Shown piece after piece: positions 1-64,000 of a DNA stretch of 64,000 bases. The stretch comes from Cephalotus follicularis (taxonomy: Eukaryota > Streptophyta > Magnoliopsida > Oxalidales > Cephalotaceae): positions 83,661 through 147,660 of the forward strand of contig BDDD01003378.1 in assembly GCA_001972305.1 (NCBI GenBank). Direction: 5' to 3'. The position numbers were made by a program, and so were the translations under genes. Positions within the stretch are counted from its first letter, which is position 1, and each line of letters starts with the position of its first letter. The notes below the pieces were generated by a model. The model had not been told where the DNA came from and did not search any database. It saw nothing but the letters and a program-made list of their open reading frames with translations.

Positions 1-130
1 TGATCCACTGGGCTATCTCAGTGACCCTCCTGGTTTAGCTCAATTGGTGACCCATTGGCTCATCTCAAAGATAGCCTTACTGGCTCATCTCGGTGGTTAT
101 CCCCATAGGGCTCATCTCGGTGGTGATCCA
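1..130. repeat. Short degenerate minisatellite at window start
   Basis: The phrase ggctcatctcggtggt recurs with 25-27 bp spacing (near 57, 82 and 109), preceded by more diverged copies. The unit resembles the ggtcatcttggtcggtgacc array at 54681-54790, so the two may come from one repeat family. No coding signal is seen. Confidence 0.5.
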
Positions 131-398
131 GTCCATTACATTACACTACACTGCATTACATTTTTCTACATTAACAGTACATTATCACTACAGTAACACT
201 ACATTTCTATTCACTATAAGGTCTGTCTTCCTTTCATTTCATTACACTATCATTTATTAATATTCCTACAGTTACATCCCTATTCACTCAATAATACATT
301 CCCTACTTAGGCGCAAGACATAACACACTTGGGTCGCTTACTGTAGCACTTGGGTGCACGTGTAGCACGCTAGGAATGCATGCAAAAGTAAGCTACGC
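131..398. other. Low-complexity AT-rich stretch, no gene
   Basis: Runs of attacatt/actacatt-like words fill 131-290, followed by unremarkable sequence with several GCATGC hexamers at the right side. I see no open frame, RNA gene or element end. Confidence 0.5.
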
Positions 399-1330
399 AT
401 GCTTAGATGCCATCTCAGTATACTAGGACGCATGCATGTGAAGGACGCACTACACTGGCGCATCCTCGGACGCATGTCCTCACACTCAAGCTACGAGAAG
501 AGAGCTCGATGCCTTGCATCCTTGGCACCTCGGCACCTCGGTACAGTGTGGCATCCTCAGTTACATGGCATGCTCAGGATGGAGAGTTCAGAAACCACGA
601 TGCATGCTCGGGATGCTCACAGGACAGTGCTCAGTGCCATCACAGTGGAGAGCTCGGCGATGTTGCGTGCTCAGGATGCATGCAGTGGAGGGCCATGCGC
701 AGCACCTCGGACACATGCCAGTGGAGAGCAATGGGTGGCACCTTGTACGTATCCCAATGGAGACCCATGGGCGGCACCTCAGACGCGTGCCAATGGAGAC
801 CCATGGGCGGCACCTCAGACGCGTGCCAATGGAGACCCATGGGCGGTACCTCGAATAAATGCTAGTGGAGATCCATGCGCGGCACCTCGGACGCATTCCT
901 GTGGAGACCCATGCGCGGCACCTCAGACGCATGCCAGTGGAGAGCCATGCACAGCACCTGGGACGCATGCCAGTGGAGAGCCATGCGCGGAACCTCAAAA
1001 GGTTGGGGGCTTGGCCATGCATGCTCGGACGCATGGCGTTAGAGAACTCAGACCTGTTACTTGGCATGCTCGGGACATGCAGAGGAGAGCTCGGCATGTT
1101 GGGCATGCATAAGAAAGTGGAGAGCTCGGCGCTGATGTATGGACATGCAGAGGAGAGCTTGGGAGGCATGCACTGGACGTACATGCTATGGAGCTCGGTA
1201 CATGGAAATCTCGACAGCAAGGCGAGCTCAGGCGCACAACGATAACGTGCTTGGGAGCAAGGCATGGCGCATTGCTCGAGTGCATATGTAATGGAGATCG
1301 GTACATGGCAAGCATGTGGGTATAGCGTAC
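399..1330. repeat. GC-rich 36-bp minisatellite with diverged flanks
   Basis: The core at about 660-1000 has a 36-bp period; ccaatggagacccatgggcg begins at 790 and again at 826. More diverged units built on gtggagagctcggc and GCATGC extend the array to both sides. Because 36 is a multiple of three and the unit lacks stops in several frames, long open frames appear on both strands (399-1112 plus, 588-1358 minus); they translate to 12-residue repeats and I do not call them genes. The region is clearly richer in G+C and CpG than its surroundings. Confidence 0.8.
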
Positions 1331-2030
1331 TTGGAGTATAAAAACGACGCATTTCCATTTACATAGTATTCACTAATCTAATTCCCATCGTTTGTAGAGG
1401 ATCACTTATTCATCTCAGTCATTCTACCTTATTCTGTCTAGAGTAATCACACTATTATAACATTCACAAACAATACACATAAAGAGCAGAGCATTGAGTA
1501 GGAAGTAGATCCTACTTTAAATCCTCTAGAGTTAATTATGCTTTCCCTTGCTCTGCCCAACTGCTACAATTTCTCCTTGGCCTCCAAGGTGATTCTTTCC
1601 TTTTCTCTTCCAAGGTTGGAGGTGAGGGGATTAATTGAGAATGGAGATAGGAGACAAGAATTCTCCAGATAACTCTCCTCTCCTTGTCTCTTTCTATCCA
1701 TTTACCAATAGCAGCCGTCCCACACTCTTTCTTTTCTTTTATAGCCAAAAAATAGAATTCTCTAGAATTCCCTAGACCATTTTTTCCATTTCTTCACTAA
1801 ATTGGGCTGAGGGCTAAGGAGGTCGGCCCAACACTCTCTTTTTCCTTTCTAATCCAAATCCAGCCCAATATTACTGCCATTTAAGCCTAATAACAATAAT
1901 AAATATTTCAATCCCAATTCTCCTTTTCTCTCCCTTGGACCATATTCGGTCCAAGGCTTCATTTATCCATTTATCACATTTCGGCCCAATTTTCCATTTC
2001 TTAATAATTATAAAAATTCAAAGTGTTACA
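1331..2030. other. Unassigned AT-rich intergenic or old-element DNA
   Basis: A TATA-like string (gtataaaaacg) lies near 1335. The rest is AT-rich, with pyrimidine-rich blocks and repeated gcccaat words near 1800-2000. A 70-codon minus-strand open frame (1536-1748) has no recognisable domain and sits in low-complexity sequence. I see no gene or clear element end. Confidence 0.4.
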
Positions 2031-3400
2031 CCAAACACCATACAGTTCATTCTAGGATCAATTGAGCATGTATATACAATTATAAAATAGATATGATACA
2101 ATAGAAAGAGCAAGCAGAATATACTCACAAAACGGAGCGGCTCCTTCTTTGTTGATTGTGGGTTCTAGCCTCCAAGAACAGTAGGCCTCCTAGGTATCCA
2201 CACCAAGATTTTATCTCCAACACGTGACTTTTCAAGTCTCACAACTCTTGATGTGTTTTACTATATTTTTCTTTGTTCTCCAAGAACCAGAAGAAAACAG
2301 TTGAGAGAATAGGAAGAGAATGTATGGAGTGTTTTTTTTAAGAGACGTGTTTAACAATTTTATTGCTAGATAAAACGCGTTAAACACTTATGTGTCAACC
2401 TGCTATTTTATGCAAGAATCTCATCTAGCATAAATAGCATTTCTTCCATTTATATTATTTTCCTTCCTTAATCGCATTAAGAATATTTAGTCTCATTAAA
2501 TATAATTAGAAAATAATATTCCATTCATTTTTCTCTCGTACGGTATCGAAAATATCGGCCTGTATTGTGTGTGACCCTATGGGTTCACTATTACGCTGGC
2601 CGCATGATTAAATTGTGACACTCACAATTATCCGATTAAATATTTATTATCACACAAAAAAATGTTATCTCAGACATTTCGAATTAAAACTCTTTTAATT
2701 CTTTTCTTTCAAGATTAATTATCAATTTAATCTCAGGCATCCTACAGGTGGACATTGACATCTAGCAATGCATAACGACCCCCAGGTAATATGAATTATC
2801 TGCGAACCACTATTTACAGGTACATGCATGTATAGTCCTTCCATTGACAATGCTCTGATTAAATCTAGGGTACGGATTATGTCAGACCCCAATACTTTAA
2901 TCTTTAGCCTCGTGACTATCTTTCGTCACCCTAAATAATATTAGAGGTGCCCCTCTAATATTCAACCAATGATGTCACGCTCTTGATATCATGGCTAGCC
3001 TGGTCAGACGCTTAATTGCTAACAAAAATCATCATGAGCATAATTTTCTTTTACTAGAAGCAATGGATTCATTATTGTGCGCTCACATGCCTCCATACAT
3101 AGGCATACTGTGTCCAACTAATGCCTGTATACACTTCATTGAATATGTATTTAAGCACCATCAAAACACAGCACCCTATGCACAAGACATCCAGTGACGG
3201 CTCATGTCCAAGGACCACATGCACTGCTGTAAAACTAGAAGTATGTTTGACATGTAAGTAAAACTCCATACAAAAATTCTATCAACAGTCACCTTCAGTG
3301 AACTCATTAATAAATTAACGAGCACCCTCGTAGTTGTAATAGCATCAACCATGCTAGTGGTGTGAGATCAGTCACCCTCTGCTTACCAATCTGATAGTAC
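2031..3400 (-). mobile_element. Probable Copia-type LTR or UTR fragment
   Basis: Noncoding AT-rich DNA. Its left part (pyrimidine-rich ttctccaagaacc and similar phrases near 2240-2310) resembles the 3' part of the LTRs of element B at 22480-22560 and 37800-37870. Two short open frames (2991-3197 plus, 3072-3269 minus) overlap on opposite strands and show no domain. I could not identify LTR ends, a PBS or a target-site duplication, so family and limits are uncertain. It could instead be an unrelated repeat. Confidence 0.35.
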
Positions 3401-3408
3401 ACACTAGT

Positions 3409-4660
3409 CTATCCGGGTTTACGAAGTCCCATGAGAAGAAGATTGTACACTGGCTGTCGGTCCCAATGGGGGCAGTGACCGTTGTGTATGATCAAATCCT
3501 CTCGGACGTGAACTCCGAGGACAATCTCTAGCAATGTGGTCGGAACCACCACAAACCAAGCAAAGGCCCAAAAACCGTCTACAGCTATCATAAGTGTGTT
3601 TGGTCTTCTGACAATGCACACAAGGAACCAAAGCACTCTGATCACCGGTCTCAGAAAATCTGGAAGGCGTACTCTGACTAGGTGCTGAAGATCTACCTCC
3701 ATGGCGCTCGTTCCTTGATTTTTTTCTCCTCTGGGAACGGGACAGGTTCCCACTATCCTGATTACTACCCTGAGACCTAGGAGAGGGACTACTATCAGTC
3801 TTCTGTGATTTCGCGCTGCCACTATCACTACCACTCTGCCAAGCGGGGGGAGCAGGCCTAGTACGGGTCGTCTCTCTCATCAGTTTAGCCTCACCTGCAA
3901 TGTCCTCAAGCTGCATAGCCCGAGAAGAAATATCTAATATGGAGGTCAGCCCCAAGGGTGTCAGGTGCCTCCTCAAATCCAGTCTCAGTCCCCTAAGGAA
4001 CTCCTTTGCCCTACGCTCTTGGCCTTCCACTAAGTATAGGGCAGATCGAGCTAACTGCATAAATCTTGACTCATACTCAGCAACTGTCATGCTTCCCAAA
4101 ACCAGGTTAGCAAATTCAATCTCTCTTCGGTCGGTCTCTACCTGAGGGTAGTACCTTGCATTGAATTCCCCTTTGAAGGCATCCCAAGAGCGGACTGTAC
4201 CATTCCTTGTCCAATCTGTGTTAACCATAGCCCACCATTGCTCAGCTTCTCCTTGGAGCATATACACTGCCAAAACCAATTTATGTTCATCATCACATCA
4301 CATGACCTTAAAGATCCTCTCCAAATGGGTTAGCCAAGACTCAGCAAGGGTAGAATCAGGAAGTCCTATAAATGCTGGAGGCTGCAACTTTAGGAAGCGG
4401 CTCAACCTGTCTTCCCTTCTTGGTCTATGTTCAACTCTAACCTGTTGGCGTCCTATCAGAGTATGTATCTGTGCCATGGTGGCACACAACTGTCTCCAAA
4501 CCTCAGGGTCAGCCCCGGCTGGTGGAGCATCAGGATCATACTCTGGAAAAACCTTACCAGGAGCCCGTTCATTAACAACAGGAGCAGGGGCAAGAGCAGG
4601 AGCATTCCTTCCACCTCGACGGCCATCCCCTATTGTTCATTGCTATAAGAGGCAACAATG
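3409..4660 (-). pseudogene. gag: Gypsy element C gag, frameshifted and truncated
   Basis: A Ty3/Gypsy capsid-nucleocapsid gene read right to left from the PBS at 4769. The N-terminal part (4489-4298) contains a gag-like stretch ending in ERIFKVM. A frameshift near 4290 moves the frame to 4279-3419, which carries the retrotransposon gag core (GEAEQWW near its start) and two Cys/His knuckles, CVHCQKTKHTYDSC and then CLVCGGSDHIARDCP (the second with CX2CX4HX4C spacing), in a Ser/Arg-rich tail. It would package element RNA into virus-like particles. No protease, RT or integrase follows; recognisable element sequence stops near 3400. The frameshift and missing pol make it non-functional. Confidence 0.8.
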
Positions 4661-4768
4661 GGATTATTAGATACAATCTCTTTCAATTTCAATATCAATC
4701 TCTATGCAAATCCATTCAGTCAATCTCAATCAACGCATTAATATACTTAACTAGCAGGCCAACCAATG

Positions 4769-4780
4769 TCTCTGATACCA
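4769..4780 (-). other. Primer binding site of element C
   Basis: The reverse complement reads TGGTATCAGAGA, 11 of 12 matches to the initiator-Met tRNA PBS of many plant retrotransposons. It lies 3 nt from the LTR start at 4784 and so fixes C as a minus-strand element with its 5' LTR on the right. Confidence 0.85.
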
Positions 4781-6024
4781 TTCTGTAACACACTGCGCCC
4801 GCAGGGCAGACACGTGGCATTACTCTCAATCCAAAAACAATACAATGGTCGGGAGTAGCAGTATAAAAATACAAAAAAACTTAAAACTTTGCAATACATA
4901 TCATTAAGCGGAAGATACAAAACAACAATCCATCTTTACAGTACAATACAATCCTTTACAATATAAATCTTTTAAAATATATTTATCAACTCTTCAATAC
5001 AGTACTATTAAGAACTCTGCCAGATCCAGACGAACCCCTCGGTCGATGGAATCTTCAATCCTTCAGTCCGTTGCTACTTGCTGCCCTACCTATGCCGCAC
5101 ACAAAGGTACAACACAGCCCCACCCCGAAGGATGGGGTTAGCCACACTGGCTAAGCAGAAACCTCATGCAGTATGTATGCATGTACAATGTGCAATATGG
5201 GTGACAATGTATGCAATAACAATATGCGGTGTACAATATCAATGCATGACATGGCAAATGCATATGTACAGTTGGCGATCAGACTACCCGTATGACAATG
5301 GCCCATAACAGAGCATACGGATAGGATCTATAACAGTCAGTCAATGGCAGACACTCAATGGTGGTGTATCAAACACCCAATAAATCAATCAATATCCTAT
5401 AAAGCATGTGACCTCGGGTCAGTACAATGTCAATCAATAGCAATGATCAATCCCATGGAATGTAGTCCTTCAAAAAAGGTGGGAGATCTATCTACGGTTC
5501 CCAAATTGATCAGGTCTGGGACTCATAGATCTTCCAGCCTATGGCTGGGTCAGTACAATGTCGATGAGCTACAATTGAGGAAGCTACTGATACCGTTAGG
5601 GAGCTACCCTCAAGGGAGCATTAATTGTCAATCAATTGGTACCGCTCGCCAGCTGATCAATACAATGCAGTAAATGAAACGATCGACGAAATAGGTGGAC
5701 AAAGTCAACAACCTAACATGCCGACACGAATCATCAGGTCGCTCTATAGGATTCATACAACACAATCAATCATGTCAGTACAATATCATTACAATGTCAA
5801 TAAGCAAAGTCAATGAGTCACGGTATCTAATGGAGGGTTGGGAATGTGCGTCCAACTTACCGACTTAGACTCACATCACTCATGACTCAAGCAATCAATC
5901 GGTCAGTACAATCATTAAAACCATTTTGAAACACTTGAGCACCTCAAGTGAGGCTCCAGTCAAGTGGAAATGTGAAAAGAAGTTGAAAACCAGCTTTAAA
6001 CAGTTAAAAACCCCATTCAGCCCG

Positions 6025-6350
6025 AAAGGCGTCGATGTCTTTGGAAAAAGACATCGATGCGTATCAGAGCATGCCTTTGAAAATGATAGAATAATGTCGA
6101 TGTCTTTTGTCTTTCTCAGTTAGCCAAAGACGTCGATGTACTTGGACAAGGACGTCGACGCGTTTCAATAAAAATGACCTGGGAATGCGCATCGATGTCC
6201 CGCGTCGATGCCTTTTCTAGGAAAAGACATCTCAAGGCAAAGACGTCGATGTCTTTCAAAGACATCGATGTCTTTGCTACGAAATCAAGGAGGTTGCATC
6301 CCAAAGCGAAAGACATCGATGTCCATGGGCAAGGGGATCGATGTCTTTGC
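6025..6350. repeat. Palindromic ATCGAT/GTCGAC motif cluster in C LTR
   Basis: About a dozen copies of forms such as aaagacatcgatgtcttt, aaagacgtcgatg and gacgtcgacgcg lie within 325 bp. The same cluster sits at the matching place in solo LTR L. Open frames here merely translate the repeats (DIDVF, TSMS). Confidence 0.85.
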
Positions 6351-6781
6351 TGGGAATGGCCGATTTTATGCAGAAAACCAGCAATTTTCAAGACAAAATA
6401 CAATTTAAAACCTTTCTTTGAAAACCAAGGTTTAAAATCAATCATTTAAGGTTAGTAAAACTTGTTACAACCTTCAAAATTCAGTTCAATCTCCCTAGAT
6501 CCATTAGAGCAAGGAAAATTAATGAAAACCCTAGTTTCACAATTTATTTCAATTTAATCATTCAATCACTCAATCAATCATGCATTTAAGCAATAGGAAA
6601 TTCAGGTAGGGAAGTCCTACCTTTAACAGAGCTTGAAAAGTTAAGCTTCCAATCAATCAATCGGTTGGGAAACTTGAAGAATCCACTGCAATCTTGCTCC
6701 AACCAAGGAAAGTTGAGACTTCAATTGTTGTTTTCTGTTTGAGATACAATCCAGAGCTGCTATGGAGGAGGAGGCTATCGG

Positions 6782-6788
<7 letters not shown>

Positions 6789-6828
<40 letters not shown>
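6789..6828. repeat. (GA)n microsatellite in C LTR
   Basis: About 20 uninterrupted GA units, equivalent to (CT)n on the element's sense strand. It lies about 80 bp downstream of the TATA-like box at 6904-6912, where plant core promoters and 5' leaders often have pyrimidine tracts. LTR L has the same tract at 54373-54410. Confidence 0.9.
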
Positions 6829-6832
<4 letters not shown>

Positions 6833-6903
6833 AGATAGGATAGGAGAAGGATAGAGAGAGGGAGAAGAATGAGTGAAATGAGAAAATGAGAATGAGAAAT
6901 TGA

Positions 6904-6912
6904 CTTATATAG
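6904..6912 (-). promoter_or_regulatory. Putative TATA box of element C
   Basis: The reverse complement reads CTATATAAG in the unique-sequence part of the LTR, upstream of the (CT)n tract. The identical box occurs in LTR L at 54473-54481. Confidence 0.5.
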
Positions 6913-7078
6913 TCAATTCGACCGACTATCCGAAACTCAGCCCAAAATCCCGATTATACATGCATTTAACCAATACAGTAACAATAGGTATAGGAAAACC
7001 TCAATTCAAAACAATTTGATACGGTCCAATACGGTACAGTATGCATGAACAGTACAAAAGGGAATTCGGGTCATCACA

Positions 7079-7878
7079 TTGGAAGACCTAAACATGGGGC
7101 CATATATGGTAATGAAAGGATTGAATTCAGGGAATTCAAATCCAAAAACACATTTTTCATTTCCTGGCATGATCCTTATCCAGCTTTTGAATTGTTAAAT
7201 CACTAGGTGATAATGCTGGATAAATGGATTAAGAAAATTATATGTCATGGTACCAAGAAAGCAAACAAAAGTATTTTGAATTCAGGGAATTAAAATTCAA
7301 ACGCGTTGTTATTGGCTGGATTGAACTCAATCCCGTTTTTAATGGGATTATACACTGGGTGATAAGGCTGGATGAAAACAACACTAAAACTAATTGAGAA
7401 AACATGGCAGTTTTCTTGTCTGGAAGATCAGGTTGTTTTCTAGAAAGAAAAACGACAGAGAGAAAGAAATATAGGAGAAAAAAAAAGAGAAACCATAATC
7501 CTTAACACCCCACCTTGATCTTGATAGGTGGAGTGTTGCTTTGTTTGAAGCCTTATTCTTCCTACCTTGATCCTAGATTAGGATTAGTTATATGGGATTG
7601 AAGGAGGCTAGTTTCTTGCTGTTCTGGAACTTTAAGATTCAGATTGGAATCTAGAAGGAAGGAGTTTGGTTGCTTGGTATAATTCTGAAACCTTCTTATG
7701 TTTAAATATTGTTTTGTTCGATTGGGCTTTGATTAGAGATCCTAGGACGTTTATGATCGTTTATGGAATTTGATTATAGGATGTTCATCTGCTTAGAGTC
7801 GACTTTGATGAAATTTAAAGTTGAACACCCCATGCATCTAACACCTAAAATGGTCATAAACCCATTATTTTTCTTGCA
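7079..7878 (+). mobile_element. 5' LTR of element A, 3' part only
   Basis: Nearly identical to the last 800 bp of A's 3' LTR (44560-45362), ending ttcttgca where the 3' copy ends ttcttaca. It is followed after 2 nt by a PBS. The beginning of this LTR is absent because Gypsy C lies directly to its left. Confidence 0.9.
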
Positions 7879-7880
7879 AT

Positions 7881-7892
7881 TGGTATTAGAGC
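7881..7892 (+). other. Primer binding site of element A
   Basis: tggtattagagc matches the initiator-Met tRNA PBS at 11 of 12 positions (C to T at position 7) and lies 2 nt after the LTR end. Confidence 0.85.
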
Positions 7893-7954
7893 GTACTAAC
7901 TGAACATTAGTGTCTGATGTTTGGTGGCTGTTTTGACATTGTGGCATCTATTTT

Positions 7955-8180
7955 TGTTTAACCGTCGAATGTTTTCTGTAAACCACTGACGGTTAGACTA
8001 AGCGCTGATGTTAAGCGCTGGCGGAAACATTAAGTGCTGATGGTTTGAGAAAATTGTCAACGCTTAAGGGTTTAAACTTCGACGGTTTGTTTAAAGCACC
8101 GAAGGTTACACAAAGCATCGACACGTCAACTAAAGCATTGGCGCTTAGCACGTAACCACCGACGATTACGGCAAACCAAC
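7955..8180. repeat. Palindromic GCGTCGACGC-type cluster in A leader
   Basis: Diverged copies such as aagcgctgatgttaagcgctggcgg, cttcgacggttt, aaagcatcgacacg and caccgacgattacgg begin about 75 nt after the PBS. The match to the core is weaker than in other clusters. Element B has a stronger cluster at the matching leader position (36935-37310). Confidence 0.7.
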
Positions 8181-9526
8181 ACTGCTTTCAATGGATAATT
8201 TGAAAGTTTTGAACCTAAAGGATTTAATCCCAGTGAATGCTAGATTTTAATTAATTTAGTTGGAGTTATAATACCTTTTGCCACATCTGTGAAAATTAAT
8301 TTGATTAGCCATCAACAATTAAAATTGTCTGTGTTTATTCAAAGTTTATATTAGATATAATTTTTGGATATCTTGTGCATGATGGTAGGATATGGGACTT
8401 GACCTAGTTTTCAGTTTCTTTTGTGGATGTCTAATTTGCTTTATTAATTTTATTTGGTTTGTAATAAGGTTGTCTGCGTGTACCATAATTCCTTATCTTT
8501 TTATTCCTGTCTAGGATAGGATTCTCTTCTCCCTGTAATTTGTATTCTCTTCTTTAAATGTATTTTTTTTCAAAGTTTTGTAACCAAATGGAGGAGAATC
8601 AAATGGAGATTGAAGAGGAACATCAAGGAAGTTGTAAGACCAAATGAAGACCATGAATGCATGGTGCATTATGTAATAAAGTAGAATTAAATAGTTCACC
8701 TAGGAGACCAAGTGATCACATTGGCTCGTGTGGATCACTTATAGTTTTGTCCCTAGCCTAGCCATTTTATTTTATGTTGGACATAGGGTGCATAAGATGG
8801 ATGGTCCAAACACGTCAACGCATGCAAATCCATAATTAATTGGAATTGGCTAATGAAACCAATGGATTAATGAAAGGCTTGGCTAATTAAAATGTGAGAC
8901 ATAAATTCCTCTAAAAATTTTTAATAATAAGTCACAACGCTAGGGACACAAGGAAGTGACTCGACGTGGCCTTCCACAGTTCTCGTTGAGTGGCATGGGC
9001 AAATTGTGGGCGGTCAAGCTATAGCTGAAGCTTGCAATCTGTCATATGCCATGTCAACGTCAGTGTTGGGCACTACAAGGAAATCACAATGTTTTACACT
9101 CAGACATGTACACGTGTGGGTGTCAAAACGTGTGTATTTCTTTGGGTATTGTGGGCATTGACTTGTACTGGCACTAATGGTTTGTCGAGCTATAGCCGAG
9201 ACCATATTGAGCTGGTAGGCCAAATCTATGATTGGATCTTAGACAGAAAGGGTCGGACCCTGGGCAGTGTAAATTGGCGAGCGGGCCTACCAATCGTAGG
9301 TATTATGGTTTGTCAAGCTATAGCTGAGGTCATAATATGCTGGGATAGATTCCAATCCCCACTAGGAGTTGGATCTCTCGAATTCCACATGGAGGTGTGG
9401 GATACGATTAGAATAGTGGGAGGAACCATGATCACTAAAGACCAAGTGTTATGATAATAACATAAAAAGTAGAATATTTGCTAATACCTTCTATTGTCTC
9501 TTTTAGGTTGATTATACTTTTCCAAA
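8181..9526 (+). other. Untranslated leader of element A with three repeated modules
   Basis: No open frame is supported. The segment is alignable by eye with the leaders of B (minus strand) and E. At 9014-9030, 9181-9200 and 9308-9330 a phrase of the type tttgtcaagctatagctgag recurs, with agctatag at 9017, 9188 and 9316. The same three-fold arrangement with similar spacing occurs in B and E, suggesting a conserved RNA feature. Confidence 0.6.
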
Positions 9527-10580
9527 ATGTTGGTAAGCACCGCTATTGCTAAAGTTCTTGTGACCAATAAGCTGGATGGACCAAATTTCCTTGATTGGCA
9601 GCGTGACATCAATGAAAATATCTTATGTGATGACAGAAAAACCCTCGACACTAGGTGACGATCCATCTCTAGAAACTCAAGCCGCTGTTGCAAAGTGGCT
9701 TGATGATCACGAGCAGGCTAGGTGCCTCGCTATAGCTGGCATGGTGCAAGAGCTACAGCGATAACACGAGCATATGGGGAGCCTTCGTGTTATACTTCTC
9801 CATCTCAGGGAGTAGTATGGTGCGTGGTCTAGGACTGCTAGGTTCAACCTCTCTCGTCTGCTTTTCTGGATGAAGATGGTTAAGGGAACTTCGGTCCACG
9901 AACATGGACGGAAGATGATAGATCTCATTGAGCAGCTGGCTCAATTAGATTGTAGTATGGATAACAATTTCTACATAGATATCGTTCTATCATCCCTCCC
10001 TCGGACATTCTCACAGTTTGTGTCAAACTTCCACATGAATAAAGTGGATCATTCATTGCCTGAGCTAGTGGCTATGCTCACAACTACGGAGGCAGATTTT
10101 GACATGGGTAAGTTAAAGTAAGTCGTGATGTTTCTTACCTCTTCTTCTAGGACAACCCAGAAACAGGGTGGATCCAAGAATAAGGGCAAGGCCAAAAAGA
10201 AGAAGAAGCCACTTGGAGTGGTTGGGGGGATTGCCAAGGAAAAGCTCAAACAGCTTGTGGAGGAAAAGGCTTGTTTCTTTTGTGGGAAGCAAGGCCATTG
10301 GAAAAAGGAATGCAAGGAGTTCCTAGCTTCCACTGCCAGTGCCTCTGGTTCAGGTACCTTTATCATCGAACTTCATCTAGCATACAATGTTAGTTCTACT
10401 TGGGTGTTGGACACTGGTTGTGGTACTAATATTTGTAATTATTTACAGGGACTAAGAAACACTAGGCAGCTAAGAGCTGAAGAAGCAGTGGATCTGCGAC
10501 TGGGTGATGGATCGAGGATCATCACTGGAGTTGTAGGAGTTTATGATTTGCATTTGTCAAGTGGTTATGTAATAAGTTTG
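9527..10580 (+). pseudogene. gag-pol: Element A gag and protease, 5' part of polyprotein
   Basis: Start ATG at 9527 opens MLVSTAIAKVL, matching the gag starts of B (35636) and E (58076). A small deletion with a frameshift near 9603 removes part of the conserved N-terminal block after DWQR. The frame resumes at 9576-9764, hits a stop, then continues at 9870-10121 and 10125-10580. Seen in order are the UBN2-type gag core, a Lys-rich linker, an intact zinc knuckle CFFCGKQGHWKKEC and the aspartic protease start with the catalytic triplet in VLDTGCG. The frame is cut at 10580 by element G and resumes after 20428. Proteins of this kind form particles and process the polyprotein; this copy cannot. 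Confidence 0.85.
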
Positions 10581-11654
10581 TGAAAAACCTCTATGGCAAC
10601 CTTAAACTAAAGAGATATTGTTCGCGGAAATAACAAAATCAAAAATGAAGCTAAACAACCATACAAGAACAAATAAAACAAATGTAAGTAAAGAGAGAAG
10701 GGATAGAGAGAGTGCAAACGAATTTATCGTGGTTCGGCAAAATCCGTACCTATATCCACTTTCTCAAGAACCCCTTGAGATTCCACTAGAGACCACTAGC
10801 AACCTTTGATTTCGGCTTACGGGTGCAAATCAAAGAAAACCACCTTACACTTGATTTTGTGTTTCGGGTGCAAATCAACTAAACACCTTACAAGGGTTCA
10901 CTCTCCTCTTCATAAAGAAAGATTTGTAATAAAGTTTTATGTTTACCAATTAACCACTTAAAGGTTTGATATGAAAGTGTTTGACCGACAAGCTTTGAAT
11001 GATTTGAAAGTTGAAGATGTCAAGCTCTTGTTCTTAGATTGTGCAAAAGTCCTTTTGATCTTTATTCTTGGCTTCAATTTATTGTATATTTAAGTTTCTA
11101 GATGTTATGGAGCTAATAGAGCCGTTGGAGAAGCATTGGAACTTGTTGTGTCTGAAACGGCCCTCAAAAAGTGGTCCAGTTAATTTCTGCCTGCCCAAAG
11201 CGTCGCCGGAGTAACACTATGCGTCAATGCTTATGTTATCATTATGTGTATGAATTTGAATTTCTCGCTCAGACCGTTGGCGCTTTGATTGGGTGTCGAC
11301 TGTTTGGCATAAAGCGCTGACGCTTTCCCTTGAGCGTCGACGCTTTGAGTTCTTCAATTGATTTTGCATGTCACTGTTTTTAACCGCAGATACAAGGCGC
11401 TGACGTCTTGGTCCAAACCACTGACGCTTTACATTAGACGTCGGCGCTTTGACCAGTTCATATCAACCACTAAGGCTTTGTCCAGTGCTCACGTCGGTTT
11501 ACACTCAAAGCGTCGGCAATTTTATTCCAACCGTCGGTGCGTTGAACATTTTTTGCACTATTTTATTTTGTTTATCTTTTCTTGCACAGAAATTAACAAT
11601 GTTAAATGCAAATTTATAATCGTTAAAACTCAGGATTGAGACTAAAAGTTAACA
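10581..11654 (-). mobile_element. 3' LTR of element G
   Basis: Runs from tgaaaaacctctatggc to aaaagttaaca on the plus strand (the element-sense copy starts TGTTAACTTTTAG). It aligns along its whole length with 19346-20423 and includes the phrase gtggttcggcaaaatccg, typical of this kind of LTR. Confidence 0.93.
11200..11535. repeat. Palindromic motif cluster in G 3' LTR
   Basis: Contains aaagcgctgacgctttccc, gagcgtcgacgctttgag, gacgtcggcgctttgacc and related copies. It is in U3 of the element, close to the LTR start on the element's sense strand. Confidence 0.85.
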
Positions 11655-11668
11655 ATCTCCCCCTTTTT
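11655..11668 (-). other. Polypurine tract of element G
   Basis: The minus strand reads AAAAAGGGGGAGAT directly before the LTR start TGTTAAC, as expected for the plus-strand DNA primer. Further similar tracts lie at 17030-17520. Confidence 0.8.
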
Positions 11669-11789
11669 AGATGATTACAAAAATTTGCTACATTAAGGAA
11701 AAAAAATTATAACAGTTCAAAACAAAAAGTACATTTGAATGATAAGATTTCCTTTGGATGCCAACTTAAAAACTTTAGATAATCTCCCC

Positions 11790-12340
11790 TGTAGCGCCCC
11801 CGACCCGATTCCGCTTTATGCTCAAAGTGAGCTCCGAAGATCGGTGCGTTACATAGGTGTGACCTTTGCCATCAAATCATATAACCATTTAACGATCCAT
11901 TTCCTGTCATTTAATCTTGCCTTAGATTTAAAACCTAACATTATTACTTAATAACTTCACAGGATCGCATATGCTTACATCTTTCAAACACCAATTTCAA
12001 AATATCATTTTCTCATTATCATGATCGTTTCTAATACCTTTGCATTTGTACATCACCTAACATGTAACCTTACACAGCGAAAAAAAAACATAATCTTATC
12101 ATATCATAAAACAATCATATACTCGCCTTTACCATTAACATCTCATACACTCAAGTATGTTCAATAACTTTTGACATCATCATCTTACATAAAAACATCA
12201 TAATCTATAGCATTCATTACCTTACCTTAACATCTATACATCGTTTATCATAAAACATTACACAGCGGAAAACATAAACACATGACATTAAAACATAACT
12301 TCATCGCATATCATACTTCCTTTCCTTACACTTCTTGTGT
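11790..12340 (-). mobile_element. Left terminal segment of element H
   Basis: Starts tgtagcgcccccgacccg right after the TSD and contains the cagcggaaaacataaac phrase common in Gypsy LTRs, but it does not align with the right LTR past its first bases. No gene is seen. Confidence 0.5.
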
Positions 12341-12389
12341 GGAACTCATCGTTGTCAAAACGTTTATGCTCCTGTGGATCAAAACATCC

Positions 12390-14330
12390 GCCAAGACGTT
12401 CTCTTTTCCTGGATGGCATACTCATAATTCTTAAGATTCCAAGAAACTCTCTTCGCATTGATCAGACCATTCGAACTTAACATTCTTCCGTGTCACCCTT
12501 GTAAGAGGGTTCGCAATGCGAGAGAAACTTTCAATGAACCTTCGGTAGTAGCCTATTGATCCAAGAAAACTTCATATTTCTGCTTCCAACATTGGTCTTT
12601 ACCATTCTTTCATTGTCATAGTCTTATCAGGCACCATTAAAATACCTTCTCGTGACATCTCGTGACTTAAGATTGGCACTTACTGAACTTAGTATACAAT
12701 TGTTCCCTCCTCAATGTTTGCAACACATTGGTCAAATGCTCTTTATGTTCCACTTGACTTTTGGAGTATATCAAAATGTCGTCAATCAAATTATCTCAAA
12801 CTGGCCCAAAAATTGTTGAACACTCTCTTCATCAACTCCATAAAAGCAGTTGGAGTATTTGTCAATCCAAATGACATTACCAAAACTCGAGGTGTCCGTA
12901 TCTTGTCCGAATAGAAATTGTCGGTACATCCCACTTCTTCACCTTTACTTGATGATAACCTCATTGAGGGTCGATCCTTAAGCATTCTTAAGCTGATCAA
13001 ACAGATCGTCGATCCTTAGCGATCGATACAGAGTCTCATTGTCCCATCTTTCTCCTTTACACGCCCCACCGGTGCATCCCATGGTGATACACTTGGTCGG
13101 ATAAGTCCTTTATTCAAAAAGCTCTTGTAACCGATTCTTCCATCCTTTCGACTCAGTCGACATCATACGATAAGGGCTCCTTGAAACTGGAGTCATTCCG
13201 GGTACTAAGTCCATTGCAAACTCTATCTCTTGATCAAGTGGTATGCCTGATATATCTTCGGGAAACAAATCCATAAAATTCTTAACCACATGAACATCTT
13301 TCATCTTCATCCTTTCTTACTTAGTGTTCACCACCTAAGCAAGGTAACCTTTCTAGCAGCTTTTCAACAATCATCCAGCTTGGATTGCTGATATGAAACT
13401 TAGGGGTTTACTGACTTTTGGGCCCTGGTAAACAAACTCCGCTTGATTGGTTATCGAAACTTATCCTTTTTCCTTATACCAATCAACATAAACATGATTA
13501 GCCGAAAGCCAAATCCATGCTTGTCACAACGTCATTAGAATCCTTTCACATCTTCAGCTTTCATGGCGTATGTACTAACTGATGCTCTGGGTTATTGAGC
13601 TCCATTCTCTCTTTCTCCATTAGACCTCTCTTTCTTGCTGTTGTAGCTAGAGGATTCACCTACCTTCATCTTTCCTTGTCCTTGGTCCTTTCGCTTTTGC
13701 TGGTATTTCGGATTATTGCATCCATCAACACCGCTTCGTAGGTTTGTGGATCCTACGCTATCAACAACCTTTGAGCGTTGGGGTCCAAACCCTTGCAAAT
13801 CTTATTCGTTATTCTTTGCTCCGATGACACTATGTGAGCCGCATATCGAGACAACCTCACAACTTCACCTCGTACAGAGCTATTGATTCGGACTTACCTT
13901 CTTCCAATCGAAGAAAGTCCTCTTCCATCTTATCCTTCATTGGCTGAGGAAAATATTTGTCCATAAATATTTCCTTAAACGTTTCCCCACGTCATCGCTT
14001 ATAACTCCCGAAGTGTCTTCGTCATCTCGATCATGTCCCACCATCGATATACTTCTCCTTCTATCTTGTCAAACGGAAACTCTTCCTTCTGATGATCCAC
14101 GCAATCCAAGGCTCTGAAGATCTCTTCCTTTCCTTGGATCCATACTTCAGTCTCCATAGGATCTGTCACTCCGAAAAAGGCTTTCGGATGTTGTCTTGCA
14201 AACGGTTCTTCTTCGTTGACCGGCACGTTCCTTCTTCACCGCGACTTCATCTTAAGTCGGTCATCTCTTTAACTTACGAGTTAGCCCTTAACCTTAGACG
14301 ATTCTATTCAAGACCTTACAAAGAACTAAC
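12390..14330 (-). pseudogene. gag-pol: Gypsy element H gag-RT remnant
   Basis: Read right to left. Gag: 14226-13999 has a KAFFGVTDPMETEVWI...YRWWD pattern typical of Gypsy capsid, followed by a basic Gln/Lys-rich segment (13798-13592). RT: 13310-13110 has the N-terminal approach motif MDLFPEDISGIPLDQEIEF. 13000-12791 has the VMSFGLTNTPTAFMELM block. 12600-12400 carries a frameshifted YYRRFIE-like connection/RNase H entry. The catalytic YxDD segment, most of RNase H and integrase are not readable in any frame. Many stops and frameshifts occur, and the copy is dead. The Chromovirus/Tekay-versus-other lineage cannot be decided. Confidence 0.75.
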
Positions 14331-16443
14331 ATCTACACCTCTTTGCACATGTCTTACATCCACTATTCATTTCTTACACAAAGCTCCTTCACAAATATTC
14401 TAGTCTTCATCGCTAGACTCGTCATCATCGGGTATCTCTTTTCAGATACGCCTTAACATCATTACCAAGTTTTCTCTAACTTCTCGTATAACTATTCCAC
14501 TCATTCCCATATAAATCTCAAAAGAACTTTAAGACCTGTCATAACTTCTACAAAGCATTCATCCCTTCTTACTAACTCCTATCGATACTGTAACACCCCC
14601 GGACGGCGGGAGTCGTCACAGGGTCATATCATACATAACATAACTTATAACTTAACAAATCATAAGTTTGCTTTATGAGTTAATAACAGCCAAAAACGTG
14701 GCAGTCTTATCAAAACAGTAATACTTAACCATTTAACATATTAAGTAGTTACGGAAAATTCAAAACATAAATCAGTTCCAATTTAAAACATAAAACATAA
14801 CATAATAACCCATGTTTCTAACCACTAATCATAACATAAGGATCACTCTCCTAAGGATCCAACATATAGGGTGGTCATCACTCAATCACACTTTCCCCCG
14901 TTACTCCTGAAAACCTGCCGCATGGAAACAAAAACGCGGCTGAGCAAACCTCAGTACGGATAAGGGAAAATAAAACAGTAAATGGTAATTAAAAAAAACA
15001 GTAATATTTCAATAAACTTCGTAACAGAAATCTTAAACAGTTACAACAGTTTAATCATATTCAAATGACAATTGCATATTTTTCGAAATAATTACGGAAC
15101 AATTCAAAACGTTATAAATCGTAGTTCGTAAAACATACTGAGCCATATTCATATCACATATCATAAATTTTGGCAAGGGAGGCGCTAATTCCACATGCCC
15201 ACTAGAATTGAAGTGTACGGCACTACACAAGTCAATTCTCACATACACATGTCCGATCACACCTCGGACCACATATCTGAATTCACCTCGGATCACATAC
15301 ACTAGAATCGATTCATACGCCTCTATCATATATAGCGGATCCACAAATCCACCTCATGTGATTTGTTCATACACTCAGAGAAGCCGTAGTCTAATCACAC
15401 TGCTACGGAAGTGTCACGTCCCCGTGCCAGGCCCACGACGTGCCTATGGTACGCCCCATAGGTAGGTACAATACTCAGTATTTATTTCAAAAATAATTGA
15501 TTTATCAAAATCAATTTAAAACACATAAAATATGTTCTTACACCACATATTCAGAAAACCGCTCACAACGGTATCATTAAAACACATTTCTTTTACTAGA
15601 TTAATCCTCACTGGATCGCAATCCAGTAGTTGTTCATTCATTTCATAAAACATTTCTTATACTTTGAGTGACCAGCTCAGAGCATTCATAACACATTTCT
15701 TTTCATTTGAGTAATTAACTCAAATGCATTCATAAAACATTTCTCTTCATTTGAATGCATTCATAAAATAATTTCATAAAATCTTCCTTAATACCTTGAG
15801 TGATCAGCTCAAAGCATTCATAAAACATCATTGTAAAACCTTTCTAAAACTGGTTTTCCATATATAAACCATGATTTCATTTCCTTTCACAATTCATAAA
15901 ACATTTCTCATCACTTTGAGTAATTAAATAAAAAACCTTTAGAAAAAAGTTTTGCATAGATTTTCTAAAATAGATATTTATTATAGAAATAATCACTTTC
16001 ATAGAAAACTCAAAACATAAAAGTTAAAGTAGACATCTCAATGAATCTATTGTGATAAAAATCATAAAATTCCATTGAGAAATGAAGCTGCAATGAATTT
16101 TTAAAGTTGCAGTTTCCTTTTGAAAACTGGACCTGAGCAGTAGAAGAAAACAAGGCTTTTCATCAAGAATTCTATAGAATTTCGAGATTCATAAAACATA
16201 ACAGTTAAAGCAGACATCTTAAGGTTTTCAAAACATTGAACCATTCAAAATTTCATCAAGAAATGAGCAAGATATCAATAAAACTATCTGTTGCATAATT
16301 TGGAAGTAAAACAGAGGAAACTTAGACATAAATGGGTATAGAATTTCCTTACCTCACTTGATCTCCTTCTCTTCTTCTCTCCCACGAATTCTCCTCTCCA
16401 ATATCAGCAGAAACCAACCCTTTGTTCAGCTAAGAATGCACAC

Positions 16444-16452
16444 ATATATAAG
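16444..16452 (-). promoter_or_regulatory. Putative TATA box of element H
   Basis: The minus strand reads TTATATATG about 580 bp into the LTR, downstream of the motif cluster in the sense direction. Support is sequence match only. Confidence 0.4.
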
Positions 16453-16674
16453 GAGGGAGAGAAACTTGGAGGCCAAGCTTGCATGGTGTCATCCATGACC
16501 TCACCCATGTGAGCTTGCCTCCATGTGATTTAATTAAACCAATTCAGCTGATGCCACCTGCCCTTTTCTAGCAAAATATCATAAGTATTCCATCCCTTGC
16601 TTGACACGTATCCTACAATCCATTTAAATCCTCCGAAACAGGATAAAAAGCTAGAATTCTGCACCGGACACAGG

Positions 16675-16855
16675 GCAAAGCGTCGACTCTTTATCCCTAA
16701 CTGTCGCCGGTCACGGGCTTATCCTGAGTTCTCCAACTTCTATCCCGACTAAAGCGCTGACGCTTTCCTACAAAGCGTCGCCACTTTAAGTCTCCTCCAG
16801 GTCAACATCAATACTTGATCTCAAAGCGTCGAAGCTAACATTTGGAGCATCACCG
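16675..16855. repeat. Palindromic motif cluster in H LTR
   Basis: Holds aaagcgtcgactcttt, aaagcgctgacgctttcc, aaagcgtcgccacttt and caaagcgtcgaagc. It lies upstream of the TATA-like box at 16444. Confidence 0.85.
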
Positions 16856-16859
16856 AGCC

Positions 16860-16935
16860 CCTGCCCGCTGACCGGGCAGCGAGACCCCCCGTCCGCTCAC
16901 CGGGGAGCGGAACCCCCGAACCCCCCGAGCGTAGG
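16860..16935. repeat. GC-rich duplicated hairpins in H LTR
   Basis: Two similar 30-bp units, each with an inverted repeat: GCCCG/CGGGC (16863-16876) and CCGCT/AGCGG (16893-16910), each followed by a C run. The G+C content stands out sharply from the AT-rich LTR. Confidence 0.6.
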
Positions 16936-17029
16936 GTCATACTCTAGGTCCCTTGAAATATTCTCCAATTACACAATAGCAATCATCTTTTCATAATTAA
17001 TATCTTTAATGGAAATTCGGGTCATTACA

Positions 17030-17568
17030 TCCCCCTTAATATGACATCTAATTTTCTTTCAATATGCAAAACAGAGATTTATGCAAATAATCTTATTTAT
17101 CTCCCCCTAACCATAAACTCCCCCTTAATACAAACACATTCTTCTTTTTGAGAAGTATATATTATTATTAAGCACAATTTCTTATCTAACTCCCCCTTAG
17201 TATAAACTATCAATTTCTCCTTAAGTATAAAGCATTCTCCCCCTTTTTTGTTAGCATCAAAAAGAGTACTTCAACAAATTTGATACCATATGGACAAGCA
17301 TAAAGGGATACCAATTTAAAGATAATTTTAAATTAGCATCAATTGTAAATGAATTTAATAAAAAATATTCAAAGAGGGTAATTCATCATATCCTTACACA
17401 AAAACCAACTGAAAAATTGAGAGATACCAATTGAAAATTAAAGATTAAATCAATGAGAGCATTATTTTATAAAAACATTACCTCCCCCTTAACAAAAGCT
17501 TTCTTCCCCCTAACTTATGTACTTGAGCATTTTGAATTTAACTCCAAGTTCACCTACAAAAATAGAGT
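17030..17568 (-). other. Multiple polypurine tracts in element G
   Basis: Within 500 bp the plus strand repeats ctcccccttaat-like words (near 17030, 17100, 17116, 17192, 17238, 17482 and 17506), i.e. runs such as TTAAGGGGGAG on the sense strand. Multiple polypurine tracts before the 3' LTR are, to my knowledge, a described hallmark of Sireviruses. No gene is seen. Confidence 0.7.
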
Positions 17569-19284
17569 TTAAGCTTTTGGTACCCATTTGAACTTGGGTC
17601 CTTGCAAGTTAGTCACAAAAGTTCCTTTAGGAACCCAAACTTTTCTAGTTTTAACAGGACAAGAATTCTTTTTATGGAAGCATGAAGTAGAAACATGTTC
17701 TAATCTACCACAACAGTTACAAACAATTTTAGGCTCATTCTTTTTAACAAAGAAATTTTTAAAATGTTTGACGTTTTTCATTTCTTTGTAGCCTAAACCG
17801 GCTTTATCAAACACGCATCTTTGAAGTCCTAAAAGATTGTCCAATTTAGCACTACTATTTGAAAAAGTAGAAAAATATTTCTTCAAAGCATCAATCTCAA
17901 TTTTTAGCTTTTTATTTTCTTCCATTGAATCATTTGATAATTTTGAAGAAACATTTAACACTTCAATCTCATTCATATAAAAGCTATTTTTATTTTGTAG
18001 ATAATCAATTTCATTTAAGAATTTGTTATTTTCATTCTTTCGATTTTCAATTTCTTTTGTCATGGATATAGCATTTTTCTTTAGGGATTTGTTCTTTAAA
18101 CAAACATTTTCATATTCAACATACAATTTCTCATAAGCATTTTGCAATTCATCAAAAGAAAATTGTACCTCATTATCACTTTCTTCTTCACTTGCATCTT
18201 CTTCCATAGTGTCACTTTCGGTTTCTTCATGTGCCATGAGAGCAAGATTTACTACTTCTTCATCACTTTCACTTTCTTCGGAGCTTGAGGGATCGCTATC
18301 ATCCCAAGTGGTTACCATTGCTTTCTTCTTCTTGGAATGCTCATTCTTCTTCTTGAATTTCTGTTTGTTGAATTTCTCTTTCTTCTTAAGATTCGGGCAC
18401 TCGTTTTTGAAATGACCCGGCTTTTTGCATTCATAGCAAGTCGGTTCTTCCTTTTTGCTCGATTCTTCATCTTGAGGGAATTTCTTTTTGAAGGCCCTTT
18501 TACCTTTTTGACTCTTGAGGAACTTCTTGAATTGTTTGGAAATTAGAACAATATCATCATCCTCATCACTCTCACTTTCTTCCCTCGAGACTCTTAAAGC
18601 TATCGTCTTCTTCTTTTTGGCATGCACATGCTCATGATTTTTCATTGTCGTCTCATGCGTCATCAATGAGCCAATGAGTTGTTCAAGCGGAAGTGTTGAG
18701 AGATCCTTAGCTTCCTCAATAGCCGTTACCTTTGGAGTCCAACTTTTTGGCAAGCACCTTAAAATTTTTCTAACAAGTTCTTGGTTAGAATCATATTTGC
18801 CAAGATTTTTAAGAGAATTAACAATTGTAGTAAAACGAGTAAACATGTCACTTATACATTCATCATTATGCATCATAAACAATTCATACTCATGTACAAG
18901 CATGCTAATCTTAGATTATTTTACTTGGTTCGTGCCTTCATACATAACTTCTAATAAATCCCACATTTCTTTAGCCGTGTCACATGAATAAATGCGATTA
19001 AACTCATTTGGTCCAACGGCACAAAATAAAACATGTTTAGCTTTTGAGTTTAATTGAAGCATCCTAAAATCATTACCATTATACTTATTTTTGGGTTTAA
19101 TTGATTCTAGTCCTTCTATCGTTCTCATGGGAATTCTAGGACCATTAACAATAATATGCAACAATTGATAGTCTAGGGATTATAGAAAAATTGTCATTCT
19201 AGTTTTCTAAAAACTATAATTGTTTCCGTCAAAAAAAGGTGGTCTAGAAATGGAGGAACCTTCCAATCCTATGTTTAGATTCAT
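17569..19284 (-). pseudogene. gag: Sirevirus-like gag of element G, three nonsense codons
   Basis: The likely start is the ATG at 19284-19282 (MNLNIGLEGSS), about 48 nt from the PBS. The frame then runs without frameshift to KFKWVPKA at 17569, about 570 codons. I see three in-frame stops: after NNYSF (expected Trp), after MTIFL, and after TNQVK at about 18905. Domains: UBN2-type Copia gag core (NSKAKHVLFCAVGPNEFNRI ... ILRCLPKSW), an acidic/Lys-rich region, zinc knuckle CYECKKPGHFKNEC, a predicted coiled coil (about residues 300-430) and a second Cys/His motif CNCCGRLEHVSTSC. The acidic, coiled-coil-rich long gag is typical of Sireviruses. No pol follows. It would form particles, possibly using pol from autonomous relatives. 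Confidence 0.88.
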
Positions 19285-19331
19285 TTGGGTGGATCTTTAT
19301 ATTTCTAAAAATTAAGAATTATGAAATAACC

Positions 19332-19343
19332 GCTCTGATACCA
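19332..19343 (-). other. Primer binding site of element G
   Basis: The reverse complement is TGGTATCAGAGC, a perfect 12-nt match to the initiator-Met tRNA PBS, 2 nt from the LTR end at 19346. Confidence 0.92.
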
Positions 19344-19345
19344 AC

Positions 19346-20423
19346 TGAAAAACCTCTATGACAACCTTAAACTAAAGAGATATTGTTTGCGGAAATAACA
19401 AAATGAACAATAAAGCTAAACAATCATACAAGAACAAATAAAACAAATGTAAGCAAAGAGAAAATTGATAGAGCGAGTGCAAACGAATTTATAGTGGTTC
19501 GGCAAAATCCGTGCCTACGTCCACTTTCTCAAGAACCCCTTGAGATTCCACTAGAGACCACTAGCAACCTTTGATTTTGGCTTATGGGTGCAAATCAAAG
19601 AAAACCACCTTACACTTGATTTTGGATTTCGGGTGCAAATCAACTAAACACATTACAAGGGTTCACTCCCCTCTTCACAAAGAAAGATTTGTAATAAAGT
19701 TTTGTGTTTACAAATTAACCTCTTAAAGGTTTGATATGAAAGTGTTTGACCGACAAGCTTTGAATGATTTGAATGTTGAAGATGTTAAGCTCTTGTTCCT
19801 AGATTGTGCAAAAGTCCTTTTGATCTTTATTCTTGGCTTCTATTTATTGTATATTTAAGTTTCTAGTCGTTGTGGAGCTAATAGAGCCATTGGAGAAGCA
19901 TTGGAACTTGTTGTGTTTGAAACGACCCTCAAAAAGTGGTCCAGTTAATTTCTGCCCATGCCCAAAGCGTCACCGGAATAACACTAAGCGTCGACGCTTA
20001 TGTTACCGTTATGTGTATGAATTTGAAATTCTCGCTCAGACCATTAGCGCTTTGATCTGGGTATCGACTGTTTGACATAAAGCGCTGACGCTTTCCCTTG
20101 AGTGTCACCGCTTTGAGTTCTTCAATTGATTTTGCAAGTCACTGTTTTTAACTGCAGATACAAGGGGCTGACGCGTTGGTCCAAACCGCTGACACTTTCC
20201 ATTAGACCGTCGGTGCTTTGACCAGTTCATATCAACTACTGAGGCTTTGTCCAGTGCTCACGTCGGTTTACACTCAAAGCGTTGGCGCTGTGATTCCAAC
20301 CGTCGGCGCTTTGAACATTTTCTGCACTACTTTATTTTGTTTATCTTTTCTTGCACAAAAAGTAACAATGTTAAATGCAAATTTGTAATCGTTAAAACTC
20401 AGGATTGAGACTAAAAGTTAACA
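19346..20423 (-). mobile_element. 5' LTR of element G
   Basis: Aligns end to end with 10581-11654 and is followed by TSD ATTTG. Differences from the 3' LTR are mainly single transitions spread along it. An AT-rich TATA-like stretch lies near 19836-19860 on the sense strand, downstream of the motif cluster. Confidence 0.93.
19965..20310. repeat. Palindromic motif cluster in G 5' LTR
   Basis: Contains taagcgtcgacgcttatg, aaagcgctgacgctttccc, gaccgtcggtgctttgacc, aaagcgttggcgctgtg and accgtcggcgctttg, starting about 115 bp from the LTR start in the sense direction. Confidence 0.88.
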
Positions 20424-20428
20424 ATTTG

Positions 20429-22085
20429 AATCCCTTTTATTTTTTTGAGAACTTAATTTGGAACAATGTTAGTGTTTGGAACATTTATAAATTGGGCTTG
20501 GAGCTTCATTTTGATGTTAATGGTTGTTCTCTTTTGTCTAGTGACAAAGAATTAATATGTGCTAGGTGCATTGATAATGGGATTTATATTTTAAATACCA
20601 ATCACAATATGGCATTGTCAATTGAGTAAGGAACTAATAATAAAAGACAGAGAGAATAATGAGATTAAGTGGCATTGCATATTAGGTCATCCTAGTGAGG
20701 CAAGGATGTCAAAGTTGGTTAAGGATGGTCTATTAGATATCCATGACTTGAAGTCATTTCCAACATGTGAATCTTGTCTGCTTGAAAAAATGACCAAATC
20801 TCCCTTCTCCGGTCAAAGAGAGAGGGCGGTGGATATATTGGGTCTAGTCCACACTGACGCCTGCGGACCTTTGTCAGTCAGTGTTTGAGGGGGATATCTT
20901 TACTTCATTACTTTTACCGATGATTTATCTCGATATGGGTATGTGTTTCTGATGAAACACAAGTCAGATTTTTTTGAAAGGCTCAAGGAATTTAGACATG
21001 AGGTAGGGAAGCAAACAGGTATGCCATTAAAACACTGTGGTCGGACCGAGGGGGCGAGTACCTGTGTGCCGAATTCCAAGATTATCTTAGAGATAATGGA
21101 ATTCTCTCTCAGTGGATACCTCCAGGAATAGCACAACATAATGGTGTGTCCGAACGGAGAAATCAGACCTTAATGAATATGATCCGGTCCATGATGTCTT
21201 TTACACATCTCCCTTCCTCCTTTTGGGGTCATCCGCTGGAGACGACGGCATATATCCTAAACCGGATTCCTTCGAAATCCGTTCCCTCCAACCCTTATCA
21301 GGTGTTTAAAGGGAAGAAACACAGCCTAAACCATTTAGAGGTTTGGGGCTGTCCGGCTTATGTTAGAAGGTTGGAACCTAGTATGCTGGAGGCATGATCT
21401 GATCGGTGTCGGTTTGTTGGGTATCCCAAAGAATCAATGGGATAAAATTTCTACCATCCCAGCGAACAAAGGATTTTTGTTTTACGTAATGCTGTTTTTT
21501 TGGAGAAGGAATTCTTACTTGCAGGAAGCAATAGGAGTAAAGTGGAACTCGAGGAGTTACCACCCGGAGAAATACCACAAACGGAAAGGAATTATAGGCT
21601 GGTACCTCTAGGGACACAACTGGGATTAAATCTCAGCATGAGATTGGATCTCATTCAGGCAGTCCTCTTTTGAGGAGATCAGGTAGAGTTTCAACAGCGG
21701 CCGAGAGATATGGTTTTCTTGTCGAAGGCACTGATGAACCCAACATCATCGAGGATGATGAGCCTGTCAGCTATCAGGAAGTAGTGCAGAGCACTGAATC
21801 CGATGAATGACTAGGAGCCATGAAATCCGAGATAGATTCCATGTATGCTAACCAAGTTTGGAACTTGGTTGTTGCTCCCGAAGGTATAATACCTATCGAT
21901 TGTAAATGGATCTTCAAGAAGAAGATCGGCACAGATGGAAAGATTGAGACATACAAAGCGCGATTGGTGGCTAAAGGGCATAGACAACGACATGGTGTTG
22001 ATTATACCAACACTTTCTCACCAGTTGCGATGCTCAAACCTATTCAGATATTGCTTGACATTGCCTCTAATTACGATTATGAGAC
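20429..22085 (+). pseudogene. pol: Element A protease tail, integrase and RT start
   Basis: Continues the frame broken at 10580. 20405-20888 holds the end of the protease-linked region and the GAG-pre-integrase zinc finger (HCILGHPSEARMSKL...CESCL). 20930-21400 is the integrase core: first Asp in HTDACGP, the second Asp motif (SDRGGEY) readable only after a frameshift near 21035, and the Glu in SERRNQT. From 21400 several frameshifts break the linker. 21820-22085 opens the RT (WIFKKKIGTDGKIETYKARL). The frame stops at 22085, where element B is inserted inside the RT. Integrase would join element DNA to the chromosome; this one cannot. Confidence 0.85.
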
Positions 22086-23649
22086 TAAAAGAATAAAACT
22101 GAGTTTATAGTCATTTTAGACATTAGTTGCATGGACTGTTCAACTTTAATTTTCATTAAAGTGGCTCAAAACAAAAAACATCCATTATCTAACACCACAA
22201 ACGAATACAACAACCTAGGATCGCTAATCAACAACCCATTTAAACAAACAGTTATATATATATATATAGAGAGAAGGATAGAGTTTTATACCAAGCAACC
22301 AACTCCTTCCTTCAAGTATCCGTTCTGAGACTTGAAGCTTTCACTCATGAACGAACAGCAGCAAAATAACAAACAAACCAAAACCTATATTTATAATGCT
22401 AGACTAGGATCAATATAGGGAATGTAATGCTCAATGAAAGCAGTACACCACCTATAGAAATCAAGTTGCGGTGTGTTTTGGTATATTTTCTCTTCTCTTT
22501 GTTTTTGTTCTCTAAGAACCAAAAACCAGAAGTTCTCTCCTTGGGTTTTCAATGTCCAGGTTCTTCAAAAACAACCCAGCCCCTTATACATGTTTTTTAA
22601 CTTCCCTCTCCTTATCCCCAGAGTTTGATCCACAATTATTGGATGATAATAACAGCCAAACATGTTATCAGGATTTCATTCAATTTGAATGCAAATCCCT
22701 TTTCCATTTTGTCACCATGACATATTGAATGGATAAGATAAGACATATGTCATTTTTAACGAGTTATATTTTGTTGCTACTTATCATATTGGTTGTCTAA
22801 CAACCAACACGTTGATCACATGCAGCAGACTATGAGGAGAGAGATAAATAATAAATTTCACACCATGTTCCCAAAATAACAGTATCGACCCTTAGGTCGT
22901 GACAATCAACATATATTCAGCTTATATAAATTTACGAAAAATTAAAAACTTTCCAAACATATAATATATCTTGCGGAAGCATTTAATAATAAGCCGAAAT
23001 TAAACAAGTAACATGCATCCCATACTACATGTTACTTAATTGTTCAACAACAGTATAATATCCCATAGTTAATTGCCCATAAAACGGAGCATGACCAAAA
23101 CATTATCCATCCGTTCCAGTAATCCAAATCAAACACCTCGCAATACAATATCCAATTGAGTACAATAATCCGTTATACAAAATAACGATATCCAATTTAA
23201 CAATACATAAAGGAAGAACTCAATCTTCTCTTCAATCCTCCAAGCGTATGTGATACCAATCCCACTGCATCAATCTGAAATTGTGGAGGGTTATCCTTTG
23301 TCCTCACTCGGCTAAGTAGAGAAAAATATAAAAGTACTTTGGGGACGGCGATAACAGATGTCATGAAATGAATGCAGTCATGATGCAATACACAATATAT
23401 ATACATATATATGTATCTAACAATAGGCAAACAACCATGCCACACAATCCACGTGTATCGAGGCTAACCGGCCCCAAGGCTAGGAAAGCTTGACCACTCA
23501 ATGATGTTAACCAGCCAAGGCAAGGAAGACACGAGGGCTGACCGTCCAAGACTAAGAACAACGTCCCACAAACAAACAAGCCAACCCGGCCCCGAGCTAG
23601 GAAAAGCGGGCGGGTTATCCGTCCCATGGTGCTAGGGTCAAACAAAAAA

Positions 23650-23990
23650 TACATTTTCAAGTAGTTATATGTAATGACGCTTGAAATACCACATTTTACA
23701 CAAATGTGATCCAAAATACATTTTCAAGTAGTTATATGTAATAACGCTTGAAATACCACATTTTACCCAAATGTGAACCAAAATACATTTTCAAGTAGTT
23801 ATATATAATAACGCTTGAAATACCACATTGTACACAAATGTGATCCAAAATACATTTTCAAGTAGTTATATGTAATAACGCTTGAAATACTACATTTATT
23901 CAAAATGCTATCCGAAATCTGTTTTCAAGTAGCTATATATAATAATGCTTGAAATACATTTATATATATATATTTGTTGAATATATATAA
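23650..23990. repeat. 67-bp tandem repeat with two inverted repeats per unit
   Basis: tacattttcaagtag starts at 23650, 23717, 23784 and 23851, with a diverged copy from 23918. Each unit holds tttcaag...cttgaaa and cacatttTACACaaatgtg, so each could fold into two small hairpins. It lies inside solo LTR I. Confidence 0.9.
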
Positions 23991-24109
23991 AACAAATCCT
24001 TTTCAAGTAAATTATATACCATAAAATACTTGCCATACATATTTACTCAAATATGTCACAATCCATAGCCATATGCAAGCAAACATATGCTCAAAATGTA
24101 GACAAACCC

Positions 24110-24870
24110 TTTTTTGCGTCAACACCTAACTCTAGGCATCAACGTGTACTCATCCTATGCTCCAAAATGAAATCAATCTCTTTTGGCGTCAATGTATACG
24201 CCATACGCGTTAACCTGTAAACAGTTCTCTTAGGCGTTAACGTCTATTCTAGGCGTCAACGTGTTTGGTAGCCCACTTAGGCGCCAACACGCACTCTAGG
24301 CGTCAGTGCATGAAACAGTTCCTTTAGGCGTCAACGTCCTCTCTAGACGTTGACGTGCGTGGCAACCCACTCAGGCGCCAACTTTCGCTCTAGGCATCAA
24401 CACAAACCCTGGGCGTCAACGTGTATGGTAGCCCACTCGGGCGCCAACACGCGCTCTAGGCGTCATTTCATGAAATAGCTCCTTTAGGCGTCAAAGTCCT
24501 CAATAGACGTCGGCGTGAGTGGCAACCCACTTAGGCGCCAACATTCGCTCTAGGCGTCAACATAAACCTTAGGGGTCAACGTGTATGGTAGCCCACTCAG
24601 GCGCCAACACGCACTCTAGGCGTCAGTGCGTGGAACAGCTCCTTTAGGCGTCAACGTCCTCTCTAGACGTCGACGTGCGTGGCTACCCACTCAGGCGCCA
24701 ACATTCGCTCTAGGCGTCAACGTTAATAGCGCACAGTGTCTAGCAGACACTTAGGCATTAACGTGTTCCTTTGGCGTCGACGCTTTCAGGTAAGGAACCT
24801 TAAGCACCGACGCGTCGTGCGTTCTTTCCTCTTGTATAATAGACCATGGCATCGACGCGTACTCTCGGTG
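24110..24870. repeat. AGGCGTCAACG motif array with 160-bp higher-order unit
   Basis: Dozens of taggcgtcaacgt/gacgtcgacgt-type words. From about 24240 to 24740 they are organised in 160-bp units: cctttaggcgtcaacg or a near copy starts at 24321, 24481 and 24641. It is the largest and most regular of the window's motif clusters. Confidence 0.9.
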
Positions 24871-25169
24871 TCAACATTTGTGAGACCATAACAGCGTCTC
24901 TTCCGTTGCAAATTCGTAACCGTGTCCCAAAACAATCGATCCAAGCAAACAAGACATGCAATACTTAGTCCATACTCACCCAAAACTGTTTATGCATAAC
25001 AAGTTATCATTCAAGACAAACCATATCATCCAATCAACCCACAATCTACCATTCATGCGTTTCATCAAATGACTCTTATTATAACCAAACTCAAAATATA
25101 GTTATATAACCGCTACCTATTAAAGCAGTAGTAACAGTATAGTCGAGCCGCAAGATCAATTGCCGAACA

Positions 25170-25700
25170 TTTCCAAATGTTGCCAACTGTCGAACCAAAT
25201 TACCAGCCCGCTCATTTCACATACAACACATTTCTATTACGATCAATGCATAGAATTCAACGTCATCATCACCGGAGTTCCGGCCAACTCACCCAGCTTG
25301 TGAAACACCCACAAACAGGTTCCACATTGAATGGTCTACTCAAAACCACTCAAGACTCGCCGTGACTCGGCGTCGAACGCCGTGTCACTGCCAACAGTGA
25401 GTTCAACTCGCTGAGTCAACTCACCGGACTTCAACAGGTTCGATCAACACCAAAAAATGCCACACAACCACTAGTTCTACACACCACTACCTAAAACTCG
25501 CCAAGACTTGGCGCAAATCACGTGGACCTAGGAGGCAGCGAGTCGGATCAGCTGAGTTGACTCAGTTGACTGATTCCCGTAGATTCCGGCCTAACAACGC
25601 CTCAACGGTGGTCAAAACGGGCAGAGTTGGCCTTCTAGACGAAGACCCGCTCCATCCGCAACGCTCTTGGCGTAGGAAAGCGCATGGTCAATGCGCACAG
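25170..25700. other. Block in LTR I conserved with LTR D
   Basis: Shares phrases with 34260-34740: gagttccggcca, cagtgagttc.actc.ctgagtcaactc and gacgaagacccgctcca. In both LTRs the block lies between the sense-strand 5' end and the motif cluster. No open frame is kept in common, so a leader RNA or promoter feature seems likelier than a protein. Confidence 0.6.
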
Positions 25701-25910
25701 TGACGGGGAGAAGAGGAAAAGAAGAGAAAAGAGAATAAGGAAGAGCTTACTGACGGGTTGAAGGGCCTGGACCACTCACCGTTTCATCCTGGTCCGGTGG
25801 CTAGCTACGGCGTCTTCCCCGGTGCACCAGCCGCTCTCTTTCTCTCTCCTGCGTCTCGTGCTCTCTCTCTCACGCTCTCTCTCCCTCTGTCTCTTTCTTT
25901 TTCTTTTTTC

Positions 25911-25933
25911 CACGGGCGCATTATGCGCCCGTG
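25911..25933. other. Perfect hairpin CACGGGCGCA-TTA-TGCGCCCGTG
   Basis: Ten-base perfect arms and a 3-nt loop follow a long CT-rich stretch (25850-25910) in LTR I. LTR D has a related but unpaired atgggcgcat at 34952. It could be the start of the transcript or a protein-binding site; the function is unknown. Confidence 0.75.
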
Positions 25934-27581
25934 TCTTCTCTTCTTCCTTCCTTTATTTGATTTTCCCATTTCTTTATTGTTTTCTTGCCTTTCTTCTTGG
26001 TATTATACCAATAAATATTAAGGTCTGGGACCCATTTTTCCCGCGCATTACAATGTTAAATAATCAAGCCGCCACTAAAATAACCGTAATAATAATGCAA
26101 ACATAGGGCCTTACTATCGCGTATTAAAAATAGGCTTTATTAGCCATTTTGGGCCTTATAATTGCAGCTTCAATATGCAATGCCTTTTATTGCTTCAGCC
26201 CTCTATCGGCTTTATCACGGCCATACACCGCACCAATATCACAATAATTATTTATGAAATTTCGGGGCGTGACAATAATCCAATTATTATTTATTACTTA
26301 ATAAGAGATAACAGAATTAATAATCTAATTATTAATAAATACCAAAATCATATTAGTATATTATGTCAACTAATCAGTCACATAACATCACTAATACACC
26401 ACAATATAACATGTGTCATCACACGTTATATAACTATACGATATATGTATCTGATACATATACTTGTGAGGCGAGGCCCGAAAGTCTGGAATTAATCGGT
26501 AATGATTGTGTGTTACTAAGATGCCTTGCGCTTAAGTAAACTTACCATAAATAGTCCTTGACTACTTGTAAGACCCTGAACCTATGACTATCATATTCCA
26601 GGTGTGTAAATTAATCCCTTGATTAATTTCCACAATTAAGCCCGTTTTCGATACATCCGATACTTTATCCTGACAACAGTTACTGTGTACTATAATCCCT
26701 CGTCATCCTCGACTCCGATCACGACCTAGGGTAAGGACACGTGTCAACCCTAGATATGCCGGTATCTATAAATCCGTATTTTACCATCATGACTATCGAC
26801 AAGCGTTTCTAGAAACCCTAGGTTACAGCTCCCCATAACCTGGCCAGGTATTTCAAAGTCCACAATGAACACAGATACTATAGAGCCAATCACCCTCACA
26901 TCAGGTGTCATGATCCCTTGTTGTGCACTCACTTACATTCACATAAATCCTGTAATACCCAAAAGCTGCCTATTTGCCATTCCCATGAAAGAACTGGGTA
27001 GGGTAGGAATCAAAGTCAGACAATCTCTATGTAATGCACAGTAGCCGCTCAGGTCTAAGGATCAGACAAGTCCATTGAGAACTTGCTAGACTCATAGAGT
27101 CTATACACTACTGTCTCAGATGGGAAACTCTAATGACATAGGATATGTGACCATCCAAATAGAATTCCCATGGTGGGTCAAGTTCAGTGTACATGCTCCC
27201 AGCACGCACCCCGCATTAGCTTTAGGGTTCAACCCAAGTGGCAATGAGATACTCCACCTTCCCATTCGCAAGAGCAAGCACAATACTGCAAGTCTGTCCG
27301 GTTCACAAATGCCCAAAGTAAGTGAACCTATGACTTGGAACAGTTTAGTCATAGGGAATAAGAAAGTCACTCTCATAGCCCTTGGCTCGACACCCAACCC
27401 TTTGATGTGACAGGGTACCATATATGTAAGCAGTGTCATACTTCGATTATGTGATAAAACATATACAGTTATGCCAATAATAAATACAATTTGCACAATG
27501 TAACATGAACAAGACCGTGTATAATATGAGCAGAGTACAAGTACATCTAACCACCTAGTGGATTGACAAGTCACACTCTCT

Positions 27582-29080
27582 CTAACAATCTCCCACTTGG
27601 CCCTCAAGCCAGGAAGCCCTATAGTTCAATCCCATCACACTCCGATGACTCTCAAATACATTACTACTAAGAGCTTTAGTAAGTGGGTCTGCTAAATTTG
27701 TCTCTGAGGCAATCCTCTCTAATACAAAGTCTCCTCTGTCAATGATCTTTAGGATCAAGTGATAACCCCGCTGGATATGCTTGGACCATTGGGGAGACCT
27801 GGGCTCCTTGGCTTGTCCAACAACCCCATTATTGTCATAGTAGAGGACTACAAGACGACTAATGGTTGGAACCACTCCAAGTTCAGCTATGAACTTACGC
27901 ATCCAAACACCTTCCTTTGCAACATCTGAGGCTACTATATACTCAGCTTTCGTAGTAGAGTCTGCCATAGTTTCCTGTTTTGAGCTTCTCCAACTCACAG
28001 CACCGCCATTCAGGATATAGACATATCCCGACACTGATTTGTGATCATCCGGATCACTATTGAAACTGGAGTCAATGTATCCCTCCAATTTCTACTCACT
28101 ATCTCCACTTTAGATCAATAAGGCATCCTGAGTCCTCCTAAGGTACTTAAGGATCCCCTTGACTACTTCCCAGTGTTTGAGATCGGGATTAGACTGAAAT
28201 CGACTTGCCATTCTCAAGGCATGTGCGACATCAGGCCTAGTACACATCATGGCACACATGATCGATCCCACAGCTAAAGCATAGGACATCCGACTCATGA
28301 CTGTCGTTTCCTCAGATGTTCGCTGGGACATCTTCTTGGAAAGTTGAATTCCATGGCCTATTGGAAATAAACCTCGTTTGGAATTCTCCATACTAAATCG
28401 TTTCAGCACTTTGCTGATGTACTGGCTTTGGGAAAGCCTAAGCAACCTACTAGATCTATCTTTATAGATCTTTATACCAAGTATGTAGGAGGCTTCTCCC
28501 AAATCCTTCATGGAGAAATTCTTGGCTAGCCATACTTTCACAGATTGCAACATCCCTACATCATTCCCAATTATCAGAATGTCATCCATGTATAGCACCA
28601 AGAAAGTGATTCCTGAGTTTTCCTGTTTCCGGTAGACACAAGGCTCGTGTACATTTTTAATGAAGCCAAAAGACTTGATAGCTCATCAAAATGTATGTTC
28701 CAGCTCCTAGATGCTTACTTTAGGCCATAAATCGACCTTTGAAGCTTGCACACCATCTGCGAAGATTCAGTGGATATAAACCCCTCGGGTTGGGACATAT
28801 AAATGTCCTCTTCAAGATGTCCATTTAAGAATGCAGTCTTGACATCCATTTTCCATATCTCATAATCATAATGAGAGGCAATAGCAAGCAAAATCTGAAT
28901 ATATTTGAGCGTCGCAACTGGTGAGAAAGTTTTGGTATAATCGACCACATGTCGCTGTCTATACCCTTTCCCCACCAATCGCGCTTTGTATGTCTCAATC
29001 TTTCCATCTTTGCCAATCTTCTTCTTGAAGATCCACTTGCAACCAATAGGCACTATGCCCTCGGGAGCTTCGACCAAGTT
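27582..29080 (-). pseudogene. pol: Element B reverse transcriptase and RNase H
   Basis: Right to left. 29077-28715 is the N-terminal RT (GCKWIFKKKIGKDGKIETYK ... MDVKTAFLNGHLEEDIYMSQP), with the first catalytic Asp in MDVKTAF. After a frameshift/stop near 28700, 28601-28110 holds the YMDD box and GEASYILGIKIY. 28088-27582 is Copia RNase H (YIDSSFNSDPDDHKSVSGY ... ADSTTKAEYI ... NLADPLTKAL) and ends GQVGDC. RT copies element RNA and RNase H removes it. The frame is broken at least twice; otherwise the motifs are well kept. Confidence 0.88.
27588..27600 (-). other. Polypurine tract of element B
   Basis: The minus strand reads CCAAGTGGGAGAT directly before the LTR start TGTTAGAG. The same sequence ends the coding regions of A (43220-43233) and E (62104-62117). 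The polyprotein stop codon TAG lies inside the first bases of the LTR in A and E. Confidence 0.85.
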
Positions 29081-29086
29081 CCAAAC

Positions 29087-30987
29087 TCAGTTGGCGTACA
29101 TGGAATCCATCTCGGATTTCATGGCATCTAACCATGCAGCGGAATCAGTGCCTTGCACTGCTTTCTGATAGCTGACAGGCTCATAATCCTCAATCATGTT
29201 GGGTTCATCAGTGCCTTCAATGAGAAAACAATATCTCTCTGGCGCTGTTGAAACCCTGTCTGATCTCCTCACATGAGGAGTGCCTGTATGAGATCTAATC
29301 TCATCTTGGAATCTAATTCCAGTTGTGTCTCTAGAGGTACTAGCGTCTAATTCCTTTCCGTTCTGTGGTGTTTCTCCCGATGGCAACTCCTCGAGTTCCA
29401 CTTTGCTCCCACTGCTTCCTGCGAGTAGGTATTCCTTCTCCAGGAAAACTGCATTACGCGTATAAAACACCTTTTGTTCGCTAGGATGGTAGAAATAATA
29501 TCCCATTGTTTCCTTTGGGATACCCCACAAACCGGCACCAATCTGATCGTGGCTCCAACTTACTGGGTTCCAACCTTCTAACGTAAGCTGGACAACCCCA
29601 AACTCTCAAATGTTTTAGGCTGGGTTTCCTCCCTGTCCATACCTGGTATGGAGTGGAGGGAATGGATTTCGAAGGAATCCGGTTAAGGACATATGCAGCT
29701 GTTTCGAGTGCAAAACCCCAAAATGAAGAAGGGAGGTCTGCGAAAGACATCATGGACCGGACCATATTCGTCAAGGTTCGATTCCTCCGTTTAGACACAC
29801 CATTATGATGTGGTGTTCCTAGAGGGGTCCACTGTGAGAGAACCCCATTATCTCTAAGATAATCCTGGAACTCAGCAGACAGGTTCTCTATCTGATCGAA
29901 GTGTTTTAATGGGCTTACCTGTTTGCTTCTCCACTTCATTTCTAAATTCCTTGAACCTCTCAAAGGAATCTAATTTGTGTCTCATCAGAAACACATACCC
30001 ATACCGTGACAAATCATCGATAAAATTAATGAAGTAAAGATATCCTCCTGGTGCACTGACCGACATAGGTCCACAGATGTCGGTATGGATTAAACCCAGT
30101 AAATCCACCACCCTCTCTCCTTGACCGAAGAAGGGAGATTTGGTCATTTTTCCAAGCAGGCAAGATTCACATGTTGGAAAGGACTCTAAGTCCTGGATGT
30201 CTGAAAGACCATCTTTAACCAACTTTGACATCCTTGTCGCACTAGGATGACCCAATCTGCAGTGCCAAGTATAGGATTGATTGATTTCATTATTCTCTCT
30301 TTGTCTTTTAGTTCCTTGATCGATTGACAATGTCGTGTTGTAATCAGCATTTAAAACATAAATCCCATTATCAATGTGGCCCTCACATATGACATTTTTG
30401 TCACTAGACAAAAGAGAAGAACCATAAGCATTAAAATTAAGCTCCAAGCCCAATTTATAAAGGTACGAAACACTCACAATGTTCTGCATTAAGTTCTCAA
30501 CAAAATAATAGGGATCCAAATTTATTACAAAACCATTTGACAAATGCAAATCATAAATTCCTACAACTCTAGTAATGATCCTTGATCCATCACCTAGTCG
30601 TAGGTCCACTGCTTCTTCAGTTCTAAGCTGCCTTGTGTTTCTTAGACCCTGCCAAGAATTGCAAATATTAGTACCACAACGAGTGTCTAACACCCAAGTA
30701 GAACTAATATTAGAAGCTACATGATGCTCAATCATGTAAGTACCCAAACCTGAGGCACCGACAGGGGAAGCAAGAAACTCCTTGTAGTCCTTTTTCCAAT
30801 GTCCTTGTTTCCCACAATGGAAACAAGCTTTCTCATCCATAAGCTGTTTGAGCTTATCCTTGATTATACCCCCAACCACTCCTTGTGGCTTTTCCTTCTT
30901 TATGCTCTTCTTCTTCTTCTTGGCCTTGCATTTCCTTTTAGACCCACCCTTATTCTGGGCAGTCTTTGAAGAAGAAGGAAGAAACAT
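29087..30987 (-). pseudogene. pol: Element B zinc knuckle, protease and integrase
   Basis: 30987-29872 starts with a Lys-rich gag tail. The knuckle CFHCGKQGHWKKDY has lost its last Cys to Tyr. The protease motif reads VLDTRCG, so the catalytic Asp-Thr-Gly is damaged. The HHCC-like finger is HCRLGHPSATRMSKL...CESCL. The integrase core has HTDICGP and ISFAD-like strands, with a frameshift near 29900 at the second Asp region (SDREP). 29963-29481 continues with the Glu helix (SKRRNRT). 29530-29087 is the integrase C-terminal linker. The open frame's first 20 residues, upstream of 30987, come from inserted LTR D and are not part of this gene. Confidence 0.87.
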
Positions 30988-32771
30988 TGTCAAGCCCCGA
31001 ACTGCGAGAGTAAACCCCCACGATACGACGCGTGAGATACCTTCCATTCAGTCATTTCACACAATAATCATACTCCAGAAGTGCTATATATACATATAAA
31101 GCTTTAAATCAAATTCATATACATCATCGAAACAATCAATTGAAATAAAAACTAACTATTAAAATCTCCCAAAAATCAGGCATGAAGTATTCGTTTATCG
31201 GACTATAACTCCCTGTAAAGAAAACACAGTTTATATAAGGGCTCAGCCCTCAACAACCACACTCCCGTAGGAGGAAACCAGAAATATGTCACAATATATG
31301 GACCCATCCATGTCCTTTACATCAACACTCATATAAACCAAGCACTGCCACAAGAATATAAAACATGTCTCTATACAATAACCGTAAACACATACATATT
31401 CAATATTTGTCCATTTACAAATACCACATTTATACATAGTAGGTCAGAGGAGATGTAGATCCTTACTCTGTGATTGAACCCGGCTGATCACTGTTGCGCA
31501 TCACCTGGACCTGAACCTGACCCATTACATTACAATGCAATGGGTCAACAACCCGAAGGTTGTGTAGGATATACATATGTAAGGAACATCTAAAAGTGCA
31601 GCAAATATGTGTACAATATGAGAGATGTATGCATGACAATCGATATAAACCATGCTATGAAAACTAGCATTTAGAAACATGCCATTCCCGTTGGCACCAT
31701 TCTCTAACCATATCGATATGATCCCAACACAATTCCATTATTATTCGGCGTCCATATCATTCCAAAATCCCTTCCAAATCATATACAAGTTCTTCTCGGC
31801 CTTCCTTGCTGAGGTAACAGACTAGGCGCTCTTGGCGTCCTAGGAAGAGGTCCTCATTCTACTGGCAGACTAGAGCAGCATTCGTAAGTAGAATAGGGAA
31901 GAGAAGAGGCACCTTCTCTAACACTGGTCTCTCTAGCTACGGCCACCATCAATATCCATACACCATCACAATCCGGACCATTACGATCCATAACGATACA
32001 ATCCGTAATCATATCGTATCCGTTCTATGACCATTCCATAACCGTACGATCCATTTCCATTCGATCTTTAACCGTTCAATTCATAATCATACAATCCATA
32101 GCCATTACATGACCGATCCATAACCATCCCATGACCATTCCATAACGTACCATATCCATAGCTGTACAATCCGCATGGCAAAAAACTATATTATATGTCA
32201 TGCGATGCAACAATATAACCATATGCCATGTGATGCAACATATATAACAATATGTATGGCATGTCATATGTATGAATGACAATTACGGACAGCTTCTGTA
32301 TGCCAACTGTCCCTAAGCAGTGGTATACTCAGCTAGTCCTGATATCACATCAAAGGCCATAGGCATGCAGACACTCCATAACAATCCATAACCATACCAT
32401 GTGTCAAAGAATCCATAAGGTCCATCCCACTGTCTACACACACTCTGTGTTGTAGACATGTGAGGTCGAGATAACACTAACCACATCATCCATACCAGAT
32501 GGCTTGTTCACTTGGTCCCAAAGTATTGTTCACATAGTGTCCCAGCCTTTACCATAACCATAATTGGACTTGTTCACAATGGTCCCAGTCCAGTAATATC
32601 ATAAACTTGTTCACTTGGTCCCAGCCTATGTTACCATATTTCGTTAATTCCATAAGATGTGGTTTGACACTGATAATCCCCATGATGGAAATGAAGATTA
32701 TGAATGGATTATCTCATTAAGTCTCAAACAATAGCAATCAATAATCATAACCATATCATAGCCATAACCAT

Positions 32772-33245
32772 GTCGTACCCATAACCATATTCCATTTAAA
32801 ATATAGGGACCTAACCATAAAGGATCATATAGGATCCACATCCGTCAAAACCATTTGAAAACCATTTTCGTAACCATAATCATTTCCATAAACCATTTTC
32901 TATTTCCATAAACCATTTCCATAGCCATAAACCATTTTTCATTCATTGGTCTCGATTGGAGTTGAAAACAATGGACAGGAAGTCCAACTAGGATATTCGC
33001 CATAGCCATGTCGTACCCATAACCATATTCCATTTAAAAGATAGGGACCTAACCATAAAGGATCACATAGGATCCACATCCGTCAAAACCATTTGAAAAC
33101 CTTTTCCATAACCATAACCATTTCCATAAACCATTTTTCATTTCCATAAACCATTTCCATAGCCATAAACCATTTTCCATTCATTGGTCTCGATTGGAGT
33201 TGAAAACAATGGACAGGAAGTCCAACTAGGATATCCGCATCCAAA
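32772..33245. repeat. 238-bp tandem duplication in LTR D
   Basis: gtcgtacccataaccatatt begins at 32772 and 33010. The two copies are nearly identical to gacaggaagtccaactagg at each end. Flanking DNA is rich in ccataaccat words. Confidence 0.9.
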
Positions 33246-33489
33246 CATCCCAATCGAGGGATCCTAACCATCCATTGAAAACCATTTCAAAAATCATGGA
33301 AAACTATTTCAATATCCATTTGAGAACCATTTCAATATCCATTCGAGAATTGGTTTGGAGATAAAAAGTATTAAAAGAGGATTTCCATAGGCTACAAGGC
33401 CTTAGGGAAGCTTCCTATGGAATCCTTTTGAAGATAAAACCATTTTGGATTGAAAACCATGCAAAACAGTGTGCTTGGGCTGAACAGGG

Positions 33490-33690
33490 CACTAAGCATC
33501 GACGCATATGTGCTAGATGTCGACAGTTAAGGTGTTATACCTTAAGCGTCGACTCTTTGCACTAGGCTTCGACGGCTAAGGCAATTTGCCTTAAGCGTCG
33601 ACGCATACACCATTGTAAAACATAAAGCGTCGATTACTCATTCCAAAGCGTTGACTCCTCTATACTAGGCGTTGACGGTTTGGCCATATC
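33490..33690. repeat. Palindromic motif cluster in LTR D
   Basis: Contains taagcatcgacgcatatg, ttaagcgtcgactctttgc, ggcttcgacggctaagg, taagcgtcgacgcatacac, aaagcgtcgattac and aggcgttgacggtttgg. Confidence 0.85.
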
Positions 33691-34644
33691 AGTGGTTCGT
33701 CAAACAGTTAGAAAACCCAATCAAAACCATTTCAAGTCCATGTAAAAGAACCATTTATAAACCAGTTTACACTTTGGTTCAAAAGAAGATAAAATCTCCA
33801 AACACAAGTTGAAACTCAAAACAAGTTTTAAAACTATAAGATCCATTTCCATAACCCTTGAATTGAGAGAGAGTAGAAGATCCACTCTTCTCAATTCTCC
33901 ATTCAGTCCATTATACCCGTATACAGTACCGTAAGTCATGTAATCAGCAATCATGCATAACCATAACAACACAATCATTAATGCGCAGCATATGAATCCA
34001 TGCAATACGTTCAAATGCATGAATGCAAGTAAAACAGTAAAATCGTATTCTAATGATCTATCATTCGTATACTACCGTCCCATACCGACGTATACGAAAG
34101 GGATAAGCCCATAGTCATCTGGGCATGTACCATCGGAACATATGTATACCCTACCTGTTACCAATTGAGCTTGCGAGTTTGGAGGATTCGCAGCGGAATC
34201 CACGAACTGCCACCCCCTCTAAGCTTCACCCGCTGTTACGAGCACAGCTCCTTGTTGTGCCAACAGAGTTCCCTTTCTCTCTTAGTATCACTGCAATAAC
34301 AATCACATTCCATTACGATCTACACACAGGTAGCAAATACACATTGTCGCCACCAGAGTTCCGGCCATATTCCTGCAAACACATCGAAACTCCGGCCACG
34401 CCATAAACATACTCCAAATTAGCCAGCCTACCCACTGCTGTCAAAAACTCATCGTCAAACGTGCTATCACGGCCGACAGTGAGTTCGACTCACTGAGTCA
34501 ACTCGCCGGTTATCCACAATTCCGGCCACCTCACAAACGAACCTCCACAAGACCGGTTCTACACATCTCTAGCCAAGACTCGCCAAGGAACGTCGGTCAC
34601 TGCAGGCAACGAGTCAAACTCGCTTGGTTGACTCAGTCTTCACA

Positions 34645-34666
34645 TTTCGGCCAATTCTGGCCGAAA
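34645..34666. other. Hairpin TTTCGGCCA-ATTC-TGGCCGAAA in LTR D
   Basis: Nine-base perfect arms and a 4-nt loop inside the block shared with LTR I; I keeps only part of it (ttccggcct near 25575). Confidence 0.7.
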
Positions 34667-34970
34667 AATGCCTCAACAGTCATCACAAGAGGCAGAGCTG
34701 GCCTCCTAGACGAAGACCCGCTCCAACCGTGGTGATTTCCAGTGGTGGATTGCACGATAGTGCGTCATAGAGGCGGAGAAGTAAGAGAAAAGAAAAGAGA
34801 AAAGAGGAGAAGGTTACCGTCGGTGGATGGAGGATCTACACCACGCACGCTTCCCGGTCAGCGTCGTCGTCTTCTCCTATGCGCATCGCCATCTCCCTCT
34901 GGTTCTCTCTCCCGTGCTCTCTCTTGTGGATCTCTCTTCCTTTCGTTTTCATATGGGCGCATCGTTTTTC

Positions 34971-34985
34971 TTTATATATATAAAC
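34971..34985 (-). promoter_or_regulatory. Putative TATA box of LTR D
   Basis: The minus strand reads GTTTATATATATAAA, about 20 bp from the LTR's 5' end, followed in the sense direction by purine/pyrimidine-biased sequence. Its nearness to the LTR edge is odd for U3, so it may not be the functional box. Confidence 0.35.
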
Positions 34986-35002
34986 ATATCTGGGGTATTA
35001 CA

Positions 35003-35636
35003 AACATAACGGCAGATTTTGACTTACCAATGTCAAGATCCGCCTCCGCAGTCCTGAGCATACCCACCAGCTCAGGTAAAGAACAGTCCACCTTGTTCAT
35101 GTGGAAGTTAGATATAAACTGCAAAAACGATCAAGGGAGGGATGACAAAACGAGATCTATGTAGAAATCGTTATCCATAGTCAATCCAATTGAGCCAACT
35201 ACTCAATCAGATTTATCATCTTCAATCCATTTTCATGGACTGAAGTTCCCTCCACCATCTTTGTACTGAAAAGCTGACGAGAGAGGTTTAACCTAGCAGT
35301 CCTAGACCGCATGCCATACAACTCCTTGAGATGGAGAAGTATAGCACCAAGGCTCTCCATATGCTCGTGCTGTCGCTGTAGCTCTGGCACCATGCAAGTT
35401 ATAGCGAGGCACCGAGCCTGCTCGTCATCATCAATCCACTTAGCAACTGTGGCATGAGTGTCCAAAGATGGATCGTCACCAAGTATGGGGGGTGATTTCG
35501 TCATCACATGAGACAACTTCAATGATGTCAGAACCAAGCGCAAGTTGCGCTGCCAATAAAGGAAATTTGGCCCATCCAACTTATTAGTCTCTAAGACTCT
35601 GGCAATTGCGGCACTGACAGACATTTTCTAGCAAAG
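35003..35636 (-). pseudogene. gag: Element B gag, N-terminal part
   Basis: ATG near 35624-35622 gives MSVSAAIARVLETNKLDGPNF, aligned with the starts of A and E. The UBN2-type gag core (DDDEQARCLAITCMVPELQRQHEHM ... LHLKELYGMRSRTARLNLSRQLF) is well kept to the stop at 35199. The frame then continues with damage to 35003, where LTR D interrupts just before the Lys-rich tail. It would encode capsid protein of the particle. Confidence 0.85.
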
Positions 35637-35639
35637 TAT

Positions 35640-36934
35640 ATATAACCTATAGGAAACAATGGAGATTATTAGCAAATATTCCATTTTCCATGTTACTACC
35701 ATAACACTTGGTCTTTAGTGCTTATGGTTCCTCCCACTATTCTAATCGTATCCCATACCTCCACGTGGAATTCAGGAGATCTGATCTCCTAGTGGGGATT
35801 GGAATCTACCTCAGCATATTATGGGTTCAGCTTTAGCATGACAAACCATAACACCCAAGATAGGTAGGCTCACCTGCCAATTTACACAGCTCGGGATCTA
35901 ATCCCACCTGCTCGTGTAAGATCCAATCATAGATTCATCCTACCAGCTAAATATGATCTCAGCTTTAGCATGACAAACAATTATAGCTAGTATAAGTCTA
36001 CACCCATAATCCTCAAAGTAATACACATGTTTTGACACCCACACGTTTACGTGTCCATGTGCAAAACATTGTGATTTCCTTGCAGTATCTAATACTGATG
36101 TTGACACAACAATAAACATATCACAGACCTTAGCTTTAGCTAACCATCCACAACATGTCAATGCCACTCAATGACAACTATGGAAGGTCACGTCGGGTCA
36201 CTCTTAGTGTCTCTGGCGTTAAGACTTATTATTTTATCCTTGGATGGATTTTAGGTCTCACATTTTAATTAAGCCGATCCATTAATTAATTCGTTGGTTA
36301 TCATAGCCAAATCCAATTAATTATAGCTTACATGCAATGACATTATTGGACCAACTGTCCAACACCTGCATCTGAAGTACAACATAAAACATGGTTAGGC
36401 TAGGGACAATTCTATAGTGATTCACATGAGCCAATGTGATCACCGGGTCTCCTAGGTGAACTATTTAATTCTACTTTATTACAAAGAATACCATGCATCC
36501 ATGGCCTTCATCTCGGTCTTGCAACTTTCTTTATCTTCCTCTCAATCGATACTCATCCTTTTGCTTACAAAGCTTTATAATAAAATTTACATTTAAATTT
36601 TAAAGAAAAGAATCTATCCTAGATAGGAATCAAAAATAAGAAATTAAGGTGCTCGCAGGCCACAAAATTACAAACCCAATGAAATAATAAAGCAAATTAA
36701 ACATCCACGAAAGAAACAAAAATCTAGGTCAAGTCCCACAGCCTACCATCATGCATATCATATCCAAAATAATATCTAATATAAAATTGAATGAAAAACT
36801 TAACAATTTTAATTTTCGATGGCTAATTGAATCAAATGTGGCATTTCTCGGTATAACTCCCACTAGATCAATGAAAATCCAATACCACTAGGATTACATA
36901 CCAAGATTTTAAAATTCCGTACTTGTCACGTTGA
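35640..36934 (-). other. Untranslated leader of element B
   Basis: Noncoding. The agctttag core of a repeated module (sense TTTGTCATGCTAAAGCTGAG) lies at 35829, 35961 and 36132, mirroring the spacing in the leaders of A and E. The part at 36420-36480 (aggtgaactatttaattc on the plus strand) is also shared with A at about 8690. Confidence 0.6.
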
Positions 36935-37310
36935 AAGCGGCGAAGCTCTGCCTTAAGCGTCGGAGGTTACTGGCTATTTGTCGACGCTAACGTTGACGCT
37001 TTGGCGTAACCATCTACACTTCAAGCGAAGCATCATACGCATGTGTCCCGACTATAGCGGCGACGCTTTATCATAAGCGTTGGCGTTTACTGGCTTAGCG
37101 TCGATGCCACTGTCGACACTTTGCATAACCCACTTTGCTTTAGACAAAGCGCCATCGCCCAATCCATTAAGCGTCGTTGTGTAAACAATTTCATCGACGG
37201 TTTACCTTGACCATTGGTGCTTAACGCAAACGTCAGCGCGTAAATGAATACCGTCAGCGCTTTATGTCCAACTGTCGACGCTTTACGCGAAACAGTTGAC
37301 TGTTAGCCAG
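36935..37310. repeat. Palindromic motif cluster in B leader
   Basis: Includes ccttaagcgtcggagg, tgtcgacgctaacgttgacgctttgg, agcggcgacgctttatc, agcgtcgatgccactgtcgacactttgc, gtcagcgctttatg and ctgtcgacgctttacgcg. It starts about 85 nt after the PBS in the sense direction. Confidence 0.88.
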
Positions 37311-37393
37311 TTCAGGACACAACCAGAGTTCCAAAATAATCCAAAATAGCCACAAAAAACCAAAAACAGTGTTTAACTGGGGTTGACTAGTTC

Positions 37394-37405
37394 ACTCTGA
37401 TACCA
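37394..37405 (-). other. Primer binding site of element B
   Basis: The reverse complement TGGTATCAGAGT matches the initiator-Met tRNA PBS at 11 of 12 positions; LTR sequence begins 2 nt away at 37408. Confidence 0.88.
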
Positions 37406-37407
37406 AT

Positions 37408-39452
37408 TAAAAGAATAAAACTGAGTTTATAGTCATTTTAGGCATTAGTTGCATGGACTGTTCAACTTTAATTTTCATTAAAGTGGCTCAAAATAAAAAA
37501 AAACATCCATTATCTAACACCATAAATGAATACAAACAACCTAGGATCGCTAATCAACAACCCATTTAAACAAACAGTTATATATACATATAGAGAAGGA
37601 TAGAGTTTTATACCAAGCAACCAACTCCTTCCTTCAAGTATCCGTTCTAAGACTTGAAGCTTTCACTCAGGAACGAACAGCAGGGGAATAACAAACAAAC
37701 CAAAACCTATATTTCTAATCCTAGACTATGAACAATACAGGGAATGTAATGCTCAATGAAAGTAGTACACCACCTATAAAAATCAAGTTGTGGTGTGTTT
37801 TGGTATATTTTCTCTTCTCTCTATTTTTGTTCTTTAAGAACCAAAAACCACAAGTTCTCTCCTTGGGTTTTCAATGTCCAAGTTCTTAAAAAACAACCCA
37901 GTCCTTTATACACATTTTGTAACTTCCCTCTCCTTATCCCCAGAGCTTGATCCACAATTATAGGATGATAATAACAGCCAAACGTGTTATCAGGATTTTA
38001 TCCCATTTGAATGCAAATCCCTTTTCCATTTTGTCACCATGACATATGGAATGGATAAGAGAACACATATGTCTTTTTTAACGTGTTATATTTTGTTGCT
38101 ACTTATCATATTGGTTGTCTAACAACCAACACGTTGATCACATGTAGCAGACTATGAAGAGAGAGATAAATAATAATCCAATTAATATTTATTACTTAAT
38201 AAGAGATAAGACAATTAATAATACAATTATTAATTAATACGAAAATAATATTAGTATATTATGTCAACTAATCAGTCACATAACATCACTAATACACCAT
38301 AATATAACATGTGCCATCACACGTTATATAACTATACGATATATGTATCTGATACATATACTCGAGAAGCGGGACCCGAAAGTCCGGAATTAATCGGTAA
38401 CGATGGTGTGTTACTAAGATGCCTTGCTCTTAAGTAAACTTACCAGAAATAGTCCTTGACTACTTTTAAGACCCTGAACCTATGACTACCATATTCCATG
38501 TGTGTAAATTAGTCCCTTGATTAATTTCCACAATTAAGTCCACTTCCCATACATCTGATACTTTATCCTGACAACAGCTACAATGTACTATAATCCCTCA
38601 TCATCCTCGGCTCTGATCACGGCCTATGGTAAGGATACGTGTCAACCCTACATATGCCGGTATCTATAAATCCGTATTTTACCATCATGACTATCGACAA
38701 GCCTTTCTGGAAACCCTAGGTTCCAGCTCGCCATAACCTGACCAGGTATTTCAAAGTCCACAATGAACACAAATACTATAGAGCCAATCACCCTCACATC
38801 AGGTGTGACGATCCCTTGTTGCGCACTCACTCACATTCACATAAATCCTGCAAGACCCAAAAGCTGCCTGTTTGCTAGTCCTGCGAAAGAATTGGGTAGG
38901 GCAGAAATCAAAGTCAGACAGTCTCTATACAATGCACAAAACTTGCTAGACTCGTAGAGTCTATACACTACTTTCTCATATGGGAAACTCTACTGACACG
39001 GGATATGTGACCATCCAAATAGAATTCCCATGGTGGGTCAAATTCAGTGTACATGCTCCCCGCACGCACCCCGCATTAGCTTTAGGGTTCAACCCAAGGG
39101 CCAATAAGATACTCCACCCTCCCATTCGCGAGAGCAAGCACAATACGGAAAGTTTGTCTTGTTCACAAATGCCCAAAGTAAGTGAACCCATGACTTGGAA
39201 CAGTTTAGTCACAGGGAATAAGGAAGTCGCTCTCATAGCCCTTGGCTTGACAACCATCCCTTTGATGTGACAGGGCACCATATATGTAAGTAGTGTCATG
39301 CTTTGTTTAAGTGATAAAACATATACTGTTATGCCAATAATAAATACAATTTTCACAATGTAACATGAATAGAACAAGACTGTATATCAAATGAGTAGAG
39401 CACAAGTACATCTAACCACCTAGTGCCTTGACGGGTCACACTCTCTCTAACA
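37408..39452 (-). mobile_element. 5' LTR of element B (2.05 kb)
   Basis: Intact copy of the LTR split on the left side. The sense-strand start TGTTAGAGAGAGTGTGACCC resembles the LTR starts of A, E and J. A TATA-like AGTTATATAACG lies on the minus strand at about 38322-38333. Short open frames (e.g. 38648-38830, 38976-39377) recur in both LTR copies but only because the LTRs are copies; they lack any domain. Confidence 0.92.
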
Positions 39453-39525
39453 GAGATATGGCAAATGGAGGTCAAGACCGCGCTCTTAAATGGACATCTT
39501 GAAGATGACATTTATATGTCCCAAC
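39453..39525 (+). pseudogene. pol: Element A RT sliver between B and J
   Basis: Seventy-three bases reading EIWQMEVKTALLNGHLEDDIYMSQ-like RT with the conserved DVKTAFLNG region, cut on the left by B and on the right by solo LTR J. It joins 22085 and 42032 in order and proves that both insertions hit the same gene. Confidence 0.9.
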
Positions 39526-42026
39526 TGTTAGGTTAGGGGTGTCCCTATATGCCATGAAATGGCTTTGTATATATATATACACTATTGATTTATACAAATT
39601 TTGAATTCCTTTTATATTGCATGTGCATATTTCTTTAATGGCAAGGATATGTGGCTCATCCCCACCAACCAAAAGGAACAGACTAATTATACGTAATTAA
39701 ATGTATGCCACAATAGCGTGCTGTCACATTCAAAGGGTTGGATCTCTTGCCGAGAGGGCTATGAGAATGTGATCCTTATTCCATGTGACAAATCTTCCAA
39801 CTCATAGGTTCACTTTCTTTGGGCCATTGTTGAACCACGAAGACTTGTCACGTTAATCTTGCTCTCGGGTTAGTAGTGGAGGTTGGTTATCTAGTAGCCA
39901 AATGGGTTTATCCCTAAAGCTAAATGTGAGGTGTATGCTAGAGAGCAGGACACTGAACAGACCCACCAATGGGAAACCTATTTAGATAGTCAATACCCAA
40001 TGTCAATAGGATTTTGATGGTCTCGGTAGTGTATAGTCTATGGTGACTAGTAGGTCTATAGCCTGCGTTGTCTCCTTTGACCTGAACAGCTGGCATGCAT
40101 TATGTGGTAACTACTTGAATTTGATTTCTGCCCACCCCAGCACTAGCCAGGTGCTGGCAGAAGGGTTGTCTTTGGTTCTTGTGGGAGCTGCATTGAGATG
40201 TATGGGCGAATGCACAATACAGGATCGTTACACCTGGGCTGAGGGTGACTGGCTCTATTTATCTATGTACGTTGCAGACTTAAAAGTCCTGATCAGGCAT
40301 AGGTGGACTGGGAACGAGAGGTTCCCGTGGGAGGTCTATCGATAGTCTAAGTGCGATCATAGATTCATAGCTATCATAGCACTACTAGGGGTGACATTCA
40401 TCCAAATCCTAGGTTGTGATCGGAGCCATGTATGATGAGGGAAACATGACACATATGCCGATGACTAGATAAAGAGAATGACTATTCAGTCCATGATTGA
40501 TAGACACGGTAATACATGGATCCAGGGGGTGACTGGCGCTCACACCGTGTGTGCTCTGATAGTCGGTGTACTATTAGAGAGCTCGTACCAGATGACGGGG
40601 TGCACTAAGAATTTATCATCAGACCAGAGAATGACGTGCTTTCGGGTCCTACCTGACTTTGAACGAGATATGTGACGGGACACATATTATTTAGTGAAAG
40701 GACAACATCATGGAAGATGTTGCTTGGCTAGTGAGTATTTCATTTGATGGATTTAGGTCCATGCAATACCATGATGAAATATTCCATACGAAGGCTTTTG
40801 AATGTACAAGAGATTGTTCTTTGTCTTGGGCGTCGACGCTATGAGTGGACGTCGATGCCTATGTCTAGTTGGGCTGTTGGGCGTTAACGTGAAGGGATTG
40901 TGTTGACACTCGAAAAAATAGTAGCTTTACACATCGACGCCAAGAGGGCATCACGTCGACGTCCAAACTAGAAATCCGTTGGGCGTTAACGCTATGGAGA
41001 GCATGGCGTTGACAATTTAAAAACCTGTAGGTATGAGCGTTAATGCCATGGGGTTTTGGCATTGACTCGAAGACAAATGGACTGTTCGCCTATGTCATAT
41101 TATCTGTGGCGTTGACGCCTTTTCGTAATGTGAGATGCTTGACATCGATGCCTTGATACGGCGTTGACGCCTAAAGATTATGATGTGTGCTACAGTAGGA
41201 GAGAGAAAGTCAGCACTAAATAAAGCTTGAGAGAAGCTTGCTACACACACTTCAGACTTTCTTCTTCTCTTTCTTCCCTGCGCCTCTCTTCTTCTTCCTG
41301 CTCACATACACGTCGATTCCTATCACCTATGCGTTGACGCCTACGTCACCTAGTGCGATAAAGCAACCATTTTCAAGCCTCCTTTCACCACTCAAAGGTC
41401 ATAATAGGTGGAGATACTTTGTACACTACATCTTATCTACACCTAGAGTGATTTATACTAGGTTAAACACTTCGCCTTGCATTCTCCCATCCGTATCTTG
41501 TGGAGAAGCTTGGATCTTTTGGAGTTTTTTGGAATAAAGAGTAGAGGGATCTATCTTGAAGAAAGGAGTCTTCACCACCGGTAAGAATCCTTTTCTTCCT
41601 TCCTCTTGTGACGCCATGGCAGTGGGTTTTGGGGTTAGGGTGTGTGTACCCTATCCGGGCCTCCATGGTTGTTGTGTTACTTTCTTTGTCATCCCTTGGG
41701 GTTAGGGATGATGTGGGCGAGGGTTGATTGGGCTATGGCTAGGGTTTTGTATGTTCTTCCTTGTGAGACATTGTTAGTGTCCAATTCTCGGGTCTATGGA
41801 CCCTAGCTTTATCGACCCGTTGTGCCCGATGCTTGGTTGTTAGTTTTGGTTTAATTCGATGTTGATTAGAGTTGCTTGGCATTTATTGGGACGATTCGGA
41901 TTTAGATTAGGGCATCCCATTGCTTGAGGATTAATCTATTTGTGGAAAATTAAAGTTAATCGTCCCTACCCCCTATAGTCCGAATTGATAAGTCTTCCGC
42001 TGTGCTCGGGCTGAGCGTTCCCAACA
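39526..42026 (+). mobile_element. Solo LTR J (2.5 kb), Copia, related to E
   Basis: Perfect duplication CCAAC (39521-39525 and 42027-42031). The ends are tgttaggttaggggtgtccc and gcgttcccaaca, TG...CA. Its start and the region to about 40760 align with E's 3' LTR (62118-63330). From about 40780 J holds a motif cluster where E has different sequence. Pyrimidine-rich DNA follows (41255-41300), with a weak TATA-like ctaaataaag at 41216. Open frames 40040-40345 and 40478-40675 have counterparts in E's LTR but no domain. Confidence 0.92.
40825..41175. repeat. Palindromic motif cluster in LTR J
   Basis: Contains gggcgtcgacgctatgag, ggacgtcgatgcc, acatcgacgccaag, cacgtcgacgtccaa, gggcgttaacgctatgg, gacatcgatgcc and ggcgttgacgcc; two more copies lie at 41310-41345. 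It sits just upstream of the TATA-like string at 41216. Confidence 0.88.
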
Positions 42027-42031
42027 CCAAC

Positions 42032-43239
42032 CTGAGGGGTTTACATCCAAGGAGTCTTCGCACATGTCGTGCAAGTTTCAAAGGTCGGTTTATGGCCTAA
42101 ATCAAGCATCAAGAAGCTAGAACATACGTTTTGATGAGACTATCAAGACTTTTGGCTTCGTTATAAACGTAGACGAGCCTTGCATCTGCCGAAAACAGGA
42201 TGACTCCTGTATCACTTTCTTAGTACTATACATGGATGACATCCTACTCATTGGGAATGATGTCGGGATGTTGTAATCCGTGAAAGTATAGCTTGCCAAG
42301 AACTTCTCCATGAAAGATTTGGGAGAAGCCTCCTACATACTAGGTATAAAGATCTACAGAGATAGATCTAGTAGGTTGCTTGGGCTTTCCCAAAGCCAGT
42401 ACATCAGCAAAGTACTGAAATGTTTCAGTATGGAGAATTCCAGAAGGGGGTTATTACCAATTGGCCATGGAATTCAACTTTCCAAGAAGATGTCCCCACA
42501 AACATTTGAGGAAAGAACACACATGAGTCGGATGCCTTATGCTTTAGATGTAGGATCGATCATGTATGCCATGTTATGTACTAGGCCTGATGCCACACAT
42601 GCCTTTGGAATGGCAAGTCGATTTCAGTATTATCCCTGTGAGAAACACTGGGAAGTAGTCAAGGGGATCCTTAATTACCTTTGACAGACTCAGGAAGCTT
42701 TCTTGATCTACGGAGGAGATAGTGAGTTGAGATTGGAGGGATACACTGACTCTAATTTCAATAGTGATCTATATGATCACAAATTAGTGTCAGGATATGT
42801 CTTTATCCTGACTGGCGATGCTGTGAGTTGGAGAAGCTCAAAACAAGAGACTACTGCAAACTCCACTACGGAAGCAAAGTATATAGCAGCCTCAAATGCT
42901 GCAAAGGAGGTTGTTTAGATGTGAAGGTTCATAGCAGAACTTGGAGTGGTTCCATCCATTAGTTGTCCTGCAGTGCTTTACTGTGACAATAATAGGGTTG
43001 TTGCATAAGCCAATGATCCCAGGTCTCACCATCGATCTAAACATATCCAGCGGCGTTATCACTTGATTCGCGAGATCATTGACAAAGGAGACATAGTTTT
43101 AGAGAGGGTTGCCTCATAGGCAAATATAGCAGACGCACTGACCAAAGCTCTGTGTAGCAATGTATTCGAGCATCATCGTAGTATGATGGGCTTGAACTAT
43201 AGGTCTTCGTGGCTTGAGGGCCAAGTGGGAGATTGTTAG
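42032..43239 (+). pseudogene. pol: Element A RT C-terminus and RNase H
   Basis: Follows the J insertion. The RT continues with YMDDILLIGND near 42230, two stops around 42275-42296, then KDLGEASYILGIKIY (42310-42684) through CTRPDATHAFGMASR. After a stop at about 42685, RNase H runs GYTDSNFNSDLYDHK...ANSTTEAKYIAASNAAKEV, with further stops near 42918, 43008 and 43120. The coding end GQVGDC is followed by TAG inside the LTR start (43237-43239). Motifs are clear but at least six stops make it inactive. Confidence 0.88.
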
Positions 43240-45362
43240 AGAGTGTGTGACCCATCATGCCACGAGGTGGCTTGTTGTACTTATACTCTGTGCATTTAAG
43301 ATAAAGTCTTATTCTTTTAATGTTACCTTATGCAATTGCTTTTTTATTATGGCTTACTATATATGTCTTATAACATAATTGAAGCACATTACTTGCTTAT
43401 GTATACGGTGCCCAGTCACATTAAGGGTTGGATGACGAGTCGAGGGCTATGAGAACGACTCCCTTATTCCCTGTGACTAAACCGTTCCAAGTCAGAGGTT
43501 CACTTTGATAGGGCATTAGTGAACCGAATAGACTTGCCGTGTTATGCTTGCTTCCATGAATGAGAGAGTGGAGTATCTCATTGCCACTTGGGTGGGACCC
43601 TAAAGCTAATGCAGGGTGCGTACTGGGAGCATGTACACTGAACTAGACTCACTATGGGAATTCTATTTGGATTTTCACATATCCTGTATCAGTAGAGTTT
43701 CCCATCTGAGAGAGTAGTGTATAGGCTCTACGAGCCTAGCATGTCTTTGATGGACTTGTCTGATCCTTAGACTTGAGTGACTGCTCTGCATTATGTAAAG
43801 ATTGTTTGACTTTGATTTCTTCCTTACCCAGTTCTTTCACGGGACTGGTAAACAGGTGGCTTTTGGGTCTTGCAGGATTTATGTGAATGTAAGCGAGTTC
43901 GCAACAAGGAATCGTCACACCTGATGTGAGGATGATTGGATCTATAGTATATGTATTCATTATGGACTTTAAAATACCTGGCCAGGTTTCGGCAAGCTGG
44001 GACCTAGGGTTTCTGGAAAGGCTTGTCGATAGTCATAACGATAATTATGGATTTATAGATATTGAAAAATCTAGGGTTGATACATATCCTTACCCTAGGC
44101 TGCTATCGGAGTCGAGGATGATGAGGGATTACAGTACACGGTAACGGTCGTTAGCATAAAGTACCGGATGTATCAGAAACGGACTTAAAATGTGGGAAAT
44201 TAATCTGGGATTAATTTACACACCTGGAATATATGTTGGTCATGATTTTAGGGTCCTAAAATAGTCGGGGACTTTATTCGGTGACGTTACCTAAGTGCGG
44301 GGCGCTATGGTAATTTACTCACATTACAGATTTTATTCCAGACTTTCGGGACCCGCCTCGAGATGACATATATAGATAAATGTTATCGTATAATGACTTG
44401 TGGTGACACGTGTCACTTAGTGGTGTATTAGTCTGTTAAGAGACATAATAGTTAATATATGTCACTTAACACGCTAAAGGATTTTGGTAAGAAGAATCGT
44501 CTAGATTCTTAATCTTTTTATTTCTCCTATTATGTCGTTTCTCTCTCGCTCTCTCCTTATTGGAAGACATAAACATGGCGCCATATATGGTAATGAAAGG
44601 ATTGAATTCAAGAAATTCAAATCCAAATACACGTTTTTCATTTCTTGGCATGATCCTTATCCAGCTGTTGAATTGTTAAATCACTAGGCGATATGGCTGG
44701 ATAAATGGATTAAGAAAATGAGATATCATGGCACCAAGAAAGGAAACAAAAGGATTTTGATTTCAGGGAATTAAAATCCAAACGCGTTGTTGTTGGCTGC
44801 CTTGAACTCTATCCCGTTTTTAGTGGGATTATACATTGGGTGATAAGGCTGGATGAAAACAACACTAAAACTAATTGAGAAAACACGACAGTTTTCTTGT
44901 GTGGAAGATCATGTTGTTTTCTAGAAAGAGAAATGACAGAGAGAAAGAAACAGAGGAGAAAGGAAAAAAAGAGAAACCATAATCCTTAACACCACACCTT
45001 GATCTTGAAATGTGCAGTGTTGCTTTGTTTGAAGCCTTATTCTTCCTACCTTGATCCTAGATTGGGATTAGTCATATAGGATTGAAGGAGGCTGGTTTCT
45101 TGCTGTTGTGGAACTTGAAGATTCAGATTAGAATCTAGAAGGAAGGAGTTTGGTTGATTGGTATAATTCCTAAGCCTTCTTATGTTTATATATTGTTTTG
45201 TTCAATTGGTCTTTGATTAGAGATCCTAGGACGGTTATGAACTTTTATGCTATTAGATTATAGGATGTTCGTAGGCTTATAGCCGGCTTTGATGAAATTT
45301 AAAGTTGAACACCCCATGCATCTAACATCTAAAATGGTCATAAACCCATTATTTTTCTTACA
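43234..45362 (+). mobile_element. 3' LTR of element A (2.1 kb)
   Basis: Starts tgttagagagtgtgtgaccc after the polypurine tract and ends ttcttaca. Its last 800 bp match the 5' LTR remnant at 7079-7878. A TATA-like catatatagata lies at 44367-44378, followed by CT-rich sequence near 44520-44555. The next five bases, ctctg, would be the right target duplication; the left one is not preserved. Confidence 0.9.
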
Positions 45363-47376
45363 CTCTGGAGGTAAGGATGTCAACTCATCTGGGAACATGT
45401 CAGGATACTCACCGACAACTGGAACATCCTCTAACCTCGGCACCCACTTCCTACCGTTCGTCACATGGGCCAGGTAACCACTATAACCCTGTCTCATCAG
45501 CCTGTCAGCATGAACTGTCAATATCATTTGAACTGGCTAGTCCTCTAAAGTCCCAATAAATTTGAACTGAGACTGCCCTGGCATACTGAAGGTCACAACC
45601 TTCCTGTAACAATCCACTTGGGCATAATGTTCCACTAACCAATCCATCATTAGGATCACATCCAACTCATCCATCGATAACACTATCAAATCAGCCATCA
45701 AGATACGATCAACGATCTCTATCCACAATACCTACACACCCATTCAAAGTAAACAGGTTCTCCTACTGGAGTGCTCACTTCCATAATAAAAGGTAATATC
45801 TTGGGTTCCACATCGATATAACATCAGAAATGGGATGCAACATATGAATGTGATGAACCTGGATCGATTAGAGTCTGTGCCATATGCTCAGAAATATGAA
45901 TGGTACCCCCAATCACTGAATCGGATCCCGCTACAGCTCTCTGATCCATATCATACACCATGCCCCGCACTGTAGGTGTCGATCCCATGGGCTGCTTACC
46001 ATGATCTCCCCTCACTATAGAAGGTGCACTGGTACTAGGATGACCCTGATACTGCTGTCTAGGACCACTACCCTGCTGATAACCAATACCCAGGTTCTGC
46101 TAAGAAACTCCCTAAGATCGGCCCATACCCTGATCCAGCTAATAACCTGGGCCAAACCTTCGATGAGGGCAATCCCTAACCATGTGGTCTAAAGGTCCAC
46201 GGATAATAGACTAGCCAGCCTTCCACCAACAATAGTCATATGCATGATTCATGGGTTGACAATGCACACACGGGCCAACAGAAGCTTGACCACTACCACT
46301 GGAAAGTCTAGAATGACCTCCATGTGCCCTATGGTTCCTCTGCTGAGAGCCCTGTCCTCTACGCCTTTGTTGTGAACCCTGATTCTGTCCCCTATGTCCA
46401 GAAAAACCAGGTGGACTACCGATGCTCTAAGGAGAACCACTCTGACTCGGGCTGCTATTCCCCAATCTCTGGGACTTGTTACTACTCCCAGAATTCCTCC
46501 CTAACTGCCAATCTAAAGAAGCAAGTATGCTACTACCCAGCTGAATCCTCAAGTTGCGTAGTTCTTTAGCCACACTCTCAAGCTCTCTGGCTCTGCTAGC
46601 CAACTCAAAGAAGAATCTCAACCTTAAGGGTAATAGCTTTTGTCTAATATCTGGTCTCAATCCATTAAGAAACTTATCGGCCTTTCTTCCATCTGTACTA
46701 ACCATGTGAGGCACAATCATTGCCAATTCAATGACTCTGGCCTCATACTGGGACACTGTCATACTGCCCTGCACTAGACCAAGGAACTCTGCATCTTTTC
46801 TATCGATCTATGTCTCGGGAAAATATTTTTCATTAATTCAGCAACAAACATATCCCAAGACTTTTCTATCTCTGATTCCTCCCAAGAAGACTCGGTCATC
46901 CTCCACCAATCTTCTGCCTCACCCTATAGTATTTAAGAAACAAAAGCAATCCTCTACGAGTCTGAACATTCCAAGACCCCAAAGATTTTCTCCATTTGCA
47001 TCAACCATCTCTCAAAGGAAATAGCATCGTCATCTCGCATAAAATCCGAGGGATTTAAATACAAAAACCAGATCAAGGGATCCTCCCTACGTGCAGTCTA
47101 ATCAACTGGTCTCTTCGCTGTCTCTGTACGTCTAGCTGGTCTTACAGCTGTGGTTTATTCTGCTGCAGCCGCTTGGCGCTGCATAACCTCATTCATTTGG
47201 GCCATTATGACATGAATCTCTCTCAAATAATCCCTGGGTTCTTCTTGAGCAGGTGCAACAAACACTGCTTCTTCAATACCTCTATTAGCTCGAGTACGTC
47301 AGGTCGCTGCTTGGGTGCGTTCGGTCAATGAACCACCCCTAGCTCTTCTGGAAGTTCTTCCACGTCGGCCTTCCAT
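45363..47376 (-). pseudogene. gag-pol: Gypsy element F gag, protease and RT start
   Basis: Right to left from an ATG at 47376. There is a damaged gag N-terminus, a capsid core with stops (ERWLMQMEKIFGVL, then GEAEDWW near 46910), and 46774-46427 with the SQYEARVIELA helix. A nucleocapsid with CVHC.PMNHAYDYC and a second His/Cys motif lies near 46250-46150. The protease at 46015-45824 reads LIDPGSSHSY, where the catalytic Asp-Ser/Thr-Gly is Asp-Pro-Gly. A linker follows (45728-45537). The RT approach MFPDELTSLPPE ends at 45363, exactly where A's LTR begins. The rest of pol is not present to the left of A in this window. Confidence 0.85.
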
Positions 47377-47518
47377 ATCTACCCTATATAAGAAAGGAGG
47401 TTAGATATCCATTTATCTTAACCACAAATCCAAATAATGGAAACATCAATTAATCCAATCAATCACTCTCAATTCCAATAGCCAAGGATCCTATCTTGGC
47501 ATAGCCAACATAGTGTGG

Positions 47519-47530
47519 GCTCTGATACCA
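47519..47530 (-). other. Primer binding site of element F
   Basis: The reverse complement TGGTATCAGAGC is a perfect initiator-Met tRNA PBS match. Six nt separate it from the TG at 47537, slightly more than in the other elements. Confidence 0.9.
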
Positions 47531-48322
47531 CTAAACTGTCACTCCCTGAACCATGGGAAGACCCCACAGTCTAACATGTGGCATACCATCCATTCAATCA
47601 ATCAATACACCACAGCATATTACCAAAATATGCTACAAATTAAAAACTAAAATATACATACAATGAAAAATCATTCATTAGATAATGATATAGTCAAACC
47701 CAACACAATACAATACCAAATGGATATCTGAAGCACTGTCACAAGCCGATAGGTCGATACAACTGAAATACAATATCTTATAAATCCATATCTCATATAT
47801 GGTAGATAAAAATAATTTGAAATGTTGTCCAAAGCCTGCTTAGGAGGTTCGATCCATCTCGATCTGTCTCACTTTGATGCATCCCATTTCGAACATAGGT
47901 CAGCCAAACACAGCTATGTAGGTAATACTATATGCAATGAAGTGTACAGATATAGCAGATATATGCATGGCTTGTGAGAAGCATGAATGCCAATTGTGGA
48001 CAACGTTAGTATATCAACCGTCCATAAGCAGTGGCATACATAACGATGTCCTAACCATAGAATCACAATCCATACACCCTAGGTCTACAGACAATCAATC
48101 AGTCGACCAATCAATCAATGTGTACAATCAATCCATAGGGTCTATCTTCGTCATCTACACACACTGTGTCCTAGGCGAGTGGAGTCGAGATAATACTGAC
48201 CACACTAATAACAACATAATCACAAGTTCCTGAAGTTTCTAGCTCAATTTCCCATTCAATCAATCATTCCCTCAGTAAATCATTCACTCGATTAATCATT
48301 CACTCAATCTCAGTTCTATTGC

Positions 48323-48480
48323 CAGTCCCTGAAGGTTCTAGCCCAATTTCAGTTCAATCGCCAGTCCTTGAAGGTTCTAGCTCAATGGCAATCCAATTGT
48401 CAGTCCCCGTAGGTTCTAGCCCAATTTCAATTCAATTGTCAGTCCCTGAAGGTTCTATCTCAATTGCAATCCAATCAATC
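48323..48480. repeat. 39-bp minisatellite in F LTR
   Basis: cagtcc of the unit cagtccctgaaggttctagc begins at 48323, 48362, 48401 and 48440. The period is divisible by three, which explains the open frame 48319-48579 (repeats of PEGSSPISIQ type); I do not call it a gene. Confidence 0.9.
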
Positions 48481-49074
48481 GTTATTCAGTTAATCATTCA
48501 CTCAGTATGGTACCATCTTCCTATAGTCCATCCGCAATGCGGTGTCCCCCAAAGGTTCACCCCTAAGGGGATGTTCTAATAGGGCCACTCAATGGACTAT
48601 AACAATTTTGGTTAATAACAATACAAGGTGGTCTAACCCCTAACCTTCATAACGGTAATGAATATTAGGAATGGGTTATCTTATCGGTTTCAACAGTGAC
48701 AATCCGTTAACCGATACCATAAGTCATTTAAAAGACAGGGACCTAGTCATAAAGGATCACATAGGACCCATCTGTCATCCACTACAACAATCATTCAATA
48801 ATACTAGTTACCGTAGGCCCTAGCTCACAATTGTGTTCCCAAAGGTCCACCTATAACAATACAGTTCACTTTCGGTCCTTATCGGAGTTTACAAAACCAT
48901 TTGCACAAACCTTATTGAAAATTCGTTGATGATCAATTGTAACACAATTGTGTTTAAAAGTAGGTTTCCATAGGTTACACGGCCTTAGGGAGGCTTCCTA
49001 TGGATCACATTTGAGTGTAGAAAGAACTGGGATTTAAAAAGGGTTTGAAAACACTTCATCTTGTTTGGAAACTG

Positions 49075-49265
49075 GGCAAAGCGCAGACGCTATCTTTCAA
49101 ACCGTCGACGGTGTGGCTAGCAAAGCACTAACGCTTTGACAAAATCATCACCGCTTTGCGCATTTCAGCCTAAAGCGCTGATAGTTCGCCAAAGCGTCAG
49201 CAGTTGAGATCCAATCAAAGCGTCGCTATTTAGTTCCAAGGCGCCGATACTTTGACAGGTTCCAG
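49075..49265. repeat. Palindromic motif cluster in F LTR
   Basis: Contains aaaccgtcgacggtgtgg, aaagcactaacgctttgac, aaagcgctgatag, aaagcgtcagcag, aaagcgtcgctattt and aaggcgccgatactttg. Confidence 0.82.
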
Positions 49266-49808
49266 CGACTGTCCGATCGTTGTTTTCACAATCTAATTCC
49301 ACTCTGATCCATTTTAAACAATTCAAACCCTGATCCAAGGGAGCTATAAGCTCTAAGGGTCAATTTCCACTTAAGGGTCATCACTAAAACACCACAATCG
49401 ATGTCCAGAAACGATTAATCGAAAGAGAAGAGAAATTGAGCAAAAGTCCCAAATTCACTAATCTCTCTCTGATCTCACATTCAATCTGTTTCAAACCCTA
49501 TCAATTGCCCTAACTCATTCATCTAGCCCTGATCTAACAGTCCATAACAATATATCACTCAATTTTAATCAGTATGCATGAATTCAAAGCATATATGTAG
49601 AACCTACCTCGATAACTGTTGAGCTGAAGATCGGGAAGGATTTGTGGTTGAAACTTTGATCGGATCCTTCCTTCGTGCTCTAAACTCTGCCACTAGTCCA
49701 ACAACTCCTTCCTTGCTCCAATCCGAGCTTCGTCTCTCTAACTCACCCTCTCACTGTCTCTCTAGAAGGAGAAGAAGAGGAATTATGAGAAAGAGGATTT
49801 CAGCTCAC

Positions 49809-49819
49809 CTATATATAGG
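49809..49819 (-). promoter_or_regulatory. Putative TATA box of element F
   Basis: The minus strand reads CCTATATATAG, followed in the sense direction by a GA-rich stretch (49735-49790, plus strand CT-rich). Sequence match only. Confidence 0.45.
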
Positions 49820-50003
49820 CTTCCTTTAGGTCAAAATCTCAAGGATATGCCTTAGGTTCTATTGAACCCCTACAATCCATAAACATCCATAGAATGGAAA
49901 ATATCATAATATGATATACCACCAAAGCCATCCATTAATACAATATTGTACATATATACAATCAATTACAATCCGATATAACGCTTAAAATCTGGGGTTT
50001 ACA

Positions 50004-50509
50004 TATTCACTATATTTCTGTATCTTCATACTTAAACTCCTGTTGTTGGTATCTTTGATTAATACCTATCTATTGTTAGAAATTGTTGTTATGTGAGCTA
50101 TGTGCTTTTGAGTAGGTCATTCCCTTCTCTTACCTTACTAGTTCTTGAAATTTCCTGTTGGATATTTGTGCCCTTTTTTCATATTCTTGATATGAGATGA
50201 CCTTGACAGCCTGATTTTGTTGGAACCTCATACTTTGATTCAACTTCTTGTGATACTCACTTTTCCACTATTGAGATACTATTGATGTGGATTTGATGAT
50301 TATATCATGTTTTGGGTGACAATGCCACATTCCCTTATGTGCATTATTGTGAGATTGCGTTTTGTACTCTGATGCTGGGTACCTTTGTGTTATTTACTTT
50401 TTCACGTACGCCCAGCGTACGTGGTGGGTTGTTACATATGATGCATAGCCTATAGGGCGCTCTGTAGCTGGCCCATTGTACGGGGTGGGGTGTTACGTCG
50501 AAGCATAGC
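50004..50509. other. Unassigned DNA right of F, with hairpin and split duplication
   Basis: AT-rich noncoding sequence. At 50403-50423 there is a perfect 9-bp inverted repeat, CACGTACGC-CCA-GCGTACGTG. From about 50420, the phrase acgtggtgggttgttaca...gcatagcctat is repeated about 64 bp later, and the second copy is cut in two by solo LTR K (it resumes at 51596 with ctataagcatactctg). It may be part of an old LTR. No gene is seen. Confidence 0.5.
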
Positions 50510-51595
50510 TGTAACGCCCGGTATTTTCCTGGATGTAATATTTCGATTTATGATGTAAACATTAATCTGGATTTAATGAGAATGTTGAGTTTTAACCTCA
50601 AAAGATGCTTGCAAACCCTAGTTATGGACTTAGAAATGGAGTGTGTATGTTAAAGCTTGAAACGACGCTGTTTTGGCCAAAAGACATCGACGTCTTTTGG
50701 AAAGACGTCGACTCCTTTGTGACCTAGGGCACACGTGAATGCATGGGCATGCACGTCGACTCGAGAAGGAGGAATCGACACCTTCTTACGATTGGGCAAA
50801 GACATCGACGTCCAAGTAAAGACGTCGACGCCTTTGTACGAATGGCCAGCACGTTCTTCGTCGACAGAACATCATGCTAGAAAGAATTGTTTAGGGGCTC
50901 ACCTAACGCCTTTCTGAGTGCTCTGTGGCGTGTTGTGCATGTGGGAGTGTTTGTACTGTTTGCTGGTCCTTTGCGGACATTACTGATTGTTGACGTAGCC
51001 CTGGCCGGGTTACTACTGCACTGTTACTGTACACATATATTTTTATATGTAACACTGATATTTTACTGTACTGATATATGTATTCTCATATATGTATAAA
51101 TTGGGTCTCCACTGCACTGCATCATTTATGCATTCATATCATGACATGCATTATGTTAATCCTGACTTACTGTTATGACTTGGCCAAGTGAGGACAAAGG
51201 CTAACCCCCTACTTTACAGATTGATGCAGTGGACTTTTGGATCAGCATGGATGAAGACCCTGTTATTATTCCTATTTTGTTTATCTTGTTCTGTAATAAA
51301 CCCGTGAGGATTATTGATCCGGATATGCCATCTTTATGGTTCTGTTTCTGAAGGAATTTTTATATTGTACTGTATTGTTCACGCTCCGTTTTATGGGCGA
51401 TTGACTTTTATGACCTGTATTAGGGTAGCGTACGGTATGGGACGTACGTTACGTTTTGACAGCTCATGTTCTTTTATGCTTCCGCAACTGTTATGCTTGT
51501 AAAAGTTTTAAATTTTACGGTTTTCACATGAGCTGTATTTATGTTAATTGCCTTTACCGCTTTAATGCTGCGTTTATTGTAAACGGGGTGTGACA
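50510..51595 (+). mobile_element. Solo LTR K (1.1 kb)
   Basis: Perfect duplication ATAGC (50505-50509 and 51596-51600). The ends are tgtaacgcccgg and ggggtgtgaca, TG...CA. The segment near 51180-51230 (ccaagtgaggacaaaggctaac, gattgatgcagtgg) matches the minus strand of LTR I near 23255-23310, giving K the plus orientation and a family link. A TATA-like tatatttttatatg lies near 51030. No coding capacity. Confidence 0.92.
50660..50880. repeat. Palindromic motif cluster in LTR K
   Basis: Contains aaaagacatcgacgtctttt, aaagacgtcgactcctttg, tgcacgtcgactcgag, aaagacatcgacgtccaag, aaagacgtcgacgcctttg and cgtcgacagaac, about 150 bp from the LTR start. Confidence 0.9.
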
Positions 51596-51600
51596 ATAGC

Positions 51601-52230
51601 CTATAAGCATACTCTGCACCGATGCATGATATATACATTATAGCTTCAGGCTCATTGTGATACTTGATGATATTTCATGTGTACCAGCATCTCTAGATAT
51701 TTTATTCAGAAATGGGCACATTTGTGGATTTTGTTATAATTGTGGAGACCGTAACTTGAGTATTGAGATTGTTCTTTAGATTCACATTCTATACTTCCTT
51801 GTGCTTAAATCCTATTTATATTTTTTTCTCTTTTCATTCAGCATTTGCAGGTATTTTATTCAATGTGAACGCATTTTTGGATCATGTTTATATTTGTGGA
51901 GCCCATTTGTTGAGTATGGAGATTTCTTTTAGTGAATTCATATTTTTGGATCTTATTCTCATTTGTGAATCTTGTTTATAACTGTGGAGCTAATTTGTTG
52001 AGTATTGAGTTTCATTTTTGTGGTTTTACTTTCTATATTATTCGTGCTTATATCCTTGTAGATATTATTTCTCCTTTATTTTAGTATATTCCTATCCTTC
52101 CGATTGATGTTTCAGGTGACATTTATAAGTAGAGAAATGAAGACGAGATAAATATTAGTCTGGTCAGACCTCCCCTTAATGATAGTCTGTTAAGACAGTG
52201 TCCCATAGGTTCAATCACAATATGTGCTCC
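51601..52230. other. Unassigned AT-rich DNA with diverged repeats
   Basis: Phrases of the form gtggag...ttgttgagtattgag recur near 51742, 51896 and 51985, and tcctatttatattt...cctttatttt-like segments alternate with them. No domain is found in the short open frames (51763-51981). It was continuous with 50004-50509 before K inserted. Confidence 0.45.
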
Positions 52231-53614
52231 TGTAACACCCCGCGCCCGGAGGACGAACACGTGGCATTACTCTCAATCCAATGTACAATACAATGGTCGG
52301 GACTAGCAATATAAAAATACGGAAAAACTTAAAACTTTACAATACATGTCATTGTGCGAAAGATTCAACACAATTCTCTTGTAAACATTGCAATAATCCA
52401 TCCATGCAATACAGTACAAATTCTGTTACAATACTATGCCAGTCATTTCATTACAACACATTTCAATACAATACTCATCAACAATTTCATCGGTACAATC
52501 TACAATACAAGCTCTGTCATATCAAAACAGTCATGCAGTCGCACTGAATCTTCAATCCTTCTGTCCGCTGCTACTGGCTGCCCTACCTATGCCGCAGACA
52601 ACATGTACAACATAGCCACACCACGAAGGATGAGGTTAGCCACAAGGCTAAGCAGAAACCCCATGCAGTATGTATGCATGTACAATGTGCAATATCAGTG
52701 ACAATCTATGCAATATCAATGTGTAGTGTACAATATCAATGCATGATATGATAACACATGTATACAATTGGCGATTTGACTATCCATATGACACTGGCCC
52801 ATAACAGAGCATATGAATAGCATCTATAACAATCAATCAATAGCAGACACTCAGTGGTGGCGTATAAAACACCCAATCAATCAATCATATCCTGTAGAGC
52901 ATGCGACCTCGGGGTCAGTACAATGTCAGTCAATGGTAATGATCAATCCTACAAAAGGTAGTCCTTCGAAGAAGGTGGGAGATCTATCTACTGTTCTCAG
53001 ACTGATCAGGTCTGCAACTCGTAGATCTTCCAGCCTATGGCTGGGTCAATACAGTCTCGATGAGCTACAACCGAGGGAGTCACTAAACCGTCAGGGAGCT
53101 ACGGCCCTCAAGGGAGCATCAATCATCAATCAATCAATATGCTCAACATCAAGACAATACAATAAATGAAACGATCGACGAAACAAGTGGACAGAGTCAA
53201 CAACCTAACATGCCGATACGAATCATAAGGTCACTCTATAGGATTCGTACAATACAATCAATCTATCAGTACAATGTCATTAAGTGGTGATGTCTAATGG
53301 AGAAATGGGAAAATGCGTCAACCGTTCTGAACTTAGACTCATAACACTTATGGCTTAATCAATCAATCAATAGCCAATAGACGGTGACAATCAAATAATG
53401 AGATAGGAAAGAACATCTATCCAGTCAAAGAAAGTCACTGGGTCATCGCCTATGGCTAAAGCTGTCACTCTATCAATTTATCAATTCAATCTTTAAAAAC
53501 CATGAAAAATTGTGTTTTAAAAGCTTGAATACCTCAAGTGAGGCTTCGGTCAAGCGAAAATGTAAAAAGGAATTTAAAACTAGCTTTAAAACAGTTAAAA
53601 GTTCCATTCAGCCC

Positions 53615-53950
53615 GATAGGCGTCGATGTCCTTGGCAAAAGACATCGATGCGTATCAGGGCATTCCTTTAAAATTGTAGAAGACATCGACGTCTTTGAAA
53701 GACATCAACGTCTTTCTCTGTATCTTTAGAGTTCTGGTCGAAGATGTCGATGTCCTTGGACAAAGACGTCGACACGTTTCAATAAAAATAGCCTGGAAAT
53801 GCACATCGATGTTCAACGTCGATGTCTTCTCTGGGGAGAAGAGATCCCAAGGCAAAGACGTCGATGTCTTTGCTACGAAATCAACGATGCTGCATTCTAA
53901 AGCAAAAGACATCAATGTCCATGGGCTGGGGATCGATGTCTTTGCTGGGC
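53615..53950. repeat. Palindromic motif cluster in LTR L
   Basis: Contains ggcgtcgatgtccttgg, aaagacatcgatgcg, agacatcgacgtctttgaaagacatcaacg, aaagacgtcgacacg, aaagacgtcgatgtctttgc and ggatcgatgtctttgc. Copy order follows that of C (6025-6350). Confidence 0.88.
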
Positions 53951-54369
53951 AAGGTCAATATTTGTGCAGAAAACCAGCAAATCTCAAGTCAAAATCCATT
54001 TAAAACCTATTCTTTGAAAACCAATGGTTAAAATCAATCTCTTAAGGTTAGTAAAACTAGTTACAACCTTCAAATTTCAGTTTCAATCTTTCTAGATCAG
54101 TTAGATCAAGGAAACAAATAAAAACCCTAGTTTCACAATTCAATACAATACAATCATTCAATCAATCATGAAATTCAATTAATCAATCAATTAAGCAATA
54201 GGCAATACAAGTAGAGAAGTCCTACTTATAATCGAAGCTTCAAAAGTTGAGCTAACGATCGATCGATGGTCGGGAACACTCAAGAACCTGATGCTATGTT
54301 GTTCTATCCACAAGAAGGAGACTTGCAATCGTAGTCCTTGTTGATGGAGAAGGATGGAGGCTAACCAGG

Positions 54370-54372
<3 letters not shown>

Positions 54373-54410
<38 letters not shown>
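54373..54410. repeat. (GA)n microsatellite in LTR L
   Basis: About 19 GA units at the place matching 6789-6828 in the C LTR, 60-100 bp downstream (sense) of the TATA-like box at 54473-54481. Confidence 0.9.
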
Positions 54411-54416
<6 letters not shown>

Positions 54417-54680
54417 AGGATAGAGAGAAGGAGAAGAATGGGAAAAATGAGAGAATTAGAGTAAAGGATTGACTTATATAGTCAATTCTGCCGATTCTCT
54501 GAAACTCATCTCAAAATCCCGACTATACATGCATATAATAAATACAATAACAATAGGTATAGGAATACCTCAATTCAATACAATATAATATAGTTAAATA
54601 TGATACAATATGGTACAGTATATGCATGAATAGTGCTCAGTACTACACAAAGGGAATTCGTGTCGTTACAGCTCCTTCCC

Positions 54681-54790
54681 GGTCATCTTGGTCGGTGACC
54701 ATTTCGGTCATCTTGGTCGGTGACCATTATCAATCTTGGTCATCTCAGTCAGTGACCATTTCGGTCATCCCGGTCGGTGACCACAGTACC
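54681..54790. repeat. 25-bp minisatellite ggtcatcttggtcggtgacc
   Basis: Four units: starts at 54681 and 54706, then two more diverged ones. Resembles the array at 1-130. Confidence 0.8.
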
Positions 54791-54942
54791 GTGTCCTCTG
54801 AACATTCCATTCCAAGTCTTTAAACCATAAAACTCTTTGAAGGATTTGGTATTGAAACTACGTGTCTGAAAGAAGGATTCACATAGCGTTAAAGGTTCCC
54901 AGGTCCTAGTGTCAGACTACGAGCTTCCAGCTCTGACCTTCA

Positions 54943-55110
54943 GTACGAGGTCTGCCTCTAGTACAAGGTGTACCTCTAGTACAAGGTCTGCCTCTAGTAC
55001 GAGGTCTGTCTTGCTCCCTTTGCGACAGGTCTGCTCTGTAGCCTTTGGCGTAAGTCTGCTTTGCACCCTTTGGGACAGGTCTGCTCTGTAGCCTTTGGCG
55101 TAGGTCTACT
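54943..55110. repeat. Adjacent 18-bp and 50-bp tandem repeats
   Basis: An 18-bp unit gtacaaggtctgcctcta occurs four times (starts 54943, 54961, 54979, 54997). It is followed by two copies of a 50-bp unit (gacaggtctgctctgtag at 55024 and 55074). Open frames 54909-55091 (plus) and 54912-55154 (minus) only translate these repeats. Confidence 0.88.
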
Positions 55111-55153
55111 CTGTAGTCAACAATAGCTCTAGGCGTCCTGAAATTGAGAGACA

Positions 55154-56331
55154 CAGGTTATCTGGCTAATGTATGATAGACGTGGTACTGTTTTCCACGG
55201 ATCCAGGGGTGATTGGAGATCACACCGGGGCCATCAAGATAGTCGAATGGCTATTAGGGTGGTCGTACCAGAACCATGGGATGTTCTGGGAAATATATCA
55301 TTGTACCGAAATCCAACCTGGCTTTTGGGTCCCGCCTGATTTTTGGAATCAGGTGATATGTGAAGGGACACATATCATTTAGTGAGAGGATGGCATCTAG
55401 AGAGATATTACTTGGCCTAGGAATATTTATTTTGCTTGACTTTATCATTTCTAATGATGTAAGTTCGAGTTGCACCATAAATAGTATGTTCCTGGCTAAG
55501 GGGTAATTTTGTCATCTATGAATTATTGCGTAATTCATGGAGAGAGAGACCATTTGGGCCTAACCATAGCCTAGGGTGGCATGTTTATGGGCCGGCTCAA
55601 ATTGGTAGCAAAATGATAGTTAATATGTGACTAGAAAGTTACATGTTAATTGGATGATAACTAGTTAGTTTGTTGACTAGTTATTTATGTCAACTTCTAA
55701 TTAGCACATGGGTTAATTAACTTGGCCTTAAATAATCCATATGGCCGGCCATGTGGAGGAAGAAAGAAGATAAATGTGTGTGCATGTTCCTAGCTTCCTA
55801 TTGGTTAAAAGGAAAGTGATAATGAGATATTTATATGTTACTTGGGGACCAAGGCATTACATGTGATAATAAGATAAGACTTTTTGTATGTAATTCTTAC
55901 TTCTCCTTTATTCTATTTACTTTGTGGTGTGTGGGTTGGACGCAATGGCTTTGCCAAGCCATTGTCCTGGTATTCCAGGTTTTATATATGTGTTTTAAAT
56001 GTAGGTTAAATGAGTTTCAAAACCATTAGGGTATGGTTTTAAGTTTTGGATACTATGGTGAATCAATTAAGGTTTATATGCACTTTGATTGATTTTGGAA
56101 TGTGACAATTCCTTAGGGTTAGAGTACCCTATCCAAATCCGAATCTTGCATGCTTAAAAACCTGCAAAGGCTTCATTTAAATGTCCAATTAGAGATCCAA
56201 GGATAAAATTGGGGCATTTACGGGCATTGTTCAAGGGTGGTTCCTTCACCAAAACATAAATTTTAAAATTGAGCACCCGTAACCTGAATGTCCTGAATGT
56301 TTTTCTTCCGCTGCTTTCCCAATTTCCAACA
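55154..56331 (+). mobile_element. 5' LTR of element E, truncated
   Basis: Aligned with the 3' LTR at an offset of 7917 bp from 55154 to about 55875. Beyond that the two LTRs differ: the 3' copy at 63793 has sequence resembling J near 41270-41410, so the 5' copy probably lost a segment. Ends cccaatttccaaca, 2 nt before the PBS. A partly open frame, 55173-55382, is present in both LTRs but has no domain. Confidence 0.85.
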
Positions 56332-56333
56332 AG

Positions 56334-56345
56334 TGGTATCAGAGC
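56334..56345 (+). other. Primer binding site of element E
   Basis: tggtatcagagc, a perfect 12-nt match to the initiator-Met tRNA PBS, 2 nt after the LTR. Confidence 0.95.
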
Positions 56346-58075
56346 TACTAATTGGTATTAATTGGACCTTAATTTGATGTTTGGTGGATTTCTTGGTATG
56401 TCATTAACCTAGGCCGAAATTTTCAACTCCTAACCCTAAAGTGAAATTGACAAAATGAGATCATTACGAATTTTTAATTCATGCTGATTTTTTGTCAATG
56501 GATAGAACTTTGGTAAATGCCTATTTACATGGATTGTTTGATGATCTGAAGGTTAATACGTTGGAGGTTGATGATGCAAGGGGCATTCCAACATCCGTAC
56601 GTGTTATTTAGGATCTCAAACGGACCTCCGAAAGTTCATTCTAATAGTGCAATTTTTATTCAAGAGGAATAATAAATATTAGTGTATTCTAATATAAAAT
56701 TGCATAGTTTTTCACTTGATTAAACCCTTTTGTGGGATTAATTTTTGAATGTAGTGTTGAACTACATATAGGGTGGCTAGATATTAATTTATTTAGTGGG
56801 AGTGAAATTCCCTTTTGGCTGGTAGATTAATCGACAATCCATTGGACATTAAATTCTTACGTGTTTATTCATTAAATATATGGTGTTATATTTTTTGAAT
56901 TTCTTATGCATGATGGTAGGCTTGGGACTAGACCTAGATGTTTAGTTTTCTTTTATGTATGTTATTTAAATTCTTTATTACGATGGAATTCATTTGGTTT
57001 GTAATAAGGCTGCCTGCATGTGCCAATATTTTTTCTTATCCATTAAATTCTTAGAGTAGAATTTTCTCTTCTCCCTTTAAATGTATTCTTATTTTTATGC
57101 ACATTTAATGTGATTTTTGAAATGGGAGTACAATGAAGATTGAAGAGGGGATCAAGAAGAATGCAAAACCATCTGAAGGTCGTGTATGCATGGTACAATA
57201 TTGTAATAAAGTAGATGTTTAAATGATATCACATAGGAGACCCGGTGGTCAAGTTTAGCTCACGTGATCACCATAATAGATAAGTCCCAAGTCAGGCCAT
57301 TTTCTAGACTGCATGAGATGGATGAAATTTTAATTTTTTCCAAACACGTCAAAGCATGCTAAGCCGTCCAAATGGGATTGGAAGATAATTAAATTTATCT
57401 AATAACGGTTTTGGTAAAACCTAAAATGTGAGACCTAAATTCCTCCAACTTATGAAATAATAAGTCCATAAGCGGTGGAGCACAGTCGGTGTCCTATCGT
57501 TGGCCTTCCACAATCATCGTTGAATGGTGTGGATATATTGGGGATAGCACAGCACATGGTTGAGGTCCTCCGTATAACCATTTCTATTAAATTTCAGTGT
57601 GAGGTGCACTGGAAGGAAGTGGCCATGTTTTGGTACTCTGACAAGCACACTTGTGGGTATCAAAATAGGTACATTTCTTTGAGGTTTGTGGGTCTGACTT
57701 ATATCGAGATCTTATGGTTATTGTCATGCACACGGCTGAGACCATAAGGGTCGGGAGGCCGAATCTTGTATCGGATCTTACATGAAGGGCAAGAGGTCAT
57801 AAATGTAAATTGATACTCGTGTCTACCTATTAAGATTATTGTGGTTTGTCATGCACACGGCTGAGGCCACAATGAGTGAGATAGATTCCGATCCCCACTA
57901 GGAAGCAAGAGGTTTCCCGGATTCCACATGGAGGTGTGGGATACGATTAGAATAGTGGGAGGAGCCATATTTCTAAAGACCAAGAATTATGGTAATAACT
58001 AATAATGGAACGATTTGCTAATTTCTTTATCATGTTTCCTCTATGTAGGTTGCTAGATATATATATTCTGCAATA
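56346..58075 (+). other. Untranslated leader of element E
   Basis: Noncoding. It aligns in parts with A's leader (tgatgtttggtgg after the PBS; cataggagacccggtggtc). The three-fold module is present (cacatggttgagg near 57551, tgtcatgcacacggctgag at 57723 and 57848). Unlike A and B it has no GTCGAC-type motif cluster after the PBS. Confidence 0.6.
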
Positions 58076-59040
58076 ATGTCTGTAAGCACCGCGATAGCAC
58101 GAATACTTGAAACAAATAAGCTAGAGGGTCCAAACTTTTTGGATTGGCAGCGCAATCTACGCCTAGTTCTCACGAGCATGAAGCTAGCGCATGTGATGAC
58201 TGAAACTACCCCGGTTTTGGGAGATAACCCATCCGAAGAGCTTAAGGCCAAAGTGGCCAAATGGTTAGATGAGGATTAGCAATCTCGATGCTTAGCGATT
58301 GCGGGTATGGTCCCGGAATTGCAACGACAACATGAAAAGCTTGAGACTCTTGGCGCCATACTTCTGAGACTACAGGAGTTATATGGTGCTAGATCTAGAA
58401 CCCAACGGTTCAACTTATCACGTCAGCTCTTCTGGTTGAAAATACCTGAGGGGGCATCAGTCCATGATCATGGACTGAAGATGATTGATCTCATTGAGCA
58501 GCTGGCTCAATTGGATCTAATCATGGATGAGGGTTATTATATTGACCTTATGCTTGTGTCCCTCCCTCGGACATTCTCCCAATTCATCACAAATTTCCAC
58601 ATGAATAAGGTGGAATGTACTCTATCTGAACTTGTGGAAATGCTTCGTACGGCCAAAGCCGACATGGACCATGGGAAGTCCAAGTCACATGTGATGATGC
58701 TTCCATCTTCTTCTACCTAGATAGCCCCTAAAAAAGGCGAATCTGCTAGACCCAAGTCCAAGGGTAAAGGCAAGAGGTCGATGAAGAAGAAAGGGAACAA
58801 ACCACTGAGAGCAGTGGACGGGGATGAAATCCAAAATAGGATCCGACAGCTTTCTAATGAGAAGGCCTGCTATTATTGTGGAAAACAAGGCCACTGGAGA
58901 TCAAAATGTCCCGGACTCCGGAAGACCAATGCTGGGGGTGCCTCTTCTTCAGGTACCTTTATGATTGAATCATTTCTAGCTTGTAATGTTAGTTCAACTT
59001 GGGTAGTTGACTCTGGTTGAGGGACTAACATTTGCAACTC
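58076..59040 (+). pseudogene. gag-pol: Element E gag, zinc knuckle and protease start
   Basis: ATG at 58076 (MSVSTAIARILETNKLEGPNF), chosen because B starts identically. One stop at about 58278 breaks the capsid core. The frame continues in the same phase (MVPELQRQHEKLETLGAILL ... SLPRTFSQFITNFHMNKVE) to a stop at about 58718. A basic linker and zinc knuckle CYYCGKQGHWRSKC follow. The protease begins WVVDSG, then a TGA at about 59018 replaces the usual Cys. Role: particle formation and polyprotein cleavage. Gag is otherwise well preserved, with stops but little length change. Confidence 0.9.
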
Positions 59041-60535
59041 TTTGCAAGGGCTAAGAGGGGCTAGACAACTCGGTGCAGCTGAAGCATTGGACTTACGCCT
59101 AGGTGATGGGTCGAGGATTCACACCAGCTATGTAGGCATTTTTGAGTTATGTTTTGTGAATGGCCATGTATTAAAACTTGACCCGTGTTATTTTGTAAGG
59201 AACCTTGTAAGGAATGTCGTTTCACTTTCCTGTTTGTATAAGATTGGTTGGATGATGACCTTTACTACATATGGTTGTAGTCTTATGCATAACAATGTTC
59301 TTATATGTGAAGGGCACATAGATAACGAGATATATGTTTTAAATAGAAATAAACAAATGGCATTAACAATACAACATGGGACGAATAAAAGACAAAGAGA
59401 GATTAATGACATAAACTCTTCATATATATGGCATTGTAGATTAGGTCATCCTAGCGAGGCTAGATTGACACGGTTGGTTAGGGATGGACTTTTAGACATC
59501 CAGGACGTGGAGTCCTTTCCAACATGTGAGCCATGTTTGATTGGCAAGATGACCAAATCTCCCTTCTCCGGGGTAGGGGAAAGGGCAGTGGACATATTGG
59601 GACTTGTCCACACCGACGTTTGTGGTCCAATGTCGGTCAATGCATATGGAGGTTTTCCCTAGTTCATCACCTTTACCGATGATTTATCACGGTTTGGTTA
59701 CGTGTTTCTGATGAGACACAAGTCTGAATATTTTGAGATATTTAAAGAATTCAGACAAGAAGTAGAGAAACAAATGGGGAAGCCCATCAAAATACTTCAG
59801 AGTGACCGAGGGGGCGAGTACCTATCTGCTGAATTCCTGGGTTATCTGAGGGATAACAGAATTCTCTCCCAATGGACACCCCCAAGAACACCACAGCATA
59901 ATGGTGTATCCGAACAGAGGAATCAGACCTTGATGAATATGGTCCGGTCCATGATGTCTTCTGCTGATCTTCCTATCTCATTCTGGGGTTATGCACTGCA
60001 GTCAGCAGCGCACATCCTAAACCGGATTCCTTCAAAATCCGTCCCCTCCACACCTTTTGAGGTTTATAAAGGGAGGAAACCCAGCCTAAGCCATTTGAAG
60101 GTTTGGGGTTATCCAGCCTATGTGAGAAGGCAGGAGCCTTCTAAGCTGGAGGCGCGAGCTGATCGCTGTCAATTTATGGGGTATCCTAAAGAGTCAAAGG
60201 CATACTATTTTTACCATCCCAGCGAACGAAAGATTTTCATTTTGCGGAATGCTACATTCCTAGAGAAGGAATACCTACTTGCAGGGAGCAGTGGGAGCAT
60301 GGTGGATCTAAGAGAGTTACCACCTGGTGAAAGCCCACAGGACGATGAGGAACTAGAGGTAAAGCCCTCTAGAGACACAGTTGGGGATGGATCCCAACCT
60401 GAGATAGCATATCAATTAGGCACTCCTCAAGTGAGGAGATCAGGCAGGATTTCGACAACGCCCGAGAGATATGGTTTTCTCATGGATGGCACTGACGAAC
60501 CCAATGACATCTATGATGTTGAGCCTATCAGCTAG
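59041..60535 (+). pseudogene. pol: Element E integrase region
   Basis: The remaining protease part comes first, then the GAG-pre-integrase finger HCRLGHPSEARLTRL...CEPCLIGKM (59430-59560). The integrase core follows: first Asp in HTDVCGP, a stop at about 59660 after AYGGFP, second Asp in SDRGGEYLSAEF (near 59805), and catalytic Glu in SEQRNQT (near 59910). The C-terminal part has RIPSKSVPSTPFEVYKGRK and FYHPSERKIF. All three catalytic acidic residues are kept; the single stop breaks the frame. A frameshift near 60535 leads into the RT. Confidence 0.9.
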
Positions 60536-61430
60536 AAGGAAGCAGTGAAAGAGCACTTATTCCAAGGCATGGTTAGAGGCCATGAAATCTGAGATGGACT
60601 CCATGTACGTCAACCAAGTATGGGACTTGGTAGATGCACCCGAAGGGGTAAACCCTATTGGTTGCAAATGGATTTTCAAGAGGAAGATCGGCATTGATGG
60701 TAAGATAGAGACTTATAAAGTGCGATTGGTCTCGAAAGGGTATAGACAACGACATGGGATTGACTATACCGAAACTTTCTTACCCGTCACTATGCTTAAG
60801 TCCATCCGGATACTGCTTGCTATAGCCGCTCATTATGATTATGAGATATGGCAAATGGATGTCAAGACAGCCTTCTTGAATGGCTATCTTGAAGAGGACA
60901 TTTATATGTCCCAACCCGAGGGGTTTACATCCGAGGAGCATCCGCAGAGAGTGTGCAAGCTCCAAAGGTCTATCTATGTCCTTAAGCAAGCACCCTTTAG
61001 CTGGAACATCCGTTTTGACGAGGCCATTACAAAATTTGGCTTCATCAAAAACGTTGATGAGCCTTGTGTCTACCGGAAATAGGGTGAACCATGAATCACT
61101 TTCTTGGTACTTTATGTGGATGACATACTACTCATAGGGAATGATGTAGGTATGTTGCAGTCCACTAAAGTATGGTTATCCAAGAACTTCTCCATGAAGG
61201 ATTTGGGAGAAGCATCCTATGTTTTGGGTATAAAGATCTATAGAGATAGACCTAATAGGTTGCTCGGACTTTCCCAAAGCCAGTACATCAGCAGAGTGCT
61301 GAAACGGTATGGCCTTGAGAAATTCCAAACGTGGCTTATTGTCGATTGGCCAAGGAATTCACCTCTCCAAGAGGATGTCTCCACAGACATTGAAGGAGAG
61401 GACTCGCATGAGTAGGCAGCCATATGCTTC
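60536..61430 (+). pseudogene. pol: Element E reverse transcriptase
   Basis: 60582-61082: RT N-terminus from MKSEMDSMY with GCKWIFKRKIGIDGKIETYK, QMDVKTAFLNGYLEEDIYMSQP (first catalytic Asp) and LQRSIYVLKQAPFSWN. Stops fall at 61081 and just after. 61104-61320 holds YVDD and GEASYVLGIKIYRD, followed by a frameshift near 61315 in VLKRYGLEK. The frame continues in the +1 phase from 61309. The catalytic YVDD is intact. Confidence 0.9.
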
Positions 61431-62123
61431 AGCTGTGGGCTCCATCATGTATGCCATGCTTTGTACTAGGCCTGATGTCGCCTATGCCTTAGGGATGGCT
61501 AGTCAATTTCAGTCCGATCCCGGTGAGAAGCATTGGGAAATTGTCAAGGGGATTTTAAAGTACCTGAGGAGGACTCAAGATACTTTCTTGCATATGGAGG
61601 AGACAGTGAGTTGAGACTTGAGGGTTATACAGACTCTAGTTTCAACAGTGATCCGGATGATCACAAGTCCGTTTCAGGATTCGTATTCGTCCTAAACGGA
61701 GGTGCTGTGAGCTGGCGGAGTTCAAAGCGGGAAACTACTGCGGACTCTACCACAGAGGCAGAATATGTTGCAGCCTCAGATGCCGCAAAGGAAGCTGTTT
61801 GGATGCGAAAGTTCATTGCTGAACTCGATGTGGTTCCATCCATCGCACGTCCAATTGTGGTGTACTGTGACAACGATGGGGCCGTTGCACATGCCAAGGA
61901 GCCCAGGTCTCACAACCGCTCCAAGCATATACAGCGGCGGTATCACTTTATCAGAGAGATCATTGACAGAGGAGACATCACCCTAGAGAGAGTTGCTTTG
62001 GAGGAAACTTTAGAAGACCCACTGACTAAGGCCATGAACAGCACAGTACTCGAGCGGCATCACAGTGCTATGGGTTTAGGCTATAGATCATTGTGGCTTG
62101 AGGGCCAAGTGGGAGATTGTTAG
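61416..62123 (+). pseudogene. pol: Element E RNase H
   Basis: 61309-61614 carries the RT-RNase H connection (CTRPDVAYALGMASQFQSDPGEKHWEIVKG). A frameshift near 61600 moves to 61533-62123. RNase H then reads GYTDSSFNSDPDDHKSVSGF ... ADSTTEAEYVAASDAAKEAVW ... YCDNDGAVAHAKEP ... KHIQRRYHF, ending GQVGDC with TAG at 62121-62123. The catalytic acids (TD, E in TEAEY, D in YCDND) are present. It degrades RNA in the hybrid during reverse transcription. Confidence 0.9.
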
Positions 62124-64000
62124 ATATGGGTGTCCCTGCATGCCACGAGTGGTGGCTGTACGCAAATGTATAGACACTCTTTATGTAAACATTCTTAATT
62201 CCATTATTTTTTTAAGTGCAATTTTTATTTCAAGTGGCATTTTTTGTTATATGTATTATCCCAAACCATAATACTGGATCAATTAATGACCATGTTAATT
62301 GAATACACATATAACGCCCTGTCGACAAAGGGTTGGATCTCATGTCTAGGGAGGCTATGAGAATGAGATCCTTACTCCCTTCTAACAAAATGTTCCAACT
62401 CATAGGTTCACTCTCTTGGGGCAATTGATGAACCGAAAAGACTTGTCGTGTTATGCTTGCTCCCGATGTTGGGGAGGATGAATCATCTCATTGCCATTTG
62501 GGTTTACCCTAAAGCTGATACGGGGTGCATGCGCGAAGGCATGACACTGAACCGACCCACCATATGATGCCTATTTGGAATGCTCGTACCTTTTTCAATA
62601 GGATTCCTATAGTCTCGGTAGTGTATAGTCGAAGGCCACTAGTAGATCATACGTGATTTACGTTGTATCCTTAGACCTGAGTGGCTGGCATGCATTGTGT
62701 AGTAACTACTTAGCTTTGGTTTCCGCCTTCCCCAGCACTAGCCACGTGCTGGAAAAAGGGTTGTCTTTGGGCCTTGTGGAAGCTGCATTGAGATGTATGT
62801 GCGAGTGCGCGATACGGGATCGTCACACCCGTACTGAGGGGTGACTAGCTCTATAGCATTTATGTCCGTTGAGACTTAAATCCTGTCCAAGTTAAGGCAT
62901 ACTAGAATAAGAGTTTCTTGGGATGTCTGCTGATAGTCTCAGTGCGTTCATAAATATTATAGCTATCGCGGTATTACCTGGGGTGACATTAATCCGAACC
63001 CTAGTCCGCGATCGGAGCCAAGGATGACGAGGGTTACATGACACATACACCAATGACTGTGAGGAGAGTACAGGTTATCTGGCTAACGTATGATAGACGT
63101 GGTACTATTTTCCATGGATCTGGGGGTGATTGGAGATCACACTAGGGCCATCAAGATAGTCGAATGGCTATTGGGGTGGTCGTACCAGAACCATGGGATG
63201 TTCTGGAAAATATATCATTGTACCAGAATCCAAGCTGGCTTTCGGGTCCCGCCTGATTTTTGGAATCAGTTGATATGTGAAGGGACACATATCATTTAGT
63301 GAGAGGATGGCATCTAGAGAGATGTTATTTGCCTAGGAATATTTATTTTGCTTGACTTTATCATTTCTAATGATGTAAGTTTGAGCTGCACCATAAATAG
63401 TATGTTCCGGGTTAAGGGGTAATTTTTTCATTTATGAATTATTGCATAATTCATGGAGAGAGAGACCATTTGGGCCTAACCATAGCCTAGGGTGGCATGT
63501 CGATGGGCCGGCTCAAATTGGTTCCAAAATGATATTTAATATATGACTAGAAAGTTACATGTTAATTGGATGATAACTAGTTAGTTTGTTGCCTACTTAT
63601 TTATGTCAACTTCTAATTAGCACATGGGTTAATTAACTTGGCCTTAAATCATCCATATGGCCGGCCATGTGGAGGAAGAAAGAAGATAAATGTGCGTGCA
63701 TGTTCCTAGCTTCCTATTGGTTAAAAGGAAAGTGATAATGAGATATTTATATGTTACTTGGGGACCAAGGCATTACATGTGATAATAAGATAATTAACTT
63801 TGTCGTATTCTTCAAGTTTTGTTCTTCTACTTCTTCCTTTATTTTTGACCGAATCTCTCACTCTTCTTCCTCAAATCCATTGTCACCTTTCTTTAAGCTT
63901 CAATTCATGGAGATTTAGAGTTCCATAGCTCAAAGAGAAAGAAGCAAAATTACTTATCTCTTCACCCTCCATAAATCATATTAGGTGGAGATTGTCAAAT
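62118..64000 (+). mobile_element. 3' LTR of element E, cut by window end
   Basis: Starts tgttagatatgggtgtccctgc next to the polypurine tract at 62104-62117. It is homologous to J from its start to about 63330, and to its own 5' LTR from 63074 to 63792. The last 200 bp (ctacttcttcc, attaggtggaga) resemble J's promoter-proximal region. The LTR continues beyond the window. Confidence 0.88.

What the first reader, a model, noticed from the sequence alone, without database searches (positions are those of the whole stretch)
6025..53950. One palindromic CpG motif clustered in at least nine unrelated retrotransposon families
Clusters of a degenerate palindrome (core CGTCGACG or ATCGAT) occur at 6025-6350, 7955-8180, 11200-11535, 16675-16855, 19965-20310, 24110-24870, 33490-33690, 36935-37310, 40825-41175, 49075-49265, 50660-50880 and 53615-53950. 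They lie in LTRs of Gypsy (C/L, D, F, H, I, K) and Copia (G, J), and in leaders of Copia A and B. These families share little other sequence, so common descent of the whole LTR cannot explain it. Palindromic LTR repeats have, as I recall, been described for Sireviruses, but not as a feature shared across Gypsy and other Copia families. Possible causes: target sites of one regulator, comparable to the short-motif targeting of VANC-type anti-silencing proteins in some plant DNA transposons; a silencing mark; or spread by template switching in mixed particles. None is shown by the sequence.
Basis: partly seen in the sequence, partly recalled or inferred. Interest (0 to 1): 0.88.

Follow-up and report, generated by a model that had tools for sequence, protein, structure and literature searches.

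The report
Shared palindrome arrays in pitcher-plant retrotransposons
In the genome of the pitcher plant Cephalotus, unrelated kinds of jumping genes carry arrays of one short palindromic DNA word set about two turns of the double helix apart, which suggests that they use the same unknown DNA-binding protein.

Summary
The window lies in a 1.58 Gb plant genome, best identified as Cephalotus follicularis. A motif model trained outside the window finds all 12 reported clusters enriched; 80 of 89 hits fall inside them. CGTCGACG occurs 223,473 times genome-wide, against 9,863 for CGACGTCG, a palindrome of the same letters and CpG number. The fuller site is roughly AAARRCRTCGAYGYYTTT.

Bearers are Gypsy-type LTRs, Sirevirus (Copia) LTRs, other Copia LTRs and Copia leaders. 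'Nine unrelated families' is an overcount: I count four unrelated groups in the window.

New here: neighbouring sites sit 19-22 bp apart in 86 of 100 listed pairs (34 of 47 after collapsing similar spacers), with a second mode at 29-33 bp. The pair pattern occurs 212,446 times, against 550 for its reversed control. Two or three helical turns is the geometry expected of cooperative protein binding.

Best reading: a promoter-proximal DNA-binding array for one dimeric factor, shared by separate lineages; whether by separate gain or by exchange is open. Closest known kind: Sirevirus repeated-motif palindromes, reported as Sirevirus-specific. The factor and its effect are unknown.

The parts
6025..6350 (-). 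Array in the LTR (about 4783-7060) of a minus-strand Gypsy-type element (E1)
   Evidence: 11 model hits; gag PF03732 at 3422-4297(-); PBS-like sequence at 4769(-), 2 mismatches; same family as L019, which has RVT_1, RNase H and SH3_Tf2-1
7955..8180 (+). Weak array in the leader of Copia element A, after the PBS at 7880
   Evidence: 2 model hits; flanks homologous to those of 36935-37310; PBS with 1 mismatch
11200..11535 (-). Array in the 3' LTR (10581-11654) of Sirevirus-type element N1
   Evidence: 5 hits; exact AGGGGGAGATTG junction at 11653(-); gag PF14223 plus CCHC at 17572-18915(-)
16675..16855 (-). Array inside N1, downstream of five AGGGGGAG copies (17101-17482, minus); probably a second Sirevirus-type LTR
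   Evidence: 4 hits; PPT copies; flank 80% over 243 bp to Sirevirus L009
19965..20310 (-). Array in the 5' LTR (19346-20423) of N1, mate of 11200-11535
   Evidence: 3 hits; LTR pair 93%; PBS TTGGTATCAGAGC exact at 19332(-)
24110..24870 (.). Array with tandem repeats of 160 bp (67-bp repeats just beside it) in a 3.4 kb insertion (22855-26273) within the 3' LTR of Copia N2; LTR-like, Gypsy-type by weak similarity only
   Evidence: 17 hits; the repeat finder; edges; similarity to the insertion at 30988
33490..33690 (.). Array in a 4 kb TG..CA insertion (30988-35001) inside N2, LTR-like, similar to the Gypsy-type stretch at 47927-49039
   Evidence: 7 hits; edges; similarity
36935..37310 (-). Array in the leader of Copia element N2 (5' LTR 39452-37408; PBS 37394)
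   Evidence: 6 hits; PBS with 1 mismatch; no site in its 5' LTR
40825..41339 (+).
   Evidence: 7 hits plus 2 just beyond; LTR homologous to 62118-63358, the 3' LTR start of a Copia element; CCAAC duplication
49075..49265 (-). Degenerate array in a probable Gypsy LTR (gag PF03732 at 46430-46807)
   Evidence: 2 hits; gag; PBS-like at 47519(-), 1 mismatch; flank homology to 33371-33456
50660..50880 (-). Array in Gypsy-type LTR sequence
   Evidence: 5 hits; flank 83% over 175 bp to L014, where the array lies 222 bp from the end of a Gypsy-type pol ORF
53615..53950 (-). Array in an LTR of the E1 family (about 52231-54630)
   Evidence: 11 hits; homologous to 4783-7054

Best explanation
The clusters are cis-regulatory arrays on DNA. 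Each unit is a roughly 18-bp dyad (AAARRCRTCGAYGYYTTT, half-site TCGAYGYYTTT) that a dimeric DNA-binding protein of this plant would recognise. Units are set 19-22 bp, less often 29-33 bp, centre to centre, so bound dimers would face the same side of the helix and could bind cooperatively. Arrays lie in non-coding sequence around the promoter: upstream of a TATA-like box in the Sirevirus L009, downstream of one in the L019-family Gypsy LTRs, and in the leader in some Copia elements. Different LTR-retrotransposon lineages appear to keep the array because it aids expression or escape from silencing during their active life. Shown: motif, spacing, location, element classes. Inferred: the protein, dimeric and cooperative binding, and the activating or anti-silencing effect. 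Open: whether lineages gained the array separately or passed pieces of it between them.
For: Genome-wide excess over composition- and CpG-matched words. Pair pattern 212,446 against 550 reversed. Of the first 100 listed pairs, 86 at 19-22 bp and 10 at 29-33; after collapsing spacers within 3 edits, 34 of 47 and 9 of 47; mean central identity of the 34 non-redundant spacers 0.29. The 19-22 step appears in 14 of 15 representative arrays (the 15th, 49050-49290, has one site; not all 15 are independent), best period 10.5 bp over 89 spacings. Bearers include Gypsy, Sirevirus and other Copia. Site variation is not simple CpG decay: CATCGACG 73 against CGTCGACA 10 in 233 kb, while seven LTR pairs show CG/TG 32 and CG/CA 28. 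Between related elements motif CpGs are shared in 90 of 164 cases, other CpGs in 87 of 298; between LTR mates 47 of 63 and 61 of 102 (all seven between-element and all three mate comparisons run there).
Against: No binding, expression, methylation or small-RNA data. An 18-bp unit cannot recur much closer than 18 bp, so only the scarcity at 23-28 bp and the second mode argue for phasing; for spacings above 25 bp the phase signal is modest (48 spacings, R 0.30, nominal P 0.013). Identity at motif columns is often no higher than elsewhere in the LTR, and lower in N1/L009 and in N1 mates; individual sites turn over (N1/L009 keep 2 of 5 and 2 of 12; A/N2 leaders 0 of 3 and 0 of 9). Several LTR elements or fragments lack arrays (L016, L021, L022, L024, window 55153-64000). 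Two of three arrays folded as RNA are far more stable than shuffles.
Confidence: 0.53

Rival explanations
1. RNA-level hairpins: transcribed arrays fold into stem-loops that serve packaging, translation or dimerisation, or feed siRNA production as proposed for maize Sireviruses.
For: Arrays fold far better than shuffles in L017 (z -7.3) and 6025-6350 (z -8.3). Outer positions 5-9 of the half-sites are more often pairable than shuffled. Maize Sirevirus palindromes attract small RNAs (PMC10760457, passages seen, citing Bousios 2016, which is not held).
Against: At the variable core position the two halves do not covary: 31/73/23 observed against 35.9/63.2/27.9 for independent halves. Sirevirus L009, where most sense-strand sites read CATCGACG (an A-C mismatch), keeps the same spacing but folds only at z -2.6. 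There the array lies upstream of a TATA-like box. The outer coupling may reflect family dialects.
Confidence: 0.15
2. One array arose once and pieces of it spread between families by template switching, gene conversion or nested capture, then diverged. This concerns origin and can be true together with the best explanation.
For: Arrays of different classes align, for example Gypsy-family L017:789 with Sirevirus L015 at 80% over 104 bp (E 3e-22) and Copia leader L017:3849 with L017:789 at 79% over 81 bp. In 34 such cross-class alignments motif columns match in 2,075 of 2,546 and the other columns in 531 of 899 (0.59), somewhat more than I would expect from chance in chosen local alignments. Elements are nested in each other here. 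In maize one palindrome is shared by Copia and Helitrons (PMC10760457).
Against: With motif positions masked, 15 representative arrays give no strong cross-class match (best E 0.025; the one of 0.001 is N1 with L012a, whose flank is Sirevirus-like), but L015 and L017:789 were not in that set. Non-motif columns still contain degenerate copies of the motif. 34 spacers differing by 4 or more edits keep the same spacing.
Confidence: 0.22
3. Anti-silencing target arrays of a TE-encoded protein comparable to VANC, supplied in trans by one element class.
For: Dense short motifs in non-coding TE DNA, tandem growth and turnover resemble VANC targets (PMC5735166, passages seen); CpG-rich sites.
Against: VANC21 motifs are in one orientation and rare outside their own family, whereas these are dyads shared across superfamilies. 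No candidate protein was sought.
Confidence: 0.06
4. Neutral local tandem expansion of a CpG-rich word, or mutational decay, without function.
For: 24231-24721 shows 160-bp tandem repeats and 23579-23980 a 67-bp one. The control dyad CRACGTYG also forms 9 loose clusters, some of which may overlap the motif's flanks.
Against: The same word and spacing in unrelated LTRs, control words near background, asymmetric variant spectrum.
Confidence: 0.04

Closest known systems
Sirevirus repeated-motif (RM) palindromes in LTRs (Bousios et al. 2010, PMC2829016; abstract, section 4 parts 1 and 3, sections 9 and 19, and passages seen)
   Same: Many copies of a CpG-containing palindrome in LTR non-coding DNA, in N1 and L009 at 116-561 bp into the LTR and, in L009, upstream of a TATA-like box; Vitis CGGTCGACCG and Tnd-1 ACAATCGATTGT share the TCGA centre.
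   Different: That paper calls the RM Sirevirus-specific and absent from classic Copia, with a CGG-CCG core. Here the core is CRTCGAYG, the bearers include Gypsy and other Copia, some arrays lie after a TATA-like box or in the leader, and spacing clusters at 19-22 bp. I saw no spacing analysis in the parts read.
Maize palindrome CACCGGACNNNGTCCGGTG shared by Copia and Helitrons (PMC10760457, passages seen)
   Same: One palindrome found in two TE superfamilies of one genome.
   Different: There the other superfamily is Helitrons; here two LTR superfamilies with matching array architecture.
VANC target motifs of VANDAL transposons (PMC5735166, passages seen)
   Same: Dense short motifs in non-coding TE DNA, tandem growth and turnover.
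   Different: One orientation, family-restricted, recognised by a protein the element encodes.
Su(Hw) site array of the Drosophila gypsy insulator (recalled; only a search listing seen)
   Same: Protein-binding array in the non-coding leader of an LTR element, bound by a host protein.
   Different: As recalled: one element family, non-palindromic sites, animal zinc-finger protein.

Membership tests
Sirevirus RM palindromes | Highly repeated palindrome in the LTR of a Sirevirus (PPT AGGGGGAG followed by AT/TG) | tested here: met
   N1 and L009 have the exact junction and LTR arrays. In C1:1-853 kb, 6 of 11 exact junctions have a site pair or CGTCGACG within 1.5 kb on the LTR side, one of them only near the 1.5 kb limit.
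Sirevirus RM palindromes | Motif confined to Sireviruses | tested here: not met
   Both LTRs of Gypsy element L019; beside a Gypsy-type pol in L014; leader of Copia L017. 14 of 55 site pairs in C1:1-853 kb lie within 1.5 kb on the LTR side of an exact Sirevirus junction; LTR mates and decayed junctions are not counted there.
Sirevirus RM palindromes | CGG-CCG core | tested here: not met
   Core is CRTCGAYG. The paper itself lists Tnd-1 as an exception.
Sirevirus RM palindromes | Array upstream of the TATA box | tested here: inconclusive
   L009 array 163-561, TATA-like at 658; N1 LTRs have a TATA-like word at 37 in one and 931 in the other; Gypsy L019 TATA-like at 180, array from 480. These are pattern matches only.
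VANC targets | Same-orientation motif restricted to one TE family | tested here: not met
   Dyad-symmetric and shared across superfamilies
VANC targets | TE-encoded binding protein and loss of methylation | not testable with these tools
   No methylation data; no candidate protein sought
Cooperative protein-binding array | Helical phasing with unrelated spacers | tested here: met
   with the site-size caveat and the modest signal above 25 bp
RNA hairpin element | Covariation between the two arms | tested here: inconclusive
   None at the variable core position, some at outer positions

The most novel reading that the evidence does not exclude
The LTR retrotransposons of one plant genome have come to share a single cis-regulatory code: helically phased arrays of one dyad, over half a million sites, read by one host factor on which Gypsy, Sirevirus and other Copia lineages all depend. 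Because T replaces C at the outer CpG on one strand while the mirror change is rare, the factor may read 5-methylcytosine and thymine alike at that place, so that it could still bind methylated, silenced copies.
Probability: 0.3. Interest if true: 0.88.

Novelty: new variant of a known kind. Interest (0 to 1): 0.74.

Why it matters
Palindromic LTR arrays were described as a private feature of Sireviruses. Finding the same motif and spacing in Gypsy and other Copia lineages of one genome points to a shared host dependency. It gives a ready bait (phased 18-bp dyads) for identifying the protein that transposable elements exploit or that silences them, and a clear test of how unrelated elements come to use the same regulatory code.

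Tried and rejected
Passive CpG decay as the cause of the CATCGATG forms: rejected by the lopsided variant spectrum against the even spectrum of LTR pairs. Bare ATCGAT as a marker: only 9 of 31 in the clusters. Six-frame domain motifs recalled from memory gave three Copia hits and no Gypsy hits in the window, so classes rest on Pfam, PBS, PPT and LTR structure. Homologues of the Gypsy-type gag ORF gave one partial hit. Literature: the exact 8-mer with 'retrotransposon' gave 14 papers, none of whose titles concerns plant LTR arrays; 'Cephalotus follicularis' with 'retrotransposon' gave 9 papers, no title on such a motif; some searches gave the leads cited or nothing; one search was too broad (14,409 papers, 10 listed). 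Genome-wide counts of CATCGATG and TGTCGACG were never obtained, so the half-site independence test rests on 127 sites. A matched TE-versus-gene comparison was not possible: among the ORFs scanned only one sample locus showed a clear non-TE gene (L025, Myb, 0 sites). The 20 stretches were taken at places I chose, mostly the same offset in spaced contigs, not at random; L028 (93 bases) was dropped, leaving 19.

Full report
Source. The window is contig C3378:83661-147660 of a 1,577 Mb assembly. The gag ORF at 17572-18915(-) finds its best relatives in Cephalotus follicularis: 85% identity over 95% of the query for the top hit, and the species name in every one of the 120 listed entries (of 875) whose name is not cut off. 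The only hit of a second ORF is also from that species. I take the genome to be C. follicularis, order Oxalidales.

Noticed in passing
window 10581-20423; L009:2703-7186: Sirevirus-type elements with gag and a Sirevirus PPT junction in which I saw no pol; L009 has a 440-aa gag ORF as its main ORF between LTRs 2.2 kb apart. They look non-autonomous.
   Followed up: partly
window 17101-17482(-): Five AGGGGGAG polypurine copies after the gag ORF but about 5.4 kb before the 3' LTR of N1, suggesting a second Sirevirus-type insertion or an internal duplication.
   Followed up: partly
window 7078-45362: Copia element A is interrupted by N1, N2 and a solo LTR, and N2 in turn by two further insertions (22855-26273 and 30988-35001).
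   Followed up: yes
window 32761-33238 and 23579-23980: Tandem duplications of 238 bp (95%) and 67 bp units inside the LTR-like insertions.
   Followed up: no
L026:458-9970: Satellite-like array with about 163-bp spacing of GATTACGCCCC along most of the stretch.
   Followed up: no
window 55153-64000, L016, L021, L022, L024: LTR elements or fragments of them with no strict array found, so the array is not universal; the L022 LTR pair differs at 1.0% of columns, hence young.
   Followed up: partly
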